A stretch of 64,000 bases of DNA, taken from assembly GCA_031292145.1 (NCBI GenBank), contig JARLHR010000170.1, positions 1 through 64,000 of the forward strand, read 5' to 3'. Shown here one piece after another: positions 1 through 64,000 of the stretch; position 1 is the stretch's first letter, and every line of letters starts with the position of its first letter. The notes beneath the pieces are model-generated. The model searched no databases. It was not told the origin of the DNA and saw only the letters and a list, made by a program, of their open reading frames with translations. Source of the stretch: Clostridium sp. (GTDB lineage: Bacteria > Bacillota > Clostridia > Clostridiales > Clostridiaceae). Both the position numbers and the translations under genes were made by a program.

Positions 1-14
1 GCTTGTCCTTTTGT

Positions 15-806
15 TCACCTAGCATGTCCAGTATCTAGAAGGATAATATTCTCTGCAAATTCTTTTAATGCATATTGTTGGCATACCTTTGTACTGAGCT
101 TGTCATAATTTATATCTTCTTGTGGAACTTTTAAGATAACTACACCTTTAGAATCTAACTCAGTTCTTATTTCCTCTGATAAACTCTCCTTTGCTAATTT
201 ACATGATCCTGAAAATGCACCTAATATATCATCACCTCTTTCACCTTGTATATCCGATACACCACATCTTTCACTAATGCTAATTCTAGGTCCAAAAGAA
301 GGACATCTTAAAACACACATGGAGCAACCATTTCCATAACGCAAACAATTTCCCATTGGTCCTGTGGTACCAGTAGTTTCAATAAATACATCTCCATCTA
401 TATAAGAACCATCACTTAGATAAACCCCTTTAATTTTTTGTCCATCAAAATTAATATCATTTACTCTACTTTCCATCAAAATCTCTATACCTAAAGATTT
501 TATATATTTGCTAACTTCTCCTTCAATCATATTTACATTATAGAGAGTTGCATGTTTATGCCCTGGAAAATCTATATTTATATGAGTTGAGATTTTATCC
601 GTAATTTCTATCAAATCGCCTGCACCTAGCGCAATTAATTCTTCTGCTGCTGTATAACGCCCATTATTACGCATTATACCACCTACATTTCCTAGTCCTA
701 GTAGCAGATCTGTTTTTTCAATTAAAGTCACATTTGCTCCAGCTTTTTTGCTTGAAATTGCTGCTGCACATCCAGACCAACCACCACCAATAATAACAAC
801 TTTCAT
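15..806 (-). CDS. FAD-dependent oxidoreductase, apparently cut short
   Basis: Flavoprotein of the NAD(P)/FAD-dependent oxidoreductase class; the substrate cannot be told from sequence. The N-terminus has a Rossmann FAD site (GGGWSG, residues 7-12) with an acidic residue at the end of strand 2 (E30). A cysteine cluster C154-x6-C161-x2-C164-x3-C168 could hold an iron-sulfur centre. Its start overlaps the stop of the upstream reductase gene by 4 bp (ATGA), so the two are translationally coupled. Two BFD-type mini ferredoxins precede them, and together they look like a small electron-transfer operon. From general knowledge, members of this class run to roughly 400 residues or more. Here the frame meets TGA at 15-17 right after LLDTGHAR, and only 14 bases lie beyond it. 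It may be a truncated gene, a frameshift, a recoded TGA or a genuinely short protein. Class is clear, role unknown. Confidence 0.75.
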   Translation of the reverse strand: MKVVIIGGGWSGCAAAISSKKAGANVTLIEKTDLLLGLGNVGGIMRNNGRYTAAEELIALGAGDLIEITDKISTHINIDFPGHKHATLYNVNMIEGEVSKYIKSLGIEILMESRVNDINFDGQKIKGVYLSDGSYIDGDVFIETTGTTGPMGNCLRYGNGCSMCVLRCPSFGPRISISERCGVSDIQGERGDDILGAFSGSCKLAKESLSEEIRTELDSKGVVILKVPQEDINYDKLSTKVCQQYALKEFAENIILLDTGHAR

Positions 807-1792
807 ATATATCTTCTCCCTTCAAAAATACTTCTTGGGTCAGCCTGCTCTTTACAAAATCTTTTTACTCTATGCCCTGAAAACCTTGATGTGCATGCTC
901 CACAAATACCTTCTCCGCAACACATTTTAAAATTATTACAACATGAAAGAGTAACATCATTTCTGTTAATTTCATTTAAGTAATTAATAACGTTGTAAGT
1001 TAAAATATCAGCTCCAGCCACATGAATATAATCTGCACCATTATTAAGAGCATCCTTAATTATTACCTTGGCGTGATCTGAAAGATTACCTTTTTCTAAC
1101 AAAGAATTTTCCGATTCACTTACTTTATAACCATCTAAAAATTCTTTAGCAAAATTAACTTCAAAAGGACTTTTATCTATCACTACTTGTAATTCATTGT
1201 TTTGAGAAATTAATTTCCTTATTACTGGAAGCATAGGCGCTAATCCAATACCTCTTGCTAGAATTAACCCTTTAGCATGCTTTTGAGCTAATATATTTTT
1301 AATTCCAAATACACCATTCCAATATGGTCCTCTAATTACAATATTATCATTTGATTTTATATTAAGTAATTTAGAAGTTTTTATCCCCCTTATTTCAACA
1401 GCGATTGTAATAATATCACTTTCAATATCACAATTCATAATAGAAATTGGGACATCAAAATAGTTATTTCCATCAGTTCTTATAAATATATAACTACCAG
1501 GTTTAACCAAATCCAAAACTAGCTTGTGAAGGGCCTTAAATTTTATCATAATTAAATTATTATCATAATTTATTATATCTTTAACCATACATTCATATGT
1601 TTTGCGACCTTCTTTTGCCACATTTCCATTGTTATAGAATTCTTGATATATACAAACCCCCTTCCAATTTAAACAATCACAAAATTCCTCTCCTTGGCAT
1701 TGAGAACAAATTAAACACTGTCCATATTCCGCAAGTTTACATGGACAATATTCAGTTCCAGCATCTATGCAATCAATAGCTTCTTTTACCAT
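803..1792 (-). CDS. FAD/NAD-binding reductase with iron-sulfur ends (PyrK-like)
   Basis: 329-residue ferredoxin-reductase-fold protein resembling the electron-transfer subunit of dihydroorotate dehydrogenase (PyrK) and NfnA. It probably passes electrons between NAD(P)H and the FAD oxidoreductase encoded immediately downstream. Residues 1-50 are very rich in cysteine (C8, C16, C18, C26, C29, C32, C38, C40, C47) and form an extra domain not found in PyrK. A flavin-binding barrel follows (about 65-160), then a nucleotide-binding domain (about 170-275). A C-terminal [2Fe-2S] motif reads C292-x4-C297-x2-C300-x12-C313. The start is ATG with AAAGGAG a few bases upstream. It overlaps the downstream gene by 4 bp. 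Family assignment is good; partner and substrate are inferred from position. Confidence 0.8.
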   Translation of the reverse strand: MVKEAIDCIDAGTEYCPCKLAEYGQCLICSQCQGEEFCDCLNWKGVCIYQEFYNNGNVAKEGRKTYECMVKDIINYDNNLIMIKFKALHKLVLDLVKPGSYIFIRTDGNNYFDVPISIMNCDIESDIITIAVEIRGIKTSKLLNIKSNDNIVIRGPYWNGVFGIKNILAQKHAKGLILARGIGLAPMLPVIRKLISQNNELQVVIDKSPFEVNFAKEFLDGYKVSESENSLLEKGNLSDHAKVIIKDALNNGADYIHVAGADILTYNVINYLNEINRNDVTLSCCNNFKMCCGEGICGACTSRFSGHRVKRFCKEQADPRSIFEGRRYI

Positions 1793-1965
1793 TCTTTCTC
1801 CTTTAGATAAAATTGCTTCTAATAATAGATTATTTCAAAATATTTAATTTGATACAAAAATAATTTATCATTTAAAAGGAAGCATAAAAATACCTATATA
1901 AAAATGAATTTACATCTTTATACAGGTATCCTTATAAGTTAATATATTCCAAATCAAACTAATTA

Positions 1966-2145
1966 TTATTTTTGAAGTAATTCTTCAACTAATTCCTTAG
2001 CGTCATCTATACAACTACCACAGGCATTCCCTAATTCTGTGATTTCTTGAACTTCTTCAAATGATTTTGCACCACCATTTATAGCATCTTTTATATTTTG
2101 AACAGTAACACCATTACATCCACATACTACTTGATCGTTATCCAT
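1966..2145 (-). CDS. BFD-like [2Fe-2S] mini ferredoxin 1
   Basis: 59-residue protein with the bacterioferritin-associated-ferredoxin pattern: C8-x-C10 near the N-terminus and C42-x2-C45 near the C-terminus, enough to bind one [2Fe-2S] cluster. GGAGG lies just before the ATG. It shares the stretch AKSFEEVQEIT with the next gene upstream, so the two are tandem duplicates. It probably acts as a small electron carrier, or as a detached domain, for the reductase/oxidoreductase pair downstream. The gap to that reductase gene is 173 bp, so co-transcription is likely but not certain. Confidence 0.75.
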   Translation of the reverse strand: MDNDQVVCGCNGVTVQNIKDAINGGAKSFEEVQEITELGNACGSCIDDAKELVEELLQK

Positions 2146-2193
2146 TATTTTCTCCTCCTAATAGTCTTTTTATTTTTCTTAGTTTATATTTAT

Positions 2194-2364
2194 TTACTTA
2201 TTAACTTCTAATAATTCTTTAACTAATGGTTCAACATTTACTAGACATCTGCCACAACCAGTACCTACTTTTGTAATTTCTTGTACTTCTTCAAATGATT
2301 TTGCACCATTCTTTATAGCATTTTCTAAATCTTCTCTTGTAACTTTACGACATCCACATATCAT
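2194..2364 (-). CDS. BFD-like [2Fe-2S] mini ferredoxin 2
   Basis: 56-residue paralog of the neighbouring mini ferredoxin, with cluster cysteines C3-x-C5 and C37-x2-C40 and the shared core AKSFEEVQEIT. A GGGGA ribosome site lies about 10 bases before the ATG. An ATG seven bases further upstream is out of frame. It is the first gene of the leftward redox cluster at the window's left end. It may bind a [2Fe-2S] cluster on its own or as a dimer with its paralog. Confidence 0.72.
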   Translation of the reverse strand: MICGCRKVTREDLENAIKNGAKSFEEVQEITKVGTGCGRCLVNVEPLVKELLEVNK

Positions 2365-2582
2365 CTATCATCTTCCCCTTTACATTTTGTTTACTAAATC
2401 CATTTTTGTGTGCAAGAAACTAAGCTCATGCTTAATTACACAAATTTCTATATTGTGTATTAATAACAAGATGATATAATGGATTATTTTTGACTATTAA
2501 TATCTAACTGTTCTCAAGAAATAATATCCCAATATATTTACTATTTTAAGCCATACTACGTCAGCAATTTCTTTTAATAAAA

Positions 2583-2680
2583 TTAGGGACATTTTAAAAA
2601 ATAACAAGTCAATTTGCTTCTTTGTATGATGAAAAACAATCATAGTATTTTTAACTTGTTCTTTTCTTTCATGTCCCTTA
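2583..2680. repeat. Family T inverted-repeat element (short core)
   Basis: The ends are inverted repeats: TAGGGACATTTTAAAAAATA then ACAAGT on the left, and the complement of TAAGGGACATGAAAGAAAA then GAACAAGT on the right. A small inner hairpin lies between (ATGAT/AATCAT around 2627-2644). It sits 10 bp past the 3' end of the carboxypeptidase gene at 2691. The stem ends in T/A runs, so it could act as a terminator in both directions. The rest of the 326 bp gap shows nothing recognisable. Confidence 0.6.
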
Positions 2681-2690
2681 CCACTACTTA

Positions 2691-3545
2691 TTAAACTAAT
2701 TCCTTAACTGTATTACTTCCAAATGCAACCTTTTCCAATACATGATTGTAAATTTTATCAGTTATATTCCACCTATCCGGACAATTTAATACAACAATAA
2801 TAATATCCTTTCCATTATTGTTAACTGACGAAACTAAACATTTCCCTGCTTGACCTGTATATCCAGTTTTAACTCCATTTGCACCTGGAATCCTCCAGAG
2901 AATTTTATTGATATTATTATAATCTCTTGTGAAATTATATTTTTCTTTTGAAATTTGTTTACTTCCAACAATTTCTCTAAATAAGTCGTAATCCATACCC
3001 TTAGATGTAAGTATTGCTAAATCATAAGCCGAAGAATAATGCTTACTACTATCTAATCCATGAGGAGACTCAAAATGAGAATCTAATATTCCAATTCCTC
3101 TAGCATAATGGTTCATTATTTCTGAAAAGCCTTCAATAGAACCTCCTAATTCTTCTGCAATTGCTATCGCTGCATCATTTCCTGATTTAAACATAAGGCC
3201 AAATATTAATTCTTTTAATGCAATTTCTTCCCCAACCTTATATCCAACTGTAGATCCTCTAATACTAGCTGCTTTTTTACTTATAGTCACTTTTTTATCT
3301 AAATTCCCCTGTTCAATAGCAATAAGTGATGTGAGTATTTTAGTTGTACTTGCCATTGGAACTAGTTCATATCCATTTTGTTCAAATAAAATTGTGCCAG
3401 TTTCTTTATCCAAAGCAATTGCTGATCTTGCATTTACTTTAAAATTAGTACCAGCCCTACTTTCAGCATTTACATTTATACTTAATACTTGAGTAAGAAT
3501 AAGGCTACATAATATTATTGAAATGCTTTTAATACCTTTGTGCAT
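2691..3545 (-). CDS. D-alanyl-D-alanine carboxypeptidase, short form (peptidase S11)
   Basis: Penicillin-binding serine peptidase that trims the terminal D-Ala from peptidoglycan stem peptides outside the membrane. All three active-site motifs are present: S66-T-T-K69, SGN at 121-123 and KTG at 226-228. An N-terminal signal peptide (hydrophobic about 7-25) exports it. At 284 residues it ends soon after the catalytic domain and lacks the C-terminal beta domain and amphipathic anchor of DacA/DacF, unlike the paralog at 6735. I take the ATG at 3545, which has AAGGTGG just upstream; a GTG three codons earlier lies inside that site. Confidence 0.88.
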   Translation of the reverse strand: MHKGIKSISIILCSLILTQVLSINVNAESRAGTNFKVNARSAIALDKETGTILFEQNGYELVPMASTTKILTSLIAIEQGNLDKKVTISKKAASIRGSTVGYKVGEEIALKELIFGLMFKSGNDAAIAIAEELGGSIEGFSEIMNHYARGIGILDSHFESPHGLDSSKHYSSAYDLAILTSKGMDYDLFREIVGSKQISKEKYNFTRDYNNINKILWRIPGANGVKTGYTGQAGKCLVSSVNNNGKDIIIVVLNCPDRWNITDKIYNHVLEKVAFGSNTVKELV

Positions 3546-3686
3546 ATTTACCACCTTCTAAATCTACTATTTGGTCTTAGTTTTCCTTCAAAATTATTTT
3601 TTAAACCTAATTAAAGTATTTTTTTAGGTTTATTTTTGTTTATATTAGTCAATAATTACAAAGTAGATATGGTTTGGAGGAATTTT

Positions 3687-4235
3687 ATGAAGTTATTTCT
3701 TATAATGTTAGGAATTTTATTAATATTTTTTATACCAATTCCTATTAAATTTAGTATTTACTATTCTGCAGAAGATTATTATATAAAATTATATAAAATA
3801 GTCATTGTTTCAAAAAAAAAAGATATTATAAAAAAAGATATTATAAAAAAAGATATTAAATACAAATCAGAACCTGAAGTGAAAGATAAATTTAATTTAT
3901 TATCATTTTTATATAAAAATATAAACCTTAAATCTTTCTTATCAAATTTATATCGTTTGAAGTTCAAACCTTTGCTTAGAATAAAATTTTCTTTACATTA
4001 CTCTTTTAACGATGCTGCTAAAACTGCTGTTTCATATGGAGTTTTATGTCAATTACCACAAATAATTTTTCTTCTTTCAAGCATTCCATTTAATGTAAGG
4101 AAATTTGATTTTAAAATAAATCCGATATTTGAAGATAAATTTTTACTAAAATTTGAAACTTCAAGTATAATTTTCTTATCACTTGCTAACATTATATACA
4201 TGATAATTATTTTACTTAAATATTTAACAGATTAA
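3687..4235 (+). CDS. DUF2953 membrane protein
   Basis: 182-residue protein with a hydrophobic N-terminal segment, a lysine-rich middle (a tandem DIIKKDIIKKDI run) and a C-terminal membrane segment. This matches the DUF2953 family that Clostridia and Bacillus encode beside gerW/ytfJ, which is the next gene here. Function unknown, probably sporulation-linked by position. The ATG at 3687 is chosen because TTTGGAGG lies seven bases upstream; an in-frame ATG at 3636 has no ribosome site. A small GC-rich hairpin (AAGGG...CCCTT, 4234-4251) begins at the stop and is followed by a 200 bp structured repeat that separates this gene from gerW. Confidence 0.72.
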   Translation: MKLFLIMLGILLIFFIPIPIKFSIYYSAEDYYIKLYKIVIVSKKKDIIKKDIIKKDIKYKSEPEVKDKFNLLSFLYKNINLKSFLSNLYRLKFKPLLRIKFSLHYSFNDAAKTAVSYGVLCQLPQIIFLLSSIPFNVRKFDFKINPIFEDKFLLKFETSSIIFLSLANIIYMIIILLKYLTD

Positions 4236-4250
4236 GGGAGGTGACCCCCT

Positions 4251-4452
4251 TTAGGCATATAAAAAAAATAATAAGTCCATGATGCTATGAGATGTTCTTA
4301 TATGCAGCATAGCTGCTTTTTCTTAATGTGTATATTTCCTGTCAGACAAGGAAGTATTTTTGCCTCATAGTGGGCCTATTAGGTAAAAATGCTGACGCAG
4401 TATGACTGGCAATATACTAGCATGCTGACTTATTATTTTTTAATATGCCTTA
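4251..4452. repeat. Family T element with large structured core (copy 1)
   Basis: The ends pair as TTAGGCATATAAAAAAAATA against the complement of TAAGGCATATTAAAAAATAA. Inside is a core of about 100 nt also found at 17404-17506: CAGCATAGCTGCT (4305-4317), TCAGACAAGGA, CCTCATAGYGGGCCTATTAG and GACGCAGTATGA (4394-4405). Between the conserved blocks the stems differ from the other copy yet still pair, for example ATTTTT/AAAAAT here against AAATTG/CAATTT there, and ATGCTA/TAGCAT here against GTTGCCA/TGGCAA there. It lies between DUF2953 and gerW in an otherwise co-directional pair. I do not recognise it as a named RNA family. Confidence 0.7.
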
Positions 4453-4467
4453 TATAGGGGACTAATT

Positions 4468-4953
4468 ATGTCAAATGAACAACATGTCGAAAATTTAATG
4501 AAAAGTACCATGGAAAATCTTAAAGATATGATTGATGTAAATACGGTTATAGGAAACGCTATAGAAACAAAAGATGGAACATATATAATTCCAGTGTCAA
4601 GATTAAGCTTTGGATTTGCTTCTGGCGGTAGCGAATTTTCAAATGAAAAGCAAAACCTCAGCAGTACAGTATTTCCTTTTGGTGGAGGTTCTGGAGCTGG
4701 AGTTTCTGTCAAACCTGTTGCATTTTTAGTTGTAAAGCAGGATGGCGTAAGAATGCTTCCTGTGGACCAAGATACTACTTATGATAGAATTGTAGATACC
4801 GTTCCTCAAGTTCTTGAGATTGTAAAAAGTTTAGTAAAAGATATGTGCTGCAAAAAGAATAAAAATGGTAATGCTGGCAATAATACTGATGTTAATGATA
4901 ATGTTAAGAACGATACCAACGAATGTTACTGTGATGACAGTAGTAATATTTAG
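4468..4953 (+). CDS. gerW: GerW-family sporulation protein YtfJ
   Basis: 161-residue GerW/YtfJ protein. In Bacillus this family is made in the forespore and is needed for proper germination. The conserved part covers about residues 1-125: an N-terminal helix, then VIPVSRLSFGFASGG and a glycine-rich GGGSGAGVSVKPVAFLV block. The C-terminal tail (about 126-161) is Asn/Asp-rich with cysteines and is not conserved in the family. GGGGAC precedes the ATG. The TAG stop forms the first three bases of the next family T repeat. Confidence 0.88.
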   Translation: MSNEQHVENLMKSTMENLKDMIDVNTVIGNAIETKDGTYIIPVSRLSFGFASGGSEFSNEKQNLSSTVFPFGGGSGAGVSVKPVAFLVVKQDGVRMLPVDQDTTYDRIVDTVPQVLEIVKSLVKDMCCKKNKNGNAGNNTDVNDNVKNDTNECYCDDSSNI

Positions 4954-5045
4954 GGATTTTAAAGACAATAACAAGTCCAAAATTCTATGATTATTTTTCA
5001 TCATGCAAGGAAGCAGATGGACTTGTTATTATTTTGATTGTGCCT
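4951..5045. repeat. Family T inverted-repeat element (short core)
   Basis: Left end TAGGGATTTTAAAGACAATA then ACAAGTCC; right end is its inverted counterpart, GGACTTGTTATT through GTGCCTA. The loop contains a small hairpin (ATGATT...TCATCAT). The left end supplies the gerW stop codon. Together with the adjoining hairpin at 5041-5110 it fills the gap between convergent gerW and scpB. Confidence 0.65.
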
Positions 5046-5110
5046 AACTTAAGAAAGAGAAATAGTTTACTGATTTATTCAGATTTCTATTTCTCTTTTA
5101 AGTTTAGGCA
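5041..5110. terminator. Bidirectional hairpin between gerW and scpB
   Basis: TGCCTAACTTAAGAAAGAGA then AATAG (5041-5065) pairs with the near-complement ending at 5110, leaving about a 20-base loop. The stem is nearly 24 bp and lies between two convergent genes. Confidence 0.65.
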
Positions 5111-5120
5111 TATTAAATAT

Positions 5121-5732
5121 CTATTCTTGTATCTCCTCTTCCTTCAAATCATCTTCGTTCGAATCATCTTGTCCAAATAAGTCTAACGATGGAAGTTCTT
5201 TTAAATCCTTCAATTCAAATTGTCTTAAAAATTCGTCTGTTGTTCCATATAAAATTGGTCTTCCTGGTACTTCTAGCCTTCCTACTTCTTTTATAAGATC
5301 TTTTTCTATAAGTCTTTGTATTGCACTTTCAGACTTAACTCCCCTAATCTCATCTATATCTATCCTCGTTATTGGCTGCTTATAAGCTATTATTGCTAAA
5401 CTTTCTATTGATGCTTGTGATAAGGATTGTCTCTTATTTTTCTTTAAAAGTTTTTGTATATAATTAGAATTCTCTGCCTTTGTAACCAATTGATAGCTAC
5501 CTTTTATACATATCAGCTTTATCCCTCTGTCGCTAGTTACTTCATATTCCTCCATCATTTCTTGAATAATAATTTCAATAAGCTTAGATTTTTCTTCCAA
5601 ATGATTTACTAAGTCTTGCAAACTTAATGGTTCACCGCTTGCAAAAAGTAACGCTTCTATTGCTGATTTTATAGAATTCTTTTTTAAATCATCCATAAAA
5701 GGAATTTGAATTCCCTTTTCCTTACTCATCAT
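5121..5732 (-). CDS. scpB: Segregation and condensation protein B
   Basis: Kleisin-associated winged-helix protein that binds ScpA and SMC to form the bacterial condensin, which compacts and separates newly replicated origins. The ScpB core spans about residues 15-180, with the typical ESLAIIAYKQPITRIDIDEI block and a conserved RPILYGTT near the end. The tail is acidic. It starts inside the 3' end of scpA. The start is placed at the ATG preceded by AAAGGAG; two ATG codons occur back to back and the second (5729) has equally good spacing. Five codons further upstream is another ATG, which lies before the ribosome site. Confidence 0.93.
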   Translation of the reverse strand: MMSKEKGIQIPFMDDLKKNSIKSAIEALLFASGEPLSLQDLVNHLEEKSKLIEIIIQEMMEEYEVTSDRGIKLICIKGSYQLVTKAENSNYIQKLLKKNKRQSLSQASIESLAIIAYKQPITRIDIDEIRGVKSESAIQRLIEKDLIKEVGRLEVPGRPILYGTTDEFLRQFELKDLKELPSLDLFGQDDSNEDDLKEEEIQE

Positions 5733-6468
5733 CAGTTCTCCTTTCAATTAAAATATTCATAAAATTATCACTTTGATAAACTTTAACCATCCTCTGCTTA
5801 ATCATTTCGAGTAAAGCTAAAAAGGTAACTACACACTCCAATTTGCATTCACAATCCTTTGTAATTTCAGTAAAATTACTTACATTTTCATTTATCAACT
5901 TATTCCTAATGAATTCTAGCTTGTCCTCTATTCTGTATTTATCAACATATATTTTTTTTTGGATTACATTATTTCTATTTTGCTTATTATTGTAAATTTC
6001 TAACAAATTATTATAAATATTATATAATGCAATAAGATTTGTATTTTTAAATAAATCCACTTTACTAATATCTTCTTTTCGCTCTTCTATTATTTCCGGT
6101 TTTTTTCCATACACTTCACCAGCACTCGTGTATCTATCTCTAAAGAACAAGGAAACACCTTTTATTTTCTTATATACAATAAGTTTTTCTAAAAGATTTT
6201 TTTCGTCATCTTCTTCATTTTCATCTTCTTTTTTAGATTTAGGTAATAAATGCTTAGACTTTATTTCGATTAAAGTCGCTGCAACTACAATAAATTCAGA
6301 TGTTATTTCCAAATCCATTTCTTTCATTTCATTAAGATAATTTAGGTATTGGTTAGTTATTTCAAATATTTTAACATTATATATGCTCATCTGATTCTTT
6401 TTAATTAAATGTAATAATAAATCAAATGGGCCTTCAAAATCATTGATTTTAATTTTTGGAAGTTCCAT
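5722..6468 (-). CDS. scpA: Segregation and condensation protein A (kleisin)
   Basis: 248-residue kleisin that bridges the SMC heads and recruits ScpB. The N-terminal motif FEGPFDLLLHLIKKNQMSIY (residues 12-31) is diagnostic, as is the C-terminal winged helix with FLALLEMIKQRMVKVYQ. The middle is charged and less conserved. Overlap with scpB indicates translational coupling. The order scpA-scpB downstream of a DacF-type carboxypeptidase matches the usual Firmicute neighbourhood. Confidence 0.93.
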   Translation of the reverse strand: MELPKIKINDFEGPFDLLLHLIKKNQMSIYNVKIFEITNQYLNYLNEMKEMDLEITSEFIVVAATLIEIKSKHLLPKSKKEDENEEDDEKNLLEKLIVYKKIKGVSLFFRDRYTSAGEVYGKKPEIIEERKEDISKVDLFKNTNLIALYNIYNNLLEIYNNKQNRNNVIQKKIYVDKYRIEDKLEFIRNKLINENVSNFTEITKDCECKLECVVTFLALLEMIKQRMVKVYQSDNFMNILIERRTDDE

Positions 6469-6495
6469 ATATTTTTCTTTACCTCCACAATAAAT

Positions 6496-6703
6496 TTAGG
6501 CACATGAAAAGAAAATAAATATAAATTCTAATCACTATAATATAATAACAATTTATATTTATCAAAACAAGAATATTTGTCATTGGTTACAAGTTAAAAG
6601 TGATAAGCGGCAAGTTTAGGAAGAAAATCCATAGACTTTTCTTTATCTATAGCTTTTTCACTTATCACTTGTAACTTATCACTTAATTTTATTAGGCATC
6701 TTT
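6496..6703. repeat. Gap with single T-type end and an imperfect inverted repeat
   Basis: The 266 bp between dacF and scpA contains one family T end (TTAGGCACATGAAAAGAAAA at 6496) and a second TTAGGCA in the same rather than inverted orientation at 6691. Between them GTTACAAG and AGTGATAAG (6586-6607) pair with CTTATCACTTGTAAC (6661-6675), enclosing a smaller ATAGA/TCTAT hairpin. It looks like a degraded element; the large hairpin could terminate dacF transcripts. Confidence 0.4.
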
Positions 6704-6734
6704 AATTTTTTAGATATTGTTTATAAACTTTTAA

Positions 6735-7925
6735 CTAAATACCTTTTTCAAACAAATTCTTAATATTAAATTTAATATTATCAAATATATTGCCCTTCTT
6801 TATATCTCTATCACAATATATTTCTACTTCACCAACTTTGTCATTGCCTAAGTAAACTTCATATTTTCCAACTAAATCTCCAGCTTTATATTCTTTCTTT
6901 AGTTCATCAATAACTATTTTCTTTTCAAGTTCTTTGTTTTCCCCCTTAGGCAATATAACAGTTAAATCATTCTTTGCCTTTGCCATAAAGTATTTATCGG
7001 TTTGTTCATCCATATAAACTTTATCTATATCATCATCTTTAGATATAAGTTTTTTACCTTCATATTTCGAAAATCCGTGATTTAACAATACACCTGCATC
7101 ACGATTTCTTATTTTATATGTAGGTGCTCCCATAATTACTGATAACATTCTTACACCATTTCTTGTTGCTGTAGCGCTAATACAGTATTTAGCTTCATCT
7201 GTAAAGCCTGTTTTTAATCCATCGCATCCCTCAAAAAATCTAACTAACTTATTATGGTTTACAAGTTCTATTGGTGATTGTCTTCCTTCTGATATTGTCT
7301 CCATATAAGTTCCTGTATATTTCAAAACTTTCGGATGCTTTAACAATTCTTTTGACATTATTGCAATATCTTTTGCTGTAGATAGATGTCCATCTGCTGG
7401 TAGTCCATTGCAGTTTTTAAATGTCGTATTACTCATTCCAAGTTCTTGTGCCTTTTTGTTCATCATGCTAACAAAATCCGTTTCTGTACCTCCTAGATAT
7501 TCAGCAAGGGCAACCGCTGCATCATTTCCAGATGCTATTGCGACACCTTTTAATAATTCTTCAACAGTTCTTATTTCCCCAGTGTCCAAAAGCATTGTAC
7601 TTCCACCCATTTTCTTAGCATTTTCACTACAAGTTACTTTATCATCAAAAGTGATTTTACCATTATCTACAGCCTCCATAGTTAACAGCATTGTCATAAT
7701 TTTGGTTACAGATGCTGGTGCAAATTTTTCATCAGCATTTTTTTCATAAAGTATCTTTCCGCTCATTGGTTCCATTAGCAACGCTGATCTTGCTTCTATA
7801 TTGGTTCCTTCAGATTTAGCTTTATCCGTAGGTTCTGCAGCACTAACTAACCTCATTGGTATAAGTAATATGGTAAGAATAAATATTAATGCAAAAGATA
7901 GAACTCTTTTAATATTATTTTTCAT
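6735..7925 (-). CDS. dacF: D-alanyl-D-alanine carboxypeptidase, DacF type
   Basis: 396-residue S11 peptidase acting on peptidoglycan outside the membrane. Motifs: S72-V-T-K75, SGN at 132-134, KTG at 238-240. Hydrophobic signal segment about 8-29. Unlike the paralog at 2691 it has the C-terminal PBP5-type beta domain (about 290-370) and an amphipathic tail (DNIKFNIKNLFEKGI) that would lie on the membrane. ATG at 7925 follows AAAGGAGG; in-frame codons upstream lack such a site. In Bacillus DacF acts in the forespore during cortex synthesis; the link to sporulation here is by homology only. Confidence 0.9.
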   Translation of the reverse strand: MKNNIKRVLSFALIFILTILLIPMRLVSAAEPTDKAKSEGTNIEARSALLMEPMSGKILYEKNADEKFAPASVTKIMTMLLTMEAVDNGKITFDDKVTCSENAKKMGGSTMLLDTGEIRTVEELLKGVAIASGNDAAVALAEYLGGTETDFVSMMNKKAQELGMSNTTFKNCNGLPADGHLSTAKDIAIMSKELLKHPKVLKYTGTYMETISEGRQSPIELVNHNKLVRFFEGCDGLKTGFTDEAKYCISATATRNGVRMLSVIMGAPTYKIRNRDAGVLLNHGFSKYEGKKLISKDDDIDKVYMDEQTDKYFMAKAKNDLTVILPKGENKELEKKIVIDELKKEYKAGDLVGKYEVYLGNDKVGEVEIYCDRDIKKGNIFDNIKFNIKNLFEKGI

Positions 7926-8108
7926 TTCACTGCCTCCTTTCAAAATTAGTGTTACCATAATAAGAAATAATATAACAAGTAACTCTAATTTTCTCAAAGG
8001 TTCGACAGAAAATGTTGCTTAATACTTAAAATGTGGTAAGCTATGCTAAACCTTACTAACTATGTCAAACATATCTTGATTTCTGTTTTAGAATTATATA
8101 CAACTTTA

Positions 8109-8303
8109 CTATTTTTTTATTTCCTGAACTCTACCAACTGTATTATCTTCAAGCATAACTTTTATACCACGATGATGGTTTTGTGAATTTGTAAGTATTC
8201 TCTTAACAATTCCTTCTGTTAACTGACCAGTTCTTTGGTGTTCCTTTTTTACAACTAAAACATTAGAACCTATCTTAATATTTGATCTGTTAGTTCCATC
8301 CAT
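8109..8303 (-). CDS. ywbE: YwbE-family small protein
   Basis: 64-residue protein of the YwbE (DUF2196) family, recognised from GSNVLVVKKEHQRTGQLTEG and the RGIKVMLEDNTVGRVQEI ending. It probably folds as a small KOW/SH3-like barrel and its role is unknown. It stands alone, about 100 bp downstream of topB, in the same direction. Confidence 0.8.
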   Translation of the reverse strand: MDGTNRSNIKIGSNVLVVKKEHQRTGQLTEGIVKRILTNSQNHHRGIKVMLEDNTVGRVQEIKK

Positions 8304-8401
8304 AATTCCACCTCATCTCTTGTATGAAATTCTAACATCCAATTAGCCTGATATCTTCATATCACAAACTAAAAATAATGTGAATACATATAATATACTT
8401 C

Positions 8402-10603
8402 TTACTTATCATCAAATTTCATTCCACCTAAAAGTGCTGCAAATGGATTTTCATTAAATTCCTCAGCTTCTTTTTTCATCTTATTCATATAATTATTAAC
8501 TTCTCTTTTATCTACCTTTCCGCCTTTTTCAAATCTCTTTGTAAACTGAGAAGCTTTTTCTCTAAAATTGCAATTAGTGCCCGGACAAACATAAATTGCT
8601 CCATCTCCATGGCCTCTAAGTTCTAGTTTCTTTTTACATTCAGGACATCGTGCATTTGTAACCCTAGATACACTTTCTCTATGCCCACATTCTCTATCCT
8701 GACATACATTCATCACACCATTTTTACCTTTAACTTCTAGCATATACTTACCGCACTCAGGACACTTTTTACCTGTCAAATTATCATGAGTATATTTATC
8801 TGTACTAAATTTAACATCTTGAACTAAAGCTGTTGCATAATTTCTCATTCTTCCAATAAAATCATGAATATTAGCTTTTCCTTTGCTGACATCATCTAAT
8901 TCCTTTTCCCATCTAGCAGTTAAAAGTGGTGATTTTAAATCTTTAGGTACAAGTTCCATTAGTTGTTTTCCTTTTGATGTTGGAACTATTTCTTTTCCCT
9001 TCTTTTCTATTACAAAGGAATTAAATAATTTTTCAATAATATCTGCTCTTGTAGCAACCGTTCCTAGCCCCCCTGTTTCTCCTAAAGTTTTAGCTGCTTC
9101 CTTATCTATGCTAGTATACTTTTGTGGATTTTCCATAGCAGATAAAAGGGTACCTTCATTAAATCTTGCTGGTGGTTTAGTTTGATGCTTTTTAGTTTCA
9201 ACATTGTTAATTTTAATTTTATCACCTTTAATTAGTTTAGGTAATACTTGTTCCTTCAATGTTTCCTCTTCATTATTTTCATCAAACTCGTCTAACTTAT
9301 CATAAACCATTTTCCATCCTTTAGCTGTTATAACCTTACCTTTAGCTCTAAAAATATCATTTCCTATTTTCACCTTAATCGATGTTTGAATATATTCAAA
9401 AGGAGGTAATAATACACTTAAGAATCTCTTTACTACTAAATCATATACATTTCTCTCTTCTGAACTTAAACTTCCAAGACTCACTCTTTGCTCTGTTGGA
9501 ATTATAGCATGATGGTCTGAAACCTTAGAATCATCAACAAAACTCTTATTTGCATTAATACTGCCTTTTAATATTTCAGTTGCACTCTTTGCATAATTAG
9601 CAACTGAAATTGCTTTCAACCTATCTTTTAAAGTTGGTACTATATCCCTTGTAATATATCTTGAATCAGTTCTTGGATAAGTTAAAATCTTATAATTTTC
9701 ATACAACCTCTGCATTATAGATAATGTTTGTTTTGCTGAATAACCAAAAATTCTATTACAATCCCTTTGTAGTTCTGTTAAATCATAAAGTGCAGGTGCA
9801 TATTGCTTCTTATTACTTTCTGTAATTTCAAATACTTCGCCATCTTTGCCTTTACCATCCATAATTATTTTTTTAGCTAAGTTTTCATCGAACAACCTAT
9901 TAGAATTATCTTTACTTATATACTCCATAGAAAAATCTTTATTGCTTGCTATAATTGTAAAATAGTCCTTTGGTTTAAAATTCTTGATTTCTTCTTCCCT
10001 TTGAGTTATCATCGCTAATGTTGGCGATTGTACTCTTCCTGCTGATAATTGCGCATTATACTTACATGTTAAAGCTCTTGTTACATTAAGCCCTACAATC
10101 CAATCTGCCTCTGCTCTTCCTTGTGCTGCCTTATATAAATTCTCATAGGCAGTGCCTGGTTTTAAGTTCTTAAATCCATCTAAAATTGCCTTATCTGTTT
10201 GTGATGATATCCAAAGTCTTTTGATTGGCTTTTTAAATCCAACCTTTTCAATTATCCATCTTGCAACTAGTTCTCCTTCACGTCCTGCATCTGTTGCAAT
10301 AACCAATTCCTTTATATCGTCTCTAAGCATTTGCTTTTTTACTTCATTAAACTGCTTACCCGTTTTACCAATAACTGTAAGCTTCATATGTTTTGGTAAC
10401 ATCGGAAGAGTTTCCATGCTCCATTTTTTATATTTATCTCCGTAACCTTCTGGATCTAGTAATGTTACCAAATGGCCTAATGCCCAAGTAACAACATAAT
10501 TTGCCCCTTCTATATATCCACCTTTATTTTGATTACATTTTAATACCTTAGCTAAATCCCTTCCAACACTTGGCTTTTCAGCTAATACTAGAGTTTTACT
10601 CAT
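8402..10603 (-). CDS. topB: DNA topoisomerase III
   Basis: 733-residue type IA topoisomerase that relaxes negative supercoils and decatenates DNA through a 5'-phosphotyrosyl intermediate. The TOPRIM domain occupies the first 150 residues with TDAGREGE at 104-111. The catalytic tyrosine is Y309 in YPRTDSRY. Two C-terminal zinc ribbons follow (CPECGKYMLE...CQDREC and CPECKKKLEL...CPGTNC), each with four cysteines. Length fits the clostridial/Bacillus TopB class. Nothing suggests plasmid or mobile-element origin. Confidence 0.95.
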   Translation of the reverse strand: MSKTLVLAEKPSVGRDLAKVLKCNQNKGGYIEGANYVVTWALGHLVTLLDPEGYGDKYKKWSMETLPMLPKHMKLTVIGKTGKQFNEVKKQMLRDDIKELVIATDAGREGELVARWIIEKVGFKKPIKRLWISSQTDKAILDGFKNLKPGTAYENLYKAAQGRAEADWIVGLNVTRALTCKYNAQLSAGRVQSPTLAMITQREEEIKNFKPKDYFTIIASNKDFSMEYISKDNSNRLFDENLAKKIIMDGKGKDGEVFEITESNKKQYAPALYDLTELQRDCNRIFGYSAKQTLSIMQRLYENYKILTYPRTDSRYITRDIVPTLKDRLKAISVANYAKSATEILKGSINANKSFVDDSKVSDHHAIIPTEQRVSLGSLSSEERNVYDLVVKRFLSVLLPPFEYIQTSIKVKIGNDIFRAKGKVITAKGWKMVYDKLDEFDENNEEETLKEQVLPKLIKGDKIKINNVETKKHQTKPPARFNEGTLLSAMENPQKYTSIDKEAAKTLGETGGLGTVATRADIIEKLFNSFVIEKKGKEIVPTSKGKQLMELVPKDLKSPLLTARWEKELDDVSKGKANIHDFIGRMRNYATALVQDVKFSTDKYTHDNLTGKKCPECGKYMLEVKGKNGVMNVCQDRECGHRESVSRVTNARCPECKKKLELRGHGDGAIYVCPGTNCNFREKASQFTKRFEKGGKVDKREVNNYMNKMKKEAEEFNENPFAALLGGMKFDDK

Positions 10604-10621
10604 TTTATTTATCTTCCTCTC

Positions 10622-10722
10622 TTAAGCATATTATAAAAAATAATAAATACACATGCTATTTCCTGTCATATATAGAAGTATACATTGCATCATAACTTAT
10701 TACTTTCTTTCAAATGCCTTAA
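10622..10722. repeat. Degenerate family T element
   Basis: The left arm TTAAGCATATTATAAAAAAT then AATAA pairs loosely with the right arm TTATTACTTTCTTTCAAATG then CCTTA, around an AT-rich core with GCATCATAAC. The ends match the family T consensus (TTA-G-GCAYAT, A-rich, AATAA). It lies upstream of topB, just before a family P element. Confidence 0.45.
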
Positions 10723-10789
10723 ATGCCTTATTCTAAAGTCAACTACAAACTTTGCATTATACTTTTCAATTATACCACAGATATATTTA

Positions 10790-11069
10790 CCACACTAGAA
10801 GGGGAGTTAGCTCAGTTGTTCAGTGTTGCATTTAGAATATACCTGTTGACATTTCTTCATTAGAAGTTGTTCCATTCCAGCTTGTCACAAAAGTGAAAAT
10901 CGAAATTTAACATTTCGTTCTTCGAACTTTCTCTTTGAGCACTTGCCTTGGGATCAAGCTGAAACGGGTACAACTTCTAATGATAAAAATTCACAGGTAT
11001 ATTCTATAGCAACCGAAATAACAGTGCTAACTCCCTTTCGGTTGGTTGTATCAAAATTTGGGTATCTAC
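10790..11069 (-). repeat. Family P palindromic element, copy 1
   Basis: Nested hairpin. Outer stem GGGAGTTAGC (10802-10811) with GCTAACTCCC (11026-11035); middle stem TAGAATATACCTGT (10833-10846) with ACAGGTATATTCTA (10993-11006); inner stem around AGAAGTTGTTCC...GGGTACAACTTCT. Signature ACCGAAA and the end GATACCC lie at the right, so the element points left, and its end is 5 bp from the stop of the gene at 11074. Here the innermost loop is enlarged, holding an extra small palindrome (CGAAATTTAACATTTCG). Confidence 0.7.
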
Positions 11070-11073
11070 AACC

Positions 11074-11517
11074 TTATTTTCTTGAATATCTCAACTTATT
11101 AATTCCTAATAAATACTTCTTCACGTCATTTTTGTATTCTTGATTAAAGACTATTTTCCTTGCCCCTAAATTTGTTTTATAAGAAACTATGTATTTCTCT
11201 CCTTGATCTGATAATGAATAACTTTCTACCTTATCCCAAGGAGTTACATATGAATTAAATAAGAATCCTTTTTCTGTTATTCCACTCTTATTCCCAACAA
11301 ATACCAGAGGTAATATTGCTATGCACACAATTATATCTTCAATTCTAAAATTATTACCTTCTAGTGTTATTCCAATAAATGCTATTATCATTATTGGTAT
11401 TACTGCTTTAAATTTTTTTCTACCACTAAATATTAGTTTGTTTTTTATATCTTTTACAATAAGTACTATGTCTATTATTGATACAAATATTAATATAAAT
11501 ATTGATGACATTTCCAC
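11074..11517 (-). CDS. Small membrane protein, DUF5673-like
   Basis: 147 residues with three predicted membrane segments (about 5-22, 38-53, 60-76) and a soluble C-terminal part containing GITEKGFLF and TPWDKVESY. These recall the DUF5673 family of Firmicute membrane proteins with a PH-like cytoplasmic domain. Function unknown. It stands alone, and its stop is 5 bp from the end of a family P repeat. Confidence 0.55.
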   Translation of the reverse strand: MEMSSIFILIFVSIIDIVLIVKDIKNKLIFSGRKKFKAVIPIMIIAFIGITLEGNNFRIEDIIVCIAILPLVFVGNKSGITEKGFLFNSYVTPWDKVESYSLSDQGEKYIVSYKTNLGARKIVFNQEYKNDVKKYLLGINKLRYSRK

Positions 11518-11868
11518 TCTTAACTCTCCTAACTATTCAATATTATTATGTAATGATAAATTATAATAACTTACAAATCAACTTATTATATCATATTTTT
11601 TATAAGTTTTCTTTATATAATTTTTTATTCCTAATAAATTATAATAACTAATGTAGGATCTAAATTTATGTGTTAGCACTTGTAGTCTGTTGCCCGATTG
11701 CTAGCGAATATTTACGTATAAAAGAGTGCGATAGGACAATCATTTAAAATCTTCGTGTCTTATATATATTTATAAAATTGCGAATGTAATTCTATTTATA
11801 AGATATTTAGTGTATATATAAATAGAAATTAGGGCTTTCAAAAATGTATTTAGAGAAGGAGGTATTTT
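11518..11868. other. Intergenic region, no recognisable gene
   Basis: 351 AT-rich bases between divergent genes. A 15-base near-repeat (AAATTATAATAACT) occurs at about 11560 and 11637. It presumably holds promoters for both genes but none stands out. No conserved small gene or RNA was seen. Confidence 0.5.
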
Positions 11869-12351
11869 ATGAGGATTAAAAATTGGATAGTTACTATAGA
11901 AAACGTTGACTATAGAATTGAATTCATCTCAAAATTTTATAAGAAGGAATTATTAGTTAATAAAGTCCCTGTGAAACTTGAATTTTCTAAAACTTTTGGC
12001 ATAACTAGAGAAACAATTTTTAAATTAGGAACTACAACAGCTATCTTAGTTAATATCGATAGAAATTCTGATATTGTCATTGATGGTACTTATTTAGATT
12101 CTGGAGAAAAACATATAACTGTAAAAAATATACCTCTTTGGACTTATTTATTTTTAGGATTAATTTTACTTATTTATTTATTTTCTTATACCAGCATTTG
12201 TTCAGCTCTTTTTTCCTTATTGGGATGTTATTTTCTTATTCGAATAAGTATTGAACCCTCTTTTAATTTAAAACAACGTATACTTTTTTGCTTGATAATT
12301 ACTCTCTTATTGCATTTATTCTTTTGGTATGTTTTATTTTTATTAATTTAG
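11869..12351 (+). CDS. Unknown protein, beta-rich N-terminus and membrane C-terminus
   Basis: 160 residues, not recognised. The first 95 look like a cytoplasmic beta sandwich (NWIVTIENVDYRIEFISKF, then GEKHITVKNIPLW), somewhat like FAIM-type domains that follow a signal residue with short strands. Three hydrophobic segments follow (about 84-103, 106-120, 138-158). GGAGG lies eight bases before the ATG, so it is clearly translated. A 51-codon gene follows 40 bp later in the same direction. Confidence 0.6.
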   Translation: MRIKNWIVTIENVDYRIEFISKFYKKELLVNKVPVKLEFSKTFGITRETIFKLGTTTAILVNIDRNSDIVIDGTYLDSGEKHITVKNIPLWTYLFLGLILLIYLFSYTSICSALFSLLGCYFLIRISIEPSFNLKQRILFCLIITLLLHLFFWYVLFLLI

Positions 12352-12391
12352 ACATAATATATATGTACAATATACAAAGGAGATGATTTTT

Positions 12392-12547
12392 ATGGAAAAT
12401 AACAATAAAAGAGATTTTGCTAAAAGCAACGGTTTAAGAAATGGAAATAAAACACAAGGTCAATATGGAAAAAGTAGTTTTAATACAACTATAGAACAGC
12501 CTGGAATTAACGAAAGCGGTGCAGAAGCAAAAAAGAGAGGCTTCTAA
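12392..12547 (+). CDS. Small Asn/Gln/Lys-rich protein, possibly spore-associated
   Basis: 51 codons, starting MENNNKRDFAKSNGLRNG and ending EAKKRGF, with AAAGGAGATG before the ATG and a strong terminator 50 bp after the stop. The residue mix (Asn, Lys, Gly, Gln; no Cys or Trp) and GKSSFNTT/GQYG segments recall small acid-soluble spore proteins of the gamma type, but I cannot identify a defined family. Good translation signals make it likely to be real. Confidence 0.5.
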   Translation: MENNNKRDFAKSNGLRNGNKTQGQYGKSSFNTTIEQPGINESGAEAKKRGF

Positions 12548-12596
12548 TTTTCTTTAATGTACTTTAACTTTCTTTTTAAAATTTAAAATATAATAA

Positions 12597-12655
12597 AAAA
12601 GAGTTTTTTATAGATACATAAATATTTAACATCTATAAAAAACTCTTGTTCTTTT
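12597..12655 (+). terminator. Rho-independent terminator
   Basis: AAGAGTTTTTTATAGAT (from 12599) pairs perfectly with ATCTATAAAAAACTCTT (to 12647), followed by TTGTTCTTTT. It ends the rightward pair at 11869-12547 and, being A-rich on the left, could also serve leftward transcripts. Confidence 0.8.
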
Positions 12656-12710
12656 AGTCATATGAAAGAATTTAATATGCTTTAATAAGTATCTCTAAAA
12701 ATACATATTG

Positions 12711-12965
12711 TTAAAAATGAATATTATATTCCTCCAATAGAGATAATATTTGTTTAACTGCATGTTTAGCATCCCTAGGAAGTTTATCCATTGCATTTTG
12801 CCTTTGAGATTCAGTATTTAGTTGAGCTATTTGTACTACCTTTTGTTGTAGACCCGGTATTTTATTTAATTCTGATATTGCTTGATTAAATCTATTAGCA
12901 AAACTTGGGTCCTGCTGCATCTTTTGTTGAACCGTAATAATTAGTTGATAAGGATTCATTTGCAT
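12711..12965 (-). CDS. Conserved hypothetical, helical 84-residue protein
   Basis: Small, almost wholly helical protein rich in Gln and Leu (QLIITVQQKMQQDPSFANRF, then LSLLEEYNIHF at the end). No catalytic motif and no membrane segment. The start is taken at 12965; MNPY two codons later is an equally good alternative, and GGAGG occurs in the upstream bases. Function unknown. Confidence 0.5.
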   Translation of the reverse strand: MQMNPYQLIITVQQKMQQDPSFANRFNQAISELNKIPGLQQKVVQIAQLNTESQRQNAMDKLPRDAKHAVKQILSLLEEYNIHF

Positions 12966-13130
12966 AAGCCTCCAAAAACCATTTTACTTTATATATATGG
13001 TATTCTAAAACGCTTTAAATGTTGCCTAAAAATCTACTATAACTTAAAATATTTAATTATTCTAATTTAAAATTATAGTTAAATACCTATTACATATACC
13101 TCTTGCCCGCCTTATTTATTGCAGGAAATA

Positions 13131-13162
13131 AAGAGGCTTCATTATTAAAATGAAACCCCTTA
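13131..13162 (-). terminator. Terminator of glyA
   Basis: Read leftward, GGGGTTTCAT pairs with ATGAAGCCTC (two G-U pairs) around a 7-base loop, followed by TTTATTT. It begins 10 bp after the glyA stop. Confidence 0.7.
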
Positions 13163-13171
13163 TATAATATA

Positions 13172-14407
13172 TTACTTATATATTGGATATTTATCACATA
13201 GAGCTTCTACTCTAGTCTTTAATGCTGATAAATCTCCATCTCTGTTATCAATTGCTTCTGCTATAACTGATGCAATCTCTTCCATATCTTCCTTTACAAA
13301 ACCTCTTGTTGTAATTGCCGCAGTACCAATTCTGATTCCAGAAGTTACGAATGGACTTCTTGTTTCATTTGGAACTGTATTTTTATTAACAGTTATTCCA
13401 ACTGAATCTAATAGTATTTCTGCTTCTTTTCCTGTTATATCTTTGTTGTTTAAATCAACTAAGAAAACATGATTATCAGTTCCACCTGATACTATCTTGA
13501 ACCCTTTTTCAATTAATTGGTTAGCAAGTTCTTTACAGTTTTCAACTACATTTTTACCATAAGTTTTAAAACTTGGATCTAAGGCTTCTTTAAAACATAC
13601 AGCCTTTGCAGCTATAATATGTTCTAATGGACCACCTTGTATTCCTGGAAATATATTTTTATTTAAAACTTGAGCATATTTTTCTTTGCAAAGGATTAAT
13701 CCTCCTCTAGGACCTCTCAAAGTCTTATGTGTTGTAGTAGTAACAAAATCACAGTATGGTACTGGTGATGGGTGTGCTCCTGCTGCAACAAGCCCTGCAA
13801 TATGAGCCATATCAACCATAAGCAAAGCACCAACTTCATCAGCTATTTCTCTAAACTTAGCAAAGTCTATAATTCTTCCATAAGCACTTGCACCCGCAAC
13901 TATAAGCTTTGGCTTAGCTTCTTTTGCAATTTTTCTTACATTTTCATAGTCAATCATTTCAGTTTCTTTATCAACTCCATAAGATACAAAGTTAAATAAT
14001 TTTCCTGAAAAATTAACTGGTGAACCATGAGTTAAATGTCCTCCATGACTTAAATCCATTCCTAAAACAGTATCACCTGGTTCCAATACTGCAAAATAAA
14101 CTGCCATATTTGCTTGTGATCCTGAATGTGGTTGAACATTAGCATGTTCTGCACCAAATAATTCTTTTGCTCTATCAATAGCAATTTGTTCAATTTCGTC
14201 AACTACGTGACATCCACCATAATATCTCTTACCTGGATATCCTTCAGCATATTTATTAGTTAAGTAAGATCCCATAGCTTCCATAACAGCTGGACTTACA
14301 ATATTTTCTGAAGCTATTAATTCAATTCCTTTTTGTTGCCTTTCTAATTCTTTTTCCATTAAGTCGTAAATTTCTTTGTCTTCTCTTTGTATATTTTCGA
14401 AATTCAT
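13172..14407 (-). CDS. glyA: Serine hydroxymethyltransferase
   Basis: PLP enzyme interconverting serine and glycine while forming 5,10-methylene-tetrahydrofolate, the main source of one-carbon units. 411 residues, the usual length. PLP lysine K228 lies in [14 protein letters not shown]; the folate/serine site region [13 protein letters not shown] (53-65) and [11 protein letters not shown] (94-104) are intact. It is monocistronic, with its own terminator. No riboswitch-like structure was found in the 190 bp upstream. Confidence 0.97.
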
Positions 14408-14566
14408 TTAATAATCACCCCAATATTTTTTTATATTCAAATTATATGGTTTCTTACCATATTAATCAACTATTTTTTAATATTTTATATTATTTATCTC
14501 CAAATTTCCAAATTTTAATTCGAAATTTCACAAAAAGTTTTTCTATATGTATTAAATATTATATGC

Positions 14567-14572
14567 TATAAT
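14567..14572 (+). promoter_or_regulatory. Extended -10 element for the ThrE pair
   Basis: TATAAT preceded by TGC (TGCTATAAT), 37 bp before the ATG at 14610. No convincing -35 box at 16-18 bp spacing, consistent with an extended -10 promoter. Confidence 0.4.
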
Positions 14573-14609
14573 GCAGTTGATATAAAAAATATATTTGGAG
14601 AATAAAATT

Positions 14610-15389
14610 ATGGACTTAAATAAATTGCTTAAAGTAACTACGCTTGCTGGTAAGATTATGCTGGAAAGTGGCGCTGAAACTTATAGGGTTGAGGAAACCA
14701 TGACTAGAATATGTACTGCTTTTGGTGCTAGTACTGCTGATAGTTTTGTAATACCAACTGGAATAATAGTTACGGTTACTTATGAAGATGAAGTAGCTAC
14801 CCTCGTTAAAAGGATAACATCTAGAGGTGTAGATTTAAATAAGATAGATAAGATTAATGATCTTTCCAGAAAAATTCAAACAGAGAAAATGGATATCTGC
14901 AAATTTAACGACGAACTTATATCTATATCTAATAGTGATAGATATTCCTTTTTAATAACTTTATTATTTTCTTCTATAACTGCTGGATGTTTTTCAATAG
15001 TGTTTGGAGGAAATATAAAAGATTTTATTGCTGCTAGTATTATAGGTGCTGTTATAAAAATAGTCTCTATTATTTTTCAAAGATTAAATATAAATGAATT
15101 CTTTATAAATTCTGTTTGTGGAGGACTATGTTCAATTTTAGCTGCAATATTTTTCAAAATAAATTTATGTTCTAATCTTGATAAAACTATAATAGGTTCT
15201 ATTATGTTGCTTGTACCTGGACTTACAATTACAAATGCTATTAGAGATACTATAGCCGGCGATTTTTTATCAGGAATAACAAAAGCTTCAGAAGCTTTTT
15301 TAATTGCTGTATCAATTGCAGTTGGAACTGGCGCTATGTTGAGCTTATTTATGAATAAGTTAGGCCTTTTCCCTATAGTTTTACATTAA
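14610..15389 (+). CDS. Threonine/serine exporter subunit, ThrE N-terminal part
   Basis: 259-residue membrane protein of the split ThrE (DUF1212) family that exports threonine and serine. The soluble N-terminus (about 1-115) has the conserved AGKIMLESGAETYRVEETM, and five hydrophobic segments follow, including MLLVPGLTITNAIRDTIAGD. ATG at 14610 has GGAG eight bases upstream; a TTG at 14595 overlaps that site and is rejected. The second half of the exporter is encoded 35 bp downstream, so the two form an operon. Confidence 0.85.
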   Translation: MDLNKLLKVTTLAGKIMLESGAETYRVEETMTRICTAFGASTADSFVIPTGIIVTVTYEDEVATLVKRITSRGVDLNKIDKINDLSRKIQTEKMDICKFNDELISISNSDRYSFLITLLFSSITAGCFSIVFGGNIKDFIAASIIGAVIKIVSIIFQRLNINEFFINSVCGGLCSILAAIFFKINLCSNLDKTIIGSIMLLVPGLTITNAIRDTIAGDFLSGITKASEAFLIAVSIAVGTGAMLSLFMNKLGLFPIVLH

Positions 15390-15424
15390 CAATTACCATC
15401 ACATATATAATTTAGGAGGAGTTT

Positions 15425-15889
15425 ATGATTGAGCAAGTTTTAGTTGCCTTTGTAGCATCTTTGGGATTCGGTATAATTTTTAATATAAGAGGAAAAAATT
15501 TAATTTTTGCAGCTTTTGGCGGAGGTTTGAGTTGGTTTTTCTATTTATTTTTAACTAAAAATGATATTAGTAATATTTCATCTTTATTTATCTCTTCTAT
15601 TTTATTTAGTATATACTCAGAGATTTGTGCAAGATATTTAAAGACTCCTGTAACTACATTGATTATTTGTGCTCTTATCCCACTTGTTCCTGGTGCCGGT
15701 ATGTATTATACCATGTATGAAACCATACTAGGAAATGTAAGCAAGGCTGTGTCACTTGGAATAGATACCATTTCTAGTGCTGGAACTCTAGCTTTGGGTG
15801 TAATATTTGTATCAACAATTACAAAGCAAGTTACAAATTTAAAACGAGTTAAGGAAAAGCTGTTCCAAATTCAATTCAAAAAAAGTTAG
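15425..15889 (+). CDS. Threonine/serine exporter subunit, ThrE C-terminal part (DUF3815)
   Basis: 154-residue integral membrane protein with four to five helices and the LIPLVPGAGMYYTMYETI motif, which mirrors the VPG motif of its partner. In ThrE proteins the two parts are fused; here they are separate, as in most Clostridia. TAGGAGGAG precedes the ATG. Its TAG stop lies inside the stem of the terminator that follows. Confidence 0.83.
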   Translation: MIEQVLVAFVASLGFGIIFNIRGKNLIFAAFGGGLSWFFYLFLTKNDISNISSLFISSILFSIYSEICARYLKTPVTTLIICALIPLVPGAGMYYTMYETILGNVSKAVSLGIDTISSAGTLALGVIFVSTITKQVTNLKRVKEKLFQIQFKKS

Positions 15890-15927
15890 TTTTCAATATT
15901 ATTTTTCATATTGAAAACTAACTTTTT
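15877..15927. terminator. Bidirectional terminator
   Basis: AAAAAAAGTTAGTTTTCAAT then AT pairs with ATATTGAAAACTAACTTTTT around an 8-base loop; runs of A and T on both sides. It lies between the rightward ThrE pair and the leftward gene at 15932. Confidence 0.88.
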
Positions 15928-15931
15928 TACT

Positions 15932-16591
15932 TTAAATTCCCAATCTTCTTTCAAGCTCTAAAATTCCATCTTCTACTTCTTCTATAGGTAAATTACCTAG
16001 CTTTAATTTATCATGTTCCATTTCTTTAAGCCTGTTATAAAATCTAATTCCATCTAAAATTATACTTCCATCATTATTCGTTTTTCTTAGCATATAAAAC
16101 AAAGTATCCTCCGCTTTATCTAGTTTATTAGCTGCTTCATAAACATTTAAAATTTTCTTATCCATTTCTAATGGAAGTTCATATTTACTTAGCTCATCTG
16201 ATACTTCTATTGCATCGTCTAAGTACTTGAAACTCACTTCTTCATCTTCTAAATAAGCCTTGCAATAGCTCTCTAATGATTTCTCATAATATTTAATCTT
16301 GCTATTTTCATTATTTTCTTTATTAGCGATTTTGCCTTGAAGCTTCATAAGAGAACCAAAAGCTATAAATTTCTCAGCATTATATTGCATTTCCTTACAT
16401 ATAAGTTCTTCTATACTACTAAAAGAAAAAACATCTACAGTTCCTATATCAATCCCTACTACTGCTTTAAGGGCTTTATTTACCCTTTCTTTTGCTTCTT
16501 CTATATTTCCATTGATTAGATTTTTATCAACTTCTTCTGTTACTAAAGTTAATGTATTTTCTACTTCTTTCATGTAATCATTTTTTATCAT
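15932..16591 (-). CDS. Helical repeat protein, possibly DUF6483
   Basis: 219 residues, all alpha, with no membrane segment. The N-terminus MIKNDYMKEVENTLTLV resembles the start of the DUF6483 family, and the later part looks like TPR-type helix pairs (YYEKSLESYCKAYLEDEE; KADEDTLFYMLRK-like). Probably a cytoplasmic adaptor; function unknown. A possible alternative start is MKEVEN six codons in. Confidence 0.5.
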   Translation of the reverse strand: MIKNDYMKEVENTLTLVTEEVDKNLINGNIEEAKERVNKALKAVVGIDIGTVDVFSFSSIEELICKEMQYNAEKFIAFGSLMKLQGKIANKENNENSKIKYYEKSLESYCKAYLEDEEVSFKYLDDAIEVSDELSKYELPLEMDKKILNVYEAANKLDKAEDTLFYMLRKTNNDGSIILDGIRFYNRLKEMEHDKLKLGNLPIEEVEDGILELERRLGI

Positions 16592-16768
16592 TTATGTATC
16601 ACCTCATTATTTCATTTTCATTTTTACCATAAATACATAGCACTATAATATTTATTATAACATCACATTTTTATATTTCCTTCATACAATATACTATAAA
16701 ATAATCTCATATAACTAAATTATGCAGAGAAAATTTTGATAAACTTATGATAGTATGGAGGTACCCTT

Positions 16769-17296
16769 ATGAAAAGTTTATATGATAGTAAATATTATTG
16801 TTATCCTTCTAATAATTCTCCTGAGCCTGGTGGCGCTTTATTGAATGCAGGTACTAATGGTACGCAAGTTCAATTTCCGATTGTTCCACCTGCACCCGGA
16901 TCTATTCCTTGTTCTTCACCTTGTCCTGTTCTCGTTCGTGTACCAATAGATATTACTAATTTGAGTAACCCTAAAGTTCTTTTAACTTTTACTTGCATAA
17001 TTTCTATTCCTGCTGGTGTTACAGCCATAACTTTAAATTTTTTAATAATAAAAACTGTTCATCATCACGGATTTCCTCAAGTAATAAGTGGACCATATAC
17101 TTTTTCTGAACCTATAACTGCTGCTACCTCTCAATCATTTACTTTCCAATACTGTGATTTCACCCCAACCAGTGGACATTCTATTTATGCAGTTCAATTG
17201 GATCCAATAAACAGTACAGTTTCTCCAACTAATACAAATTTTCAAATAGGAATAAATAATGTAGTTTTATCAGCTTTAGCTGTTGAATCTTTATAA
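16769..17296 (+). CDS. DUF4489 domain protein
   Basis: 175-residue beta-rich protein with a short Pro/Ser/Cys segment (IPCSSPCPVLVRVPIDI) and clear DUF4489 features (LSNPKVLLTFTCIISIP; QFTFQYCDFTP-like motif). These proteins are common in Clostridium, often several per genome, and are suspected spore-surface or extracellular structural proteins, but no role is proven. There is no signal peptide. GGAGG precedes the ATG and a strong terminator follows at once, so it is a single-gene unit. Confidence 0.65.
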   Translation: MKSLYDSKYYCYPSNNSPEPGGALLNAGTNGTQVQFPIVPPAPGSIPCSSPCPVLVRVPIDITNLSNPKVLLTFTCIISIPAGVTAITLNFLIIKTVHHHGFPQVISGPYTFSEPITAATSQSFTFQYCDFTPTSGHSIYAVQLDPINSTVSPTNTNFQIGINNVVLSALAVESL

Positions 17297-17316
17297 TTTT
17301 TTTTAAATTATATTAT

Positions 17317-17347
17317 AAGAAGCTCTTTTTAAGAGCTTCTTTTGTTT
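17317..17347 (+). terminator. Terminator of the DUF4489 gene
   Basis: AAGAAGCTCTT and AAGAGCTTCTT form an 11 bp perfect stem with a 3-base loop, followed by TTGTTTTT. A family T element starts directly after. Confidence 0.88.
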
Positions 17348-17555
17348 TTAGGCACACGAAAATAAATAACAAGTCCAAAGTTGCCAATATAAGTTCCGGT
17401 ATACAGCATAGCTGCTCTTTTCTAAGGGGTGGATATTTTTCATCAGACAAGGAGATAAATTGGCCTCATAGCGGGCCTATTAGGGCAATTTGACGACGCA
17501 GTATGATGGGGAATAGGCTGGCAAATGGACTTGTTATTTTTTTGAGTGTGCCTTA
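17348..17555. repeat. Family T element with large structured core (copy 2)
   Basis: Ends TTAGGCACACGAAAATAAAT then AACAAGTCC, paired with the inverted GGACTTGTTATTTTTTTGAG then TGTGCCTTA. The core (17404-17506) shares CAGCATAGCTGCT, TCAGACAAGGA, CCTCATAGYGGGCCTATTAG and GACGCAGTATGA with the copy at 4251. Stem positions between these blocks change in a compensated way. It lies between the convergent DUF4489 and gshAB genes, starting at the terminator of the first and ending 21 bp before the stop of the second. Confidence 0.72.
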
Positions 17556-17576
17556 TTAATCATTCACATTCATCAT

Positions 17577-19907
17577 TTAAATAAATCCCAATACCTTCAA
17601 TACTTCTACCCCAATTTTTCTTTCAGTCCCTTTATAAGGATAGCAATGAATATGAATTGCTGGATTGAAGTTTAGTTCAATTATTGCATAATTAGAATTT
17701 TCATTGCTATAGTCTTCAAGCATCATATCCACGCCACAAATTCTAGCATTAACTGCTTTAGCTGATTTAACAGCAATGTCTTTAAACTTATTTGAAATAT
17801 CATCAGTATAGTCTATGCTATCTCCACCAGTACTTATATTAGAATTTTCTCTTAAATAGACTATTTCATCCTTTTTAGGAACATAATTAGAATCTTTATT
17901 CTGCTGCTTCAAAAATAATTCTGCATTTTCATCTAAAATTATTTTTTCTAAAGGCGTCACGTAATGATACCCCCTAAGTGGATCTTGATTTTTTATTTCT
18001 ACTAATTCTTTTATTGACTTTTCTCCGTCACCTTTAACATTAGCTGGCACTCTATGAAGTATTCCTGCCACTTTATCATTAATAACTAAAAATCTATATT
18101 CCTTTCCTTTTATGAACTCTTCAATAAGTACTGTATTGTCATGTTTAAATGCTAACTCAAAAGCCTTTTTTATACTTTCTTCATTTGCACCATCTTTAAA
18201 TATACTTATTCCTATTCCGAAATTAGTTGATTTAGGTTTAATTACTATTGGTTTATTAATAAAATCCTTAATTACACTTAAAGCTTCATTTAAGGAATTA
18301 ACTTCTATTCCTTCTGGTACTTTTATATTATTATCTCGCAAAACTTTCTTTGTAACACTTTTATTTTCCATAATTAGAACTGTGACATAATTATCTTTTG
18401 AGGTTTTAGTTGCTTGTTTTACATATTCAACCTTGTCATTGGTTTTAAGGGCAATGAAATTTTCAGTCTTATCTAAAACTTGAACTTCTATGCCTCTTTT
18501 AATTGCTTCCTTCATCAAAATTTGAGTAGATAATTCTAACTCTTCATATCCTTCTAATTTAAACCTATTATTATAAGAATCATTTTTATATTGTTTTGCT
18601 ATATTTAAATGAGCGGTAATATAGCCTTCTTCTTTAACTTTTTCTTGTATTTTATAAGCATAAGTCAATTTATAATTCTTAACTCTTTCAATCATTAAAT
18701 TAATGATGTCAGCTTTTCCAAGATTAAGTTCATCATTTATGTTTTTAACATATTCTAATATTTCTAATCCCCATTCTTCTTTTGAAATTGGTTCTCCGTC
18801 TTTTATTAACATTACATCATTTTGTCCATACTTAGAAATTATATTTTGATTTTCTACTCCGTCTTCCTGCCATTTATCATAATTACTTTCTTCTTTTATG
18901 AGTAAAAATAAATTAAATACTTGCAAAAAATATAAATCATTTAAGCTTATTCCACCTTTTTCAAAAGGATTAATATCAATGCTTCTATATTCTAAATACT
19001 GAATTCCTTCCTTACTAAGTGAATCAAAAAAATCATTTGGGTTAATTGGTTTAAGTCTTATGGAACTGTAAAGTTCTTTATAACTGTCTATAAGCTTATC
19101 ATTAATAAATCCTTTTAGACTTTCAATATATCCTTCTACTGATTCATACTTAGGGAACAAGTCTACTTTATTTTTATATCCACACTCACTATTTCTATAG
19201 GATAAAGCTCCTTCATTAGTAAAACTATCCTCTGCTATTTTCTTAGCTGAATTTATACAATTACCTATATAGCTTTTATCTACAACACCACTTGCACCTA
19301 AAAGATAAATAATAAGCCATCTAAACCTCAGATAATTTCTAGTAACCTTTAGGTAAACACTATTCTTAAAATCCTTATATTCTAGATTTACATTTTTACC
19401 ACTATTGACCTCATTATTATACAATTTCTTTATTATATCTTCACTAAAAGAAAAATTATAATGTATACCACATATTAATTGTCTTTTCCCACCATATTTT
19501 TTTATTAAATTTTCTCTATATACTTGAGCTTTCTTACCTTTTTCATTGTTACTATATTTAGAAATCCTTATTTTCTCATCTTCTGGCACGATACTTGGCA
19601 TAGATTGGGGCCATAAATATTCATCACCGATTTCCATTGCTACAATGTCATAAAGGGCATTTGTAAAATTATATGTTTCTTTTACATTCTTAAATGGTGG
19701 AGTTATAACTTCTATTTGACTCTCTGCAAAATCTGTGGTTATATAGGCATTATTAACCTTATCTCCAAACATCTTGGGATGATCCATTAGAGATAATTGT
19801 CCATTTTCATTAACCCTTAATCCTTCTCTTTCAATACCAAAATTTCCGTTTAATAATTCGTAATTTGTAAATATTTTTTTAAATTTATTTAACATGTTTA
19901 CCCCCAT
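17577..19907 (-). CDS. gshAB: Bifunctional glutamate-cysteine ligase/glutathione synthetase
   Basis: 776-residue fusion enzyme that makes glutathione from glutamate, cysteine and glycine in two ATP-dependent steps. The N-terminal half (about 1-470) is a gamma-glutamylcysteine ligase (NGNFGIEREGLRVN; PPFKNVKETYNF). The C-terminal half (about 490-776) is an ATP-grasp domain with KPKSTNFGIGISIF, EEFIKGKEYRFLVI and the metal-site ending AIIELNFNPAIHIH. Glutathione is absent from many Clostridia, so this enzyme marks a subset. It starts 15 bp after the MATE gene, which follows arsR, so it is probably in an ArsR-controlled operon. A second ATG four codons in also has a good ribosome site. Confidence 0.93.
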   Translation of the reverse strand: MGVNMLNKFKKIFTNYELLNGNFGIEREGLRVNENGQLSLMDHPKMFGDKVNNAYITTDFAESQIEVITPPFKNVKETYNFTNALYDIVAMEIGDEYLWPQSMPSIVPEDEKIRISKYSNNEKGKKAQVYRENLIKKYGGKRQLICGIHYNFSFSEDIIKKLYNNEVNSGKNVNLEYKDFKNSVYLKVTRNYLRFRWLIIYLLGASGVVDKSYIGNCINSAKKIAEDSFTNEGALSYRNSECGYKNKVDLFPKYESVEGYIESLKGFINDKLIDSYKELYSSIRLKPINPNDFFDSLSKEGIQYLEYRSIDINPFEKGGISLNDLYFLQVFNLFLLIKEESNYDKWQEDGVENQNIISKYGQNDVMLIKDGEPISKEEWGLEILEYVKNINDELNLGKADIINLMIERVKNYKLTYAYKIQEKVKEEGYITAHLNIAKQYKNDSYNNRFKLEGYEELELSTQILMKEAIKRGIEVQVLDKTENFIALKTNDKVEYVKQATKTSKDNYVTVLIMENKSVTKKVLRDNNIKVPEGIEVNSLNEALSVIKDFINKPIVIKPKSTNFGIGISIFKDGANEESIKKAFELAFKHDNTVLIEEFIKGKEYRFLVINDKVAGILHRVPANVKGDGEKSIKELVEIKNQDPLRGYHYVTPLEKIILDENAELFLKQQNKDSNYVPKKDEIVYLRENSNISTGGDSIDYTDDISNKFKDIAVKSAKAVNARICGVDMMLEDYSNENSNYAIIELNFNPAIHIHCYPYKGTERKIGVEVLKVLGFI

Positions 19908-19922
19908 ACTAGTTCCTTTTAA

Positions 19923-21236
19923 TTATTTATAATTTCTTTTTACTTCAATAATATATAATAAATATGCTGCGCTTCCTTTTAAAATACTTGATAGTGAAAT
20001 ACTTACCCAGACTCCACTAAGACCAAAAGGTTTAATTAAAATTAAAGCTATAGGAATTCGTATCGCTGTGAAGACAACGCTTATAATTGACGATATCTTT
20101 GGTTTACCAATCCCTGTGAATAATCCATTTGATATGGTTTCAACAGTACTAAATATTTGTGAAAAAGCCACAGCTTGTAAATATGCCTGTGCAATAATAA
20201 TAGTTTGTTCATCTCTAACAAATAACTTAATAAACGGTATATTAAAAAACATAAAAAGGAATGCTGTGAATAAAGAATATACTATTCCTATTTTTATAGC
20301 TGTATTATATCCATCTTTTATTCTTTTTAACTCTTTTGCTCCAAAGTTTTGTCCAGTATAAGCAGCTACTGCCCCATGTAATCCACCAACAATCATATAC
20401 GTGATTGATTCGATTTGAAGTCCTATTTTTTGTGCTGCTATGGCCTCTGCTCCAAATATTGCTATGATTCTTGCAAGAAATATATTTATTACAGTAAATA
20501 AAACTCTCTGAGTTGCCATTGGAACTCCTAAAATTGTTATTTGTTTTATTTTTTCAATATCAATTTTTACATTAACATTGTATTTTAAAATTCCAGAAGA
20601 CTTTACTAAATATAATATAAACATTACAATATTTGCTGACAATGTAGCAAGTGAAGCTCCCAAAACACCTAGTTTAAATATATAAATAAAAATTGGGTCT
20701 AATATTATATTTATAATTACACCTACAACATTAATATTAAATGCTAACTTATTATTCCCAAAGCTTCCAAGTATTCTTGCATATAGTAAATTATAAAATG
20801 CAAAAAATACTGTTGGACCGCTCAATGATAAAAATAAGTAAGCATCATTTTCGACTTTAGAATTATTTATATTTAGAAAAGCAATAAGATATCTTCCAGC
20901 AAAAACAAGCATCAACCCAAATATAATTCCCATAATGGTGTTAATTAAAAGTCCAGCATTAATATATTCCTTAACTTCATAGTCTTCTTTTCTACCTATT
21001 GCATGAGCTACCTTTATACCTGTACCTATAACCACCAATGAATTTATAGAATATCCGAGTCCTACATAAAAACTTGCTGAACCAACACTTGCAACCGCAT
21101 TACTACCAAGTCCACCAACCCATAACATATCTACTAAATTATATGTAAATTGTAACAGAGAACTTCCCATTATTGGTATGGATAATGTTGTTAAAACCTT
21201 TATAGGTTCTCCTTTTGTTAAGTCTATTTGCTTCAT
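19923..21236 (-). CDS. MATE-family efflux transporter
   Basis: 437-residue multidrug/toxic-compound extrusion transporter with 12 predicted helices in two homologous halves (TLSIPIMGSSLLQFTYNLVD near the N-terminus, ILGVPMATQRVLFTVINIFL mid-protein). It exports substrates with Na+ or H+ exchange. ATG at 21236 follows TGGAGAAAAA; a GTG seven codons upstream lies on the far side of that site. It sits between arsR and gshAB, 50 and 15 bp away, so the cargo may be a toxic compound or conjugate connected with thiols or metals. Substrate is not predictable from sequence. Confidence 0.9.
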   Translation of the reverse strand: MKQIDLTKGEPIKVLTTLSIPIMGSSLLQFTYNLVDMLWVGGLGSNAVASVGSASFYVGLGYSINSLVVIGTGIKVAHAIGRKEDYEVKEYINAGLLINTIMGIIFGLMLVFAGRYLIAFLNINNSKVENDAYLFLSLSGPTVFFAFYNLLYARILGSFGNNKLAFNINVVGVIINIILDPIFIYIFKLGVLGASLATLSANIVMFILYLVKSSGILKYNVNVKIDIEKIKQITILGVPMATQRVLFTVINIFLARIIAIFGAEAIAAQKIGLQIESITYMIVGGLHGAVAAYTGQNFGAKELKRIKDGYNTAIKIGIVYSLFTAFLFMFFNIPFIKLFVRDEQTIIIAQAYLQAVAFSQIFSTVETISNGLFTGIGKPKISSIISVVFTAIRIPIALILIKPFGLSGVWVSISLSSILKGSAAYLLYIIEVKRNYK

Positions 21237-21286
21237 TTTTTCTCCATTCAAAGACACTAACTTTTCTTATTTATGATTTCATTTTT

Positions 21287-21643
21287 TTACTTTTCACTTC
21301 CTGGGTTTTTATGGTAATTGTTTTCCGCTTCAAAACATTTTTTATTATCATCTACACAATCTTCATTTTCTGTAATTAAACTCATAAAAAATAATACTAA
21401 CTTATTTGCATTTTTTAAATTTAACTTATATAGGTTCCAAATACCGTCTTTTCTAGCTTCAATTAATCCACACTCTATTAAAACCTTCATGTGATGAGAT
21501 AAAGTAGGTTGAGTAAACTCAAAACTCTCCAGTATATGGCAGGCACACTTTTCTCCACAAGACAACAAATCAATTATCTTAAGTCTATTAGGATCACTTA
21601 AAGCTTTTAATATCTTTGCATTTATTTCATATTTTTTCTCCAC
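21287..21643 (-). CDS. ArsR-family transcriptional repressor
   Basis: 118-residue winged-helix repressor of the ArsR/SmtB family. Recognition helix FEFTQPTLSHHMKVLIECG; cysteines C29, C33 and C35 (CGEKCAC) stand at the position where metal-sensing members have their alpha-3 thiolate site, and two further Cys (C97, C104) are near the C-terminus. A thiol or metal(loid) signal is therefore plausible. It is the first gene of the operon with the MATE transporter and gshAB, and a 16 bp palindrome lies 50 bp upstream as its likely operator. Confidence 0.88.
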   Translation of the reverse strand: MEKKYEINAKILKALSDPNRLKIIDLLSCGEKCACHILESFEFTQPTLSHHMKVLIECGLIEARKDGIWNLYKLNLKNANKLVLFFMSLITENEDCVDDNKKCFEAENNYHKNPGSEK

Positions 21644-21692
21644 AATTTACTCCTCTCTCAATAATATCCATATAATTAATATATATTATAGT

Positions 21693-21708
21693 ATAGATAA
21701 TTATCTAT
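21693..21708. promoter_or_regulatory. Probable ArsR operator
   Basis: ATAGATAATTATCTAT is a perfect 16 bp palindrome about 50 bp before the arsR start, typical in size and AT content of ArsR/SmtB binding sites. It would give autoregulation of the arsR-MATE-gshAB operon. Confidence 0.65.
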
Positions 21709-21910
21709 ATATAGTCAATAGTTTTGTTTACATTAACAAATTACATCTGCAAGATATATATGCGTATCTATTTGTAGTCATATTTATCACGTGATTATTA
21801 TGTAAATATATTAACATTAGGTAGCCTCCATCCAACAAACTACCTATGCATATCTTTTGTATTATTTTCATTTCATATTTTAATAATTGATTCTATTTTC
21901 AAATAATAAA

Positions 21911-21945
21911 ACAGTAGCTGAATTACCTCTTCTACTGCTATTTAT
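21911..21945 (-). terminator. Probable terminator of the GNAT gene
   Basis: Read leftward, AGCAGTAG and CTACTG form a stem with a 14-base loop, followed by TTTTATTATTT. The remaining 300 bases between arsR and this gene hold only the operator and another weak hairpin (GGTAG...CTACC). Confidence 0.5.
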
Positions 21946-22020
21946 ATCAAAAATAATCTCTTTAACTATAGAATAAATTTTATACTTAAAGACAACATAA
22001 TAATATATAAATTATGGCAA

Positions 22021-22449
22021 CTATTGAATATTCTTTTTCATAAAAAATCTTGTATGTTCCTGAGGGCATTCATCTAACTGACCAAAAATTTCATATCCAC
22101 GCTTAATATAAAAACCTTTTGCTTGAAAATCAAAAGTATCTAAGTGAATTAAATAACACTTATTTTCCTTAGCAATTCTTTCAATTTCCCTCAATAATAT
22201 TGTTCCAATCCCATCTTGTCTATGATCCTCTTTTACCCATAATGTATCTATATATAAACAATTCCAGCAATACATTTTACTAAGTATTCCTGCTACAATT
22301 TCCCCATCTTCATTTTTTATAACTCTATTAATCCATAAAAACGGAACTGCTTGCTTAAGCGGAACTTTAGATAAATTATATTCAACTAGATTATCAATAA
22401 TTAATTCTGCATCTTTATCTGCACATTCCTCAATCGTGTATTTTTCCAA
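22021..22449 (-). CDS. GNAT-family N-acetyltransferase
   Basis: 142-residue acetyl-CoA-dependent acyltransferase. The acetyl-CoA loop is EDHRQDGIGTILL (motif A, about residues 76-88) and motif B ends in FYIKRGYEIFG. Substrate unknown. It is preceded by GAAGG at a suitable distance. The broken small gene at 22485-22657 lies just upstream in the same direction. Confidence 0.85.
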   Translation of the reverse strand: MEKYTIEECADKDAELIIDNLVEYNLSKVPLKQAVPFLWINRVIKNEDGEIVAGILSKMYCWNCLYIDTLWVKEDHRQDGIGTILLREIERIAKENKCYLIHLDTFDFQAKGFYIKRGYEIFGQLDECPQEHTRFFMKKNIQ

Positions 22450-22484
22450 ATGATAACCTTCCTTCTAATTTGCTTTTATTATAT

Positions 22485-22657
22485 TCATATTCTAAGTATT
22501 TCTTTCCCATTAACTGGTGAATATAAGGCATCACACTGATTTAAGAAAGCCCAATAACAATCACCATAGAACTAATGACACCATTTATCTGGACAATTCG
22601 CACCTCTACCTTTTTCATACAATTTTTTGCTATCCTTTCATCGCTTAAAAGTACCAT
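22485..22657 (-). pseudogene. Broken small cysteine-containing gene
   Basis: An ATG with an AGGAG site reads MVLLSDERIAKN and then drifts into a poor frame. If one A is added to the A-run after ATAGC, the frame continues as IAKKLYEKGRGANCPDKWCH, a TAG, then FYGDCYWAFLNQCDALYSPV and NGKEILRI to a natural TGA. This gives 57 coherent residues with four cysteines and three tryptophans or tyrosines around them. So it is a decayed gene with one frameshift and one nonsense codon. I do not recognise the family; the Cys pattern suggests a small zinc-binding protein. Confidence 0.55.
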
Positions 22658-22795
22658 CGTTTTTTCTCCTGCTTGTTAAATTTATTACATTATACTTAAA
22701 TCATATATGTAAAAAAGAACCACTTAATTCTTAATTTAAAAGAATAGTGGTATATTATTCTATACTCCTCAAATTAAAATAACTACAAAACAAAG

Positions 22796-22836
22796 AAATT
22801 AGCTACATGCCTTCTTCTCAGACATGTAACTAATTT
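22796..22836 (-). terminator. Terminator of the DUF4367 gene
   Basis: AAATTAGCTACATG and CATGTAACTAATTT form a 14 bp stem with one mismatch around a 13-base loop; read leftward it ends in TTTCTTTGTTTTG. It lies 47 bp after the stop at 22883. Confidence 0.75.
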
Positions 22837-22882
22837 GGGTTGATCTTGCATAGCTCTAGTTTCCACGTTGTTCATCCTTAAG

Positions 22883-24133
22883 TTACTCTAATGGTTTCGA
22901 ATTTACAAATTCCTTTGCTATGTCATCTGAATTTTCAACGTTTACAAAGAGTGTTACGGAATTATATATATTATTTTCTTTCCAAATATAATTAACCTCT
23001 GAAACTAATCCTTTTCCTACATATTTATATACTTCATTGTTATTTATATTTAATTTTTCAATTTTACCTATCTGTAATTTTCCTAATTCCGTGTTCCCGT
23101 CACCCTCAGCAGCACTATTCTTCTCTATCTCTTCATAAATTTTTGATTTCTTTTGTTCTGTGAAAGTTATTGAGCCATTTTTATTAGAATAAAAGTTGTT
23201 AATCTGATAATCTAATCCAGAATTTTTTGTATCAGAATCTCCTGATACCCCTACAATTGAACCTGTTATTTTTATATCTTGGTTTATATTTAATGGAAAC
23301 TTAGGATTAAAGCCAAGAATGCTTTTTGCTTTATCCAAATCTTCCTTATCATAAATGTTAAGTGTTGAATTTTCTATTGAAGCTTCTTTATTTATTAGAT
23401 AACTTACGTTTTTAGTCTCATCAATATATCTTAAAGATTTTGCTATTTTTACTATGTCATCCTGAGATATATTTACTAATCGGTTACTACTTTCTTCATT
23501 TTCAGATGATGAGTTATATTCCACGCTATACCATAATTGTCCATCCTTCCAAGAGAAATATTCGCTGTTTTTTCTACTTTCTATTGAATAGTCATTTGAC
23601 ACTCGTATATTTGGCAGCTCAGTAGTTAGTGTAACTTTTAGTCCATTTATGTCTCCAAATTTCATAGGCTCCTTTTGGCTTACCACTTTTGAGTTGTCTA
23701 TTGCTTTAATTTTCTCATTTTCTATTTTTTCTAATATTTCTACAGGATCCCTTTCAGAAATTACAAATGAGTAGCTCCCATCTGTATTTTGAAAAAATAT
23801 TTCTAATGCGTTATCTTTTTCCGAAAGCTTCCTAACTTGAAACCCTCCAACTTTATTTTCCTGCGGAAGATAATCAGGTACTTTAAATTTGAAATTTACT
23901 ATCTGTTCTATTTTTTTTATATCATTATAAAATTTTACCGGTGCGTCAATAATAAACTTATGTTGATAATTTGTATTTATTATACTACTAGATGTAGTTC
24001 CCACTAACTGATTAACTTCTGCCCCTTGTGCAATTACATTGTTCATAAATACCATTGTTGATGTCGTAACTATGCAAACTAACAGAATATTTAATGACGA
24101 CTTACAGGAACAATTTCTTATTTTTTTTATCAT
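22883..24133 (-). CDS. Exported protein with DUF4367-like domains
   Basis: 416 residues with an N-terminal membrane or signal segment (about 14-35) and an otherwise soluble, extracellular part. Two similar halves are apparent: about 70-245 (FKVPDYLPQENKVGGFQVRK, FVISERDPVEIL, IVKIAKSLRYID) and about 265-416 (FNPKFPLNINQDIKITGSIV, ITFTEQKKSKIYEE). This is the DUF4367 pattern, a domain seen at the outer face of anti-sigma and sporulation proteins. No sigma factor is adjacent. The two-component system starts 531 bp upstream in the same direction, so a link is possible but unproven. Confidence 0.6.
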   Translation of the reverse strand: MIKKIRNCSCKSSLNILLVCIVTTSTMVFMNNVIAQGAEVNQLVGTTSSSIINTNYQHKFIIDAPVKFYNDIKKIEQIVNFKFKVPDYLPQENKVGGFQVRKLSEKDNALEIFFQNTDGSYSFVISERDPVEILEKIENEKIKAIDNSKVVSQKEPMKFGDINGLKVTLTTELPNIRVSNDYSIESRKNSEYFSWKDGQLWYSVEYNSSSENEESSNRLVNISQDDIVKIAKSLRYIDETKNVSYLINKEASIENSTLNIYDKEDLDKAKSILGFNPKFPLNINQDIKITGSIVGVSGDSDTKNSGLDYQINNFYSNKNGSITFTEQKKSKIYEEIEKNSAAEGDGNTELGKLQIGKIEKLNINNNEVYKYVGKGLVSEVNYIWKENNIYNSVTLFVNVENSDDIAKEFVNSKPLE

Positions 24134-24205
24134 TCTACTCCTCCTCTTGATTTATATAATTAAACCTTAAAAATGACTTTTGGACATATGAAAATAAAAA
24201 CATGT

Positions 24206-24311
24206 TAAGGCACATGAAAAAAATAATAGACCAAAGATGCAATGCATATTTCGTATCAAACAAATCGGTATACATAATTCTTTTTTTATTAGTTAATAAT
24301 TTGTGTGCCTA
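24206..24311. repeat. Degenerate family T element
   Basis: TAAGGCACATGAAAAAAATA then ATAGACC at the left, inverted partner ending in TTTGTGTGCCTA at the right; the arms are diverged and the core is unstructured. A separate solitary end (GGACATATGAAAATAAAA) lies 20 bp before it and another (AAGGCACATTC) at 24613. Apart from these and the terminator at 24546 the 531 bp gap holds nothing recognisable. Confidence 0.45.
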
Positions 24312-24545
24312 TATTATTATCTTCTACATAAATAAATCTTCTAAGAATATGCTCTTTGGTAATTTATTACAATTAGTATAACATACCTTATACTAAATCC
24401 GCTTTATTTTCTTAAAACATTTTTATCTATATTATATAAAAATTCACTAATACCCACTTAAAACTTTTTGTTTTCATCATCTTTATCAAATAAAATATTT
24501 TTTGTTTTAATTTTATCAAAATAATCACTTCCTCTAGACAACTAT

Positions 24546-24600
24546 AAAACCAAACATCAATAAAACTATAAATTAGCTATTTTTATTGATGTTTGGTTTA
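24546..24600 (-). terminator. Terminator of the histidine kinase operon
   Basis: AAACCAAACATCAATAAAA pairs with TTTTATTGATGTTTGGTTT, a 19 bp near-perfect stem with a 15-base loop, 65 bp after the kinase stop. Confidence 0.8.
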
Positions 24601-24664
24601 TATTATTTTGTAAGGCACATTCAAAAATATGCCTAAAATTTGTTTTTTACTATGTATAGTAGAA

Positions 24665-26173
24665 TTATGATAGGTTTATCTTATCAATTTCAAACCAAAA
24701 GTTTACGCCGCCTTGAACATTTTCTACACCACAGGAATTATTATGAAGTTCTAAAATTGCTTTCACTATTGAAAGTCCGAGTCCATATCCACCATAAACT
24801 CTAGTTCTTGCTTTATCTACCTTATAAAAACTCTTCCATATCTTTTCTATGGATTCATCTGGAATGTGCTTTCCTGTATTAAATACATTTACTCTTACCT
24901 TATCTATATCAGTTATTTTACTTATTTTAATAACTTTATTCACATCTATATGATTAATAGCATTATTAATGTAATTTGTAAGTACTTGTTCAATTCTTGT
25001 CATATCTCCGAATACAATCACACTTTCGTCAGATTGAAACTGCAGCTCAATATTTTTTTCTTCAAAAATTGATTTATATTTGTTAAGTACATATTCTATT
25101 AGAGATGTTAAATTAAACTCAGTTTTTTCAATATGAAAATAGCCCGATTCGATTTGGGAAAGATTTAATAAATCTCTAACCAATTTATTCATTTTATCTG
25201 TTTCATTTATTATAACATCACAATAAAATTTTCTATCCTCTTCGCTTTCATTAACATTGCAAGCAAGTCCTTCTGCATAACCTTGTATTAAAGATAACGG
25301 AGTCCTAAGTTCATGAGAAACACTTGAAACAAATTCCTTTCTCATTTCATCTATCTTTCTTTCTTTTTCAATATCCTCTTCAAGTTTTTTATTTTTTATG
25401 CTTAACTCTGTAATTGCCCTATTAAGTTCAGATGATAAATAATTGATACTTTGGCCAAGCTGTCCAATTTCATCTTTTCCTCTTATTTTACATTTTTGAC
25501 TAAAATCAAATTTAGCCATATTTTGGGCAATATTATTAACTTCAACTATTGGCTTAGTGAATTTTTTCGAAAACCAAAATGCTAAAATACTTCCCAAAAC
25601 TATAATGGCAGAGCCTATCATAAGTATAAATCTGTTGGCAACATCTACACTTTCTTTTATTGAAACCAAAGGAACTCTTAAGCTAAGCCTATCTCCATTA
25701 CTTAAATTAGTAACAAGATTCAAAAAATCTACTCTTAACTGCGGATCTCTTCTTGTTTCAAAAGTAAATTCCCCTTCATTATCTTCATTAAGTTTATCAT
25801 CCTTAAAAGTACCTTGAAGTGGCTGCTGCTGTCCATTATCCTTAAAATCATTTTTCATATTCTCCCCTATATTTTTATCTATTGGACCTCTCCTAGAGGA
25901 TTTATAAAGAAGCTTACCATCGTTATCAAAAATATCAATACTGCTTCCTGTTATATTTGATGTTCTATCTAATTCATCTTGTATATCATTAGGTTCACCT
26001 TTATAAATGCTTATTATATTTTTTGCATTTTCTATAAGTAAAGTCTTTTTACTTTTAATATAATACTGCTGAAGATATAAACTATTTAATATCCATAAAA
26101 TACTGATAAAAAATAATAGTAATAAAGTTATTGATAAAAAAAGTTTTGATCTTATTGATTTACTCATCATCAT
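24665..26173 (-). CDS. Two-component sensor histidine kinase
   Basis: 502-residue membrane kinase. TM1 about 11-31, an extracytoplasmic sensor region of about 150 residues, TM2 about 182-201, HAMP about 202-255, then a HisKA domain with phospho-acceptor H287 in SHELRTPL. The HATPase part has NYINNAINHI (N box) and GYGLGLSI (G2 box). It overlaps the response regulator stop by 4 bp, so the pair is coupled. Three consecutive ATG codons occur at the start; the third, best spaced from GAGGA, may be used. The signal is unknown. Confidence 0.92.
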   Translation of the reverse strand: MMMSKSIRSKLFLSITLLLLFFISILWILNSLYLQQYYIKSKKTLLIENAKNIISIYKGEPNDIQDELDRTSNITGSSIDIFDNDGKLLYKSSRRGPIDKNIGENMKNDFKDNGQQQPLQGTFKDDKLNEDNEGEFTFETRRDPQLRVDFLNLVTNLSNGDRLSLRVPLVSIKESVDVANRFILMIGSAIIVLGSILAFWFSKKFTKPIVEVNNIAQNMAKFDFSQKCKIRGKDEIGQLGQSINYLSSELNRAITELSIKNKKLEEDIEKERKIDEMRKEFVSSVSHELRTPLSLIQGYAEGLACNVNESEEDRKFYCDVIINETDKMNKLVRDLLNLSQIESGYFHIEKTEFNLTSLIEYVLNKYKSIFEEKNIELQFQSDESVIVFGDMTRIEQVLTNYINNAINHIDVNKVIKISKITDIDKVRVNVFNTGKHIPDESIEKIWKSFYKVDKARTRVYGGYGLGLSIVKAILELHNNSCGVENVQGGVNFWFEIDKINLS

Positions 26174-26841
26174 TCCTCAAATCTATAACCGTAACCACGT
26201 ACAGTTTGTATATATTCGCTCTTCTCATTAAGTTTTATTCTCAATCTGTTTATATGCGTATCTACTGTTCTTAAGTCGCCATAATAATCATATCCCCATA
26301 CTTTATCAAGTATTTGTTCTCTACTTAATGCCTTACCATAATTTTCAGATAGATATATTAATAGTTCATATTCCTTTGGACTTAAATCAACAATGCATCC
26401 ATCTATAGCCACTTGATGAGCCGCATGATCTATTGTTAATCCATTAAATTTCTTAACATCACTATCGATTACTATAGATCTTCTAAGCACTGCATTTACC
26501 CTTGCTATTAATATGTTGGGGCTAAAGGGTTTTGAAATATACTCATCTGCTCCAATATCTAATCCAAAAATCTCATCAAATTCTTCCCCTCTAGCTGTCA
26601 ACATTATTATTGGAACTTTAGATTTTTTTCTTATTTCTCTGCATACAGTAAATCCATCATATTCTGGTAACATAACATCAAGAATTATTAAATCTATATT
26701 TTCCTCTTGTTTAAACAGCTCCATTGCTTTTTTTCCATCTTCAGCTTCAATAATGCTATAACCTTGTTTTTTAAGAAAGTCTGTTACAAGTTTTCTTATT
26801 AATGGTTCATCATCAACTACTAATATTTTCTTTTCCTTCAT
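26170..26841 (-). CDS. OmpR/PhoB-family response regulator
   Basis: 223-residue DNA-binding regulator. Receiver domain 1-120 with acidic pocket D10, D11 and phospho-acceptor D55 in LIILDVMLP, T82 and K104 at the usual switch positions. The C-terminal winged helix (about 128-223) carries VDLSPKEYELLIYL and the ending TVRGYGYRFEE. First gene of the pair with the kinase. The 216 bp between it and the divergent chemoreceptor gene should hold both promoters. Confidence 0.94.
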   Translation of the reverse strand: MKEKKILVVDDEPLIRKLVTDFLKKQGYSIIEAEDGKKAMELFKQEENIDLIILDVMLPEYDGFTVCREIRKKSKVPIIMLTARGEEFDEIFGLDIGADEYISKPFSPNILIARVNAVLRRSIVIDSDVKKFNGLTIDHAAHQVAIDGCIVDLSPKEYELLIYLSENYGKALSREQILDKVWGYDYYGDLRTVDTHINRLRIKLNEKSEYIQTVRGYGYRFEE

Positions 26842-27057
26842 TTTATCCCTCCGAAATTTACTAATACATCTATTATAGCCTATTTTTGTTACAAATTCGT
26901 CACAAACTAATTTAAGTTTTTTAATTATAATTGCCTAAAAAAATTAGCTTCCTTTTCATTTTAGTCTTACACCTTATAATTTGCTATAATTTGTAGTAAT
27001 ATAGTATATGCCAAAACATTTAATTTAACCTATAGTTTTAAGGGGGATGCAAACAAA

Positions 27058-28797
27058 ATGAAAAACAGCAAAGGTATCGGCATAAAATTATTTTTGTTGA
27101 TTGGTTTCATCATGATATTTGTGCTAAGTATTACTAGCTTTTCGTATATCACATTTAAAAATTATAATGAAAAAAATAAAGCTAGATTACAAAAAACAGC
27201 AGAATATATAACAATAGTTGATGAATCAAGACAAGCCCAAGTTTCTTTTAAAAAGCAAGTACAAGAATGGAAGGACACATTACTCAGAGGAAATGACATA
27301 GACTCTTATAACAAATACTATTCTCAATTTACACAAGAAAATGAAAATGTTCAAAAGCAACTTTCTACGCTTAAAGACCATATGAAAACGCAAGAATTAG
27401 ATACTTCTTCAGTAGATACATTATTAGCTACTCATAAGGACTTATATAATAAGTATACTGAAGCCATTAAAAGTTATGATTCTAAAAATCCTGAAAGTTA
27501 CCATATAGTAGATAATCTTGTGAATGGTATTGATAGAAAACCTACTGATGATATGGACACTTTAGTAAAGGACATACAAGATAAAGCTAAAGTAGAAAGT
27601 GAAACTATGTTAGCTCAATCTGATATTGATAGTGGCAATTTTTATAAGACTTTAATTAGCATCGTCGTTATAGGGATTATTTTAACTATCTTTTTTGCAA
27701 TATTAATTTCCCATACATATAAGCGTATTACTAAATTCATAGACCAATTTAAAACATTAATGGAACAAGCAGAAATGGGTGATCTTACAATTAGCGGAAT
27801 AATACATAAAAAAGATGAGTTAGGTGAACTTACTGATCGATTTAATAAATTCATTTATACAATAAGAACTTTAATCTCTGAAGCTAATACTGCAACTGAA
27901 ACAGTTGTCTCTTCTTCTAATGATATAATGAGAAACTCTGCTGACGTTAGCAAAACTTCAGAAGAAATTACATGCACTATTTCTAATATGGCAGAAAGTG
28001 CTTCAGAGGAATACAAATTAATTGAGGATAGCAGTAATGCTGTGAAAGCTGTTGCACAAGGGGTAAATCGTATAACAGAAAATACAGTTCATATAATGGA
28101 TCTTGCACATAAGGCAATGATCACAGTAGCTGATGGTTCCCAAAATCTTATCCATCAAATTGATAGGATGTCTGATACAAAAGATGCTTCTCAAAATGTT
28201 AGCACTGTAATTTCAAATTTATCTACTAAGTCAAACGAAATTGGAAAAGTTGTAGAGTTTATCAACGGAATTACAGAACAAATCAATTTATTGGCCTTAA
28301 ATGCTTCAATTGAAGCTGCTAGAGCCGGTGAAGCTGGTCGAGGTTTTACTGTAGTAGCTAACGAAGTTAATAATTTAGCACTACTTTCAAAGGAATCTAC
28401 ACAAAAGATTAGCGATTTAATTACCCATGTACAAGCTGATATAAAAACGGCTGTTATTGAGGTTAATAAGACAAATATTTCAATAGACGAACAGGCCGCT
28501 TCACTTACTAAAACTGATAATTCACTTAAGCTTATCGAAAAATCTGTTTTAGAAGTTACTAGTAAAATTAAAGAAGTTGCTTCTGATACTCAAGGAATTA
28601 ATCAAAATGCTAAGTCTGTAGAACAATCAATTAACAATATTGTAAATATACTTGATCAAGCTACATCAAGTACACAAGAAATTGCTGCTGCAACTGAAGA
28701 ACATTCAGCATCAATTGAAGAAATATCTGCATCTATGGATTTTCTAGTAGAATTATCAAATAATCTACAAAAGACTCTTTCTAAATTTAAAGTATAG
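27058..28797 (+). CDS. Methyl-accepting chemotaxis protein 1
   Basis: 579-residue chemoreceptor. TM1 about 10-32, an extracellular helical sensor (about 33-195, four-helix-bundle type), TM2 about 197-217, HAMP about 218-272, and a long coiled-coil signalling domain. Its hairpin tip is [20 protein letters not shown], where CheA and CheW bind. Glutamine/glutamate pairs on both sides are methylation sites. No che or flagellar genes are nearby. The TAG stop is part of the end sequence TATAGATAC of the family P repeat that follows. Confidence 0.93.
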
Positions 28798-29060
28798 ATA
28801 CTCAAATCTTAATTTATGTAATAGCTAACCGAAATAAGTAACATGTTGTGTTTCGGTTTCTAAGGAATTTAGATGGGTGATTCTAAGAACATAAGTTGTG
28901 CCCAAAAAGCTTGCCTCAAAGACAAGCTTTGAACAAGCATTTTGGAACAACTTATGTTCAAGAATCACAACCATCTAAATTCCTAATGAAACACTACACA
29001 CAACATGTTACTTATTTCTGATGTATCTATTTATTTAAATTTAGTTATAATTCTTATTTA
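28793..29060 (+). repeat. Family P palindromic element, copy 2
   Basis: It begins TATAGATACTC inside the chemoreceptor stop codon. Outer stem ATAAGTAACATGTTGTGT (28833-28850) with ACACAACATGTTACTTAT (about 28998-29015); next stem AGGAATTTAGATGG with CCATCTAAATTCCT; next AACATAAGTTGTGCCC with the GGAACAACTTATGTT arm; inner stem CAAAAAGCTTG/CAAGCATTTTG. ACCGAAA and TTTCGGTT lie on the left, so the element points right. The far end is indistinct. The same outer parts recur at 48105 without the inner stems. Confidence 0.72.
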
Positions 29061-29129
29061 TACCTAACATAAATAAAATACATACTTTCATATATAGATA
29101 TAACAACACTGAACAAGATTTATACTTTT

Positions 29130-29380
29130 AAATATATACTTAACTAGAAAATTAGTGGAATCTTTTGTGCAGGGTGCATTTAGAATATGGCTGTAGGTAT
29201 TTCTTCAGTAGAAGTTGTTCCATTTAAACTTGTCCTAAGCTCGTCTTAGGAGCAAGTTTAAATGGTGCAACTTCTGCTGATAGAAATCCACAGTCATATT
29301 CTATAGCATCCCGAAACAAAAGATTCCACTAACTTTCGGTAGTATATATGAAAAATATAGTTCACTAGTTTGATATCTAT
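29130..29380 (-). repeat. Family P palindromic element, copy 3
   Basis: Outer stem TTAGTGGAATCTTTTGT (29152 onward) with the complement ending CCACTAA near 29333; middle stem TAGAATATG.CTGT with ACAGTCATATTCTA; inner TAGAAGTTGTTCCATTTAAA against TTTAAATGGTGCAACTTCT. The terminal end TGATATCTATA (29371-29381) supplies the TAG stop of the leftward pmbA gene. It faces copy 2 tail to tail between convergent genes. Confidence 0.72.
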
Positions 29381-30678
29381 ACACCTGCAACAGTTACATT
29401 TAATAATTTAACTACCTTTGGTCCTTCAAAATTATTATGTTTTTCAATCTCCTTTGATAAAAACATTTGATTTTGTAATTCATTTATATTTCCTGATATA
29501 GAACCACCTGTAACAGGTATTGTGTCTTTACCATCAAAATACCATGCAAGTCTTATTTCTCCGCAAAAGTCTCCTGTTAGTTCATCCATTGTAAAATCAG
29601 AAAATGCTGCTGCTTCAATATATGGTTCTGCTTTTAATTCCTCAATAGTTTTACTGCCACTAGAAACTACTATGTTATTAATTGAACCTGTTGGTTCTAC
29701 ATTTAAATAATGAGCATATCTATTATCTGCAATGTATCTTTTTAACACACCATTTTCTACTATAGTAACAAGCTCTAAAGGAAATCCATCTCCATCAAAA
29801 CTTGCTGAACATGTTGAATTTTTCATAAATGGATCAAGAGTCATTGTAATAAGATCCCCCTTAACCTCTTCTCCTTGAATTTTATCTCCAACTTTCCATG
29901 TAGATTCATTTTTATAAATTGCAATTGCACTGCTCTTTGAGTAATAAAAAGAAAATAAATCCTGTACCGATTTACCAGTAAATAAGACAGAAGCTTTTTC
30001 AACACTCGGAGTACTTTTTGCTATTGCCTTATCTCTACATATTTTAATCATATTTTCTACTTCTCGAGCTACGCCTTCTACGTCTAACTCTGAGAAATTT
30101 AAACACTTGTAGAGTTCAACCTCTTCGCCGTCCTCTTGCCAAGTAGTAATGAATTCAACCATGCACTCATACCCTAGAGACTCTGCATCTACTCCTTCTG
30201 AATTTACAATATGAGTATATACTTTATTTAAAAAAATCTCACAGGAGTTAATTCCACCTTTTTCATAATTATCATTTATATAAACTGCCTTTGTCACTTC
30301 ATTAATCCAATAATGTAAATTTTCTTTTGAAAATTCACTAGGTGCCATTGATTTGTATTTTGATACTGGTTTTACTAAAGGATAATAAGGGTTTTTAGCA
30401 TATTGTGCTGCAAACAAAGCTTCATTTATTGCTTTGTCTATTTCTTCATTACTCATTGTCGGATGAATATTTGTTGTTGCTAACCCCTTATACTTTTCTC
30501 CGTTTTCTTCAATATCCTTATATACTGTTACTTTAAAATGCTGTACATCTTTTGCTCTATCCATATCAACATTCTTTTTTATAAAGAAAAGTTCAATTGC
30601 CTCAACTTCATTTTCAACAATCTTATATCCATTAATATTTTTATTATCTTTAAGAATTTGTTTTATTTTATCTAACAT
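29377..30678 (-). CDS. pmbA: TldE/PmbA-type metalloprotease partner
   Basis: 433-residue protein of the U62/PmbA family. With TldD it forms a heterodimeric protease that in Escherichia coli degrades unfolded peptides and matures microcin B17. This subunit lacks the HExxxH metal motif, as expected for TldE. Conserved blocks: TTNIHPTMSNEEIDKAINEA, GDGFPLELVTIVENG, SGNINELQNQM. The start at 30678 overlaps the tldD stop by one base (TAATG). The final TAG lies in a family P repeat end, so the last residues may have been altered by insertion. Confidence 0.85.
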   Translation of the reverse strand: MLDKIKQILKDNKNINGYKIVENEVEAIELFFIKKNVDMDRAKDVQHFKVTVYKDIEENGEKYKGLATTNIHPTMSNEEIDKAINEALFAAQYAKNPYYPLVKPVSKYKSMAPSEFSKENLHYWINEVTKAVYINDNYEKGGINSCEIFLNKVYTHIVNSEGVDAESLGYECMVEFITTWQEDGEEVELYKCLNFSELDVEGVAREVENMIKICRDKAIAKSTPSVEKASVLFTGKSVQDLFSFYYSKSSAIAIYKNESTWKVGDKIQGEEVKGDLITMTLDPFMKNSTCSASFDGDGFPLELVTIVENGVLKRYIADNRYAHYLNVEPTGSINNIVVSSGSKTIEELKAEPYIEAAAFSDFTMDELTGDFCGEIRLAWYFDGKDTIPVTGGSISGNINELQNQMFLSKEIEKHNNFEGPKVVKLLNVTVAGV

Positions 30679-32093
30679 TAGCCTAACCTCACTTTTGCTT
30701 TGATGTATGGACCACCTGATGAAGTCTTTACAAATTCTTTGTACCCTTTGCCACAATATCCTGATCCACCTAACTCAACTTTTTCAGAAACCATAGAAAT
30801 TGAATTCAATAAATCTGGAACATACCCTGTCATCACTACTGGAGAGATCAAATTGCCAGTAAGCTTTCCATCTTTAATTTCTCTACCTAAAGTAGCTATG
30901 CATTGAATTCCCCAGTTTTTAGGATCTTCCATTCCACTAAATACACCTTCAAGAAGATAACCCTGTTGTATTGAAGCAATCATATCTTCAACTTTATCAT
31001 TTCCTGCCTCAAAAAATGTGTTTGTCATTCTTGCATATGCCTTTCTCTCAAAAGACTGTCTCTTACCATTTCCAGTTGGAGTGGTTCCAAGTTTTATTGC
31101 TGACAATAAATCGGATATACCAGCCTTCAATATACCATTATCTATAACTATGGTATCTGTCCCTATAGTTCCTTCGTCATCAAATAAATACGAAGACATA
31201 TGGTTAGCTGCTGTTGCACCATCATGCATAGTACTTAAAGCTGATGCTACTTGTTTGCCAATAAACTCGACACCCTTAGCTCTATCTTTAACAAACATGT
31301 CCATTTCAACACCATGCCCAAAAGCTTCATGCGCAATTAAACCTGATACCTCCGGAGCACATATAACATCATATTCTCCTGGATCAACTGCTTTGGAATC
31401 TAGCATCTTTATGCTTTGCTCTACAACCTCTTTATATTTAGCTTTAAGTTCATCAAGTATTTCAAATCCTTTCAATCCAGAGAACGGTTTAAAGTAATAT
31501 TTTGTCTTTTCGTCTCTTCTAGCTATAGAAAATACATATCCTTCTCCTAGAATATAAGATTGCTCTAAATCTTTTTTGCTAGACATAAATAGCTTTGAGA
31601 TATGATACGTATTATAAATAACATCAACATTTACAATTAAATCTGAATAAGCTAAAGCTGCATCTTTTATGTCTTCTAAAGATTTGATAATTACATCTGA
31701 ACCTACTTCGTCTGGATTTATTTTAACTTCACTAATAAAGGTATCCTTAATCTCATCTTCCTCTATAACTTCATATGAATTTACAGAAATATCTTTAGAA
31801 ACTTTGTTTAATTTAGTGTGTATAGATTTTACAATAGAGTCTAATTTTTCTTCATTTATTTCATTAAATGAATACTCTGAATAATTAACTCCATTATGTA
31901 TTCTTACAACAAAGCCTCTTTCAACAAACGCTGAATCATTTACTTCTATACCTGTTTTAGAAACTCTAAAACTTTTTGCTTTTGTATCTGTTCCTAATAC
32001 TGAAACATATTTATAATTTTCAGATAACAGATTAATTAGCTTACCTATAAGAGGTTTATTACTTGCCAAAAATTCTGAATTTACTACCTTCAT
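30678..32093 (-). CDS. tldD: TldD metalloprotease catalytic subunit
   Basis: 471-residue U62-family protease. The zinc motif is H255-E256-A-F-G-H260 in GLIAHEAFGHGVEMD, and DDEGTIGTDTIVIDNG and the GSGYCGKGYKEFVKTSSGGP ending are typical of TldD. It works with the PmbA-type partner encoded immediately downstream. The substrate in Clostridium is unknown; no peptide-antibiotic cluster is nearby. GGAGGCGA lies before the ATG. Confidence 0.9.
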   Translation of the reverse strand: MKVVNSEFLASNKPLIGKLINLLSENYKYVSVLGTDTKAKSFRVSKTGIEVNDSAFVERGFVVRIHNGVNYSEYSFNEINEEKLDSIVKSIHTKLNKVSKDISVNSYEVIEEDEIKDTFISEVKINPDEVGSDVIIKSLEDIKDAALAYSDLIVNVDVIYNTYHISKLFMSSKKDLEQSYILGEGYVFSIARRDEKTKYYFKPFSGLKGFEILDELKAKYKEVVEQSIKMLDSKAVDPGEYDVICAPEVSGLIAHEAFGHGVEMDMFVKDRAKGVEFIGKQVASALSTMHDGATAANHMSSYLFDDEGTIGTDTIVIDNGILKAGISDLLSAIKLGTTPTGNGKRQSFERKAYARMTNTFFEAGNDKVEDMIASIQQGYLLEGVFSGMEDPKNWGIQCIATLGREIKDGKLTGNLISPVVMTGYVPDLLNSISMVSEKVELGGSGYCGKGYKEFVKTSSGGPYIKAKVRLG

Positions 32094-32288
32094 AAAATCG
32101 CCTCCTTATTTTTCATTTTAGTCAAAATCACATTAACTCATCGCTCATTGCTTGCAGTCACATACTATTATACATATATTCTCAGCTCTTTCATATACTA
32201 ATACCCACTTTTGTTAAATATAACATATTATAGAAACACCTAGGTTCATATAATACTAACTTTAACTCTATTTAAATATGATTATACT

Positions 32289-32336
32289 AAAAATGGTAAC
32301 TCTTTTGTGAATATCTCCAAAAGAATCACCATTTTC
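32289..32336 (-). terminator. Terminator of the SDR gene
   Basis: AAAATGGT and ACCATTTT close a stem with inner CTTTTG/CAAAAG pairs, 56 bp beyond the SDR stop. The rest of the 298 bp between tldD and this gene has no other recognisable feature. Confidence 0.65.
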
Positions 32337-32391
32337 TGTAGCTTAATTCCTGTTTTCATATAAAGTACATTCAAAAAAGCTTTTATTTATT

Positions 32392-33108
32392 TTAACAATA
32401 ATTTGTTTCTACAAAAGGCCTTAATACAATTTCGTCTAATGCAACATCACTATCTATATCTAATGATTTCAATATTGCATCAGCAGTCTTATCTGCGCTT
32501 AAGTACTCTTCCCTTTCCTGAGCTCTAAAGGTCGTGTTTATTCCTCCTGGATATACAGAGCATACCCTTACATTATTTTTTCTTGCTTCTTTTCTAAATA
32601 CTTTAGTCAAGCTATCCAGGCCACTTTTTGAAGCTGTATAAGCTGCAATTCCTTCATTTGAAAATAAGCAGCATGTTGAAAGAATATTTACAACAAGACC
32701 TTCCTTTTTAACCTTCATATATTTATAACATTCCTTTATAAATATCAATGGAGCTATCATATTTACTTTCAACATTAAGTCAATATCTTTAATCTCGATA
32801 TCTTCTACAAGAGCCCTTGCAGTGTTAGCGCCTGCGCAATTAATTAATACATCTATTGTTCCAAGCTTTTCTTCTGCATTCTTAACAAATGAACTAATCT
32901 TATCTTCCTCAGTTATTTCAAAAGTATCATAAAATATATTATTTCTTTCCTCTTCTTTAAGTTCATTTAAAACATCATCCATTTTTTCTTTTGATCTTCC
33001 GCAAAAGGCTACTTTTGCACCCATATTTACTAATTTTAAAACTAAATTTCTCCCAAGGCCTGAAGTGCCTCCTGTAACAATAACACATTTATTTTCCCAA
33101 TAGTTCAT
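32392..33108 (-). CDS. Short-chain dehydrogenase/reductase
   Basis: 238-residue classical SDR using NAD(P)H. Cofactor motif TGGTSGLG at 12-19, NAG-type motif INCAGANTA at 89-97, catalytic S144, Y157 and K161 (YTASK). Arg39 after the second strand (CGRSK) hints at NADPH. Substrate unknown, single gene with its own terminator. GGGGGAGAC lies before the ATG. Confidence 0.88.
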   Translation of the reverse strand: MNYWENKCVIVTGGTSGLGRNLVLKLVNMGAKVAFCGRSKEKMDDVLNELKEEERNNIFYDTFEITEEDKISSFVKNAEEKLGTIDVLINCAGANTARALVEDIEIKDIDLMLKVNMIAPLIFIKECYKYMKVKKEGLVVNILSTCCLFSNEGIAAYTASKSGLDSLTKVFRKEARKNNVRVCSVYPGGINTTFRAQEREEYLSADKTADAILKSLDIDSDVALDEIVLRPFVETNYC

Positions 33109-33263
33109 AGTAGTCTCCCCCTATTAATCTGTAAGTATCTATTATTTTGATTAATATCTTAATAAGTCTTTTCACTATGTAAACTATATCATATTTTTAT
33201 TAATTATAATATATAAGTTTTACTAAAATTCTGCATTGTTAATATTTATTTAACTCATTTGCT

Positions 33264-33390
33264 TTACTTTAACAAGAAATCCAAAACCCATGGAGATATT
33301 ACATCAATTTTCTCTACTAAATCAACATGATCAAGCTCTTCAAATGTATTTACAATGATGCCATGATCTTTAATTTCATTTTCATTACAC
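33264..33390 (-). pseudogene. C-terminal remnant of an alpha/beta hydrolase
   Basis: An open stretch without its own start reads NENEIKDHGIIVNTFEELDH then VDLVEKIDVISPWVLDFLLK and a stop. The catalytic-His region (ELDHVDLVEKI) and the WVLDFL ending match the last 40 residues of alpha/beta hydrolases. It joins out of frame to the histidine-phosphatase remnant upstream, so a deletion probably fused two genes. Confidence 0.45.
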
Positions 33391-33640
33391 GAAGCTCTTT
33401 TCTGAATATTGGAGTTATTTTAAAATACTTAGATATAATTTCTGCTGTTTGCTTAGCGCGTATTAAGTCCGATGAATACATTATAAATTATTTACCATTT
33501 ATCTCTTCTGATAAATTCTTCCCAATGTTTTCAGCTTGTCCTTTTCCAAAATCAGTTAACTCCCAGTCTGTCCATGAACCTATCATTCCATTTGTGTGAT
33601 GAATCGATTGAGTGTGTTAAATTGTAATAATATTTTTCAT
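33387..33640 (-). pseudogene. N-terminal remnant of a histidine phosphatase
   Basis: ATG at 33640 after GGAGGCATTTAC reads MKNIITI, a TAA, then HTQSIHHTNGMIGSWTDWEL, TDFGKGQAENIGKNLSEEIN, GK, a second TAA, and FIMYSSDLIRAKQTAEIISK up to RKELR. This is the first 80 residues of the phosphoglycerate-mutase-like family (RHT/RHG, ELTDFGKGQA, SSDLIRAKQTA). The catalytic half is missing and two stops interrupt it, so it is dead. An intact paralog is at 60011. Confidence 0.6.
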
Positions 33641-33667
33641 GTAAATGCCTCCAATGCAACGACTTAT

Positions 33668-34555
33668 TTATTCTAATATAGATTTAATCCATAAATAACA
33701 ACTTTCTAATTCATCATCACTTATTAAGTCTGATCTATGTTCAAACAATATTTTCACATTCTTATTTTCCTCCTTTATTATCTTTAAATAATCTTCAATT
33801 GGTGCCCAGCCTTCTTTGGGATTTAGATTAGGAAGTGCCGGAAAATGAGCAACTCCATCTACTTTAACAGTCCATAAATGCATTACTTCAGCATATTTTG
33901 CGAATCTTTTAATAATTTCAACGTCACTGAAATCATCATCAGTTATATTTTGTATGTGAATTCTGCCTGTGTCTAAGCAAATTCTAACTCTCTTATATTT
34001 TTCTAATAATTCTTCAAGAAAATTATTTTCACACACATACTTATTTAATGCATCAAATTCCAATACCGGAATAAAACCATACTCGATACTCTTTTCTGAT
34101 AACCATTTAAACAGATATTCACTTTTTTCCTTAAATTCCTGCCATGGATACTTTGATTCATATGTGTATTCACTTTCATCGTAAAACCGCCATCCATCCA
34201 TGTCAAAATGATCTTTCAAGATTGCTGGTTTCGGATAATGAAATAAAATATATTCTGGCCTTATTCCCTTATCCTTAATGTACTTAAATTCCTTCTCCAT
34301 ATATTCATATGCATTTGTCCTTACCTCTTCATTTAATGATAAAAACTGTACATCTCTCAAAGCAGACATTCCAGCTCTTAAAGGAAAGTGAATTCCAAAC
34401 TTAAGGTCTCTTGATTTAGTTTCATTTTCTAATCTCTCTATTTCCTTCTCATCCTTAAACAAACATGCTTCTATTCCATAAAAATTATCTCTAAAATCCC
34501 TATTGAATTTATTGCTATCATATGCTCCGTACATTCCAATCATAAAATTATACAT
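33668..34555 (-). CDS. Xylose-isomerase-like TIM-barrel protein
   Basis: 295-residue protein of the sugar phosphate isomerase/epimerase (AP endonuclease 2-like) superfamily. Metal-ligand candidates: E in FYGIEACLF, H in FGIHFPLRAG, H in YILFHYPKP, E in PVLEFDALN, D in CLDTGRIHIQ, H in EVMHLWTVK, E in ILFEHRSD. The spread matches the family's active site, so it is probably an active enzyme of unknown substrate. The ATG at 34555 is preferred over an upstream TTG that overlaps the AAGGG site. The GNAT gene ends 24 bp upstream, so the two may be co-transcribed. Confidence 0.7.
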   Translation of the reverse strand: MYNFMIGMYGAYDSNKFNRDFRDNFYGIEACLFKDEKEIERLENETKSRDLKFGIHFPLRAGMSALRDVQFLSLNEEVRTNAYEYMEKEFKYIKDKGIRPEYILFHYPKPAILKDHFDMDGWRFYDESEYTYESKYPWQEFKEKSEYLFKWLSEKSIEYGFIPVLEFDALNKYVCENNFLEELLEKYKRVRICLDTGRIHIQNITDDDFSDVEIIKRFAKYAEVMHLWTVKVDGVAHFPALPNLNPKEGWAPIEDYLKIIKEENKNVKILFEHRSDLISDDELESCYLWIKSILE

Positions 34556-34579
34556 ACTCTTCAACCCTTAACATTTTAT

Positions 34580-35002
34580 TTATCTTGTCCTTTCTTTTCT
34601 TATTTCCAAGTAATCTAATGGACGTGAAGTAACATTAAATCCTATCTTTTTATAAACTTCATGGGCATCTTTAGTAATCAACAGCCATTGATATACATCT
34701 TTTAATTCTTTATGATTTAATATATAATTTATTATTTTTTGACCAATCCCTTTTTTTCTAAAATACTCCTCAATGTACACATCTGTAATATAAGCAAATC
34801 TTGTTTTGTCAGAAATAACCCTTGCATAACCAATCTGACTTCCATCTTGTTCAAAGGCTCCAACAATTAAAGCAGAATTTTCTGCGCCTTGCATAACTTC
34901 GCTCAATTCTATTCCTTTACTCCAAAATGCATTAGAAAGCATTTTAGTAACTTTTTTGAAGTCCATATTCTCAATTCCATCTTTTATAACAATGTCATCC
35001 AT
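34580..35002 (-). CDS. GNAT-family N-acetyltransferase
   Basis: 140-residue acetyltransferase with the acetyl-CoA loop FRKKGIGQKII (about 81-91) and a C-terminal HEVYKKIGFNVTSRP. Substrate unknown. A GGAGG site precedes the ATG. It is probably in an operon with the TIM-barrel gene downstream. Confidence 0.82.
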   Translation of the reverse strand: MDDIVIKDGIENMDFKKVTKMLSNAFWSKGIELSEVMQGAENSALIVGAFEQDGSQIGYARVISDKTRFAYITDVYIEEYFRKKGIGQKIINYILNHKELKDVYQWLLITKDAHEVYKKIGFNVTSRPLDYLEIRKERTR

Positions 35003-35194
35003 ATTTTTTCCTCCAGCGTTACTTTATATTATAAAATATCATTATTCTATCATAGTTTACAAAAAATATTATACCAATTTTTTCAAAGAAATACATATGT
35101 TTATTAGAGTTATCATAATTAATTTTTTATGAAATTTTAGCCTATATAAAATACCTCTTTTAGCCCAATAACTAGATCCACCTACAAAATATGT

Positions 35195-35200
35195 TATAAT
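35195..35200 (+). promoter_or_regulatory. Extended -10 element of the methyltransferase gene
   Basis: TATAAT preceded by TGT (TGTTATAAT), 38 bp before the ATG at 35238; no clear -35 box. Confidence 0.4.
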
Positions 35201-35237
35201 TTATTTATCTTAATTCCAAGAGAAAGGATGATTTATT

Positions 35238-36044
35238 ATGAAAGAAAACTCACATCTTAATGCAAACAGATTTTTAGGCTTTGCTGATATTTATGAGAAT
35301 GCACGTCCTAAATGCCCTGAAAAAGTTAAAGAAATACTATTAAAATATTTAGGAAAGGCTCCATCCCTAGTAGTAGATTTAGGATGCGGTACAGGCCTTT
35401 CTACAACAATTTGGAGTGAAATAAGCAATAAGGTTATTGGAATAGAACCAAGTAGAGATATGATTAAAATAGCAAGAGAGAAATCCTCCACTTTAGATAA
35501 TGTGACTTTTCTTTCTGCCTTTTCAGATAACACTGGATTAGAGAATAATTCTGTTGATATTATTACCTGCTCTCAATCCTTTCATTGGATGAATCCAAAA
35601 ACAACTTTAAATGAAGCCTCAAGAATTTTAAAACAAGGTGGTATCTTTGCTGTTTATGATTGTGATTGGCCACCAGTATGCGATTGGCAAGCAGAACAAG
35701 AATACGAAAACCTTTTTGAAAAGGTAAATGAAATTGAATCTCTTACTCCAAATCTTAAGGATAAATTTTTTAAATGGAATAAAAATAATCATCTTTCAAA
35801 CATAAAAAATAGCGATAATTTTAGATATGTGAGAGAAATAGTTTTTACAAATACTGAAATTTGTAATGCACATAGGTTTATTTCAATAGCCTTGAGTCAA
35901 GGTGGACTACAATCTCTCATTAATAACAATATAGAAGAAATTAATATACCTTTACTAATGTTTAAAAATAGAATAATGGATATTTTTCGCGATAATAAAT
36001 TTGAAATAGATTTTTGCTATCGTATGCGTCTTGGAATTAAGTAA
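35238..36044 (+). CDS. Class I SAM-dependent methyltransferase
   Basis: 268 residues. Motif I VVDLGCGTGLST (about 43-54), motif II GIEPSRDMIKIARE and post-II SQSFHWMN place it in the class I fold, nearest to UbiE/MenG-like and trans-aconitate-like methyltransferases. Acceptor unknown. AGAAAGGATG lies before the ATG. Its TAA is followed directly by TATAGATACCC, the end of a family P repeat. Confidence 0.85.
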   Translation: MKENSHLNANRFLGFADIYENARPKCPEKVKEILLKYLGKAPSLVVDLGCGTGLSTTIWSEISNKVIGIEPSRDMIKIAREKSSTLDNVTFLSAFSDNTGLENNSVDIITCSQSFHWMNPKTTLNEASRILKQGGIFAVYDCDWPPVCDWQAEQEYENLFEKVNEIESLTPNLKDKFFKWNKNNHLSNIKNSDNFRYVREIVFTNTEICNAHRFISIALSQGGLQSLINNNIEEINIPLLMFKNRIMDIFRDNKFEIDFCYRMRLGIK

Positions 36045-36334
36045 TATAGATACCCAGTTTAAGAACTAGGCTTATGCAATAGCCTACCGAAAGTACGGGT
36101 ACTCTGTTATTTCGGTTACTAAGAGAATGAATTGTGGATTTCTATCAGCAGAAGTTGCACCATTTCTGCATGCTCCCAAGGCAAGCTTGTGACAAGCAAA
36201 AATGGAACAACTCCTGCTGAAGAAATACCTACAACTCATTCTCTAATGTAACACTGCATAAAAGAGTACCCGTACTTTCTGATATGGTATATATTTCAAA
36301 GTATAAATCTAATTCATGGTTTGTTTATCTATAG
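36045..36334 (+). repeat. Family P palindromic element, copy 4
   Basis: It starts TATAGATACCC immediately after the methyltransferase stop and ends near TATCTATA at 36326-36333. Outer stem GTACGGGTACTCT (36093-36105) with AGAGTACCCGTAC (36263-36275); next AGAATGAATTGT with ACAACTCATTCT; next ATTTCT.TCAGCAGAAGTTG with its counterpart; inner CCATTT.TGC with GCAAAAATGG. ACCGAAA and TTTCGGTT are on the left. Confidence 0.75.
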
Positions 36335-36445
36335 AAGGATGTGACAAAGTCAATTTCATGCACAAAAATATGGTAAAACCAAGTCCTTAATGTATTGATA
36401 TATGAGAAATTAACAATTGTAAGGTATTGGTTAATCACATCTCCC

Positions 36446-36759
36446 TATAGATATCCAAATTAAGAGATTGATTTATAGCTGGAAATATATACTTATAATT
36501 CGCCATGTTTAGGTGTGTATCCACACAAAGAACTTAGATAAATATGTGCGAAATAGGCATTTGAAAATGAGCTGTTGAAGGTTCTTAATAGGTGGTTGTT
36601 CCAATTTAGCTTGTCACATTGAATAATGGGAGCATGCTAAATTGGGTGCAACCACCTATTTAGAACCTTTCAGCGCAATTTCATAGTCCTATGGAACACA
36701 TATTTATCTAAGTTCGGTTGGTTAACACATAAGTTAAGAATATATGTTGGGTATCTATA
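36446..36759 (-). repeat. Family P palindromic element, copy 5 (complete ends)
   Basis: The best preserved copy: left end TATAGATATCCAAATTAAGA, right end the complement of TATAGATACCCAACATATAT, so the terminal inverted repeats are about 15 bp. Outer stem CTTAGATAAATATGTG (36533-36548) with CACATATTTATCTAAG (36697-36712); next GGTTCT.AATAGGTGGTTG with CAACCACCTATTTAGAACC; inner AATTTAGC/GCTAAATT. It belongs to the subfamily with GCAGGACTATGAAAAT-like bases beside the outer stem. It faces copy 4 between convergent genes. Confidence 0.75.
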
Positions 36760-36761
36760 GC

Positions 36762-36812
36762 AACTAAAATTGGCAATGAAAAACATTTAATTTTCCATTG
36801 CCAATTTTAGTT
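36762..36812 (-). terminator. Hairpin after galU
   Basis: AACTAAAATTGGCAATG pairs perfectly with CATTGCCAATTTTAGTT, 17 bp, 17-base loop. It begins 11 bp after the galU stop and adjoins family P copy 5. Confidence 0.75.
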
Positions 36813-36822
36813 TTAATATTAA

Positions 36823-37710
36823 TTATAGTCGTACTTTAATCTCATTCTCATCTTTTAAATTTGATAGATAACTTATAAGACCTTCTCTTAAATCGTCTCG
36901 TTTTAAAGTAAATTCTATATTAGCTTGTAAAAATCCTAGTTTATCCCCAACATCATATCTTTTCCCTTCAAAGCAAAAGGCATATACTGCTTCTTGTTTG
37001 GTTAATGCCTTTAATGCATCCGTTAATTGTATTTCTCCACCCTTTCCTGGCTTGGTTTCTTCTAATATTTTAAATATATTAGGTTTTAATATGTATCTAC
37101 CAAGAATAGCTATATTCGATGGCGCCTCTTCAATTTTGGGCTTTTCTATCATGTCACTAACCTTATAAAGTTTATCCTCAATTTCTATACCTTTTACTAT
37201 GCCATACTTGGATACACTATACTTTTCAACCTCTTGCACTCCTAGTATTGAAGTCTTATATTGATCATAGCAATTTATTAACTGCTTAAGGCATGGAACT
37301 TCATTATCAACTATATCATCTCCTAGCATTACTGCAAAAGGTTCATTGCCAACGAAAATTTTAGCGTGACTTATTGCATCCCCAAGTCCTTTAGGTTCCT
37401 TTTGGCGTATATAATAAATATCTACCATATTAGATACATTTTGCACAAGTTTAAGCAGCTCTTCTTTATGATTATTTTCAAGTTGACCTTCAAGTTCCAC
37501 AGATTTATCAAAATGATCTTCTATTGCTCTTTTATTTCTTCCAGTAATTATTAATATTTCTTCAATACCTGAAGCCACTGCTTCTTCAACAATATATTGA
37601 ATAGTCGGCTTATCTACTATTGGTAACATTTCCTTTGGTTGTACTTTTGTTGCCGGCAAAAATCTTGTTCCAAGACCTGCTGCTGGGATTACAGCTTTTC
37701 TTACTTTCAT
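36823..37710 (-). CDS. galU: UTP-glucose-1-phosphate uridylyltransferase
   Basis: 295-residue nucleotidyltransferase making UDP-glucose, the sugar donor for cell-envelope polymers. N-terminal signature PAAGLGTRFLPATKVQPKEM, uridine site AVMLGDDIVD and the FCFEGKRYDVGDKLGFLQAN block are complete. Last gene of a leftward four-gene unit with two GT-C enzymes and a GT2, 28 bp after the second GT-C gene. UDP-glucose may feed the lipid-linked sugar pathway encoded upstream. Confidence 0.95.
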   Translation of the reverse strand: MKVRKAVIPAAGLGTRFLPATKVQPKEMLPIVDKPTIQYIVEEAVASGIEEILIITGRNKRAIEDHFDKSVELEGQLENNHKEELLKLVQNVSNMVDIYYIRQKEPKGLGDAISHAKIFVGNEPFAVMLGDDIVDNEVPCLKQLINCYDQYKTSILGVQEVEKYSVSKYGIVKGIEIEDKLYKVSDMIEKPKIEEAPSNIAILGRYILKPNIFKILEETKPGKGGEIQLTDALKALTKQEAVYAFCFEGKRYDVGDKLGFLQANIEFTLKRDDLREGLISYLSNLKDENEIKVRL

Positions 37711-37738
37711 AGTGCTTCACTCTCCTCTTTTTCAAATT

Positions 37739-39433
37739 TTAAAGAAATTTTTTTACACCATTAGCTAAAAGGACTTTAATTAAATATATGACTAACAATA
37801 TATTTAAAAACGCTGTGCCTGTAAGTAAAATATTAAAAGTTGCTGCACCTGAACTAAAGAAAACTGTAGATATATTCATGTAACTAGTAATACTAAACCC
37901 TATAGCTAATAAAAAAAATCTCTTATCCTTTAAGTATATAAATGCTAAAATTGCTAGTGCCACTGCAGGGAATAAATATCTTTCATGCATTCCAACAGAA
38001 AAAGTAAATACGCCTGCTATTTGAAGTAAGGCTATTGCTGACACATATCTTCTATCACTTCCTTTTATATAAACAAACCACCCAATTAGTGTTGTTACTA
38101 CAATAAGTATCATTCCTATTATATGATAATTCGCTCCAAACAATTCACTATTATAATCTTTATAATTTCCTCCAATTAAACTAAAAAAGTTAAAGGCATT
38201 CACAGAAGCATATGGATATTCAGATATAGTTTTTGTATATAAATTAATAATCCATAAAGGGTTTTGCTGATTTAATGAAAATGGAATTATAATTATTAAT
38301 GCAGTAATAAGTGCTGAAATAGCTGCATTAATAAAGTTTTTAAGTTTCCTTTGCCTTACTAATTCAAAGAAAAGTATTGGAAGAAATATAATTCCTTGTG
38401 GTTTCATAAGTATTGCTGTTGCAAACATTGCTGATGAAAATGCATATTTCTTTTCACACAATAAATATATCGCTATAAGTATTAGCAATGTAAAGAAAGA
38501 ATCAACTTGTCCCCAAAATGTAGAATCTATAAAAATAGCTGGATTAAAAATATAAAATACTGCTAAGAAAATACTAATCACAGAGCTTAAATATTTTTTT
38601 CCAAGTTTATATATAAAATAAGATGTAATAATATCGGCTATAATTGATGGTATTTTAAGCAATAATTCATAATATGAATTAAAATTAGATATACTTGCAA
38701 GCTTACCTACTAATCCTAAAACATATATATATAAAGGAGGATAATCTGCTTGCCTAGCATTGGCATAAAATTGTGAAAAACCATTTGCAGCAATTTCTGC
38801 CCAATTTCTAAATAAGCTAATATCACCACTATATCCATCTATGAGGGTTGAAACTGCAATTCTTAATAGAAGTCCTACAGCTAGTAATGTAAATATCAAT
38901 AATTTTTCATCCTTCAAGTTAACTTCTAACTTTTTACGTCTAAATAAAAAATAAATACCACAAGATAATATTAAAAATATTGCACTATATATACTAAGTG
39001 TTGGAAGGTATTGGGTGCTTGTTCCTCCTCTTTGCATATCTCCGCCAAATTGTCCCGGCTGCCTATTTTTATTATCTCCTTTTGATTTATAATTGAAATC
39101 GCCTTGAGTATTACCATTTAGTTGTTGTTGATTTTTATGATCAGCAGGTTGTCCCACTTCATTTTGTGTCTTTATGCCTCCATTATCATTTGCTTGAGCA
39201 TTTTGATCATTGTTGATCTTTGAATTTGGAGCTAAATCCTGTTGAAGGGGAGAATTCTTTGATGGACCCATCCCACTTGGTCTAGTTCCTTCTATATTAA
39301 ATTTATTATTTTGTACTATAGAGTTCCCACTTTGGTAATGCTGAATTGCATAAAAACATGTACATATTGATAATAATAATGCTAATAGTAAGCTTATTCT
39401 AAATATATACGTTTTGGTATTAACTTTAATCAT
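37739..39433 (-). CDS. GT-C glycosyltransferase, multi-pass membrane
   Basis: 564 residues with about 11 membrane segments. TM1 (about 11-29) is followed by an extracytoplasmic stretch of low complexity (about 45-135, rich in Gln, Asn, Gly, Asp). The catalytic-type loop has GYSGDISLFRNWAEI and QADYPPLYIYVLG, features of mannosyltransferase-like GT-C enzymes that use polyprenyl-phosphate sugars. Length and the low-complexity insert match those seen in the next gene, suggesting related partners. It probably transfers sugar to an envelope acceptor on the outer face of the membrane. The acceptor is unknown. Confidence 0.7.
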   Translation of the reverse strand: MIKVNTKTYIFRISLLLALLLSICTCFYAIQHYQSGNSIVQNNKFNIEGTRPSGMGPSKNSPLQQDLAPNSKINNDQNAQANDNGGIKTQNEVGQPADHKNQQQLNGNTQGDFNYKSKGDNKNRQPGQFGGDMQRGGTSTQYLPTLSIYSAIFLILSCGIYFLFRRKKLEVNLKDEKLLIFTLLAVGLLLRIAVSTLIDGYSGDISLFRNWAEIAANGFSQFYANARQADYPPLYIYVLGLVGKLASISNFNSYYELLLKIPSIIADIITSYFIYKLGKKYLSSVISIFLAVFYIFNPAIFIDSTFWGQVDSFFTLLILIAIYLLCEKKYAFSSAMFATAILMKPQGIIFLPILFFELVRQRKLKNFINAAISALITALIIIIPFSLNQQNPLWIINLYTKTISEYPYASVNAFNFFSLIGGNYKDYNSELFGANYHIIGMILIVVTTLIGWFVYIKGSDRRYVSAIALLQIAGVFTFSVGMHERYLFPAVALAILAFIYLKDKRFFLLAIGFSITSYMNISTVFFSSGAATFNILLTGTAFLNILLVIYLIKVLLANGVKKFL

Positions 39434-39550
39434 CGCCTTACTTTCCTTTCAATAAAATTATTAAACAATAAGGGGCTAGCTTTTGTTAAATTTACTCTAA
39501 TTACAAAGAAAACATAACAACTAGTACCCCTTACTTCAATAGTTTTTATT

Positions 39551-41761
39551 TTACTTTAAAGTGTCTGCCACATCTTTTAAATCATATAATTGCCCAGAGT
39601 TCATTCCTTCGGGTCCTCCAAAATTTTGTCTTTTTGAATTTGAATCTTGGCCATTATTTTCTTCTAAAGTTTTATCTTGCAAGTTATTGTCTTCAATGTT
39701 TACTAATTGGTTGTTTGAAGTAGTATCCTTATATTCGCTGTCTGGAACGACTTTACCATTTTCAGTCACCCAATTCATAATCTCATTGCTTCCTCCTGGA
39801 CCTCTGCCTCCTGATAATACATATCTCACTTCTCCATTTTTAACTAGTTCTTTAAATTGATCTAAAGTAAGTATATTGTCAGAACCTGAGAATCCACCAA
39901 GAGCCATAACAGATTCACCTGTCTGTATTATTATATTATCAGCACTCTGCGAAGAAGAAACTACTAGTAAGTACTTTTCAGTTGTTTTATTACTCTTCAA
40001 GAAATTTATTAACTTTGAACTGTCTGTACCATTACTTCTACCAAATGGAGTCCCATTAAGACTTCCTGTTTTCCCATTTGATAGAAGTTCTAAACCTGCA
40101 CAAGGAATAGTGCTATTTACACTATGAGTTATTGTCGCACTTGCACCAATAAATGGTGTTACCAAAATACCAATTGTAGCAATTCCTACTAGTATCTTTT
40201 TAAAGTGCATATTTTTATTTTCATTTAAGTCAATATTCCTATTTTTCTTAATAAAAGTTAATACAACTAATATAGCAGAAGCTGCAAAACATAATATTAA
40301 TGATACTAAGATTATACTCCTAGTTACACTTGATAAGTTACTTGTGTAATATGACAGCATCTGCATATGGGTTGCACCTGTTAATGTAAAAGCTATTGGT
40401 AAAAGCCCTGCTTTCCACGAGCTTTCTTTATAAAATCCCCACATTTCAGCAATTCCAATTCCGGCTAAAGCAGCCGCTGGTGGTGCCATCATTGTTAAGT
40501 AATATGGATGGAATAATCCTGTTGTAAAACTAAAGTATATAAATTCAGGAACTAGCCATGTAATCCATAATACTAATGATATTTTTCTTCTATTATCTAA
40601 TTTAAGTCTTAATTTTTCTTTTATTGCACCTGCTATAAATCCTAATAATGCAAGTGGCAAAAACCAAATTATTTGATCTGATAAACTACTTTTAGCAAAT
40701 AATCTTGTAATCCCAGCTTTTACTTCTGATCCAAAAGAACCTTGAAAACCACCTTGACCTCCTGGTCCACCATTTTGCATTCCTCCCTTAGGAGGTTGCA
40801 TATTGCTACCATCTTGCTTTCTTCCATCTGGCGGATTACCTTGTATGCCTTGATTATTTCCATTAGAAGCTCCTTGAGGCATTTGTTCGTTATAGTTTAG
40901 GCCTTCTTTATTTCCTCTAGAATCCTGGGATTGCCTATTAGCTCCTCCACCAAAACCTTTATTGGATTTACCACTAAGTCCAAGTCTTTCTAATCCATTA
41001 TGCCCAATTATAAGTTCTATTTCACTGTTGTCTGTGCTACTGCCTACATAAGGCCTATTTTGCGCTGGTACTAAATCCACAATTACAGCCCACGATAAAG
41101 ATACAGTAGCTAAAATAACTGTCCCAATAACAAGCTGACCTAGCTTTTTCTTTAATGATATAGTTGAAGAAAGAAGATATGTTATATAAATAGCTGGTCC
41201 AATCATATATGCTTCTAACATTTTTATGTTAAAGCCAATACCTACAAGGAATAAACTTATATATAGATACTTAGCCTTTCCTTTTTCAGCAGCTTTTGTA
41301 AGAGCTAAACAAGCAAAAAGTAAAGTTACAACAAGTAAATTATCTATGGTATTGTTTCTGCTAGCAGCTACAAAAACTGGTGTTACTGCAAGACATAATG
41401 CTGAAATAAGTCCAGCTAAATTACCAAAAGATCTCTTAACAAGGTAATATACAAGATAAACTGAAATTACTCCTGCTATTGCTTGTGGCAGGAGTATACT
41501 CCATCCACTAAATACAAATACTTTAGCAAATATAGCCTGTATCCAAAATCCCATTGGTGGCTTATCAATTGTTACAAAACTTGCTGGATCAAAAGATACA
41601 AAGAAGAAATTCTTAAGATTCATTGTCATACTTTTTACTCCAGCAGCGTAATACCCATTTCCATATCCTTCAATACCTATATTTGCAAGATTTAGTATTG
41701 TAGATAATATTAAAATTAATGATATACTTATGGTTTCTTTAGTTAATTTAAGTTTCTTCAC
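39551..41761 (-). CDS. GT39 (ArnT/PMT-like) glycosyltransferase, YkcB type
   Basis: 736-residue membrane enzyme of the PMT_2 family. The first outer loop has the acidic FDPASFVTIDKPPMGFWI block (about 57-74), the usual catalytic site. About 10-12 helices; a long Gly/Asn/Gln-rich segment (about 262-346) sits in an outer loop, and a soluble C-terminal domain (about 570-736) resembles the tail of Bacillus YkcB. Start is GTG with TAGGAGGG upstream. It follows the GT2 gene by only 11 bp. The pair resembles YkcC-YkcB: the GT2 loads a polyprenyl phosphate and this enzyme transfers the sugar outside. Confidence 0.8.
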   Translation of the reverse strand: MKKLKLTKETISISLILILSTILNLANIGIEGYGNGYYAAGVKSMTMNLKNFFFVSFDPASFVTIDKPPMGFWIQAIFAKVFVFSGWSILLPQAIAGVISVYLVYYLVKRSFGNLAGLISALCLAVTPVFVAASRNNTIDNLLVVTLLFACLALTKAAEKGKAKYLYISLFLVGIGFNIKMLEAYMIGPAIYITYLLSSTISLKKKLGQLVIGTVILATVSLSWAVIVDLVPAQNRPYVGSSTDNSEIELIIGHNGLERLGLSGKSNKGFGGGANRQSQDSRGNKEGLNYNEQMPQGASNGNNQGIQGNPPDGRKQDGSNMQPPKGGMQNGGPGGQGGFQGSFGSEVKAGITRLFAKSSLSDQIIWFLPLALLGFIAGAIKEKLRLKLDNRRKISLVLWITWLVPEFIYFSFTTGLFHPYYLTMMAPPAAALAGIGIAEMWGFYKESSWKAGLLPIAFTLTGATHMQMLSYYTSNLSSVTRSIILVSLILCFAASAILVVLTFIKKNRNIDLNENKNMHFKKILVGIATIGILVTPFIGASATITHSVNSTIPCAGLELLSNGKTGSLNGTPFGRSNGTDSSKLINFLKSNKTTEKYLLVVSSSQSADNIIIQTGESVMALGGFSGSDNILTLDQFKELVKNGEVRYVLSGGRGPGGSNEIMNWVTENGKVVPDSEYKDTTSNNQLVNIEDNNLQDKTLEENNGQDSNSKRQNFGGPEGMNSGQLYDLKDVADTLK

Positions 41762-41772
41762 AGATAGCCCTC

Positions 41773-42759
41773 CTATATAGTCCTTTGCTCCAAATTAACA
41801 ACTTTATATTTTTTATCATTTCTGTTATAATTCTTTGTGCTATCAATTATATAAATAGGTCTTCCTTTACTTTCATCGAAAATTCTTCCAATATATTGAC
41901 CCATTATACCAATACATCCTAAAGTTACACCAAACATCATCATATTTAATCCCATCATTAATGTGAAATTTACAAATCCACTCTTATTAAATAAATCTTT
42001 AATTATGTCAGTGAACATTAAAATAATTCCTGTTATAAATGCTAAAATCCCAAAATGTCCCGCAATAACGAGTGGTTTATATGATAAAGCTGTTATACCA
42101 TCAAACGCTAGTTTAATCATCTTTTTAAAAGGATATTTAGTCTCTCCTGCAAATCTTTCCTGCCTAATAAATTCTACATATGTTTGTTTGTATCCAACCC
42201 AGCTTACAAGTCCCCTAACATATCTATTTTTTTCTGGAAGTGCAATTAATGCATCACAAACTTTTCTATCGATAAGCCTAAAATCTCCTGTATCTACTGG
42301 AACATCTACAGTTGTCATACTTTTTAACAATCTATAATACATCCTAGCTGTAAATTTTTTAAAGAAAGTTTCTCCCTCTCTTTTTATTCTCTTTCCATAT
42401 ACAACTTCATATCCTTCTTTCCATTTTTCAATCATCTTAAGCATCACTTCTGGTGGATCTTGAAGATCAGCATCTATTACAATTATTGCATCTCCTAATG
42501 CTAAATCCATTCCTGCAGTTATTGCTGCTTGATGTCCAAAGTTTCTTGAAAAATTAATAAGCTTTATATTTTCATCCTTATTACATATTTCCTCTGTTTT
42601 TTCCCTTGTTCTATCCTTACTTCCATCATTTACAAATACAATTTCATACCCTTCCTTTGTAGAATCCATAATTTCTTTTAATCTTCTATAACTTTCATTT
42701 ATAACAAGTTCTTCATTATATAAAGGTACTATAATAGAATAAATTACTTTACCATTCAT
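41773..42759 (-). CDS. GT2 polyprenyl-phosphate glycosyltransferase (YkcC/GtrB type)
   Basis: 328 residues. A cytoplasmic GT2 domain (about 1-220) with the nucleotide-sugar motif VIDADLQDPPEVM and GDFRLIDRKVCDAL, then two membrane helices (about 228-250 and 263-287), the layout of DPM1/GtrB/YkcC enzymes. They move glucose or a similar sugar from UDP to undecaprenyl phosphate. First gene of the leftward operon with two GT-C enzymes and galU. The ATG at 42759 is taken because GAGGTGAT precedes it; a GTG three codons earlier overlaps that site. Confidence 0.88.
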   Translation of the reverse strand: MNGKVIYSIIVPLYNEELVINESYRRLKEIMDSTKEGYEIVFVNDGSKDRTREKTEEICNKDENIKLINFSRNFGHQAAITAGMDLALGDAIIVIDADLQDPPEVMLKMIEKWKEGYEVVYGKRIKREGETFFKKFTARMYYRLLKSMTTVDVPVDTGDFRLIDRKVCDALIALPEKNRYVRGLVSWVGYKQTYVEFIRQERFAGETKYPFKKMIKLAFDGITALSYKPLVIAGHFGILAFITGIILMFTDIIKDLFNKSGFVNFTLMMGLNMMMFGVTLGCIGIMGQYIGRIFDESKGRPIYIIDSTKNYNRNDKKYKVVNLEQRTI

Positions 42760-42933
42760 TTTTATCACCTCAGATATTTTATTTAGATTAAACTTTAAAT
42801 TACAATGTAGATTTACTTGAATCTATATTTGTATTTTAATCATGAATTGTCACAGTTTTGTTACAGTCTAATCACAAATTATGTACAATTTATAAATATC
42901 CAATATGTATTATAAACTTATGTGTATTACTAC

Positions 42934-42966
42934 ATTAGAAATAAGTAACATGCTGTGTTCCGATTT
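42934..42966 (+). repeat. Solo outer-arm fragment of a family P element
   Basis: ATTAGAAATAAGTAACATGC then TGTGTTCCGATTTA closely matches the left arm of copies 2 and 48105 (ACCGAAATAAGTAACATGTT then GTGTTTCGGTTT). No complementary arm is found near it. It lies 24 bp before copy 6. Confidence 0.55.
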
Positions 42967-42989
42967 ATCTTGAATTAGATTTATACCCT

Positions 42990-43206
42990 AAATTATTTAC
43001 CACACTAAGGGAGCGAACTCTTTTGTGCAGTGTTGTATTTAGAATATGGCTGTAGACATTTCTTCATTAGAAGTTGTTCTATTTCCGCTTGTCACAAGCT
43101 TGTCTTGGGAACAAGCGGAAATAGGTATAACTTCTAATGGTAGAAATTTACAGACATATTCTATAGCAACCGAAACAACAGAGTTCACTCCCTTTCGGTT
43201 TGATAA
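42990..43206 (-). repeat. Family P palindromic element, copy 6
   Basis: Outer stem GGGAGCGAACTCT (43009-43021) with AGAGTTCACTCCC (43180-43192); middle TAGAATATGGCTGT with ACAGACATATTCTA; inner CATTAGAAGTTGTT...TATAACTTCTAATG and CTATTTCCGCTTG/CAAGCGGAAATAG. ACCGAAA/TTTCGGTT lie on the right, so it points left, with its end 20 bp from the stop of the binding-protein gene at 43226. Very similar in design to copy 1. Confidence 0.72.
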
Positions 43207-43225
43207 ATAATAAGTCTATTTAATT

Positions 43226-44389
43226 TTATTCAGGTTTTATAGTATCAAGATAAGTAAACTTACCGTCTTTAACTACTTTTAATACCGCATCTTTTACTGC
43301 ATTATTATTTTCATCTATTGTTATTACTCCTGCTGCACCAGGAAAGTCCTTAGTCTTTGCAATCTCATCTCTAATTTTCACTGGTTCTCCAGAATTAGCT
43401 CTCTTAATAGCATCTAAAATAACTATATATGCATCATAACCTAATGCTGTAGCCGCTGCTGGTTCCTTATTATATTCTTTTCTGTATTCATCTAGAAAAA
43501 TCTTAGACTCTGAAGTTATAGGTGTTTCACTTGCAAAGAAAGTTGAGAACACTGTACCCTCTACATCCTCTTTTCCTATATCTAAAAATTCTGGTGTTTC
43601 CCAAGTATCGCCACCAATTATAGGAGCTGTAATCCCAAGCTGCCTTGCCTGTTTTATTATCATAGCACCTTCTGTGAAGTTACCTGGAGCAAATATTACA
43701 TCCGGATTACTGCTCTTTATATTTGTGAGTTGAGCTGTAAAATCTTGATCTCCTGTAGTATAGTTTGACTTAGCTACAATAGAATTATTGTCACCTGTTA
43801 ATTTTGTAAATTCATCAATAAAGAATTTACAAATACCAACTGAGTAGTCACTAGAAACTTCCTGAAGTATTGCCACTTTTTTAGCCTTTAGCTTATTAGC
43901 TGCATATTTTGCCATAACAGTACCTTGAAAAGGATCAATAAAACAAACTCTAAAGTAATAATCATTTCCTGCAGTTACTAACGGATTTGTACATGTAACC
44001 CCTACTGCCGGAATCTTAGCTTCTTGTACCATATCACCTGCTGCCATGGATAATCCACTACCATAACTTCCTATAATAGCATTAACATGTTCTTGTTCAA
44101 TAAGATTTGCAGCTGCACTGGCTGCTTCTACTTTATCCGACTTATTATCTGCAAAAACTAATTCCACCTTTTTGCCAAGAACTGTCGGATAAATTTTATT
44201 TGCAAGCTTGGCACCCTCAGCCTCGAGTTCTCCACCTGCCGCATTAGCACCTGTCATTGGTTCAAACACCCCAATTTTTATAACATCGTCATTCATATTT
44301 GCTTTGGTGTTTGCTTTGGAAGCACAACCTGCTAGCGCAAAAGTAGTTGTTATAGCTAGTATCAAAAGTAAAGATATTTTCTTCTTCAT
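43226..44389 (-). CDS. Branched-chain amino-acid-type ABC substrate-binding lipoprotein
   Basis: 387-residue type I periplasmic-binding-fold lipoprotein of the LivJ family. Lipobox LAGC with the lipidated C22; conserved blocks KIGVFEPMTGANAAGGELEA, GSYGSGLSMAAGDMVQEAKI and ALGYDAYIVILDAI. It would capture branched-chain or related amino acids outside the cell. The permease and ATPase genes normally beside it (livHMGF) are absent: the neighbours are the glycosylation operon and a CPBP protease. So it is an orphan that works with distant permeases or as a sensor. GGGGGATT lies before the ATG. Confidence 0.88.
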   Translation of the reverse strand: MKKKISLLLILAITTTFALAGCASKANTKANMNDDVIKIGVFEPMTGANAAGGELEAEGAKLANKIYPTVLGKKVELVFADNKSDKVEAASAAANLIEQEHVNAIIGSYGSGLSMAAGDMVQEAKIPAVGVTCTNPLVTAGNDYYFRVCFIDPFQGTVMAKYAANKLKAKKVAILQEVSSDYSVGICKFFIDEFTKLTGDNNSIVAKSNYTTGDQDFTAQLTNIKSSNPDVIFAPGNFTEGAMIIKQARQLGITAPIIGGDTWETPEFLDIGKEDVEGTVFSTFFASETPITSESKIFLDEYRKEYNKEPAAATALGYDAYIVILDAIKRANSGEPVKIRDEIAKTKDFPGAAGVITIDENNNAVKDAVLKVVKDGKFTYLDTIKPE

Positions 44390-44522
44390 AAGATAATCCC
44401 CCTAATATTTGCTTGACTGCACTAATGTGCATTGTAAAATTAACAAATCATATATTATCGTATATAAACTCATATGTCAATGAACTAAGGACACTTGTAT
44501 TCATACAAAATAAATAACAAAA

Positions 44523-44576
44523 ATATAGTAATATAAATGGCATTAATTATTTAGAATGCTATCTACATTACTATAT
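44523..44576 (-). terminator. Hairpin after the CPBP gene
   Basis: ATATAGTAAT pairs with ATTACTATAT, with an inner GCATT/AATGC stem; about 25 bp after the CPBP stop and in the right place to end that transcript. Confidence 0.55.
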
Positions 44577-44600
44577 ACTTAAGTATAAAATTTTAACGAC

Positions 44601-45575
44601 TTATTGAATTTTGGTAATTCCACTAATTACTTCAAATATATCGAATGTTACTACTAAAATTATTAAAATTGAAGTAAAAAATTTTAGCATAAGCCCTTTT
44701 TGCACTTTATTGTTTTGTAACCATTCCTTAGTATAATTTCTTTTTCTAATAAAAACAATAATTAATACTATAATTGATATACATGTGAAAGCAATATCAA
44801 TTATATTTTCTATTTTCCCACCTAAATTAATAGTAATTTGTGATAATACTTGTACACAAACGTTGTTAATTATATGTAATAAAATAGTTAATTTAATTGA
44901 ATATTCTGTTGCTAAATATCCTAAGATAATACCAACCCCTATGGCCATGAAAATCTGATAAAAGTTACCATGCATTAATCCAAATAATGTTGCAGAAATC
45001 AAAATAGCAAAGCGTTTTCCATATTTCTCAAGGCTTCTAAGAACTGCTCCTCTATAAATAAATTCTTCAAATATAGGCGCTATTATACATGAATAAGCAA
45101 TCATTGGTATTGTCAATTGATTTAAAGTTTCTAACTCCTCCAAGGCAAAATTAGCACTAAATCCAATTGCATTTAATGCAACTTCTAAAACATTCGAAAA
45201 CATTACCAGAAGGCTATTTAGTGATAATAGTATAATTATTGCTACTGCTACAGTCTTTACAGTAAACTTTTTATTTTCTACTCTAAGATCATATTGGAAA
45301 AACTTTCTCCCTCGATAAATTAGAAATGGAATAAATGCAATTATTACTGCAACTATACTCATAGTTCCACTATAGGTTCCATCCTCCAAAATTTTCATTG
45401 TATTATCGTTAGTCATGTTTGGATTTGTAATAAGTCTCATCATTGTAATAATAATAACACATATAATTATAACCACATTTGCAATAAGACTATTCATCAA
45501 AATTGTTAATCCAAGTTTATTAAAATCTTTCTTAATTAATTTTTTCATCATTTTATCTTGATAATTATCATTCAT
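44601..45575 (-). CDS. CPBP-family intramembrane metalloprotease
   Basis: 324 residues with eight or so membrane helices. The three motifs of the CPBP/Abi (Rce1-like) family are present: EEFIYRGAVL (motif 1, the glutamates), FGLMHGNFYQ (motif 2, His) and LHIINN (motif 3, His). Family members process lipid-modified or peptide substrates and often give immunity to bacteriocins, but no bacteriocin gene is adjacent. The GAAGTGAC before the ATG is a weak ribosome site. Confidence 0.85.
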   Translation of the reverse strand: MNDNYQDKMMKKLIKKDFNKLGLTILMNSLIANVVIIICVIIITMMRLITNPNMTNDNTMKILEDGTYSGTMSIVAVIIAFIPFLIYRGRKFFQYDLRVENKKFTVKTVAVAIIILLSLNSLLVMFSNVLEVALNAIGFSANFALEELETLNQLTIPMIAYSCIIAPIFEEFIYRGAVLRSLEKYGKRFAILISATLFGLMHGNFYQIFMAIGVGIILGYLATEYSIKLTILLHIINNVCVQVLSQITINLGGKIENIIDIAFTCISIIVLIIVFIRKRNYTKEWLQNNKVQKGLMLKFFTSILIILVVTFDIFEVISGITKIQ

Positions 45576-45601
45576 TTATGTCACTTCACTTTCTTATATT
45601 T

Positions 45602-45660
45602 AAACACATGAAAGAAAATAACAAAACAAGAGTGCTTGTCTATCATTTTTTTGATGTGAG
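45602..45660. repeat. Family T inverted-repeat element (short core)
   Basis: AAACACATGAAAGAAAATAA then CAA pairs loosely with ATCATTTTTTTGATGTGAG; inner arms ACAAG.../CTTGT. It lies upstream of the CPBP gene. The rest of the 768 bp gap up to the second chemoreceptor is AT-rich, apart from the small ORF at 45971-46078. Confidence 0.5.
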
Positions 45661-45970
45661 TCAACTAAAATACATTATATTATATTAATATTAAATAATT
45701 TTTAAGCAATATAATTATAAATATTTTAGCAACTCTTTACCTCCTTTGCTGTTAATTTATCTCTATAGTTTTCATTAATATTCCTAAATCCAAAATCATC
45801 ATCTATCTAATTATATTATAACATAGCTTCTTGATTTCCCCGTTATAAATACAACACATTTTATCTCTTACTTTTGATATGTTCAGTTAATTATCAACTA
45901 GTCATTAAACATAGTTTATTTTTATTTTAAAATACAAGAAAGCATGCCTAAATACACCACAACTTTTAAT

Positions 45971-46078
45971 TTACACATTGCAGCTTAAATTAATGCATCC
46001 TTTTATTATTTGAAGCAATGCTTTGCAGGTATTCTTATTCATATTAGTACAATGAAGTAATAATATAATATTCTCCAT
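45971..46078 (-). CDS. Possible 35-residue cysteine-containing peptide
   Basis: A short frame with an excellent ribosome site (GGAGGG, 4 bases before ATG) reads MENIILLLHCTNMNKNTCKA then LLQIIKGCINLSCNV. It has cysteines at 10, 18, 28 and 33 and a mildly amphipathic character. It stands alone in an otherwise empty stretch. It could be a small secreted or regulatory peptide, or chance. Confidence 0.35.
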   Translation of the reverse strand: MENIILLLHCTNMNKNTCKALLQIIKGCINLSCNV

Positions 46079-46343
46079 ATTTCCCTCCAAACCTTACTAT
46101 TAATCTTTTGTTTCCTTTATAAGGTTTTTTATTTAATTATATTATTTTTTAAATTATTTTTCAAAAACGCTAAATTTATTGGAAAATCTTTCGATAATGT
46201 AATTGATTGAACACGTTAACAATAAAAGTATTAAATTTACTGAAACTAACATGTAAATATTCATTAAAAGTTTATATTTTACTACTAAACGTGCACTTAA
46301 GTACAATCAATTAAAACAACTTATTACAGGAGGATTAGGCCAA

Positions 46344-48095
46344 ATGAAAAAAACAGAAAAAACTATTAATTTTAAAAAATTAGGAAAGGTACATGAACTC
46401 AAGGTTATACATTCTTTTATTATTATGCTACTCATATCAATAGTAAGTTTAAGCACTCTAGCATCTATTGGAATTAATAGTTTAAAGAATACCCGAATAC
46501 AAGAAAACGTTTTATACGAAGATTTATACTCTCCTACCTCTGCTATATTAAATGCTAAAGCTACATTTTATAATTTAAGGGCTAATTACGTAAAAATATT
46601 AGACTCCTCTACTTTTAATGATAGTGTTTATAATTCTGTCGTCAAATCTAGGGATTTACTTGCAGCTTCAATAGATTTATATAATACGGATAATATTGAC
46701 GATAAAACAGACCTAGATAATATAAATAATTTAAAAGAAAAAATCAAAAAATATAATCAAGACACAGAAAAACTAATACAAGATAAAAATTTAACCGGAA
46801 CCTATGATAATGATGAAAGAAATAGAGTAAACTCTGATAGTACAGCAATAGTTGAATTAATGACTGATATGGCTAACTATAATGACGAACAGTGCACACA
46901 ACTCATAAGCAAAACCAATACTGAACTTAAAAATAATATTATTATTTTTTCCATTATCTCAGTAGTTGCTGTTATTATTTTAGGTTCTTTAGCTATAATT
47001 CAAATTTTTAAACTTCGTTATAAATTTAAGGCTATAAATGAACATTGTAATAAAATAACAAGTGGCGATTTAACTAGTGATATATCAGAGAAAGTTTTAA
47101 ATTCAAGAGATGAAATTGGAGATATGGCTAGAGCTATAAACTTTATGACAGTTTCGGTTAAGGATGTCATGAAAAATATAATAAACGAATCTGAACATCT
47201 TGAAGAAATTTCATATTCAACAAAAGAAAGTATGCTTAATCTAAATACAGAAGTTGAAAAAGTATCTGCTTTTACCGAAGATTTAACTGCAACTTCTGAA
47301 GAAACTGCTGCTACAGCTGAAAACTTAATACATACTGCCAATAATATAAAAGATGAAGTAAATTTAATAGCTGATAAATCCTTAGAAAGTGTTGATACCT
47401 CTTCAAAAATTAGTCAAAAAGCTAGTGAATTAAAAAATAATGCTGTAAATTCGAAAAATTCTACTATTAATATTTATGAACTAACTGAAGAAAAATTATT
47501 AAATGCCTTAGAAAAATCTAAAGAAGTAAACAAAATAACTGTTCTTTCTGATTCTATCTTACAAATTGCTTCACAAACTAATTTACTTGCATTAAATGCA
47601 GCTATTGAAGCCGCTAGAGCTGGAGAAGCTGGAAGAGGTTTTTCAGTTGTTGCTGAGGAAATCAGAAAACTGGCTGAAACCTCACAGTCAACTGTTGCAG
47701 AAATACAGGCTGTGACTGCCAATGTAGTAGACTCAGTTAATAATTTATCTAATAGTTCTACAGAGCTTCTTAACTTTATAAATACTGATGTTATAAAGGA
47801 TTATGACTTCTTTGTAATCTCTGGTGAAGAATATAATAACAACGCTGTTTCACTTAATAAAATAACCTCCGAATTTAATTCATCTTCAGATAAATTAAAC
47901 TCCTCAATGGAAATAATATTAAATTCTATAAGTGAAATTGCAACTGTAAATGAGCATTCAGCTACAGCTACACAGGATATTTCACAAAAAATCTTTACTG
48001 TTTCTGAAAAAGCCTCAAATGTTGTTCAAAAAACTTTAGAAGTTAAAGAAACCTCTGAAAGACTTGTACAAATATCAAATAAATTCAAAATTTAA
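46344..48095 (+). CDS. Methyl-accepting chemotaxis protein 2
   Basis: 583-residue chemoreceptor. A charged N-terminal extension of about 25 residues precedes TM1 (about 27-48); a helical extracellular sensor runs to about 190, TM2 about 192-214, HAMP, then the signalling coiled coil with tip [25 protein letters not shown] precedes the ATG. Sequence outside the tip is not close to the receptor at 27058, but both are followed by nearly the same family P outer arms. No che genes are near. Confidence 0.92.
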
Positions 48096-48104
48096 ATTTA
48101 TGAA

Positions 48105-48180
48105 ATAGCTAACCGAAATAAGTAACATGTTGTGTTTCGGTTTCTAATGAAACACAACATGTTACTTATTTCTGATGTAT
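48105..48180 (+). repeat. Family P element lacking its inner hairpins
   Basis: ACCGAAATAAGTAACATGTT then GTGTTTCGGTTTCTA is followed at once by ATGAAACACAACATGTTACT then TATTTCTGATGTA. Both halves and about 60 bases beyond match copy 2 (28828-28862 and 28985-29060) almost exactly, but the roughly 120 bases of inner stems are missing. The join occurs at a CTA that is present at both edges of the inner part in copy 2. Confidence 0.75.
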
Positions 48181-48317
48181 ATATTTACTTAAATTTAGTT
48201 ATAATTCTTATCTGCACTTAACATAAGTTAAATCCATAAATTAGATAAATATTTTATTAATTATACTTATCAGTATAGTACATTTACATATTTACTTTAC
48301 TTTACTTTGAGTCAATA

Positions 48318-48516
48318 ACTACATCAGAAATCAAATACATTTATGTGTAGCAGGCATTTGAAAATTTCGATGCTAAAAGCACTTAGAGGTAGGTTGTTCC
48401 ACTTTCGCTTGTCCAACCGAATGGTTGGAGCAAGCCAAAGTGGATGCAACCTACCTCTTAGTGCTTTCAGCGAAATTTTCATAGTCCTGCGTAACACAAA
48501 TGTATTTGATTTCGGT
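48318..48516 (-). repeat. Family P palindromic element, copy 7
   Basis: Outer stem ATCAAATACATTT.TGTG (from 48330) with CACAAATGTATTTGAT (48496-48511); next ATTTGAAAATTTCG with CGAAATTTTCATAGTCCTG; then GCACT.AGAGGTAGGTTG with CAACCTACCTCTTAGTGC; inner CCACTTTCGCTTG/CAAGCCAAAGTGG. ACCGAAA is at the right end, 40 bp from the nfnB stop. It belongs to the same subfamily as copies 5 and 8. Confidence 0.72.
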
Positions 48517-48554
48517 AAGTTGCCACTCAACTCTAGATTACATGTTGTACTATG

Positions 48555-49943
48555 CTATTTGCTTAAGTATTTATCTATAGCAGCTGCTGCTTTCTTTCCT
48601 GCTCCCATTGCGAGTATAACAGTTGCAGCACCTGTAACTGCATCTCCACCGGCATAAACGCCTTCTTTTGTTGTTAATCCATCTTCATTGGCAACTAAAC
48701 ATGCTCTCTTATTAATTTCCAAACCTTTAGTTGTTGATGAAATTAATGGATTTGGTGATGTCCCAAGAGACATTATTACTGTATCTACGTCTAAAACAAA
48801 CTCAGAATTTTCTACTTCTACTGGTTTTCTTCTTCCTGAAGCGTCTGGTTCTCCAAGTTCCATTTTAACGCATTTCATTCCTTTAACCCATCCATTTTCA
48901 TCTGTTACGATTTCTGTTGGATTTGTTAAAACATCAAAGATTACGCCTTCTTCTTTAGCATGATGTACCTCTTCTGCTCTAGCTGGAAGTTCTGATTCAC
49001 CTCTTCTATAAACGATGTGAGCTTCTGCGCCAAGTCTTAATGCAGTTCTTGCTGCATCCATAGCAACATTTCCTCCGCCAACTATAGCAACTTTTTTACC
49101 TGCTCTAACTGGAGTATCATAGCCTTCTTTGAACGCTTTCATTAAGTTTACTCTTGTTAAAAATTCATTAGCTGAAAATACTCCATTTGCATTTTCTCCT
49201 GGTATTCCCATGAACTTTGGAAGACCCGCTCCTGATCCTATAAATACAGCTTCAAAGTTTTCATCTTCAATTAATTCATCTACAGTTATTGTTCTTCCTA
49301 TAATTACGTTAGTTTCAATTTTCACTCCTAACTTCTTTATGTTTTCAATTTCAGCTTTAACGACTTCATCTTTTGGTAATCTAAATTCAGGTATCCCATA
49401 AACTAAAACCCCGCCTGCTTCATGTAAAGCTTCAAATATAGTTACATCATAACCTCTTTTAGCTAAATCCCCTGCACATGTAAGTCCAGCAGGACCACTT
49501 CCTATAACAGCAACTTTCTTTCCTTTAGATGGTTCTCTATCTGATAAATCTACATTATTCTTTCTTGACCAGTCAGCAGTGAACTTTTCTAATTTTCCTA
49601 TAGCTACTGCTTGCCCTTTTATTCCAAGTACACACTTACCTTCGCATTGGTTTTCTTGTGGACATACTCTACCACAAACTGCTGGTAATGCACTGTATTT
49701 TGCTATTTCTTTAGCTGCGCCTTCAAAATCTCCAGTCTTAGCTTTTGCAATAAATCCAGGAATATTAACTGATACTGGGCATCCTTCAACACACTTTGGA
49801 TTTTTACAATTTAAACATCTATTTGCTTCTTTTACAGCTTTTTCTTCATCGTATCCTAAACATACTTCTTTAAAATTCTTAGCTCTTACTTCCGGAGCTT
49901 GCTCAGTAACAGGTGTTCTTTTCATTCTTTCTTGCATATCCAT
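48555..49943 (-). CDS. nfnB: NADPH-binding subunit of ferredoxin:NADP transhydrogenase (NfnB)
   Basis: 462-residue flavoprotein. In the NfnAB complex it couples reduction of NADP+ to oxidation of NADH and reduced ferredoxin by electron bifurcation. Cysteine motifs in the first 100 residues (CLNCKNPKCVEGCPV; CGRVCPQENQCEGKCVLG) hold [4Fe-4S] clusters; FAD motif VIGSGPAGLTCAGDLA and NADPH motif VGGGNVAMDAARTAL follow. The same fold serves as the glutamate synthase small subunit, but no large subunit is present and nfnA lies 4 bp upstream, which decides the call. ATG at 49943 follows AAGGGGG. Confidence 0.92.
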   Translation of the reverse strand: MDMQERMKRTPVTEQAPEVRAKNFKEVCLGYDEEKAVKEANRCLNCKNPKCVEGCPVSVNIPGFIAKAKTGDFEGAAKEIAKYSALPAVCGRVCPQENQCEGKCVLGIKGQAVAIGKLEKFTADWSRKNNVDLSDREPSKGKKVAVIGSGPAGLTCAGDLAKRGYDVTIFEALHEAGGVLVYGIPEFRLPKDEVVKAEIENIKKLGVKIETNVIIGRTITVDELIEDENFEAVFIGSGAGLPKFMGIPGENANGVFSANEFLTRVNLMKAFKEGYDTPVRAGKKVAIVGGGNVAMDAARTALRLGAEAHIVYRRGESELPARAEEVHHAKEEGVIFDVLTNPTEIVTDENGWVKGMKCVKMELGEPDASGRRKPVEVENSEFVLDVDTVIMSLGTSPNPLISSTTKGLEINKRACLVANEDGLTTKEGVYAGGDAVTGAATVILAMGAGKKAAAAIDKYLSK

Positions 49944-49947
49944 TATT

Positions 49948-50838
49948 TTATTTATCCCCCTTGCACCCACAACCACCATGGTTATGAGTATTTCCTTCTT
50001 CAAGTTGTAGCATTGCTTTTCCTTCTTCTGTCTTATACATTGTTTGTCTTCTCATTGATTCATCATAATTTACTAAGTGTCCATCAAATTCTGGTCCATC
50101 AACACAAGCAAACTTAACTTCGCCTCCAACAGTCACTCTACAAGCACCACACATACCTGTACCATCAACCATTATTGGATTTAAACTTACTGTAGTTGGA
50201 ATATTTAATTCTTTAGTTAACATTGATGTAAATTTCATCATTATCATTGGTCCTATTATAACAGCATGTGTGTATTTTTTGCCTTGATTGTTAACTAAAT
50301 CCTTAAGCATATCTGAACCAGTTCCTTTGAATCCATATGAACCATCATCAGTTGTTACATAAAGATTTCCTGAAACGGCTTTTAATTCTTCTTCATATAT
50401 TAATAAATCTTTATTTCTGCTTCCTAAAATAACATCTACATCTATTCCATTTTCATGCATCCATTTCACTTGAGGATATACTGGAGCCGCTCCAACTCCC
50501 CCTGCTATAAATAAAATATTTTGCTTCTTTAATTCTTCTAAATCCTCATGAATAAATTCACTTGGTACACCTAATGGACCAACGAAGTCAGAAACATAAT
50601 CGCCTTCATTGAAAGTAGCTAATTGTTTAGTTCCTTTTCCTATTGTTGCAAAAACTATAGTCACTGTCCCTTTTTTCACATCATAATCAGCTATTGTTAA
50701 AGGTATTCTTTCACCTTTTTCATCATTTTTTATAATTATAAATTGACCTGGTTTTGCTGATTTAGCAACTCTAGGTGCTTCTATATCCATTAAGAATATG
50801 TTATTTGTAAGTTCTCTTTTACTAACTATTTTGTACAC
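49948..50838 (-). CDS. nfnA: NADH-binding subunit of ferredoxin:NADP transhydrogenase (NfnA)
   Basis: 296-residue ferredoxin-reductase-fold subunit. It binds FAD, the bifurcating-side NAD and a [2Fe-2S] cluster: FAD region GQFIIIKNDEKGERIPLTIAD (about 33-53), NAD loop FIAGGVGAAPVYPQ, cluster cysteines in DGTGMCGACRVTVGGEVKFAC. Length and motifs match clostridial NfnA. Electrons from here pass to NfnB, encoded 4 bp downstream. NADPH made by this pair would supply the alcohol dehydrogenase upstream if that enzyme uses NADPH. GGGGGAAG precedes the ATG. Confidence 0.92.
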   Translation of the reverse strand: MYKIVSKRELTNNIFLMDIEAPRVAKSAKPGQFIIIKNDEKGERIPLTIADYDVKKGTVTIVFATIGKGTKQLATFNEGDYVSDFVGPLGVPSEFIHEDLEELKKQNILFIAGGVGAAPVYPQVKWMHENGIDVDVILGSRNKDLLIYEEELKAVSGNLYVTTDDGSYGFKGTGSDMLKDLVNNQGKKYTHAVIIGPMIMMKFTSMLTKELNIPTTVSLNPIMVDGTGMCGACRVTVGGEVKFACVDGPEFDGHLVNYDESMRRQTMYKTEEGKAMLQLEEGNTHNHGGCGCKGDK

Positions 50839-50931
50839 TTTTCTTCCCCCTATTGTTTTATATATTAAAGAAAAATACCAATCGCTTTTATTGGTTATTC
50901 TTCTACATTATTCCTATTAGTTTTTTTAATA

Positions 50932-50961
50932 GCAAAAGCCCTCTATGGCGAGAGCCTTTGC
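50932..50961 (-). terminator. Terminator of the alcohol dehydrogenase gene
   Basis: GCAAAAGCCCTCT and AGAGCCTTTGC form a GC-rich stem around a 6-base loop; read leftward the stem is followed by a T-rich tract. It separates adh from nfnA. Confidence 0.78.
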
Positions 50962-51029
50962 CTACTATATATTAAAATTTTGATTATGAGCATTTATTTA
51001 TATTAAAATATTGATTACGAATATTTAAA

Positions 51030-52196
51030 TTATAAATTAACCTTAGTACCATAATATGTACATTCAAATAATTTTTCCATTGTAGCGTCATCTATTTCTC
51101 TAGGATTTGATCCTGTGCATGCATCTAATACTGCATTATGAGCAATGAATGAAAGATTAGCTTTAAAATCCTCTTCAGTAACTCCATATTCCTTCATTGA
51201 ATGAGGAATGCTTAATTTATCATTTAATCCATTAATTAATTCTATTAACGCATCTGTTAATTCAGCGTCGCTATTTCCATCTAATTTTAATGCTCTTGCT
51301 ATGTCAGCATATCTGTCTTCACATTTTACTCTATTATATTGAATTACATATGGTAAGAAGATTGCATTTGCACATCCATGAGGAATATGGAATACTGCGC
51401 CAACCTTATGAGCCATCGAGTGAACTATTCCAAGTAAAGCATTTGAAAATGCCATTCCAGCTAAACATTGAGCTTCGTGCATTAAGTCTCTAGCTACTTT
51501 ATCCCCTTCAAATGATTTAATTAAATTTTCTTGAACCATTTCGATAGCTTTAATTGCTAATGGATCTGTAAAATTTGATCTTAGTGATGCTGTATATGCT
51601 TCAATAGCATGAGTTAATGCATCCATACCAGTATGAGCAACTAAGCTCGCAGGCATAGTTTGAGCTAATGCTGGATCTACTATTGCTATATCCGGAGTTA
51701 TGTTAAAGTCAGCTAAAGGATATTTAATTTTTTCTGAATAGTTTGTTATAACTGAGAATGCTGTAACTTCTGTAGCAGTACCACTTGTTGATGGAATGGC
51801 TACAAATTTAGCTTTTTGTCTAAGTTCTGGTAATCCAAATGGGATAACTGCTTGTTCAAAAGTGAAGTCTGGGTATTCATAGAATATCCACATAGCTTTT
51901 GCTGCATCTATTGGTGAACCTCCACCCATTGCAACTATCCAATCAGGTTCGAAGTTTCTCATAGCTTCTGCACCCTTCATAACTGTTTCTACAGATGGAT
52001 CTGGTTCAACACCTTCAAATAATTCAACTTCCATTCCTGCTTCTTTTAAATAATCTTCAACTTGCTTAAGAAATCCAAATCTTTTCATAGAGCCACCACC
52101 AACTACTACAAATGCTTTCTTGCCCTTTAATGTTTTAAGTGCTTCTAGTGCACCTTCTCCATGATACAAATCTCTTGGTAAAGTAAAACGTGCCAT
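51030..52196 (-). CDS. Iron-containing alcohol dehydrogenase
   Basis: 388-residue type III alcohol dehydrogenase of the clostridial butanol/ethanol class (related to the AdhE C-terminal domain). Cofactor motif GGGSPIDAAKAMWI (about 91-104); iron ligands lie in DPALAQTMPASLVAHTGMDA (Asp), HAIEAY (His), HSMAHKVGAVFHIPHG (two His). It would reduce aldehydes to alcohols with NAD(P)H during solvent formation. Upstream are a -24/-12 promoter and repeat operator sites, then the gene for a sigma-54 activator, giving a complete local control circuit. GGAGG lies before the ATG. Confidence 0.93.
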   Translation of the reverse strand: MARFTLPRDLYHGEGALEALKTLKGKKAFVVVGGGSMKRFGFLKQVEDYLKEAGMEVELFEGVEPDPSVETVMKGAEAMRNFEPDWIVAMGGGSPIDAAKAMWIFYEYPDFTFEQAVIPFGLPELRQKAKFVAIPSTSGTATEVTAFSVITNYSEKIKYPLADFNITPDIAIVDPALAQTMPASLVAHTGMDALTHAIEAYTASLRSNFTDPLAIKAIEMVQENLIKSFEGDKVARDLMHEAQCLAGMAFSNALLGIVHSMAHKVGAVFHIPHGCANAIFLPYVIQYNRVKCEDRYADIARALKLDGNSDAELTDALIELINGLNDKLSIPHSMKEYGVTEEDFKANLSFIAHNAVLDACTGSNPREIDDATMEKLFECTYYGTKVNL

Positions 52197-52314
52197 AAAT
52201 ATTTCCTCCTAAAATTTATCTGTCATTTTTTATTTAGACATACCACAAAATTAATAAGTCAATATGCTATTTATGTTGTGATATATATCATTTGTTAACC
52301 ACATAAATATATAT

Positions 52315-52330
52315 AGCAATATTCGTGCCA
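52315..52330 (-). promoter_or_regulatory. Sigma-54 promoter of the alcohol dehydrogenase
   Basis: Read leftward: TGGCACGAATATTGCT, an almost perfect match to the sigma-54 consensus TGGCAC-N5-TTGCT with GG and GC 10 bp apart. It lies about 120 bp before the adh start codon, leaving a 5' leader of roughly 100 bases. Confidence 0.88.
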
Positions 52331-52537
52331 TTTTGTTATTATTTTATCAAAGTTTTTTTATTTTTATATAGTATAGTATCAAATTAAACTGTAATATTTT
52401 TTCTAATAACTTTGTGTTATTGTATAAAACCTAGTATTTAGCAACTAATCTTAACGAACATAATATTTAATAAATAAAAATCTACATACATCAATCTGTC
52501 ATAATTCTATCTTCTCATAAAAACATTTTAACAAATA

Positions 52538-52608
52538 TGTGTCCTAAAATGATACACATAAATTATCAATTGCGTATTATTTTAGGACACCGTATTATTT
52601 TAGGACAC
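52538..52608. promoter_or_regulatory. Probable enhancer sites for the sigma-54 activator
   Basis: Three copies of a 17-base motif: GTATTATTTTAGGACAC at 52574-52590 and 52592-52608 (direct repeats, 18 bp apart) and its inverse GTGTCCTAAAATGATAC at 52539-52555. They lie about 210-280 bp upstream of the -24/-12 promoter, as expected for enhancer-type sites, and the last copy overlaps the stop codon of the activator gene. Confidence 0.75.
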
Positions 52609-54582
52609 TTGAAGGTTATACTTTTTTATCTTTAAATACAATGTATTTCTACTTATTCCTAAAGCCTTAGCCGCTTTTGTCATATTATTGTTATATAAAC
52701 TTATAGCTTCACTAATTGTTCTCATTTCTAATGCTTCTAAATTAAAAGTATTTAGCTTAAATTCTAAATTTTCATCATCCCTCGTCTCTAAACATTCATT
52801 ATGTACTGCCTCTTTATAAAAATCTTTTTTATAATAGTTATCTTCCATTAAATCTTTGTTTTCATTTACTTTACATATCAATTTACTATTTTCACTATCT
52901 CCATCTTCCCATAAATCAAAGGATAACCTTCCATCTAAATTCACTATATTCTCAATATAGTTCTCTAGCTGTCTTATATTTCCTGGCCATCTGTAACATA
53001 ATAAATCATTATATAAATTTTCATCAATCTCTAGTATTGGTTTACTTAAATTAAAAGATTTAATCCTCAAAAAATAGTCTACAAGCATTTTCACGTCACC
53101 TTTTCTTTCTCTTAAAGGTGGCAGAGTAATTGGAATCACACATAATCTATAGTACAAATCTTCCCTAAAAGTTCCTTTTCTAACTTCTTTTTTTAGATTT
53201 TTATTAGTAGCAGCTATTACCCTAACATCAATCGGAATTTCCTTGCTTCCACCAAGTCTTGTTACTCTGCCATTTTGAATTACTCTTAACAGCTTAACTT
53301 GTGCATCAAGAGGCATTTCTCCTATTTCATCTAAAAACAAAGTTCCACCACTTGCAATTTCAAATTTACCTGGATTACCGCCCTTTTTTGCACCAGTAAA
53401 TGTACCCTCTTCATACCCAAATAATTCACTTTCTATGATATTTGCAGGTATCGCACCACAATTTATTGCAATAAATTTATTTCCTCTTCTTAAGCTATAA
53501 TTATGCATTGCTTGCGCTAAAATTTCTTTTCCAGTTCCACTTTCCCCCTGAATTAAAACAGTTGACGGACTATTAGAAATAATCTTGCAATTTGTTATTA
53601 CATTATTGATAGCAACACTTTCTCCGATTATATCATTAAAAGTGAAGAATGCCCCTGTTGCATTTTTTGCATCCTGCTCTTCTTTTTCGTTACTCATGGT
53701 TACAACCATTCCTACAATGCTTTCCTTGTACTTAATCCCTTTGAAAACTAATTTCGTTTTATTTTTACTCGTATGTTTAAACTTCACTTCTTTAACAATA
53801 ATACTTTTATCATTATGCAATTCTTCTATTATATTTCCTAAGTCTGGTAAAACATACTGTATTTCTACATTTAACAAAGAATCCTTATCCCTATTAAATA
53901 TTCCCGCCCCAAGTTTATTAATATTAATTATTTTATTATCTTTATTTACAATCATAATTCCTTTATCTACATTATCTATTACACTCTCCATATAATTATA
54001 GGTTTGATTTAAAATATCACATACTTCCTTCTTATCCAATTCATTTTCAATTGCCCTTACACCAAATACTACCAATCCTAAAGTATGTGGATGTTTCATA
54101 TCACTTCTGCCAGTTAAATTTAAACTTCCTATAATATCTCTCCTTGTATTATGAATAGGTGCCGCTGAACAAGTTAATTTATGAAATCCTTCGATATAAT
54201 GTTCTGTAGCAGTTATCTGAATACATCTATCTTCCTTAATAGCTGTTCCCATAGCATTAGTACCTATGTTTTGTTCATCCATATAGGCTCCAACCTTAAG
54301 ATTGTCAACTCCGAGTTTACTGTTATTCTCTTCTGCTCCCTTAATATATAAAATACATCCATTTTTATCTGTTAATACTATAATAAACTCATTATCCATA
54401 ACAGCTGAAAACACCATATCAATGTATATTTTAGATACTTCTATTAATTCTTTATTTTTTATTAATATATTTTCTAATTCTTCACCATAAAGAACTTTAT
54501 TCGAGCAATTTGACTTTTTTTCAACGCCATAACTTTCGCTTCTCTTATGGGAATTTTCAATTAATATTTTTTTACTATCCAT
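52600..54582 (-). CDS. Sigma-54-dependent activator of the alcohol dehydrogenase
   Basis: 660-residue enhancer-binding protein. N-terminal GAF-like sensor (about 40-180), PAS domain (about 195-300), AAA+ domain with Walker A GESGTGKE (346-353) and Walker [11 protein letters not shown] (about 413-422), and a C-terminal Fis-type helix-turn-helix ([20 protein letters not shown]). The sigma-54 contact loop reads GTFTGA (393-398) rather than the usual GAFTGA. It lies directly upstream of its presumed target. Similar activators in solventogenic Clostridia control alcohol dehydrogenases. ATG at 54582 follows TGGAGAT. Confidence 0.9.
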
Positions 54583-54830
54583 AAGGTATCTCCATCCTTT
54601 TTTACGCTGTTTATTTTGAAACATCAAAAAAATAACAAGCAAATCTACTAGTCCACTTTCCATCATTCAGTATATTGTATCTATTATACTTATTTATCAG
54701 TTATATTTCTATATGAAAAAGGAACTATATTTAATGTTTAATACTTACATATAAATATGTTCCTAAATTATTAATAGCTTCATCGTAATTATATCAAAAA
54801 TTCCTCAAGCATCTAATTATAATTCACTAT

Positions 54831-56402
54831 TTAAACATAACCCTCCATTCGTTCAATTCTTTTATATGAATTATCTATAATTTCTTTTGGATAACCTACA
54901 TATTCCAAAAGTCTTATAGCATTTCTTGTTTTAGATATTCCTTTCTTAAGTTTGTAATCAAACTTAAGACCATTTTTATTATCAACTTCTTCACTAAAGT
55001 GATAAAAATCATAATTTTCTTTTAGCATATCTGATAATTCTCTATCATGAGTTGCTACAATACATATAGCTTTACCCTTATTAATATAATTAAGAATTTC
55101 TGCTGATGAAGAAATTCTTTCAAGTGGATTTGTCCCTCTAAATATTTCATCTATCGGACAAAACACGGGAGCATTCTTTTCTGATGCCTTAATTATTCTT
55201 AAAATAGACTCTGCTTCAGCTAAGTAATAGCTTTTACCATTAAGAATATCATCCTTTGGACTTATAGATGATACAATATTTAACAAACATCCTTCATACT
55301 CCTTAGCTAAGGCAAAATTAAAAGTCTGTGCCAAAAGTATATTGGTGCTTATCATTCTTAAGAATGTGGACTTTCCAGACATGTTTGTTCCAGTTAATAC
55401 AATTCCTTTTCTGGAGATGTCTATGGAATTTGCTACTGGCTTTTTAAGAAGTGGATGTATTCCATCACTAATTTTCAATACTGTTTCTGTAACAAACTTT
55501 GGAGTACTGCATTTCTCTTTATTATTACTTTCATAAATTGCAATGGAAATCAACGCATCAAGCTCTCCAACTAAATAATATAGTTCTAATATTATATCTT
55601 TCTTTTCTAATAATTTATCATTTACCTTATAATATGTAATTTCCTCTATTAAGAATGGATAAGAAAACATTTCAAACAAGCCGCCAAAAGAATTCACAAT
55701 TTTAAGCAAATATATGGATTTGTCTATAGAATTTACTTCTTCTAATAACTCTTTAATTCTATTAGTATAAGATTGAATTTCATTATTTTTAAATTGCGAT
55801 AATTTCTTAGCAGAAGATATTAGATCCCGTAAATAAGTAAGCCCAGTCGCGTTTATATTATCATGCTCCTTCATATGAATGTACATTGTTACAAATATAT
55901 CTATCATTACTATCGTCATTATTCTAGGGTCTCTAAGTATAATAACAGCAGCTATTAGAAGAATTGGTAAAATACCTAAAAAAGAATAAACGAAAAATTT
56001 TAACTTACTGACCAAAAACACTCCATTCATCATATCTATCAATCTATTTTTCCTATCAAAAATCCGATTATAAAATATTCTCCGTATCTCTACTGTCAAA
56101 TTTGTATTTTCTTTAAATGCATCTATTAATTTTCCTCTTTCCTTTAATTCTTCTTCATTCATAATTGGATTTCTAAGCATTGTATATAAGGCCGCTTCTC
56201 CTTCTGCTGAATAAGTCCTATCTAATTCATAAAATACTTCGTCCATTATTAAATCATTCCATGTTTGATCATCAAGAGTAAATTCACTTTTCTCCTTCAA
56301 ATCAAATAACGTTTTTATTTTTGTAATACTTCTTTTTCTATCTTTAGTTGAACTAAGTTCTTTTTCTATAAAACTTTTGCTAACGTTAATATTCAAATTC
56401 AT
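54831..56402 (-). CDS. MutS-related membrane ATPase
   Basis: 523 residues. The C-terminal third is a MutS-type ABC ATPase: Walker A TGTNMSGKS (337-345), Walker B VFCPIDEIFRGTNP with D418-E419, and the signature region. The mismatch-binding domain I is missing. Two hydrophobic segments (about 135-156 and 161-176) suggest a membrane anchor, so mismatch repair is unlikely. Such proteins are widespread in Firmicutes with no known role. It starts 38 bp after the tandem AAA+ gene, so the two are probably co-transcribed. Confidence 0.8.
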   Translation of the reverse strand: MNLNINVSKSFIEKELSSTKDRKRSITKIKTLFDLKEKSEFTLDDQTWNDLIMDEVFYELDRTYSAEGEAALYTMLRNPIMNEEELKERGKLIDAFKENTNLTVEIRRIFYNRIFDRKNRLIDMMNGVFLVSKLKFFVYSFLGILPILLIAAVIILRDPRIMTIVMIDIFVTMYIHMKEHDNINATGLTYLRDLISSAKKLSQFKNNEIQSYTNRIKELLEEVNSIDKSIYLLKIVNSFGGLFEMFSYPFLIEEITYYKVNDKLLEKKDIILELYYLVGELDALISIAIYESNNKEKCSTPKFVTETVLKISDGIHPLLKKPVANSIDISRKGIVLTGTNMSGKSTFLRMISTNILLAQTFNFALAKEYEGCLLNIVSSISPKDDILNGKSYYLAEAESILRIIKASEKNAPVFCPIDEIFRGTNPLERISSSAEILNYINKGKAICIVATHDRELSDMLKENYDFYHFSEEVDNKNGLKFDYKLKKGISKTRNAIRLLEYVGYPKEIIDNSYKRIERMEGYV

Positions 56403-56440
56403 TCATATCCTTTCCCATTCCCTAAAAATAAGCCATTACG

Positions 56441-59071
56441 CTAATCATCACAACTCATAATATCCTCCAATAGTATCTGTAACAACTCATCCTTGTTTCT
56501 TATATCATATTTAATGACCCTATCTGCTTGTTTCATTTTTATATTCTCAAAATATTTTCTAACCAATCGCCCATTTCCAAAATTCTCATCTTTATTTTCA
56601 TATTTAGTTTTAAATATAATTTTTAGTCTTTCTTTTGCATCTTCAGAAAGAACATAACTTTCCTTTATACATAGACCCATAAAAATTTCTGTCAATTCAT
56701 TTGCATTATAATCAGCAAATTCTATTGTAAATTTAACTCTACTCTCCATACCTGGATTTAAATTAAGAAGTTCTTTCATTTCCCTTGTATAACCAGCCAT
56801 TATTACAACAAGCTTATCTCTATTATCTTCCATTTCCTTTATTAATGTTGCTATAGCTTCCTTTCCAAAATCATTTCCGGTGCTTCCATTTAAGCTATAG
56901 GCTTCATCGATAAATAATACTCCACCATAAGCTTCTTTTATTTTACTTAGAGTTTTTGGAGCTGTCTGACCAACATACTCTCCCACTAAATCTGAACGTG
57001 TTACTTCTATAATATGCCCCTTCTTTAATACCCCAATAGCATTTAAAACTTTACCTATAATCCTTGCAACTGTTGTCTTTCCTGTACCTGGATTTCCTGC
57101 AAAAATCATATTTAAAGAAATATCCTCAGAATCTATCCCAATTTCTTTTTTTCTATGCTGAAGCTCTAAAGTGTTTATTATTCCTTTTACAATGTTTTTT
57201 ACTTCATTAAGTCCAACCAAATTATTCAATTCATCTTGTAATTCTTCCATTTTATCACGAGCATTAAATTCAAGATTTACGCCAAAATCTTCTGAAGTAA
57301 GTGTTACTAATTCTTCTTCTGAAACTTCATTATCTCCAATTCTAAAAGCTTTTTCTCTTATGGCTGATTCTAAGATATTCCTTGCCGCTCTTGCATTGGC
57401 AAAGTTTTCATCAACTTTTTCTATTTTTATCTTTTCTAAAAATGCTTTTTCTCCATCTTCATCAAGTTTATAATAATCCTCATTTGCCATACTTTTTGCA
57501 ATTTCAACTAATTCATAATCCTTATAGTCTTCAAATTCAATTTCTAAATTAATTCTGCTTTTAAGTCCAGGATTTAACTTCATTAAGTTTCTCATTTCTC
57601 TTGTATATCCTGCTAAAATGACAATAAATTCATCTCTATTATCTTCCATGGCCTTAATTAAAATTTCTATAGCTTCTGCTCCATAATCATTGCTGCCTTC
57701 GCCTCCTTTAGCTAAAGAATAAGCTTCATCTATAAATAAAATTCCTCCTTTAGCCTTATCTATTGCCTTTTTAGTAAGCTTTGCAGTTTCTCCTATAAAT
57801 CTCCCAACAATTATACTTCTATCAACTTCTATTAATTGACCTTTTTCTAAGATTCCCAAATAAAAAAATATATCTCCAATAAGTCTAGCAACTGTAGTTT
57901 TCCCTGTTCCTGGGTTACCTAAAAAAGCAAAATGATAGCACTGATTAATATTTTTCTCAATTCCTAACACATTTGCTCTATTATTTTCATATTTAATAAG
58001 CTGAACAATTCTTTTGATTTCAGTTTTAACATTATCTAATCCCATTAATGAATCCAGCTTATTTAATGCTTCTTCTAAAGAACTTGCATTTCTCCCATCA
58101 CTATTTTCTACTAATTCTTTACTTCTGTCATTATTTCCTATAATTTCTTTTGATTTAATAACTTTTTCTTTTGACATTTCCTCATTATTTATGTTTTCAC
58201 CATCTTTAGGTTTGTTTAAATCTTCGTTATTTAGCCCCATATCCATAATGTCATCTATAGATGATTTTACTTTACTTTCATTAATTTGAAATTCTTCTTT
58301 TAAAATTCTTTCATCATTAGAATTTTTTCCACTATTGAGCTCTAAATCTTGATTAATTCTAGCTTTACTAAGCATCACTTTTTCATATATTTTAGAAACA
58401 TACTTAGTTGCTTTTTGTGCAATATAAGAATCTGCATTTTCAACAATACTTTTCTTACACTCTTTTAAACATTCAAAATATTCACCGTTTATATATAAAA
58501 ATTTAATTATATCAAAATCAAGCTCATCATCACTACCTAAAGTTCTAGCTTTATTTAGAAAATCTAAAACTTCACTCTCATCTTCACCTTTAGCAATATA
58601 ACATCTACTCAGCAATCTTATTGTTTGAAAATTTTCCTTATCAATATCCACTGCTAATGTTGCAAACTGAAGGGCTTCATCGTAATTATGCCTGCGCAAT
58701 TCTATTTTTCCTAAGGTTATTATGGAATCTAAATTATAATTATCAAGCTCATATGCCTTTTTAGAATAATTATACGCACTTTCAAAATCATTTATTTCAA
58801 AGAAACAGCAGCCTATAAGCCCTAAATATTTATTATTATTTTCATCATAATGTATAGCTGCTTTTAAGCATTCAGTTGCTTTTAAATATTCCTTGCAATT
58901 ATAATAAGTTAATGCCAAAAGATAATGAAGCCCTGGGTGGTTTTCAAAACACTTTATTGCATCAATCAATATAGTTGTAGATTTTGCATATGAACAATTA
59001 TTATTATATTGCTGAATTTCATTTTGAAACTTTTGAAATTGTATTTTATCATGTAAATTAGTAAATTCCAT
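56441..59071 (-). CDS. Tandem AAA+ ATPase with TPR-like N-terminus (CbxX/SpoVK type)
   Basis: 876 residues. Residues 1-230 form TPR-like helical repeats (for example YYNCKEYLKATECLKAAIHY and ESAYNYSKKAYELDNYNLDS). A charged linker follows (about 235-335), then two CbxX/CfqX-type AAA+ domains, each with GNPGTGKTT (385-393 and 659-667) and LFIDEAYSL. The two domains are clearly duplicated. The best-known relatives are SpoVK in spore formation and the Rubisco activase CbbX; here the substrate is unknown. The ATG at 59071 has TTGGGAG upstream; another ATG seven codons earlier lies before that site. Confidence 0.85.
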   Translation of the reverse strand: MEFTNLHDKIQFQKFQNEIQQYNNNCSYAKSTTILIDAIKCFENHPGLHYLLALTYYNCKEYLKATECLKAAIHYDENNNKYLGLIGCCFFEINDFESAYNYSKKAYELDNYNLDSIITLGKIELRRHNYDEALQFATLAVDIDKENFQTIRLLSRCYIAKGEDESEVLDFLNKARTLGSDDELDFDIIKFLYINGEYFECLKECKKSIVENADSYIAQKATKYVSKIYEKVMLSKARINQDLELNSGKNSNDERILKEEFQINESKVKSSIDDIMDMGLNNEDLNKPKDGENINNEEMSKEKVIKSKEIIGNNDRSKELVENSDGRNASSLEEALNKLDSLMGLDNVKTEIKRIVQLIKYENNRANVLGIEKNINQCYHFAFLGNPGTGKTTVARLIGDIFFYLGILEKGQLIEVDRSIIVGRFIGETAKLTKKAIDKAKGGILFIDEAYSLAKGGEGSNDYGAEAIEILIKAMEDNRDEFIVILAGYTREMRNLMKLNPGLKSRINLEIEFEDYKDYELVEIAKSMANEDYYKLDEDGEKAFLEKIKIEKVDENFANARAARNILESAIREKAFRIGDNEVSEEELVTLTSEDFGVNLEFNARDKMEELQDELNNLVGLNEVKNIVKGIINTLELQHRKKEIGIDSEDISLNMIFAGNPGTGKTTVARIIGKVLNAIGVLKKGHIIEVTRSDLVGEYVGQTAPKTLSKIKEAYGGVLFIDEAYSLNGSTGNDFGKEAIATLIKEMEDNRDKLVVIMAGYTREMKELLNLNPGMESRVKFTIEFADYNANELTEIFMGLCIKESYVLSEDAKERLKIIFKTKYENKDENFGNGRLVRKYFENIKMKQADRVIKYDIRNKDELLQILLEDIMSCDD

Positions 59072-59235
59072 ATTCCATTGCTCCCAAAGCATAATTAATT
59101 TATATTATTACATTAAATTCTCTTATTTACAAAATTATATCACAAGTTTATATCTTTTCATATTATAACCTTTACCACATTATCGGGAACAATTATAAGC
59201 ATTTATAATTTAATTATTTCTAATAACAATCAGCT

Positions 59236-59281
59236 TTAGGCACATGAAAGAAAATAACAAGTCCAATTTTAATGTGCCTTA
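59236..59281. repeat. Minimal family T element
   Basis: TTAGGCACATGAAAGAAAAT then AACAAGTCC with only the outer part of the right end (AATGTGCCTTA). The inner right arm is deleted. Confidence 0.6.
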
Positions 59282-59636
59282 TACACAAAAAAAACATAAA
59301 AATTGTTTTCTTATAACCATAAATAAAACTCAGTTTATTTCGATTATTAAAACACTTTTATGTTTTGATTCTCTTTGATTTAAGATAATGCTGATTTTTA
59401 TTTATCATTAGAAATATTGTAACCTGAGGGGATACATTAAATTTAAATTATTATTCCATGTAATAAAAGCCCTTTTAAATCAACATTATCCATGTCATAA
59501 CTGCTATATATTGAACCCTTAGCAATTATAAAAATTCATTTTATATTAAATCTCTCTCTGTTTAATATTATAACCCTATAAAAATAAAATGTATATTATA
59601 CAAAAGTATACTATTTCATAAATTGTGCTATAAAAA
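59282..59636. other. AT-rich gene-free stretch with one cruciform
   Basis: AAAACATAAAAATTGTTTT (from about 59291) pairs with AAAACACTTTTATGTTTT (to about 59366), with an inner AAATAAAAC/GTTTATTT stem. Beyond that no gene, RNA or repeat is recognisable. It is part of a 940 bp gap between the AAA+ gene and the phosphatase gene. Confidence 0.4.
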
Positions 59637-59670
59637 ATACCATATTATTTTAGAGTAAATAATATGGTAT
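59637..59670 (-). terminator. Perfect hairpin, probable terminator
   Basis: ATACCATATTATTT and AAATAATATGGTAT form a perfect 14 bp stem with a 6-base loop; leftward it runs into TTTTTTA. It would end transcripts coming from the phosphatase gene or the weak frame at 59735. Confidence 0.65.
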
Positions 59671-59734
59671 CAAAATTCATTACTTTATTCTATTTTTTAC
59701 TCAAGCAATTAATTGACATTATGATTTGGAGCAT

Positions 59735-59932
59735 TTATAACATAATTATAACTATATCTGCATTATCTACAATAACAATAGTATTCATAGCAGCTCTTTC
59801 AAATTTTACATCATTTGCAACCTTCACAATATAATTTCTATTAATTACTCTCTTATCCTTCGTTACCTCTAATTTCCAACTTATCTTTTGTATACTATAA
59901 TATATTCTTGATACTACATAACTGTTCCTCAA
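59735..59932 (-). CDS. Doubtful 65-codon frame, perhaps a gene remnant
   Basis: It starts with TTG and has no ribosome site. The translation (SWKLEVTKDKRVINRNYIVK in the middle) has a believable residue mix and a terminator 65 bp after its stop, so it may be the tail of a lost gene. Not recognised. Confidence 0.25.
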   Translation of the reverse strand: MRNSYVVSRIYYSIQKISWKLEVTKDKRVINRNYIVKVANDVKFERAAMNTIVIVDNADIVIIML

Positions 59933-60010
59933 TAAAAATAATTTTTTAAAATATTTTCAGATAATTTATCTAGCTTTATTAAAAAGCCTCCATGCATAGA
60001 AACTTTTCCT

Positions 60011-60640
60011 TTATACAGTTTTCACCTCATATTCTAAATGATTAGTATCATTTAATCCAATCAATGCTGGCATTAAATCATCATTAAACGTAACCGTATT
60101 AATACATGTATTTCCAAGTGCAATCTTATGGTACATTGTCATATCCCATTCAAATATCCCAATAAGAGCAGCTTTAATAATTCCTCCATGAGCAACAATT
60201 GCAATCTTTTTCCCCTTATGTTTAGTTACCATATCTAATACACATTTAGTTGCTCTATTCACTGCGTTATGGATACTTGAATCGCCTCCACAAATATAAC
60301 TTTCTTTCTTATCAGTTGTCCAAGAATTAAAGATTTCGGGATATTTTTCTCTTATTTCATGAACAGTTAAACCTTCCCACTCACCAAAATTAATTTCCCT
60401 TATTTCAGGAGCGATAACAACTTCCTTATTAGTATTTTGTGTTATTATCTTAGCTGTTTCAAACGCCCTGCTAAGAGGACTTGTATATATATAATCAAAT
60501 TCTCCTTTAAGTCTGTCTTTTAATAACTTAGCTTGCTTCCCCCCCTCTTTAGACAAATTTATATCTGTACACCCTTGAAATTTCCCCAACGTGTTCCATT
60601 CTGTTTCTCCATGCCTTATAAGTAATACTACAGTTTTCAT
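60011..60640 (-). CDS. Histidine phosphatase family protein
   Basis: 209-residue phosphatase of the phosphoglycerate-mutase-like (CobC/PhoE) branch. Catalytic motif LIRHGETEWN with phospho-accepting H10, the acidic EIREINFGEWEG (about 80-91), and the second His in AIVAHGGII (about 152). Probably a broad-specificity or metabolite phosphatase. It stands alone. An interrupted fragment of a related gene lies at 33387-33640. Confidence 0.9.
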   Translation of the reverse strand: MKTVVLLIRHGETEWNTLGKFQGCTDINLSKEGGKQAKLLKDRLKGEFDYIYTSPLSRAFETAKIITQNTNKEVVIAPEIREINFGEWEGLTVHEIREKYPEIFNSWTTDKKESYICGGDSSIHNAVNRATKCVLDMVTKHKGKKIAIVAHGGIIKAALIGIFEWDMTMYHKIALGNTCINTVTFNDDLMPALIGLNDTNHLEYEVKTV

Positions 60641-60655
60641 GTGTTCCCTCTTTCT

Positions 60656-60716
60656 TTAGGCACAATAAAAAATAATAGGCCAGTATGCTTGCCTATTATT
60701 TTTTTCATGTGTCTTA
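60656..60716. repeat. Family T inverted-repeat element (terminator-like)
   Basis: TTAGGCACAATAAAAAATAA then TAGGC pairs with GCCTATTATTTTTTTCATGT then GTCTTA across a short loop. The right end supplies the TAA stop of the leftward gene at 60714. The stem-plus-T-tract makes a good terminator for that gene. Confidence 0.65.
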
Positions 60717-61721
60717 CATTGATATATTATTAAATAAATCTACACTATACTTTTGTATATCTAATAGGTTTTCCATATTATATTTTTCTTTGATTCCTTT
60801 AAAATACTCAGAAATTAAATTTTTTTCTATTATTGCACTATAATCATTATCTTCGAAGTCATTTTTATTAATTATACTTGTTCTAGTTAACATCCATGGT
60901 GCTTCATTTTGAGTCATTTGTCGTAATATTTTTTCACTATAACAGCCATAAAATTTTATTATACTCTCAACAACGTTTCTTTCTACATTATCTAATTTTA
61001 ATTTATTATTAGCTAATATACCTTTATTTGCGTCTTCATACCCAAATCTTTCATATCTTTCTAATACACTTCTATAAATAGGCCCACTTATAAAAGCTTC
61101 ACAATCTTCTTCAAAAAGAAATTTATTGGTAAAAACGTAATAAAAAGATTGTATATAATATAATAATTTATGAAGAGTAAATTGTGTAAAATCTTCACAC
61201 CTAATTAATAGATATTTAATTACAGCATCAATTTTTTCCTCCGTATTATCTTTATTTAAAATCTCTTTAACTGCTTGTCTGCTTTTATTATAATCAACAG
61301 GACTTATTCTTTCTTTATTGCTTTGTAATAAAATCAAATAATAATTTGGATTTGAATATATTTTTTCAAGAATATCATTATGTGAATCTTCAACCATATC
61401 TCCATCTAAGTATCTACTAATGGTTTCACTTTTCCATCCTAACAATAAGGATAGTGCGTAGTCATTAATGCAATATTTAATTATGATACGATGCACTTCT
61501 ATAACGCTTATTATCTTATGCTTTTTTTTATATTCTTCGTATAATTTTTTTAAATTATAATCACATACATCAGATACAAAAATTATATTTTCACATTTAT
61601 TGCAAATAGCTTCTCTCGCTCTATAATTCAATTCTTCATCATTTAATATTGATATTTTATTTATTTTATGTACTTTGTATTCATTTTCTTTCATACAATA
61701 TTCACAGAAAGATTGCTGCAT
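60714..61721 (-). CDS. Panacea/SocA-type antitoxin-like protein with zinc finger and HTH
   Basis: 335 residues in three parts. A YgiT/MqsA-like zinc finger with C6, C9, C40 and C43; a Cro-like helix-turn-helix (ALSLLLGWKSETISRYLDGD, about 93-112); and a C-terminal Panacea (DUF4065/SocA) domain (about 170-300) with TLHKLLYYIQSFYYVF, EAFISGPIYRSVLERYERFG and the NEAPW motif. Panacea proteins neutralise varied toxins or act as proteolytic adaptors. The candidate partner is the gene upstream, from which it is separated by a 160 bp family T element. GGAGG precedes the ATG. Confidence 0.82.
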   Translation of the reverse strand: MQQSFCEYCMKENEYKVHKINKISILNDEELNYRAREAICNKCENIIFVSDVCDYNLKKLYEEYKKKHKIISVIEVHRIIIKYCINDYALSLLLGWKSETISRYLDGDMVEDSHNDILEKIYSNPNYYLILLQSNKERISPVDYNKSRQAVKEILNKDNTEEKIDAVIKYLLIRCEDFTQFTLHKLLYYIQSFYYVFTNKFLFEEDCEAFISGPIYRSVLERYERFGYEDANKGILANNKLKLDNVERNVVESIIKFYGCYSEKILRQMTQNEAPWMLTRTSIINKNDFEDNDYSAIIEKNLISEYFKGIKEKYNMENLLDIQKYSVDLFNNISM

Positions 61722-61761
61722 GAAATTCCCCCTCCTTTAACTTGAAGCTAATTACTGCTAT

Positions 61762-61923
61762 TTAGGGATCTTCAAAAAAATAACTATTCAGATTCTGGTC
61801 TATTTTGTGCTATGCTTCATCACCACAACCCTTACATAGCTCGCTATGCGCGGGTTATGGTTCTTCGCCTAGCGCAAAATATCCTAAGAACCTTTGACTT
61901 GTTATTTTCTTTCAGATTCCTTA
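61762..61923. repeat. Family T element with a palindromic GC-rich core
   Basis: Ends TTAGGGATCTTCAAAAAAAT and the complement of TTAAGGAATCTGAAAGAAAA. The core (about 61798-61884) is a large hairpin unlike other T cores: TTTTGTGCT/AGCGCAAAA, then AACCC/GGGTT, then CATAGC/GCTATG at the tip. It lies between the Panacea gene and its candidate partner, and the right end encodes the partner's last six codons (KESERK) and stop. Confidence 0.65.
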
Positions 61924-62318
61924 AAAACATATGTAATTGGCTTATTTCTTTTATGTAATGAGACCAATATTCTATATTCTCCACAATCGTTGCATATTAT
62001 ATTGAATTTCATATAAATATCAAGTAATTCCATCTTATCTTCAATATTATATAGTTCCTTTTGCACACAAAACACATAAAGATTATTTTGCTCTACTCCA
62101 TCTTTCATATTTTGTAATCCATAACAAAAATCCTTATAATCTAAACTATATAAAATGTTTATACGTTTTTTTTCATTTATATTATATTCCTCAATAAATT
62201 GAATGTTTTCTAATTTGTTTTCCTCTAAAGAAACTGTAAATTTATTTTCCCGAACACAATCTTTAATAATTTCTACCAAATTCTTAATTTGTTCCTCGCT
62301 ATAATCCTTTAATAACAC
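61902..62318 (-). CDS. Unknown protein, candidate partner of the Panacea gene
   Basis: 138 residues, not recognised. Mixed alpha/beta, acidic N-terminal helix (LKDYSEEQIKNLVEIIKDCV), no membrane segment, and a C-terminal NIICNDCGEYRILVSLHKRN then KPITYVF. Its place just upstream of a Panacea gene suggests a toxin role, by the usual two-gene layout, but no toxin fold is evident. The start is uncertain: GTG at 62318 follows GAGGTGGTGGAG; an in-frame ATG 19 codons upstream has no ribosome site. The final residues are encoded by a family T repeat end. Confidence 0.5.
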   Translation of the reverse strand: MLLKDYSEEQIKNLVEIIKDCVRENKFTVSLEENKLENIQFIEEYNINEKKRINILYSLDYKDFCYGLQNMKDGVEQNNLYVFCVQKELYNIEDKMELLDIYMKFNIICNDCGEYRILVSLHKRNKPITYVFKESERK

Positions 62319-62406
62319 TATCTCCACCACCTCGCATACAAAATGCGTTACAATAATATAACAAAAGGTTATCATTTTAAACTATTTGTGTCAATAAAGG
62401 CCAATA

Positions 62407-62715
62407 TATAGATACCCTATGCAGTAATTAGACTTATGTGGTGATTTACCGAAATCAGAAATATTTTTGTTTCGCAGGACTATGAAAATGTCGCTGAGGG
62501 TTCTAAGTAGCAGGTTGTGCCCACTTTAGCATGATCCCACTTTTAGCGGGACAAGCTAAAGTGGAACAACCTTCTACTAAGAACCCTTAACAGCTCATTT
62601 TCAAATGTCTGCTGCACAAAAATATTTCTAATTTCTGGTATAAGTATTCATCCATAATCTCGCAATTATGTGTAGATGTTTATTAATAAATCTATTTCTT
62701 AAATTGGATATCTAT
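62407..62715 (+). repeat. Family P palindromic element, copy 8
   Basis: Left end TATAGATACCC, right end TTAAATTGGATATCTAT, giving terminal inverted repeats. Outer stem AGAAATATTTTTGT (62457-62470) with ACAAAAATATTTCT (62616-62629); then GGACTATGAAAATG against CATTTTCAAATGTC; AGGGTTCT.AGTAG.AGGTTGT with its counterpart; inner CCACTTTAGC.TG/CA.GCTAAAGTGG. ACCGAAA on the left, pointing right. This is the only copy without a same-direction gene end at its left: it lies upstream of the gene at 61902, with the thioester gene's 3' end at the other side. Confidence 0.75.
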
Positions 62716-62777
62716 GCAGGATTCCATATTAATAGTTCAATATATGCATTAGTAACAGTTAAAAATTCCAATTGTGT

Positions 62778-63383
62778 TTATCCCTCTTGAGGTGGAAATT
62801 CTTTTTGCTTTGACTCTGCTTTTTGTTCTGCTGATAAATCGTCTAAAAGAACTGTAATTATTTCTTGAATAGATTCATCATTAGTCTTATATGCTTTAGT
62901 TCTTATCTTATTTGCGTATTTTCCACTCATTCCATCATTATAAATGTTCCTTATGGCATCTAAAATTTTAGGATTACTACCTTTAAATTTGTTTACATCA
63001 TAACCTTGCATAGCGCTCCATATTGCTATTTGAGTGGCGAAATAAGCTTCATCTTCATTATCTAAATTTAATGCTCTAAAAGATCTATTTGGATATCCAG
63101 CAGCGACAACATTTTCAATATTTTTACTAAGGTTTCCGATTGAAGAAAATACCTGTCCAGAAGGATATTTTTTAGTTATCTCCAAGCAATAAATGACATT
63201 ATCACTGCCTTGTATCCTCAATCTACTAACATTAAAGTCATAACCGTCATATTGAACTTTATCTATAGGTTTTTTATCTGTTATAACTTTAAAATCTGGT
63301 ATATCAGCACCTACCATACTACCAATAAGCATAATAAAAATTATAAAATAACATATTACTTTTGAAAATTTTTTAAATTTCAT
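62778..63383 (-). CDS. Secreted thioester-domain (TQxA) protein, short
   Basis: 201 residues with a signal peptide (hydrophobic about 8-25). The thioester domain has the reactive pair C66 (NVIYCLEITKKYPSG) and Q118 (FATQIAIWSAMQG), which in Gram-positive adhesins form an internal Cys-Gln thioester that binds host or surface amines covalently. Such domains normally sit at the tip of long LPxTG-anchored fibres. Here the protein ends right after the domain, with no repeats and no sorting signal, so it is a free secreted domain or a shortened adhesin. GGAGG lies before the ATG. Confidence 0.78.
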   Translation of the reverse strand: MKFKKFSKVICYFIIFIMLIGSMVGADIPDFKVITDKKPIDKVQYDGYDFNVSRLRIQGSDNVIYCLEITKKYPSGQVFSSIGNLSKNIENVVAAGYPNRSFRALNLDNEDEAYFATQIAIWSAMQGYDVNKFKGSNPKILDAIRNIYNDGMSGKYANKIRTKAYKTNDESIQEIITVLLDDLSAEQKAESKQKEFPPQEG

Positions 63384-63495
63384 TCTTTTTCCTCCTAATT
63401 ATTATCTTTAAGTGTAGTTTTTGTTTTAATTATCTTATATATTCATAAGTTGAATAAAAATAAAAATTTCTTCCTATGTTTATTGAGGCATATTC

Positions 63496-63526
63496 AAAAA
63501 AAACCATCTACAATATTTGTAGATGG
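63496..63526 (-). terminator. Terminator of the uracil permease gene
   Basis: CCATCTACA and TGTAGATGG form a 9 bp stem with a 5-base loop; read leftward it runs into TTTTTTTT. A family T-like end (GAGGCATATTC) adjoins it. Confidence 0.9.
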
Positions 63527-63540
63527 GGAAATTATATACT

Positions 63541-64000
63541 TTATTCTTTTTCATTCATTATTCCAAGTTTATCAAATATCATGAAACTTATACTTAATAC
63601 CATAGCCACTAATGTAGCCAAACCCATTCCTGTTATTTCTGTGCTTCCTAAAGTTAATTTTATTCCACTTAACCCCACTATAAATATTACTGAGGTAAGT
63701 ATTAAGTTTCTTGATTTTGAAAAATCAACTTTTCCTTCTATAAAAGTTCTAAGACCTGATGTAGCTATTGTTCCAAACAATAATATGCTAACTCCCCCTA
63801 TAACCGGTGTAGGAATTGTGCTAATAAGTGCTGACATCTTGCCTGAAAAACCTAAAATTATTGAGAATATACCAGCTCCACAAATTACATATACACTATA
63901 TACCTTAGTTAATGCTAGAACTCCTATATTTTCACCATAAGTTGTTGTTGGTACAGAACCAAGCATTCCTGAAATTATTGTAGATAATCCATCTCCTAAC
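63541..64000 (-). CDS. uraA: Uracil/xanthine permease, C-terminal part (runs off the window)
   Basis: 153 codons of an NCS2-family nucleobase:H+ symporter, continuing beyond the right edge. The stretch LGDGLSTIISGMLGSVPTTT leads into YGENIGVLALTKVYS, a hallmark of UraA/PyrP, and four to five membrane helices follow. The N-terminal half with the substrate-binding glutamate region is outside the window. No pyr gene is visible nearby. Confidence 0.9.
   Translation of the reverse strand, partial: LGDGLSTIISGMLGSVPTTTYGENIGVLALTKVYSVYVICGAGIFSIILGFSGKMSALISTIPTPVIGGVSILLFGTIATSGLRTFIEGKVDFSKSRNLILTSVIFIVGLSGIKLTLGSTEITGMGLATLVAMVLSISFMIFDKLGIMNEKE

What the first reader, a model, noticed from the sequence alone, without database searches (positions are those of the whole stretch)
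10790..62715. A family of long nested-hairpin elements with covarying stems and conserved unpaired signatures
Eight near-complete copies (10790, 28793, 29130, 36045, 36446, 42990, 48318, 62407), one internally deleted (48105) and one fragment (42934) share a plan but not stem sequence. From the ACCGAAA side: variable stem, TTTCGGTT or a GCAGGACTATGAAAAT-like block, two more variable stems, then GTTGYRCCC-stem-GCWTGMTCCC on one arm opposite GTTGTTCCA-stem-CTTGTC on the other. Outer stems are unrelated yet each is complementary: GGGAGTTAGC/GCTAACTCCC, GTACGGGTACTCT/AGAGTACCCGTAC, CTTAGATAAATATGTG/CACATATTTATCTAAG. Such compensated change with fixed mismatches means that a folded form (RNA, or single-stranded DNA) is under selection. 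Two subfamilies exist. I know no named element with this plan.
Basis: partly seen in the sequence, partly recalled or inferred. Interest (0 to 1): 0.88.

Follow-up and report, generated by a model that had tools for sequence, protein, structure and literature searches.

The report
Mobile hairpins parked after bacterial genes
Hundreds of copies of a long folded hairpin sit just behind the stop codons of genes in certain Clostridium bacteria, carried there by small transposons of two unrelated kinds, which suggests a jumping module that becomes the tail end of ordinary gene messages.

Summary
Covariation survives a tree-based, substitution-matched null: in subfamily A, 16 column pairs beat all 60 null alignments and all 16 lie on the hairpin diagonal. 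The units are MITEs, mostly 282-316 bp, with inverted repeats TATAGATATCCAA/TTGGATATCTATA, TA duplications, an empty site in a near relative and a matching IS630-type transposon. About 240 copies are estimated here; 19 of 68 genus genomes score. Copies stand at stop codons in the sense direction: 115 sense-only against 8 antisense-only of 199 loci. The bias follows the gene, not replication, where testable (24 near-stop loci), and is stronger in copies with decayed repeats. Relatives (G022, G039) carry a related hairpin in a second MITE with other ends and 8-bp duplications, matching an IS1595-family transposon. The hairpin is thus separable from its transposon. Most likely it acts as a 3'-UTR structure in the mRNA; this is inferred. 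Against it: G-U changes are not favoured over A-C. Closest known: RUP, Correia/NEMIS, BOX, ERIC. New variant of a known kind.

The parts
10790..11070 (-). Copy E1, subfamily C, with a longer tip (inner spacing 91 instead of about 40). Left inverted repeat TGTAGATACCC at 11060-11070; gene 11074-11517 (-) has its stop at 11074, 3 nt away.
28793..29092 (+). Copy E2, subfamily B. The TAG of its left repeat TATAG is the stop codon of the MCP gene 27058-28797. Right end decayed or overlapped by E3, so the high boundary is approximate.
29093..29381 (-). Copy E3, subfamily C, 289 bp; its left repeat supplies the stop of gene 29377-30756 (-, PmbA/TldD C-terminal domain)
36045..36333 (+). Copy E4, subfamily C, 289 bp; begins at the base after the stop of methyltransferase gene 35238-36044
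36446..36759 (-). Copy E5, subfamily A, 314 bp, both repeats recognisable; 63 nt and a terminator-like hairpin separate it from the stop of gene 36823-37710 (-, nucleotidyl transferase)
42891..42955 (-).
   Evidence: read by eye; one search found a right repeat at 1 mismatch beside E6
42990..43225 (-). Copy E6, subfamily C, left repeat decayed; the stop of gene 43226-44389 (-, periplasmic binding protein) lies 25 nt before ACCGAAA. Boundaries approximate.
48096..48190 (+). Copy E9, subfamily B with the inner part deleted; follows the stop of gene 46344-48095. High boundary approximate.
48290..48560 (-). Copy E7, subfamily A, both repeats decayed; adjoins the stop of gene 48555-50003 (-, pyridine nucleotide oxidoreductase with Fer4_20). 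Boundaries approximate.
62407..62716 (+). Copy E8, subfamily A, 310 bp; the one near-complete copy in the window without a sense gene upstream

Best explanation
These are non-autonomous transposons (MITEs) that carry a folded cargo. SHOWN: the outer unit is an IS630-type MITE (13-bp inverted repeats, TA duplication, an empty site, a related 1.2-kb element with IS630-type open reading frames in another host). The cargo is a hairpin of about 200 nt with variable compensated stems and fixed internal loops. A related hairpin is carried in other Clostridium genomes by a second MITE with different ends and 8-bp duplications that matches an IS1595-family transposon. Copies lie at stop codons in the sense direction far more often than in the other. 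INFERRED: transposases act in trans on the repeats. Insertions in the short stretch between stop codon and terminator are tolerated or favoured in one direction, so the hairpin becomes part of the 3' UTR of the upstream mRNA. There the long interrupted duplex most likely fixes the fate of the message's 3' end (a block to 3'-5' exonucleases and/or a regulated RNase III site), as proposed for NEMIS, ERIC and BOX. Over time the flanking repeats decay and the stop codon comes to lie close to the hairpin base; at one site close relatives can hold a different hairpin type, an inverted block or a hairpin deletion.
For: Repeats, TA and empty site: (68 of 84 copies with recognisable repeats read TA...TA). 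Partner: L181:858-2058 has the same ends and two overlapping ORFs with HTH_33/HTH_29 and DDE_3. Covariation. Position: 109 of 163 left ends within 45 nt of a sense stop against 17 of 163 right ends near an antisense stop; 115 sense-only v 8 antisense-only of 199; with the element removed in silico, 34 of 57 copies have a sense ORF near and in 27 of these the natural stop lies -24 to +10 nt from the insertion. Gene rather than replication: 8 of 24 near-stop copies point against replication (origin assumed at coordinate 1). Age trend: near sense stop 14/36 with intact repeats, 37/51 intermediate, 39/53 decayed, null 15%. Transcribed: right flanks hold a terminator-like site in 10 of 38 near-stop copies with both repeats, like gene ends (59 of 298) and unlike random sites (13 of 300). 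Hairpin outlasts the repeats: Watson-Crick pairs 0.93 (28 intact) v 0.88 (42 decayed) in A, 0.94 (4) v 0.95 (13) in B. Second chassis.
Against: One-sided changes do not favour G-U over A-C (95 v 127; pair-type counts 109 v 130 terminal and 37 v 57 internal; 9 v 8 in orthologues). Orthologous hairpins in G065/G008 differ by 1.9% (43/2220) against 3.0% for the rest of the element (35/1186), so constraint at single sites is weak; the flank figures there (5.4% and 9.4%) are inflated by misaligned stretches. The sense bias is already present in the youngest copies (14 sense v 1 antisense, 17 neither, of 32), so targeting at insertion is not excluded. 23 of 57 copies with both repeats have no sense ORF near. 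Five of ten copies further from the stop lie behind a terminator-like site and may not be transcribed. No transcript data were available. The host of the window has no PF13358 match.
Confidence: 0.55

Rival explanations
1. The fold acts at the DNA level: a cruciform or single-stranded hairpin bound by a host or transposon protein (supercoiling, replication or mobility), with stems kept for that reason.
For: A-C and G-U one-sided changes are about equal, as expected if both DNA strands matter; the second-chassis copies examined fold as a palindrome from end to end.
Against: Orientation follows the gene and not replication, and near-stop copies lie upstream of terminator-like sites at the usual frequency, which points to transcription. 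Minimal MITEs with either pair of ends and no hairpin exist, so the hairpin does not seem needed for mobility.
Confidence: 0.2
2. No function for the host: the copies are parasites tolerated at gene ends, and arm complementarity is kept by a mutational process (template switching or mismatch repair inside the extruded hairpin).
For: Wobble neutrality; loss of the hairpin's inside, an inverted two-copy block and a change of hairpin type between close relatives; tolerance downstream of genes was the view taken for pneumococcal repeats (PMC3049150, sections 6 and 9 read).
Against: Internal loops and mismatches stay fixed across three subfamilies and partly across two chassis, which arm-to-arm correction should erase; compensated changes on terminal branches are isolated (190 of 202 runs are single pairs) and not tracts; neutral tolerance does not predict a 115:8 sense bias at the stop codon.
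Confidence: 0.2
3. The element is mainly a portable transcription terminator or attenuator for the upstream gene.
For: Sense position directly after the stop; long stable hairpin.
Against: By eye no long U-tract follows the stem in the consensus of A, B or C (not scored), and terminator-like sites persist behind near-stop copies at the usual gene-end frequency.
Confidence: 0.07
4. A Y1/HUH (REP-, IS200/605-like) or integron attC-type recombination site used as single strand.
For: Imperfect hairpin with conserved unpaired bases.
Against: The unit has terminal inverted repeats and target duplications of 2 bp or 8 bp, and DDE transposases with matching ends were found. No attC or RAYT model was run.
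Confidence: 0.02

Closest known systems
RUP (Streptococcus pneumoniae, IS630-Spn1-related MITE)
   Same: IS630-type inverted repeats, TA target, no transposase, stop codons in all six frames, 108 intergenic copies (PMC2229807, passages seen)
   Different: [quoted passage not shown] no covarying cargo hairpin shared with another transposon family was mentioned in what I read
BOX elements (S. pneumoniae)
   Same: Highly folded repeats; in 36 cases BOX supplies the stop codon at the extreme 3' end of a gene, and some are transcribed as 3' extensions (PMC3049150, section 9)
   Different: Modular boxA-boxB(n)-boxC architecture; ends compared with ISSpn2
Correia/NEMIS and ERIC elements
   Same: MITEs whose transcripts fold into hairpins and affect neighbouring mRNA via RNase III or a putative RNase E site (passages)
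   Different: Correia 107 or 155 bp, ERIC shorter too (recalled); no compensated stems described in the passages seen; different hosts and ends
REP/BIME
   Same: Palindromes in hundreds of copies
   Different: 20-40 bp units linked to Y1 (RAYT) transposases (abstracts in a search listing); no such inverted-repeat/duplication ends (recalled)

Membership tests
IS630-type MITE (kind to which RUP and Correia belong) | Terminal inverted repeats like those of an IS630-family element | tested here: met
   TATAGATATCCAA / TTGGATATCTATA; L181:858-2058 has the same ends with HTH and DDE_3 ORFs
IS630-type MITE (kind to which RUP and Correia belong) | TA target duplication | tested here: met
   68 of 84 copies with recognisable repeats read TA...TA; empty TA site in G008 opposite a G065 copy
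IS630-type MITE (kind to which RUP and Correia belong) | Short, no transposase of its own | tested here: met
   57 copies with both repeats measure 274-342 bp, too short for a transposase
IS630-type MITE (kind to which RUP and Correia belong) | Partner transposase in the same genome | tested here: not met
   PF13358: 0 matches in G000 and G030; found in 6 of 13 hosts searched, matching ends seen in G065 only, L180-L192 examined. The claim is therefore for the family, not for a current partner in the window's genome
IS1595-type MITE (second chassis, relatives only) | Ends and 8-bp duplications as in an IS1595-family element | tested here: met
   GGCTATGTTTTA ends; 12 of 17 G022 copies with both ends show flanking 8-mers agreeing at 7 or 8 places; three long elements L301-L303 with identical 8-bp duplications; DDE_Tnp_IS1595 in the two examined, L302 and L303
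Known structured RNA family (Rfam 15) | Score at or above gathering | tested here: not met
   0 matches in the window; around E4/E5 at E<=5 17 matches, mostly miRNA/snoRNA-like hairpins and rli51, all far below gathering
REP/RAYT or IS200/605 element | Transposition without target duplication | tested here: not met
   Target duplications present
BOX element | boxA-boxB-boxC modules | not tested
   No BOX model was run; architecture compared from PMC3049150 only
RNA regulatory 3'-UTR element | Transcribed with the upstream gene and alters its mRNA | not testable with these tools
   Only indirect: sense position at the stop and upstream of terminator-like sites

The most novel reading that the evidence does not exclude
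A mobile structured-RNA cassette: one hairpin module that has been captured by two unrelated transposon families, spreads by hundreds of copies, turns over in place (type, direction, loss), and is repeatedly domesticated as the 3' UTR of bacterial genes, so that many messages of a genome end in variants of one transposable regulatory fold.
Probability: 0.33. Interest if true: 0.85.

Novelty: new variant of a known kind. Interest (0 to 1): 0.66.

Why it matters
Palindromic MITEs at gene ends are known, but usually as small parasites with incidental folding. Here the fold is measurably conserved through compensated change, a related form is shared by IS630- and IS1595-type carriers, and copies stand at stop codons in one direction. 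That makes an old question testable: do bacterial interspersed repeats become working parts of mRNAs? The hosts include Clostridium beijerinckii, a solvent producer, so transcript 3' ends and stability could be read directly. Rapidly changing stems around fixed loops also make a natural data set on what a fold needs.

Tried and rejected
Free-standing RNA family: rejected as sufficient, because inverted repeats, TA duplications and an empty site were found.

Replication-strand (lagging-strand) insertion: near-stop copies follow the gene, 8 of 24 against replication. Origin at coordinate 1 was assumed, not tested.

Selection visible as G-U preference: tested and not found. In one search my one/two-sided label was faulty (a boolean sum), so I use only its pair-type counts; one search repeats the count correctly.

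First covariation null had too few substitutions (3090 v 4182 in A); one search replaced it with a matched null, 16 instead of 27 pairs. The matched null was run for A only.

Regex-based swap test mis-anchored the 3' strand (own complementarity 6.3 of 16 in A) and is discarded; redid it on alignment columns for A only (166 rows).

IS630 copies of G051: ends do not match. ISL3 (PF01610) as partner of the second chassis: two broken matches in G022, not pursued, since IS1595 elements with matching ends were found.

Plasmid and phage collections: no match to one copy, E5. Literature: searches listed no paper that I could see describing these elements in Clostridium; only open-licence PMC full text was searched and lists were capped, so absence in print is not shown.

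Rows dropped: 199 of 220 loci had enough flank; 140 loci had 700 nt flanks; 157 of 167 copies were full-length. G065/G008 orthologues are counted twice. For decayed copies the left end is placed by offset from the core.

Corrected on checking: my first reading of L246/L274 rested on strand labels alone; one search shows the real picture, a block of two copies inverted between the same flanks.
Full report
WHAT WAS CHECKED. The eight near-complete copies, the internally deleted copy and the fragment are in the window as stated. The core pattern GTTGYRCCC-N4-12-GCWTG occurs 125 times in it and its reversed control 0 times. In 842,555 bases taken from element-rich contigs a covariance model of the inner core (R1, 107 nt) gave 156 matches on both strands; a palindromic copy is often matched twice. 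I carried 78 loci on. Scaled by the pattern count (40 of 125 there) this gives about 244 copies per genome; it is an estimate.

WHO HAS IT. R1 scores at E<=0.001 in 19 of 68 genus genomes and in 5 of 116 genomes sampled over the family, of which one (a single weak match, G179) lies outside the genus. Counts per genome are capped by the search (57, 33 or 150 candidates) and can hold both strands of one copy; with the cap at 150 both G008 and G065 reach it. A strict pattern hits 9 of 147 relatives and, in named genomes, Clostridium beijerinckii HUN142, C. chromiireducens DSM 23318, Clostridium sp. LS and a Bacillota MAG, 9 stretches in all. One copy had no match in the plasmid or phage collections.

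COVARIATION. RNAalifold on 62 cores predicts 27 pairs, 21 with changes on both sides that keep the pair. To allow for relatedness I simulated null alignments on a FastTree tree with column rates tuned so that substitutions matched (4969 observed, 4960 null). In subfamily A (166 distinct rows) 16 pairs exceed the highest value of all 60 null alignments and all 16 fall on the hairpin diagonal. A first null with too few substitutions gave 27 pairs, 26 of them on the diagonal. Pairing with the own partner is 0.84/0.82/0.90/0.81 in four helices against 0.64/0.55/0.70/0.55 with another copy's partner. Compensated changes on terminal branches are mostly single pairs (190 of 202 runs), so they are not copied tracts. 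Subfamilies B (21 rows) and C (15 rows) gave 2 significant pairs each.

WHAT THE UNIT IS. Copies end in TATAGATATCCAA and TTGGATATCTATA, often followed inward by TTAGACTTAT and ATAAGTCTAA (read from the alignment). Of 84 copies with both repeats at 3 mismatches or fewer, 68 read TA...TA. G065 and G008 are about 95-97% identical over most aligned pieces; one copy of G065 has an uninterrupted site in G008, TTAAT-TA-ATATT, and a second (L259/L266) is absent from G008. PF13358 (DDE_3) matches lie in 6 of 13 hosts and not in G000. In G065 one such element, L181:858-2058, has the same inverted repeats, HTH_33/HTH_29 in its first ORF and DDE_3 in its second, the two overlapping as in frameshifted IS630 elements (recalled); it stands between two hairpin MITEs. 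MITEs of about 75-96 bp with the same ends and no hairpin exist, so the hairpin does not seem needed for the ends to work.

A SECOND CARRIER. In G022 R1 finds copies at 40-82 bits (27 loci looked at). Of 25 examined for ends, 17 have GGCTATGTTTTA...TAAAACATAGCC within 3 mismatches and 12 of these show flanking 8-mers that agree at 7 or 8 places. The end pattern (one mismatch allowed) occurs 130 times in G022, 274 in G039 and 56 in G005, all genomes with R1 matches, and 0-5 times in the other 65 genus genomes. Five G039 copies of 223-224 bp and two G022 copies of 225 bp with these ends carry the GCWTGYTCC tip motif and fold end to end. Three elements of 1.9-2.2 kb with the same ends and perfect 8-bp duplications were fetched; the two whose ORFs I searched encode DDE_Tnp_IS1595. 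A hairpin-free 100-bp version exists here too. Homology of the two hairpins rests on R1, which was built without any G022, G039 or G005 copy, and on shared motifs seen by eye; convergence is not fully excluded.

WHERE THEY SIT. Using simple ORF calls, the left end lies within 45 nt of the stop codon of a gene in the same direction in 109 of 163 loci, and the right end lies within 45 nt of the stop of an opposing gene in 17 (11 shared). In a larger set, 199 of 220 loci with enough flank, 115 are sense only, 8 antisense only, 10 both, 66 neither (orthologous loci of G065/G008 counted twice). With the element taken out in silico, 34 of 57 copies with both repeats have a sense ORF nearby and 23 do not; the natural stop lies -24 to +10 nt from the target TA in 27 of the 34. 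In many decayed copies the stop codon lies a few to some 45 nt before ACCGAAA (by eye). In the window 6 of 8 near-complete copies adjoin a sense stop, one (E5) lies 63 nt behind it after a terminator-like hairpin, and one (E8) has none. Right flanks of near-stop copies hold a terminator-like site in 10 of 38, as gene ends do (59 of 298), against 13 of 300 random sites. So most near-stop copies probably lie inside the transcript. Where replication direction could be assigned, 8 of 24 near-stop copies point against it. G022 copies show the same lean: 20 of 27 with a sense stop in the search range against 9 with an opposing one (ranges 140 and 200 nt).

AGE. Sorting by decay of the repeats, copies near a sense stop are 14/36 (intact), 37/51 and 39/53 (decayed) against 15% expected for TA sites. 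Sorting by nearest relative, 14 of 32 young copies are near a sense stop and 1 near an opposing one; young against older differ with p = 0.017. So there is bias at or soon after insertion and more with age. In decayed copies the hairpin is still paired, and substitutions on terminal branches are 5.4% in paired, 7.3% in loop and 16.3% in outer columns; the last figure is inflated by flanks that are no longer homologous.

RESULTS AGAINST AN RNA ROLE. Changes that turn a pair into G-U are not commoner than those giving A-C: 95 v 127, while in the outer columns the matching rates are about equal or lean to the G-U side; 9 v 8 between orthologous copies, where hairpins differ by 1.9% and outer parts by 3.0%. 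A folded sense RNA should tolerate G-U better. Either selection on single pairs is weak, or the structure matters in both strands.

CHANGE IN PLACE. Of 16 G065 loci with both flanks found in G008, 11 have the same hairpin and 5 do not. The five: L265/L272, a subfamily A hairpin in G065 where G008 has C, between the same stop codon and the same downstream remnant; L246/L274, a block of an A and a B copy that is inverted as a whole between the same flanks; L260/L267, an A copy in opposite direction, next to a degenerate copy seen only in G065; L261/L268, the inside of the hairpin lost in G008; L259/L266, copy absent from G008. From the G008 side, L270/L263 shows the inside of the hairpin lost in G065. 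In G000 and Clostridium sp. LS the same gene ends in a B and an A hairpin at the same spot. Whether type changes are exchange or loss and new insertion is open; either way they explain part of the 'unrelated yet complementary' stems.

PRIOR WORK. RUP is an IS630-type MITE with TA target (PMC2229807, passages). BOX supplies stop codons at 36 gene ends and can be transcribed as a 3' extension (PMC3049150, passages, sections 6 and 9 read). Correia/NEMIS and ERIC transcripts are described as cleavage sites for RNases (passages). I saw no description of the Clostridium elements in searches.

VERDICT. Confirmed observation; a new MITE family with a conserved, separable hairpin cargo. The 3'-UTR role is the best reading of position and direction but is inferred and faces the wobble result. 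The sense bias could still be targeting at insertion.

Noticed in passing
L281:1352-1457 and upstream, L309:813-1105, L020 near 1500, L061 near 12173-12284: Another small repeat (...ACTCGACTC...GAGTAAGTTCGAGG...GGACTCTCACTTAAG) has inserted into the hairpin near its CTTAAG loop in several copies and in at least three genomes (G000, G022, G039); possibly a further element that targets the hairpin.
   Followed up: no
L042:18510-18585, L060:14873-14947, L311:565-664, G043:C1:3859605-3859700: Minimal MITEs of about 75-100 bp with the ends of either carrier and no hairpin.
   Followed up: partly
L302:250-942 (-), L303:270-1088 (-): The IS1595-type elements carry a second gene beside the transposase; in L302 it matches Peptidase_M24, a passenger gene. 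The L303 one was not searched.
   Followed up: partly
L246:1420-2040 and L274:1975-2560: A two-copy block (A and B, head to head) is inverted as a whole between the same flanks in 95-97%-identical genomes, as if recombination across the shared inverted repeats flipped it.
   Followed up: partly
G000 contigs C13, C23, C61, C102, C137, C153, C169, C187, C188, C215 (ends): Several copies lie within about 150 bases of a contig end, so this repeat probably broke the assembly.
   Followed up: no
window 28825-28860 and 29010-29022 (copy E2): ACCGAAA can pair with the nearby TTTCGGTT or with the distant TTTCTGAT after the 3' arm; two exclusive folds of the hairpin base look possible.
   Followed up: no
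L072:10380 (G000) and L174:13604 (G030); L105 (G060) and L230 (G051): What looks like the same gene carries a hairpin at its end in two species, so some sites are either old or hit repeatedly.
   Followed up: partly
window 62778-63383 (-): Gene with a Pfam thioester domain (TED) next to copy E8.
   Followed up: no
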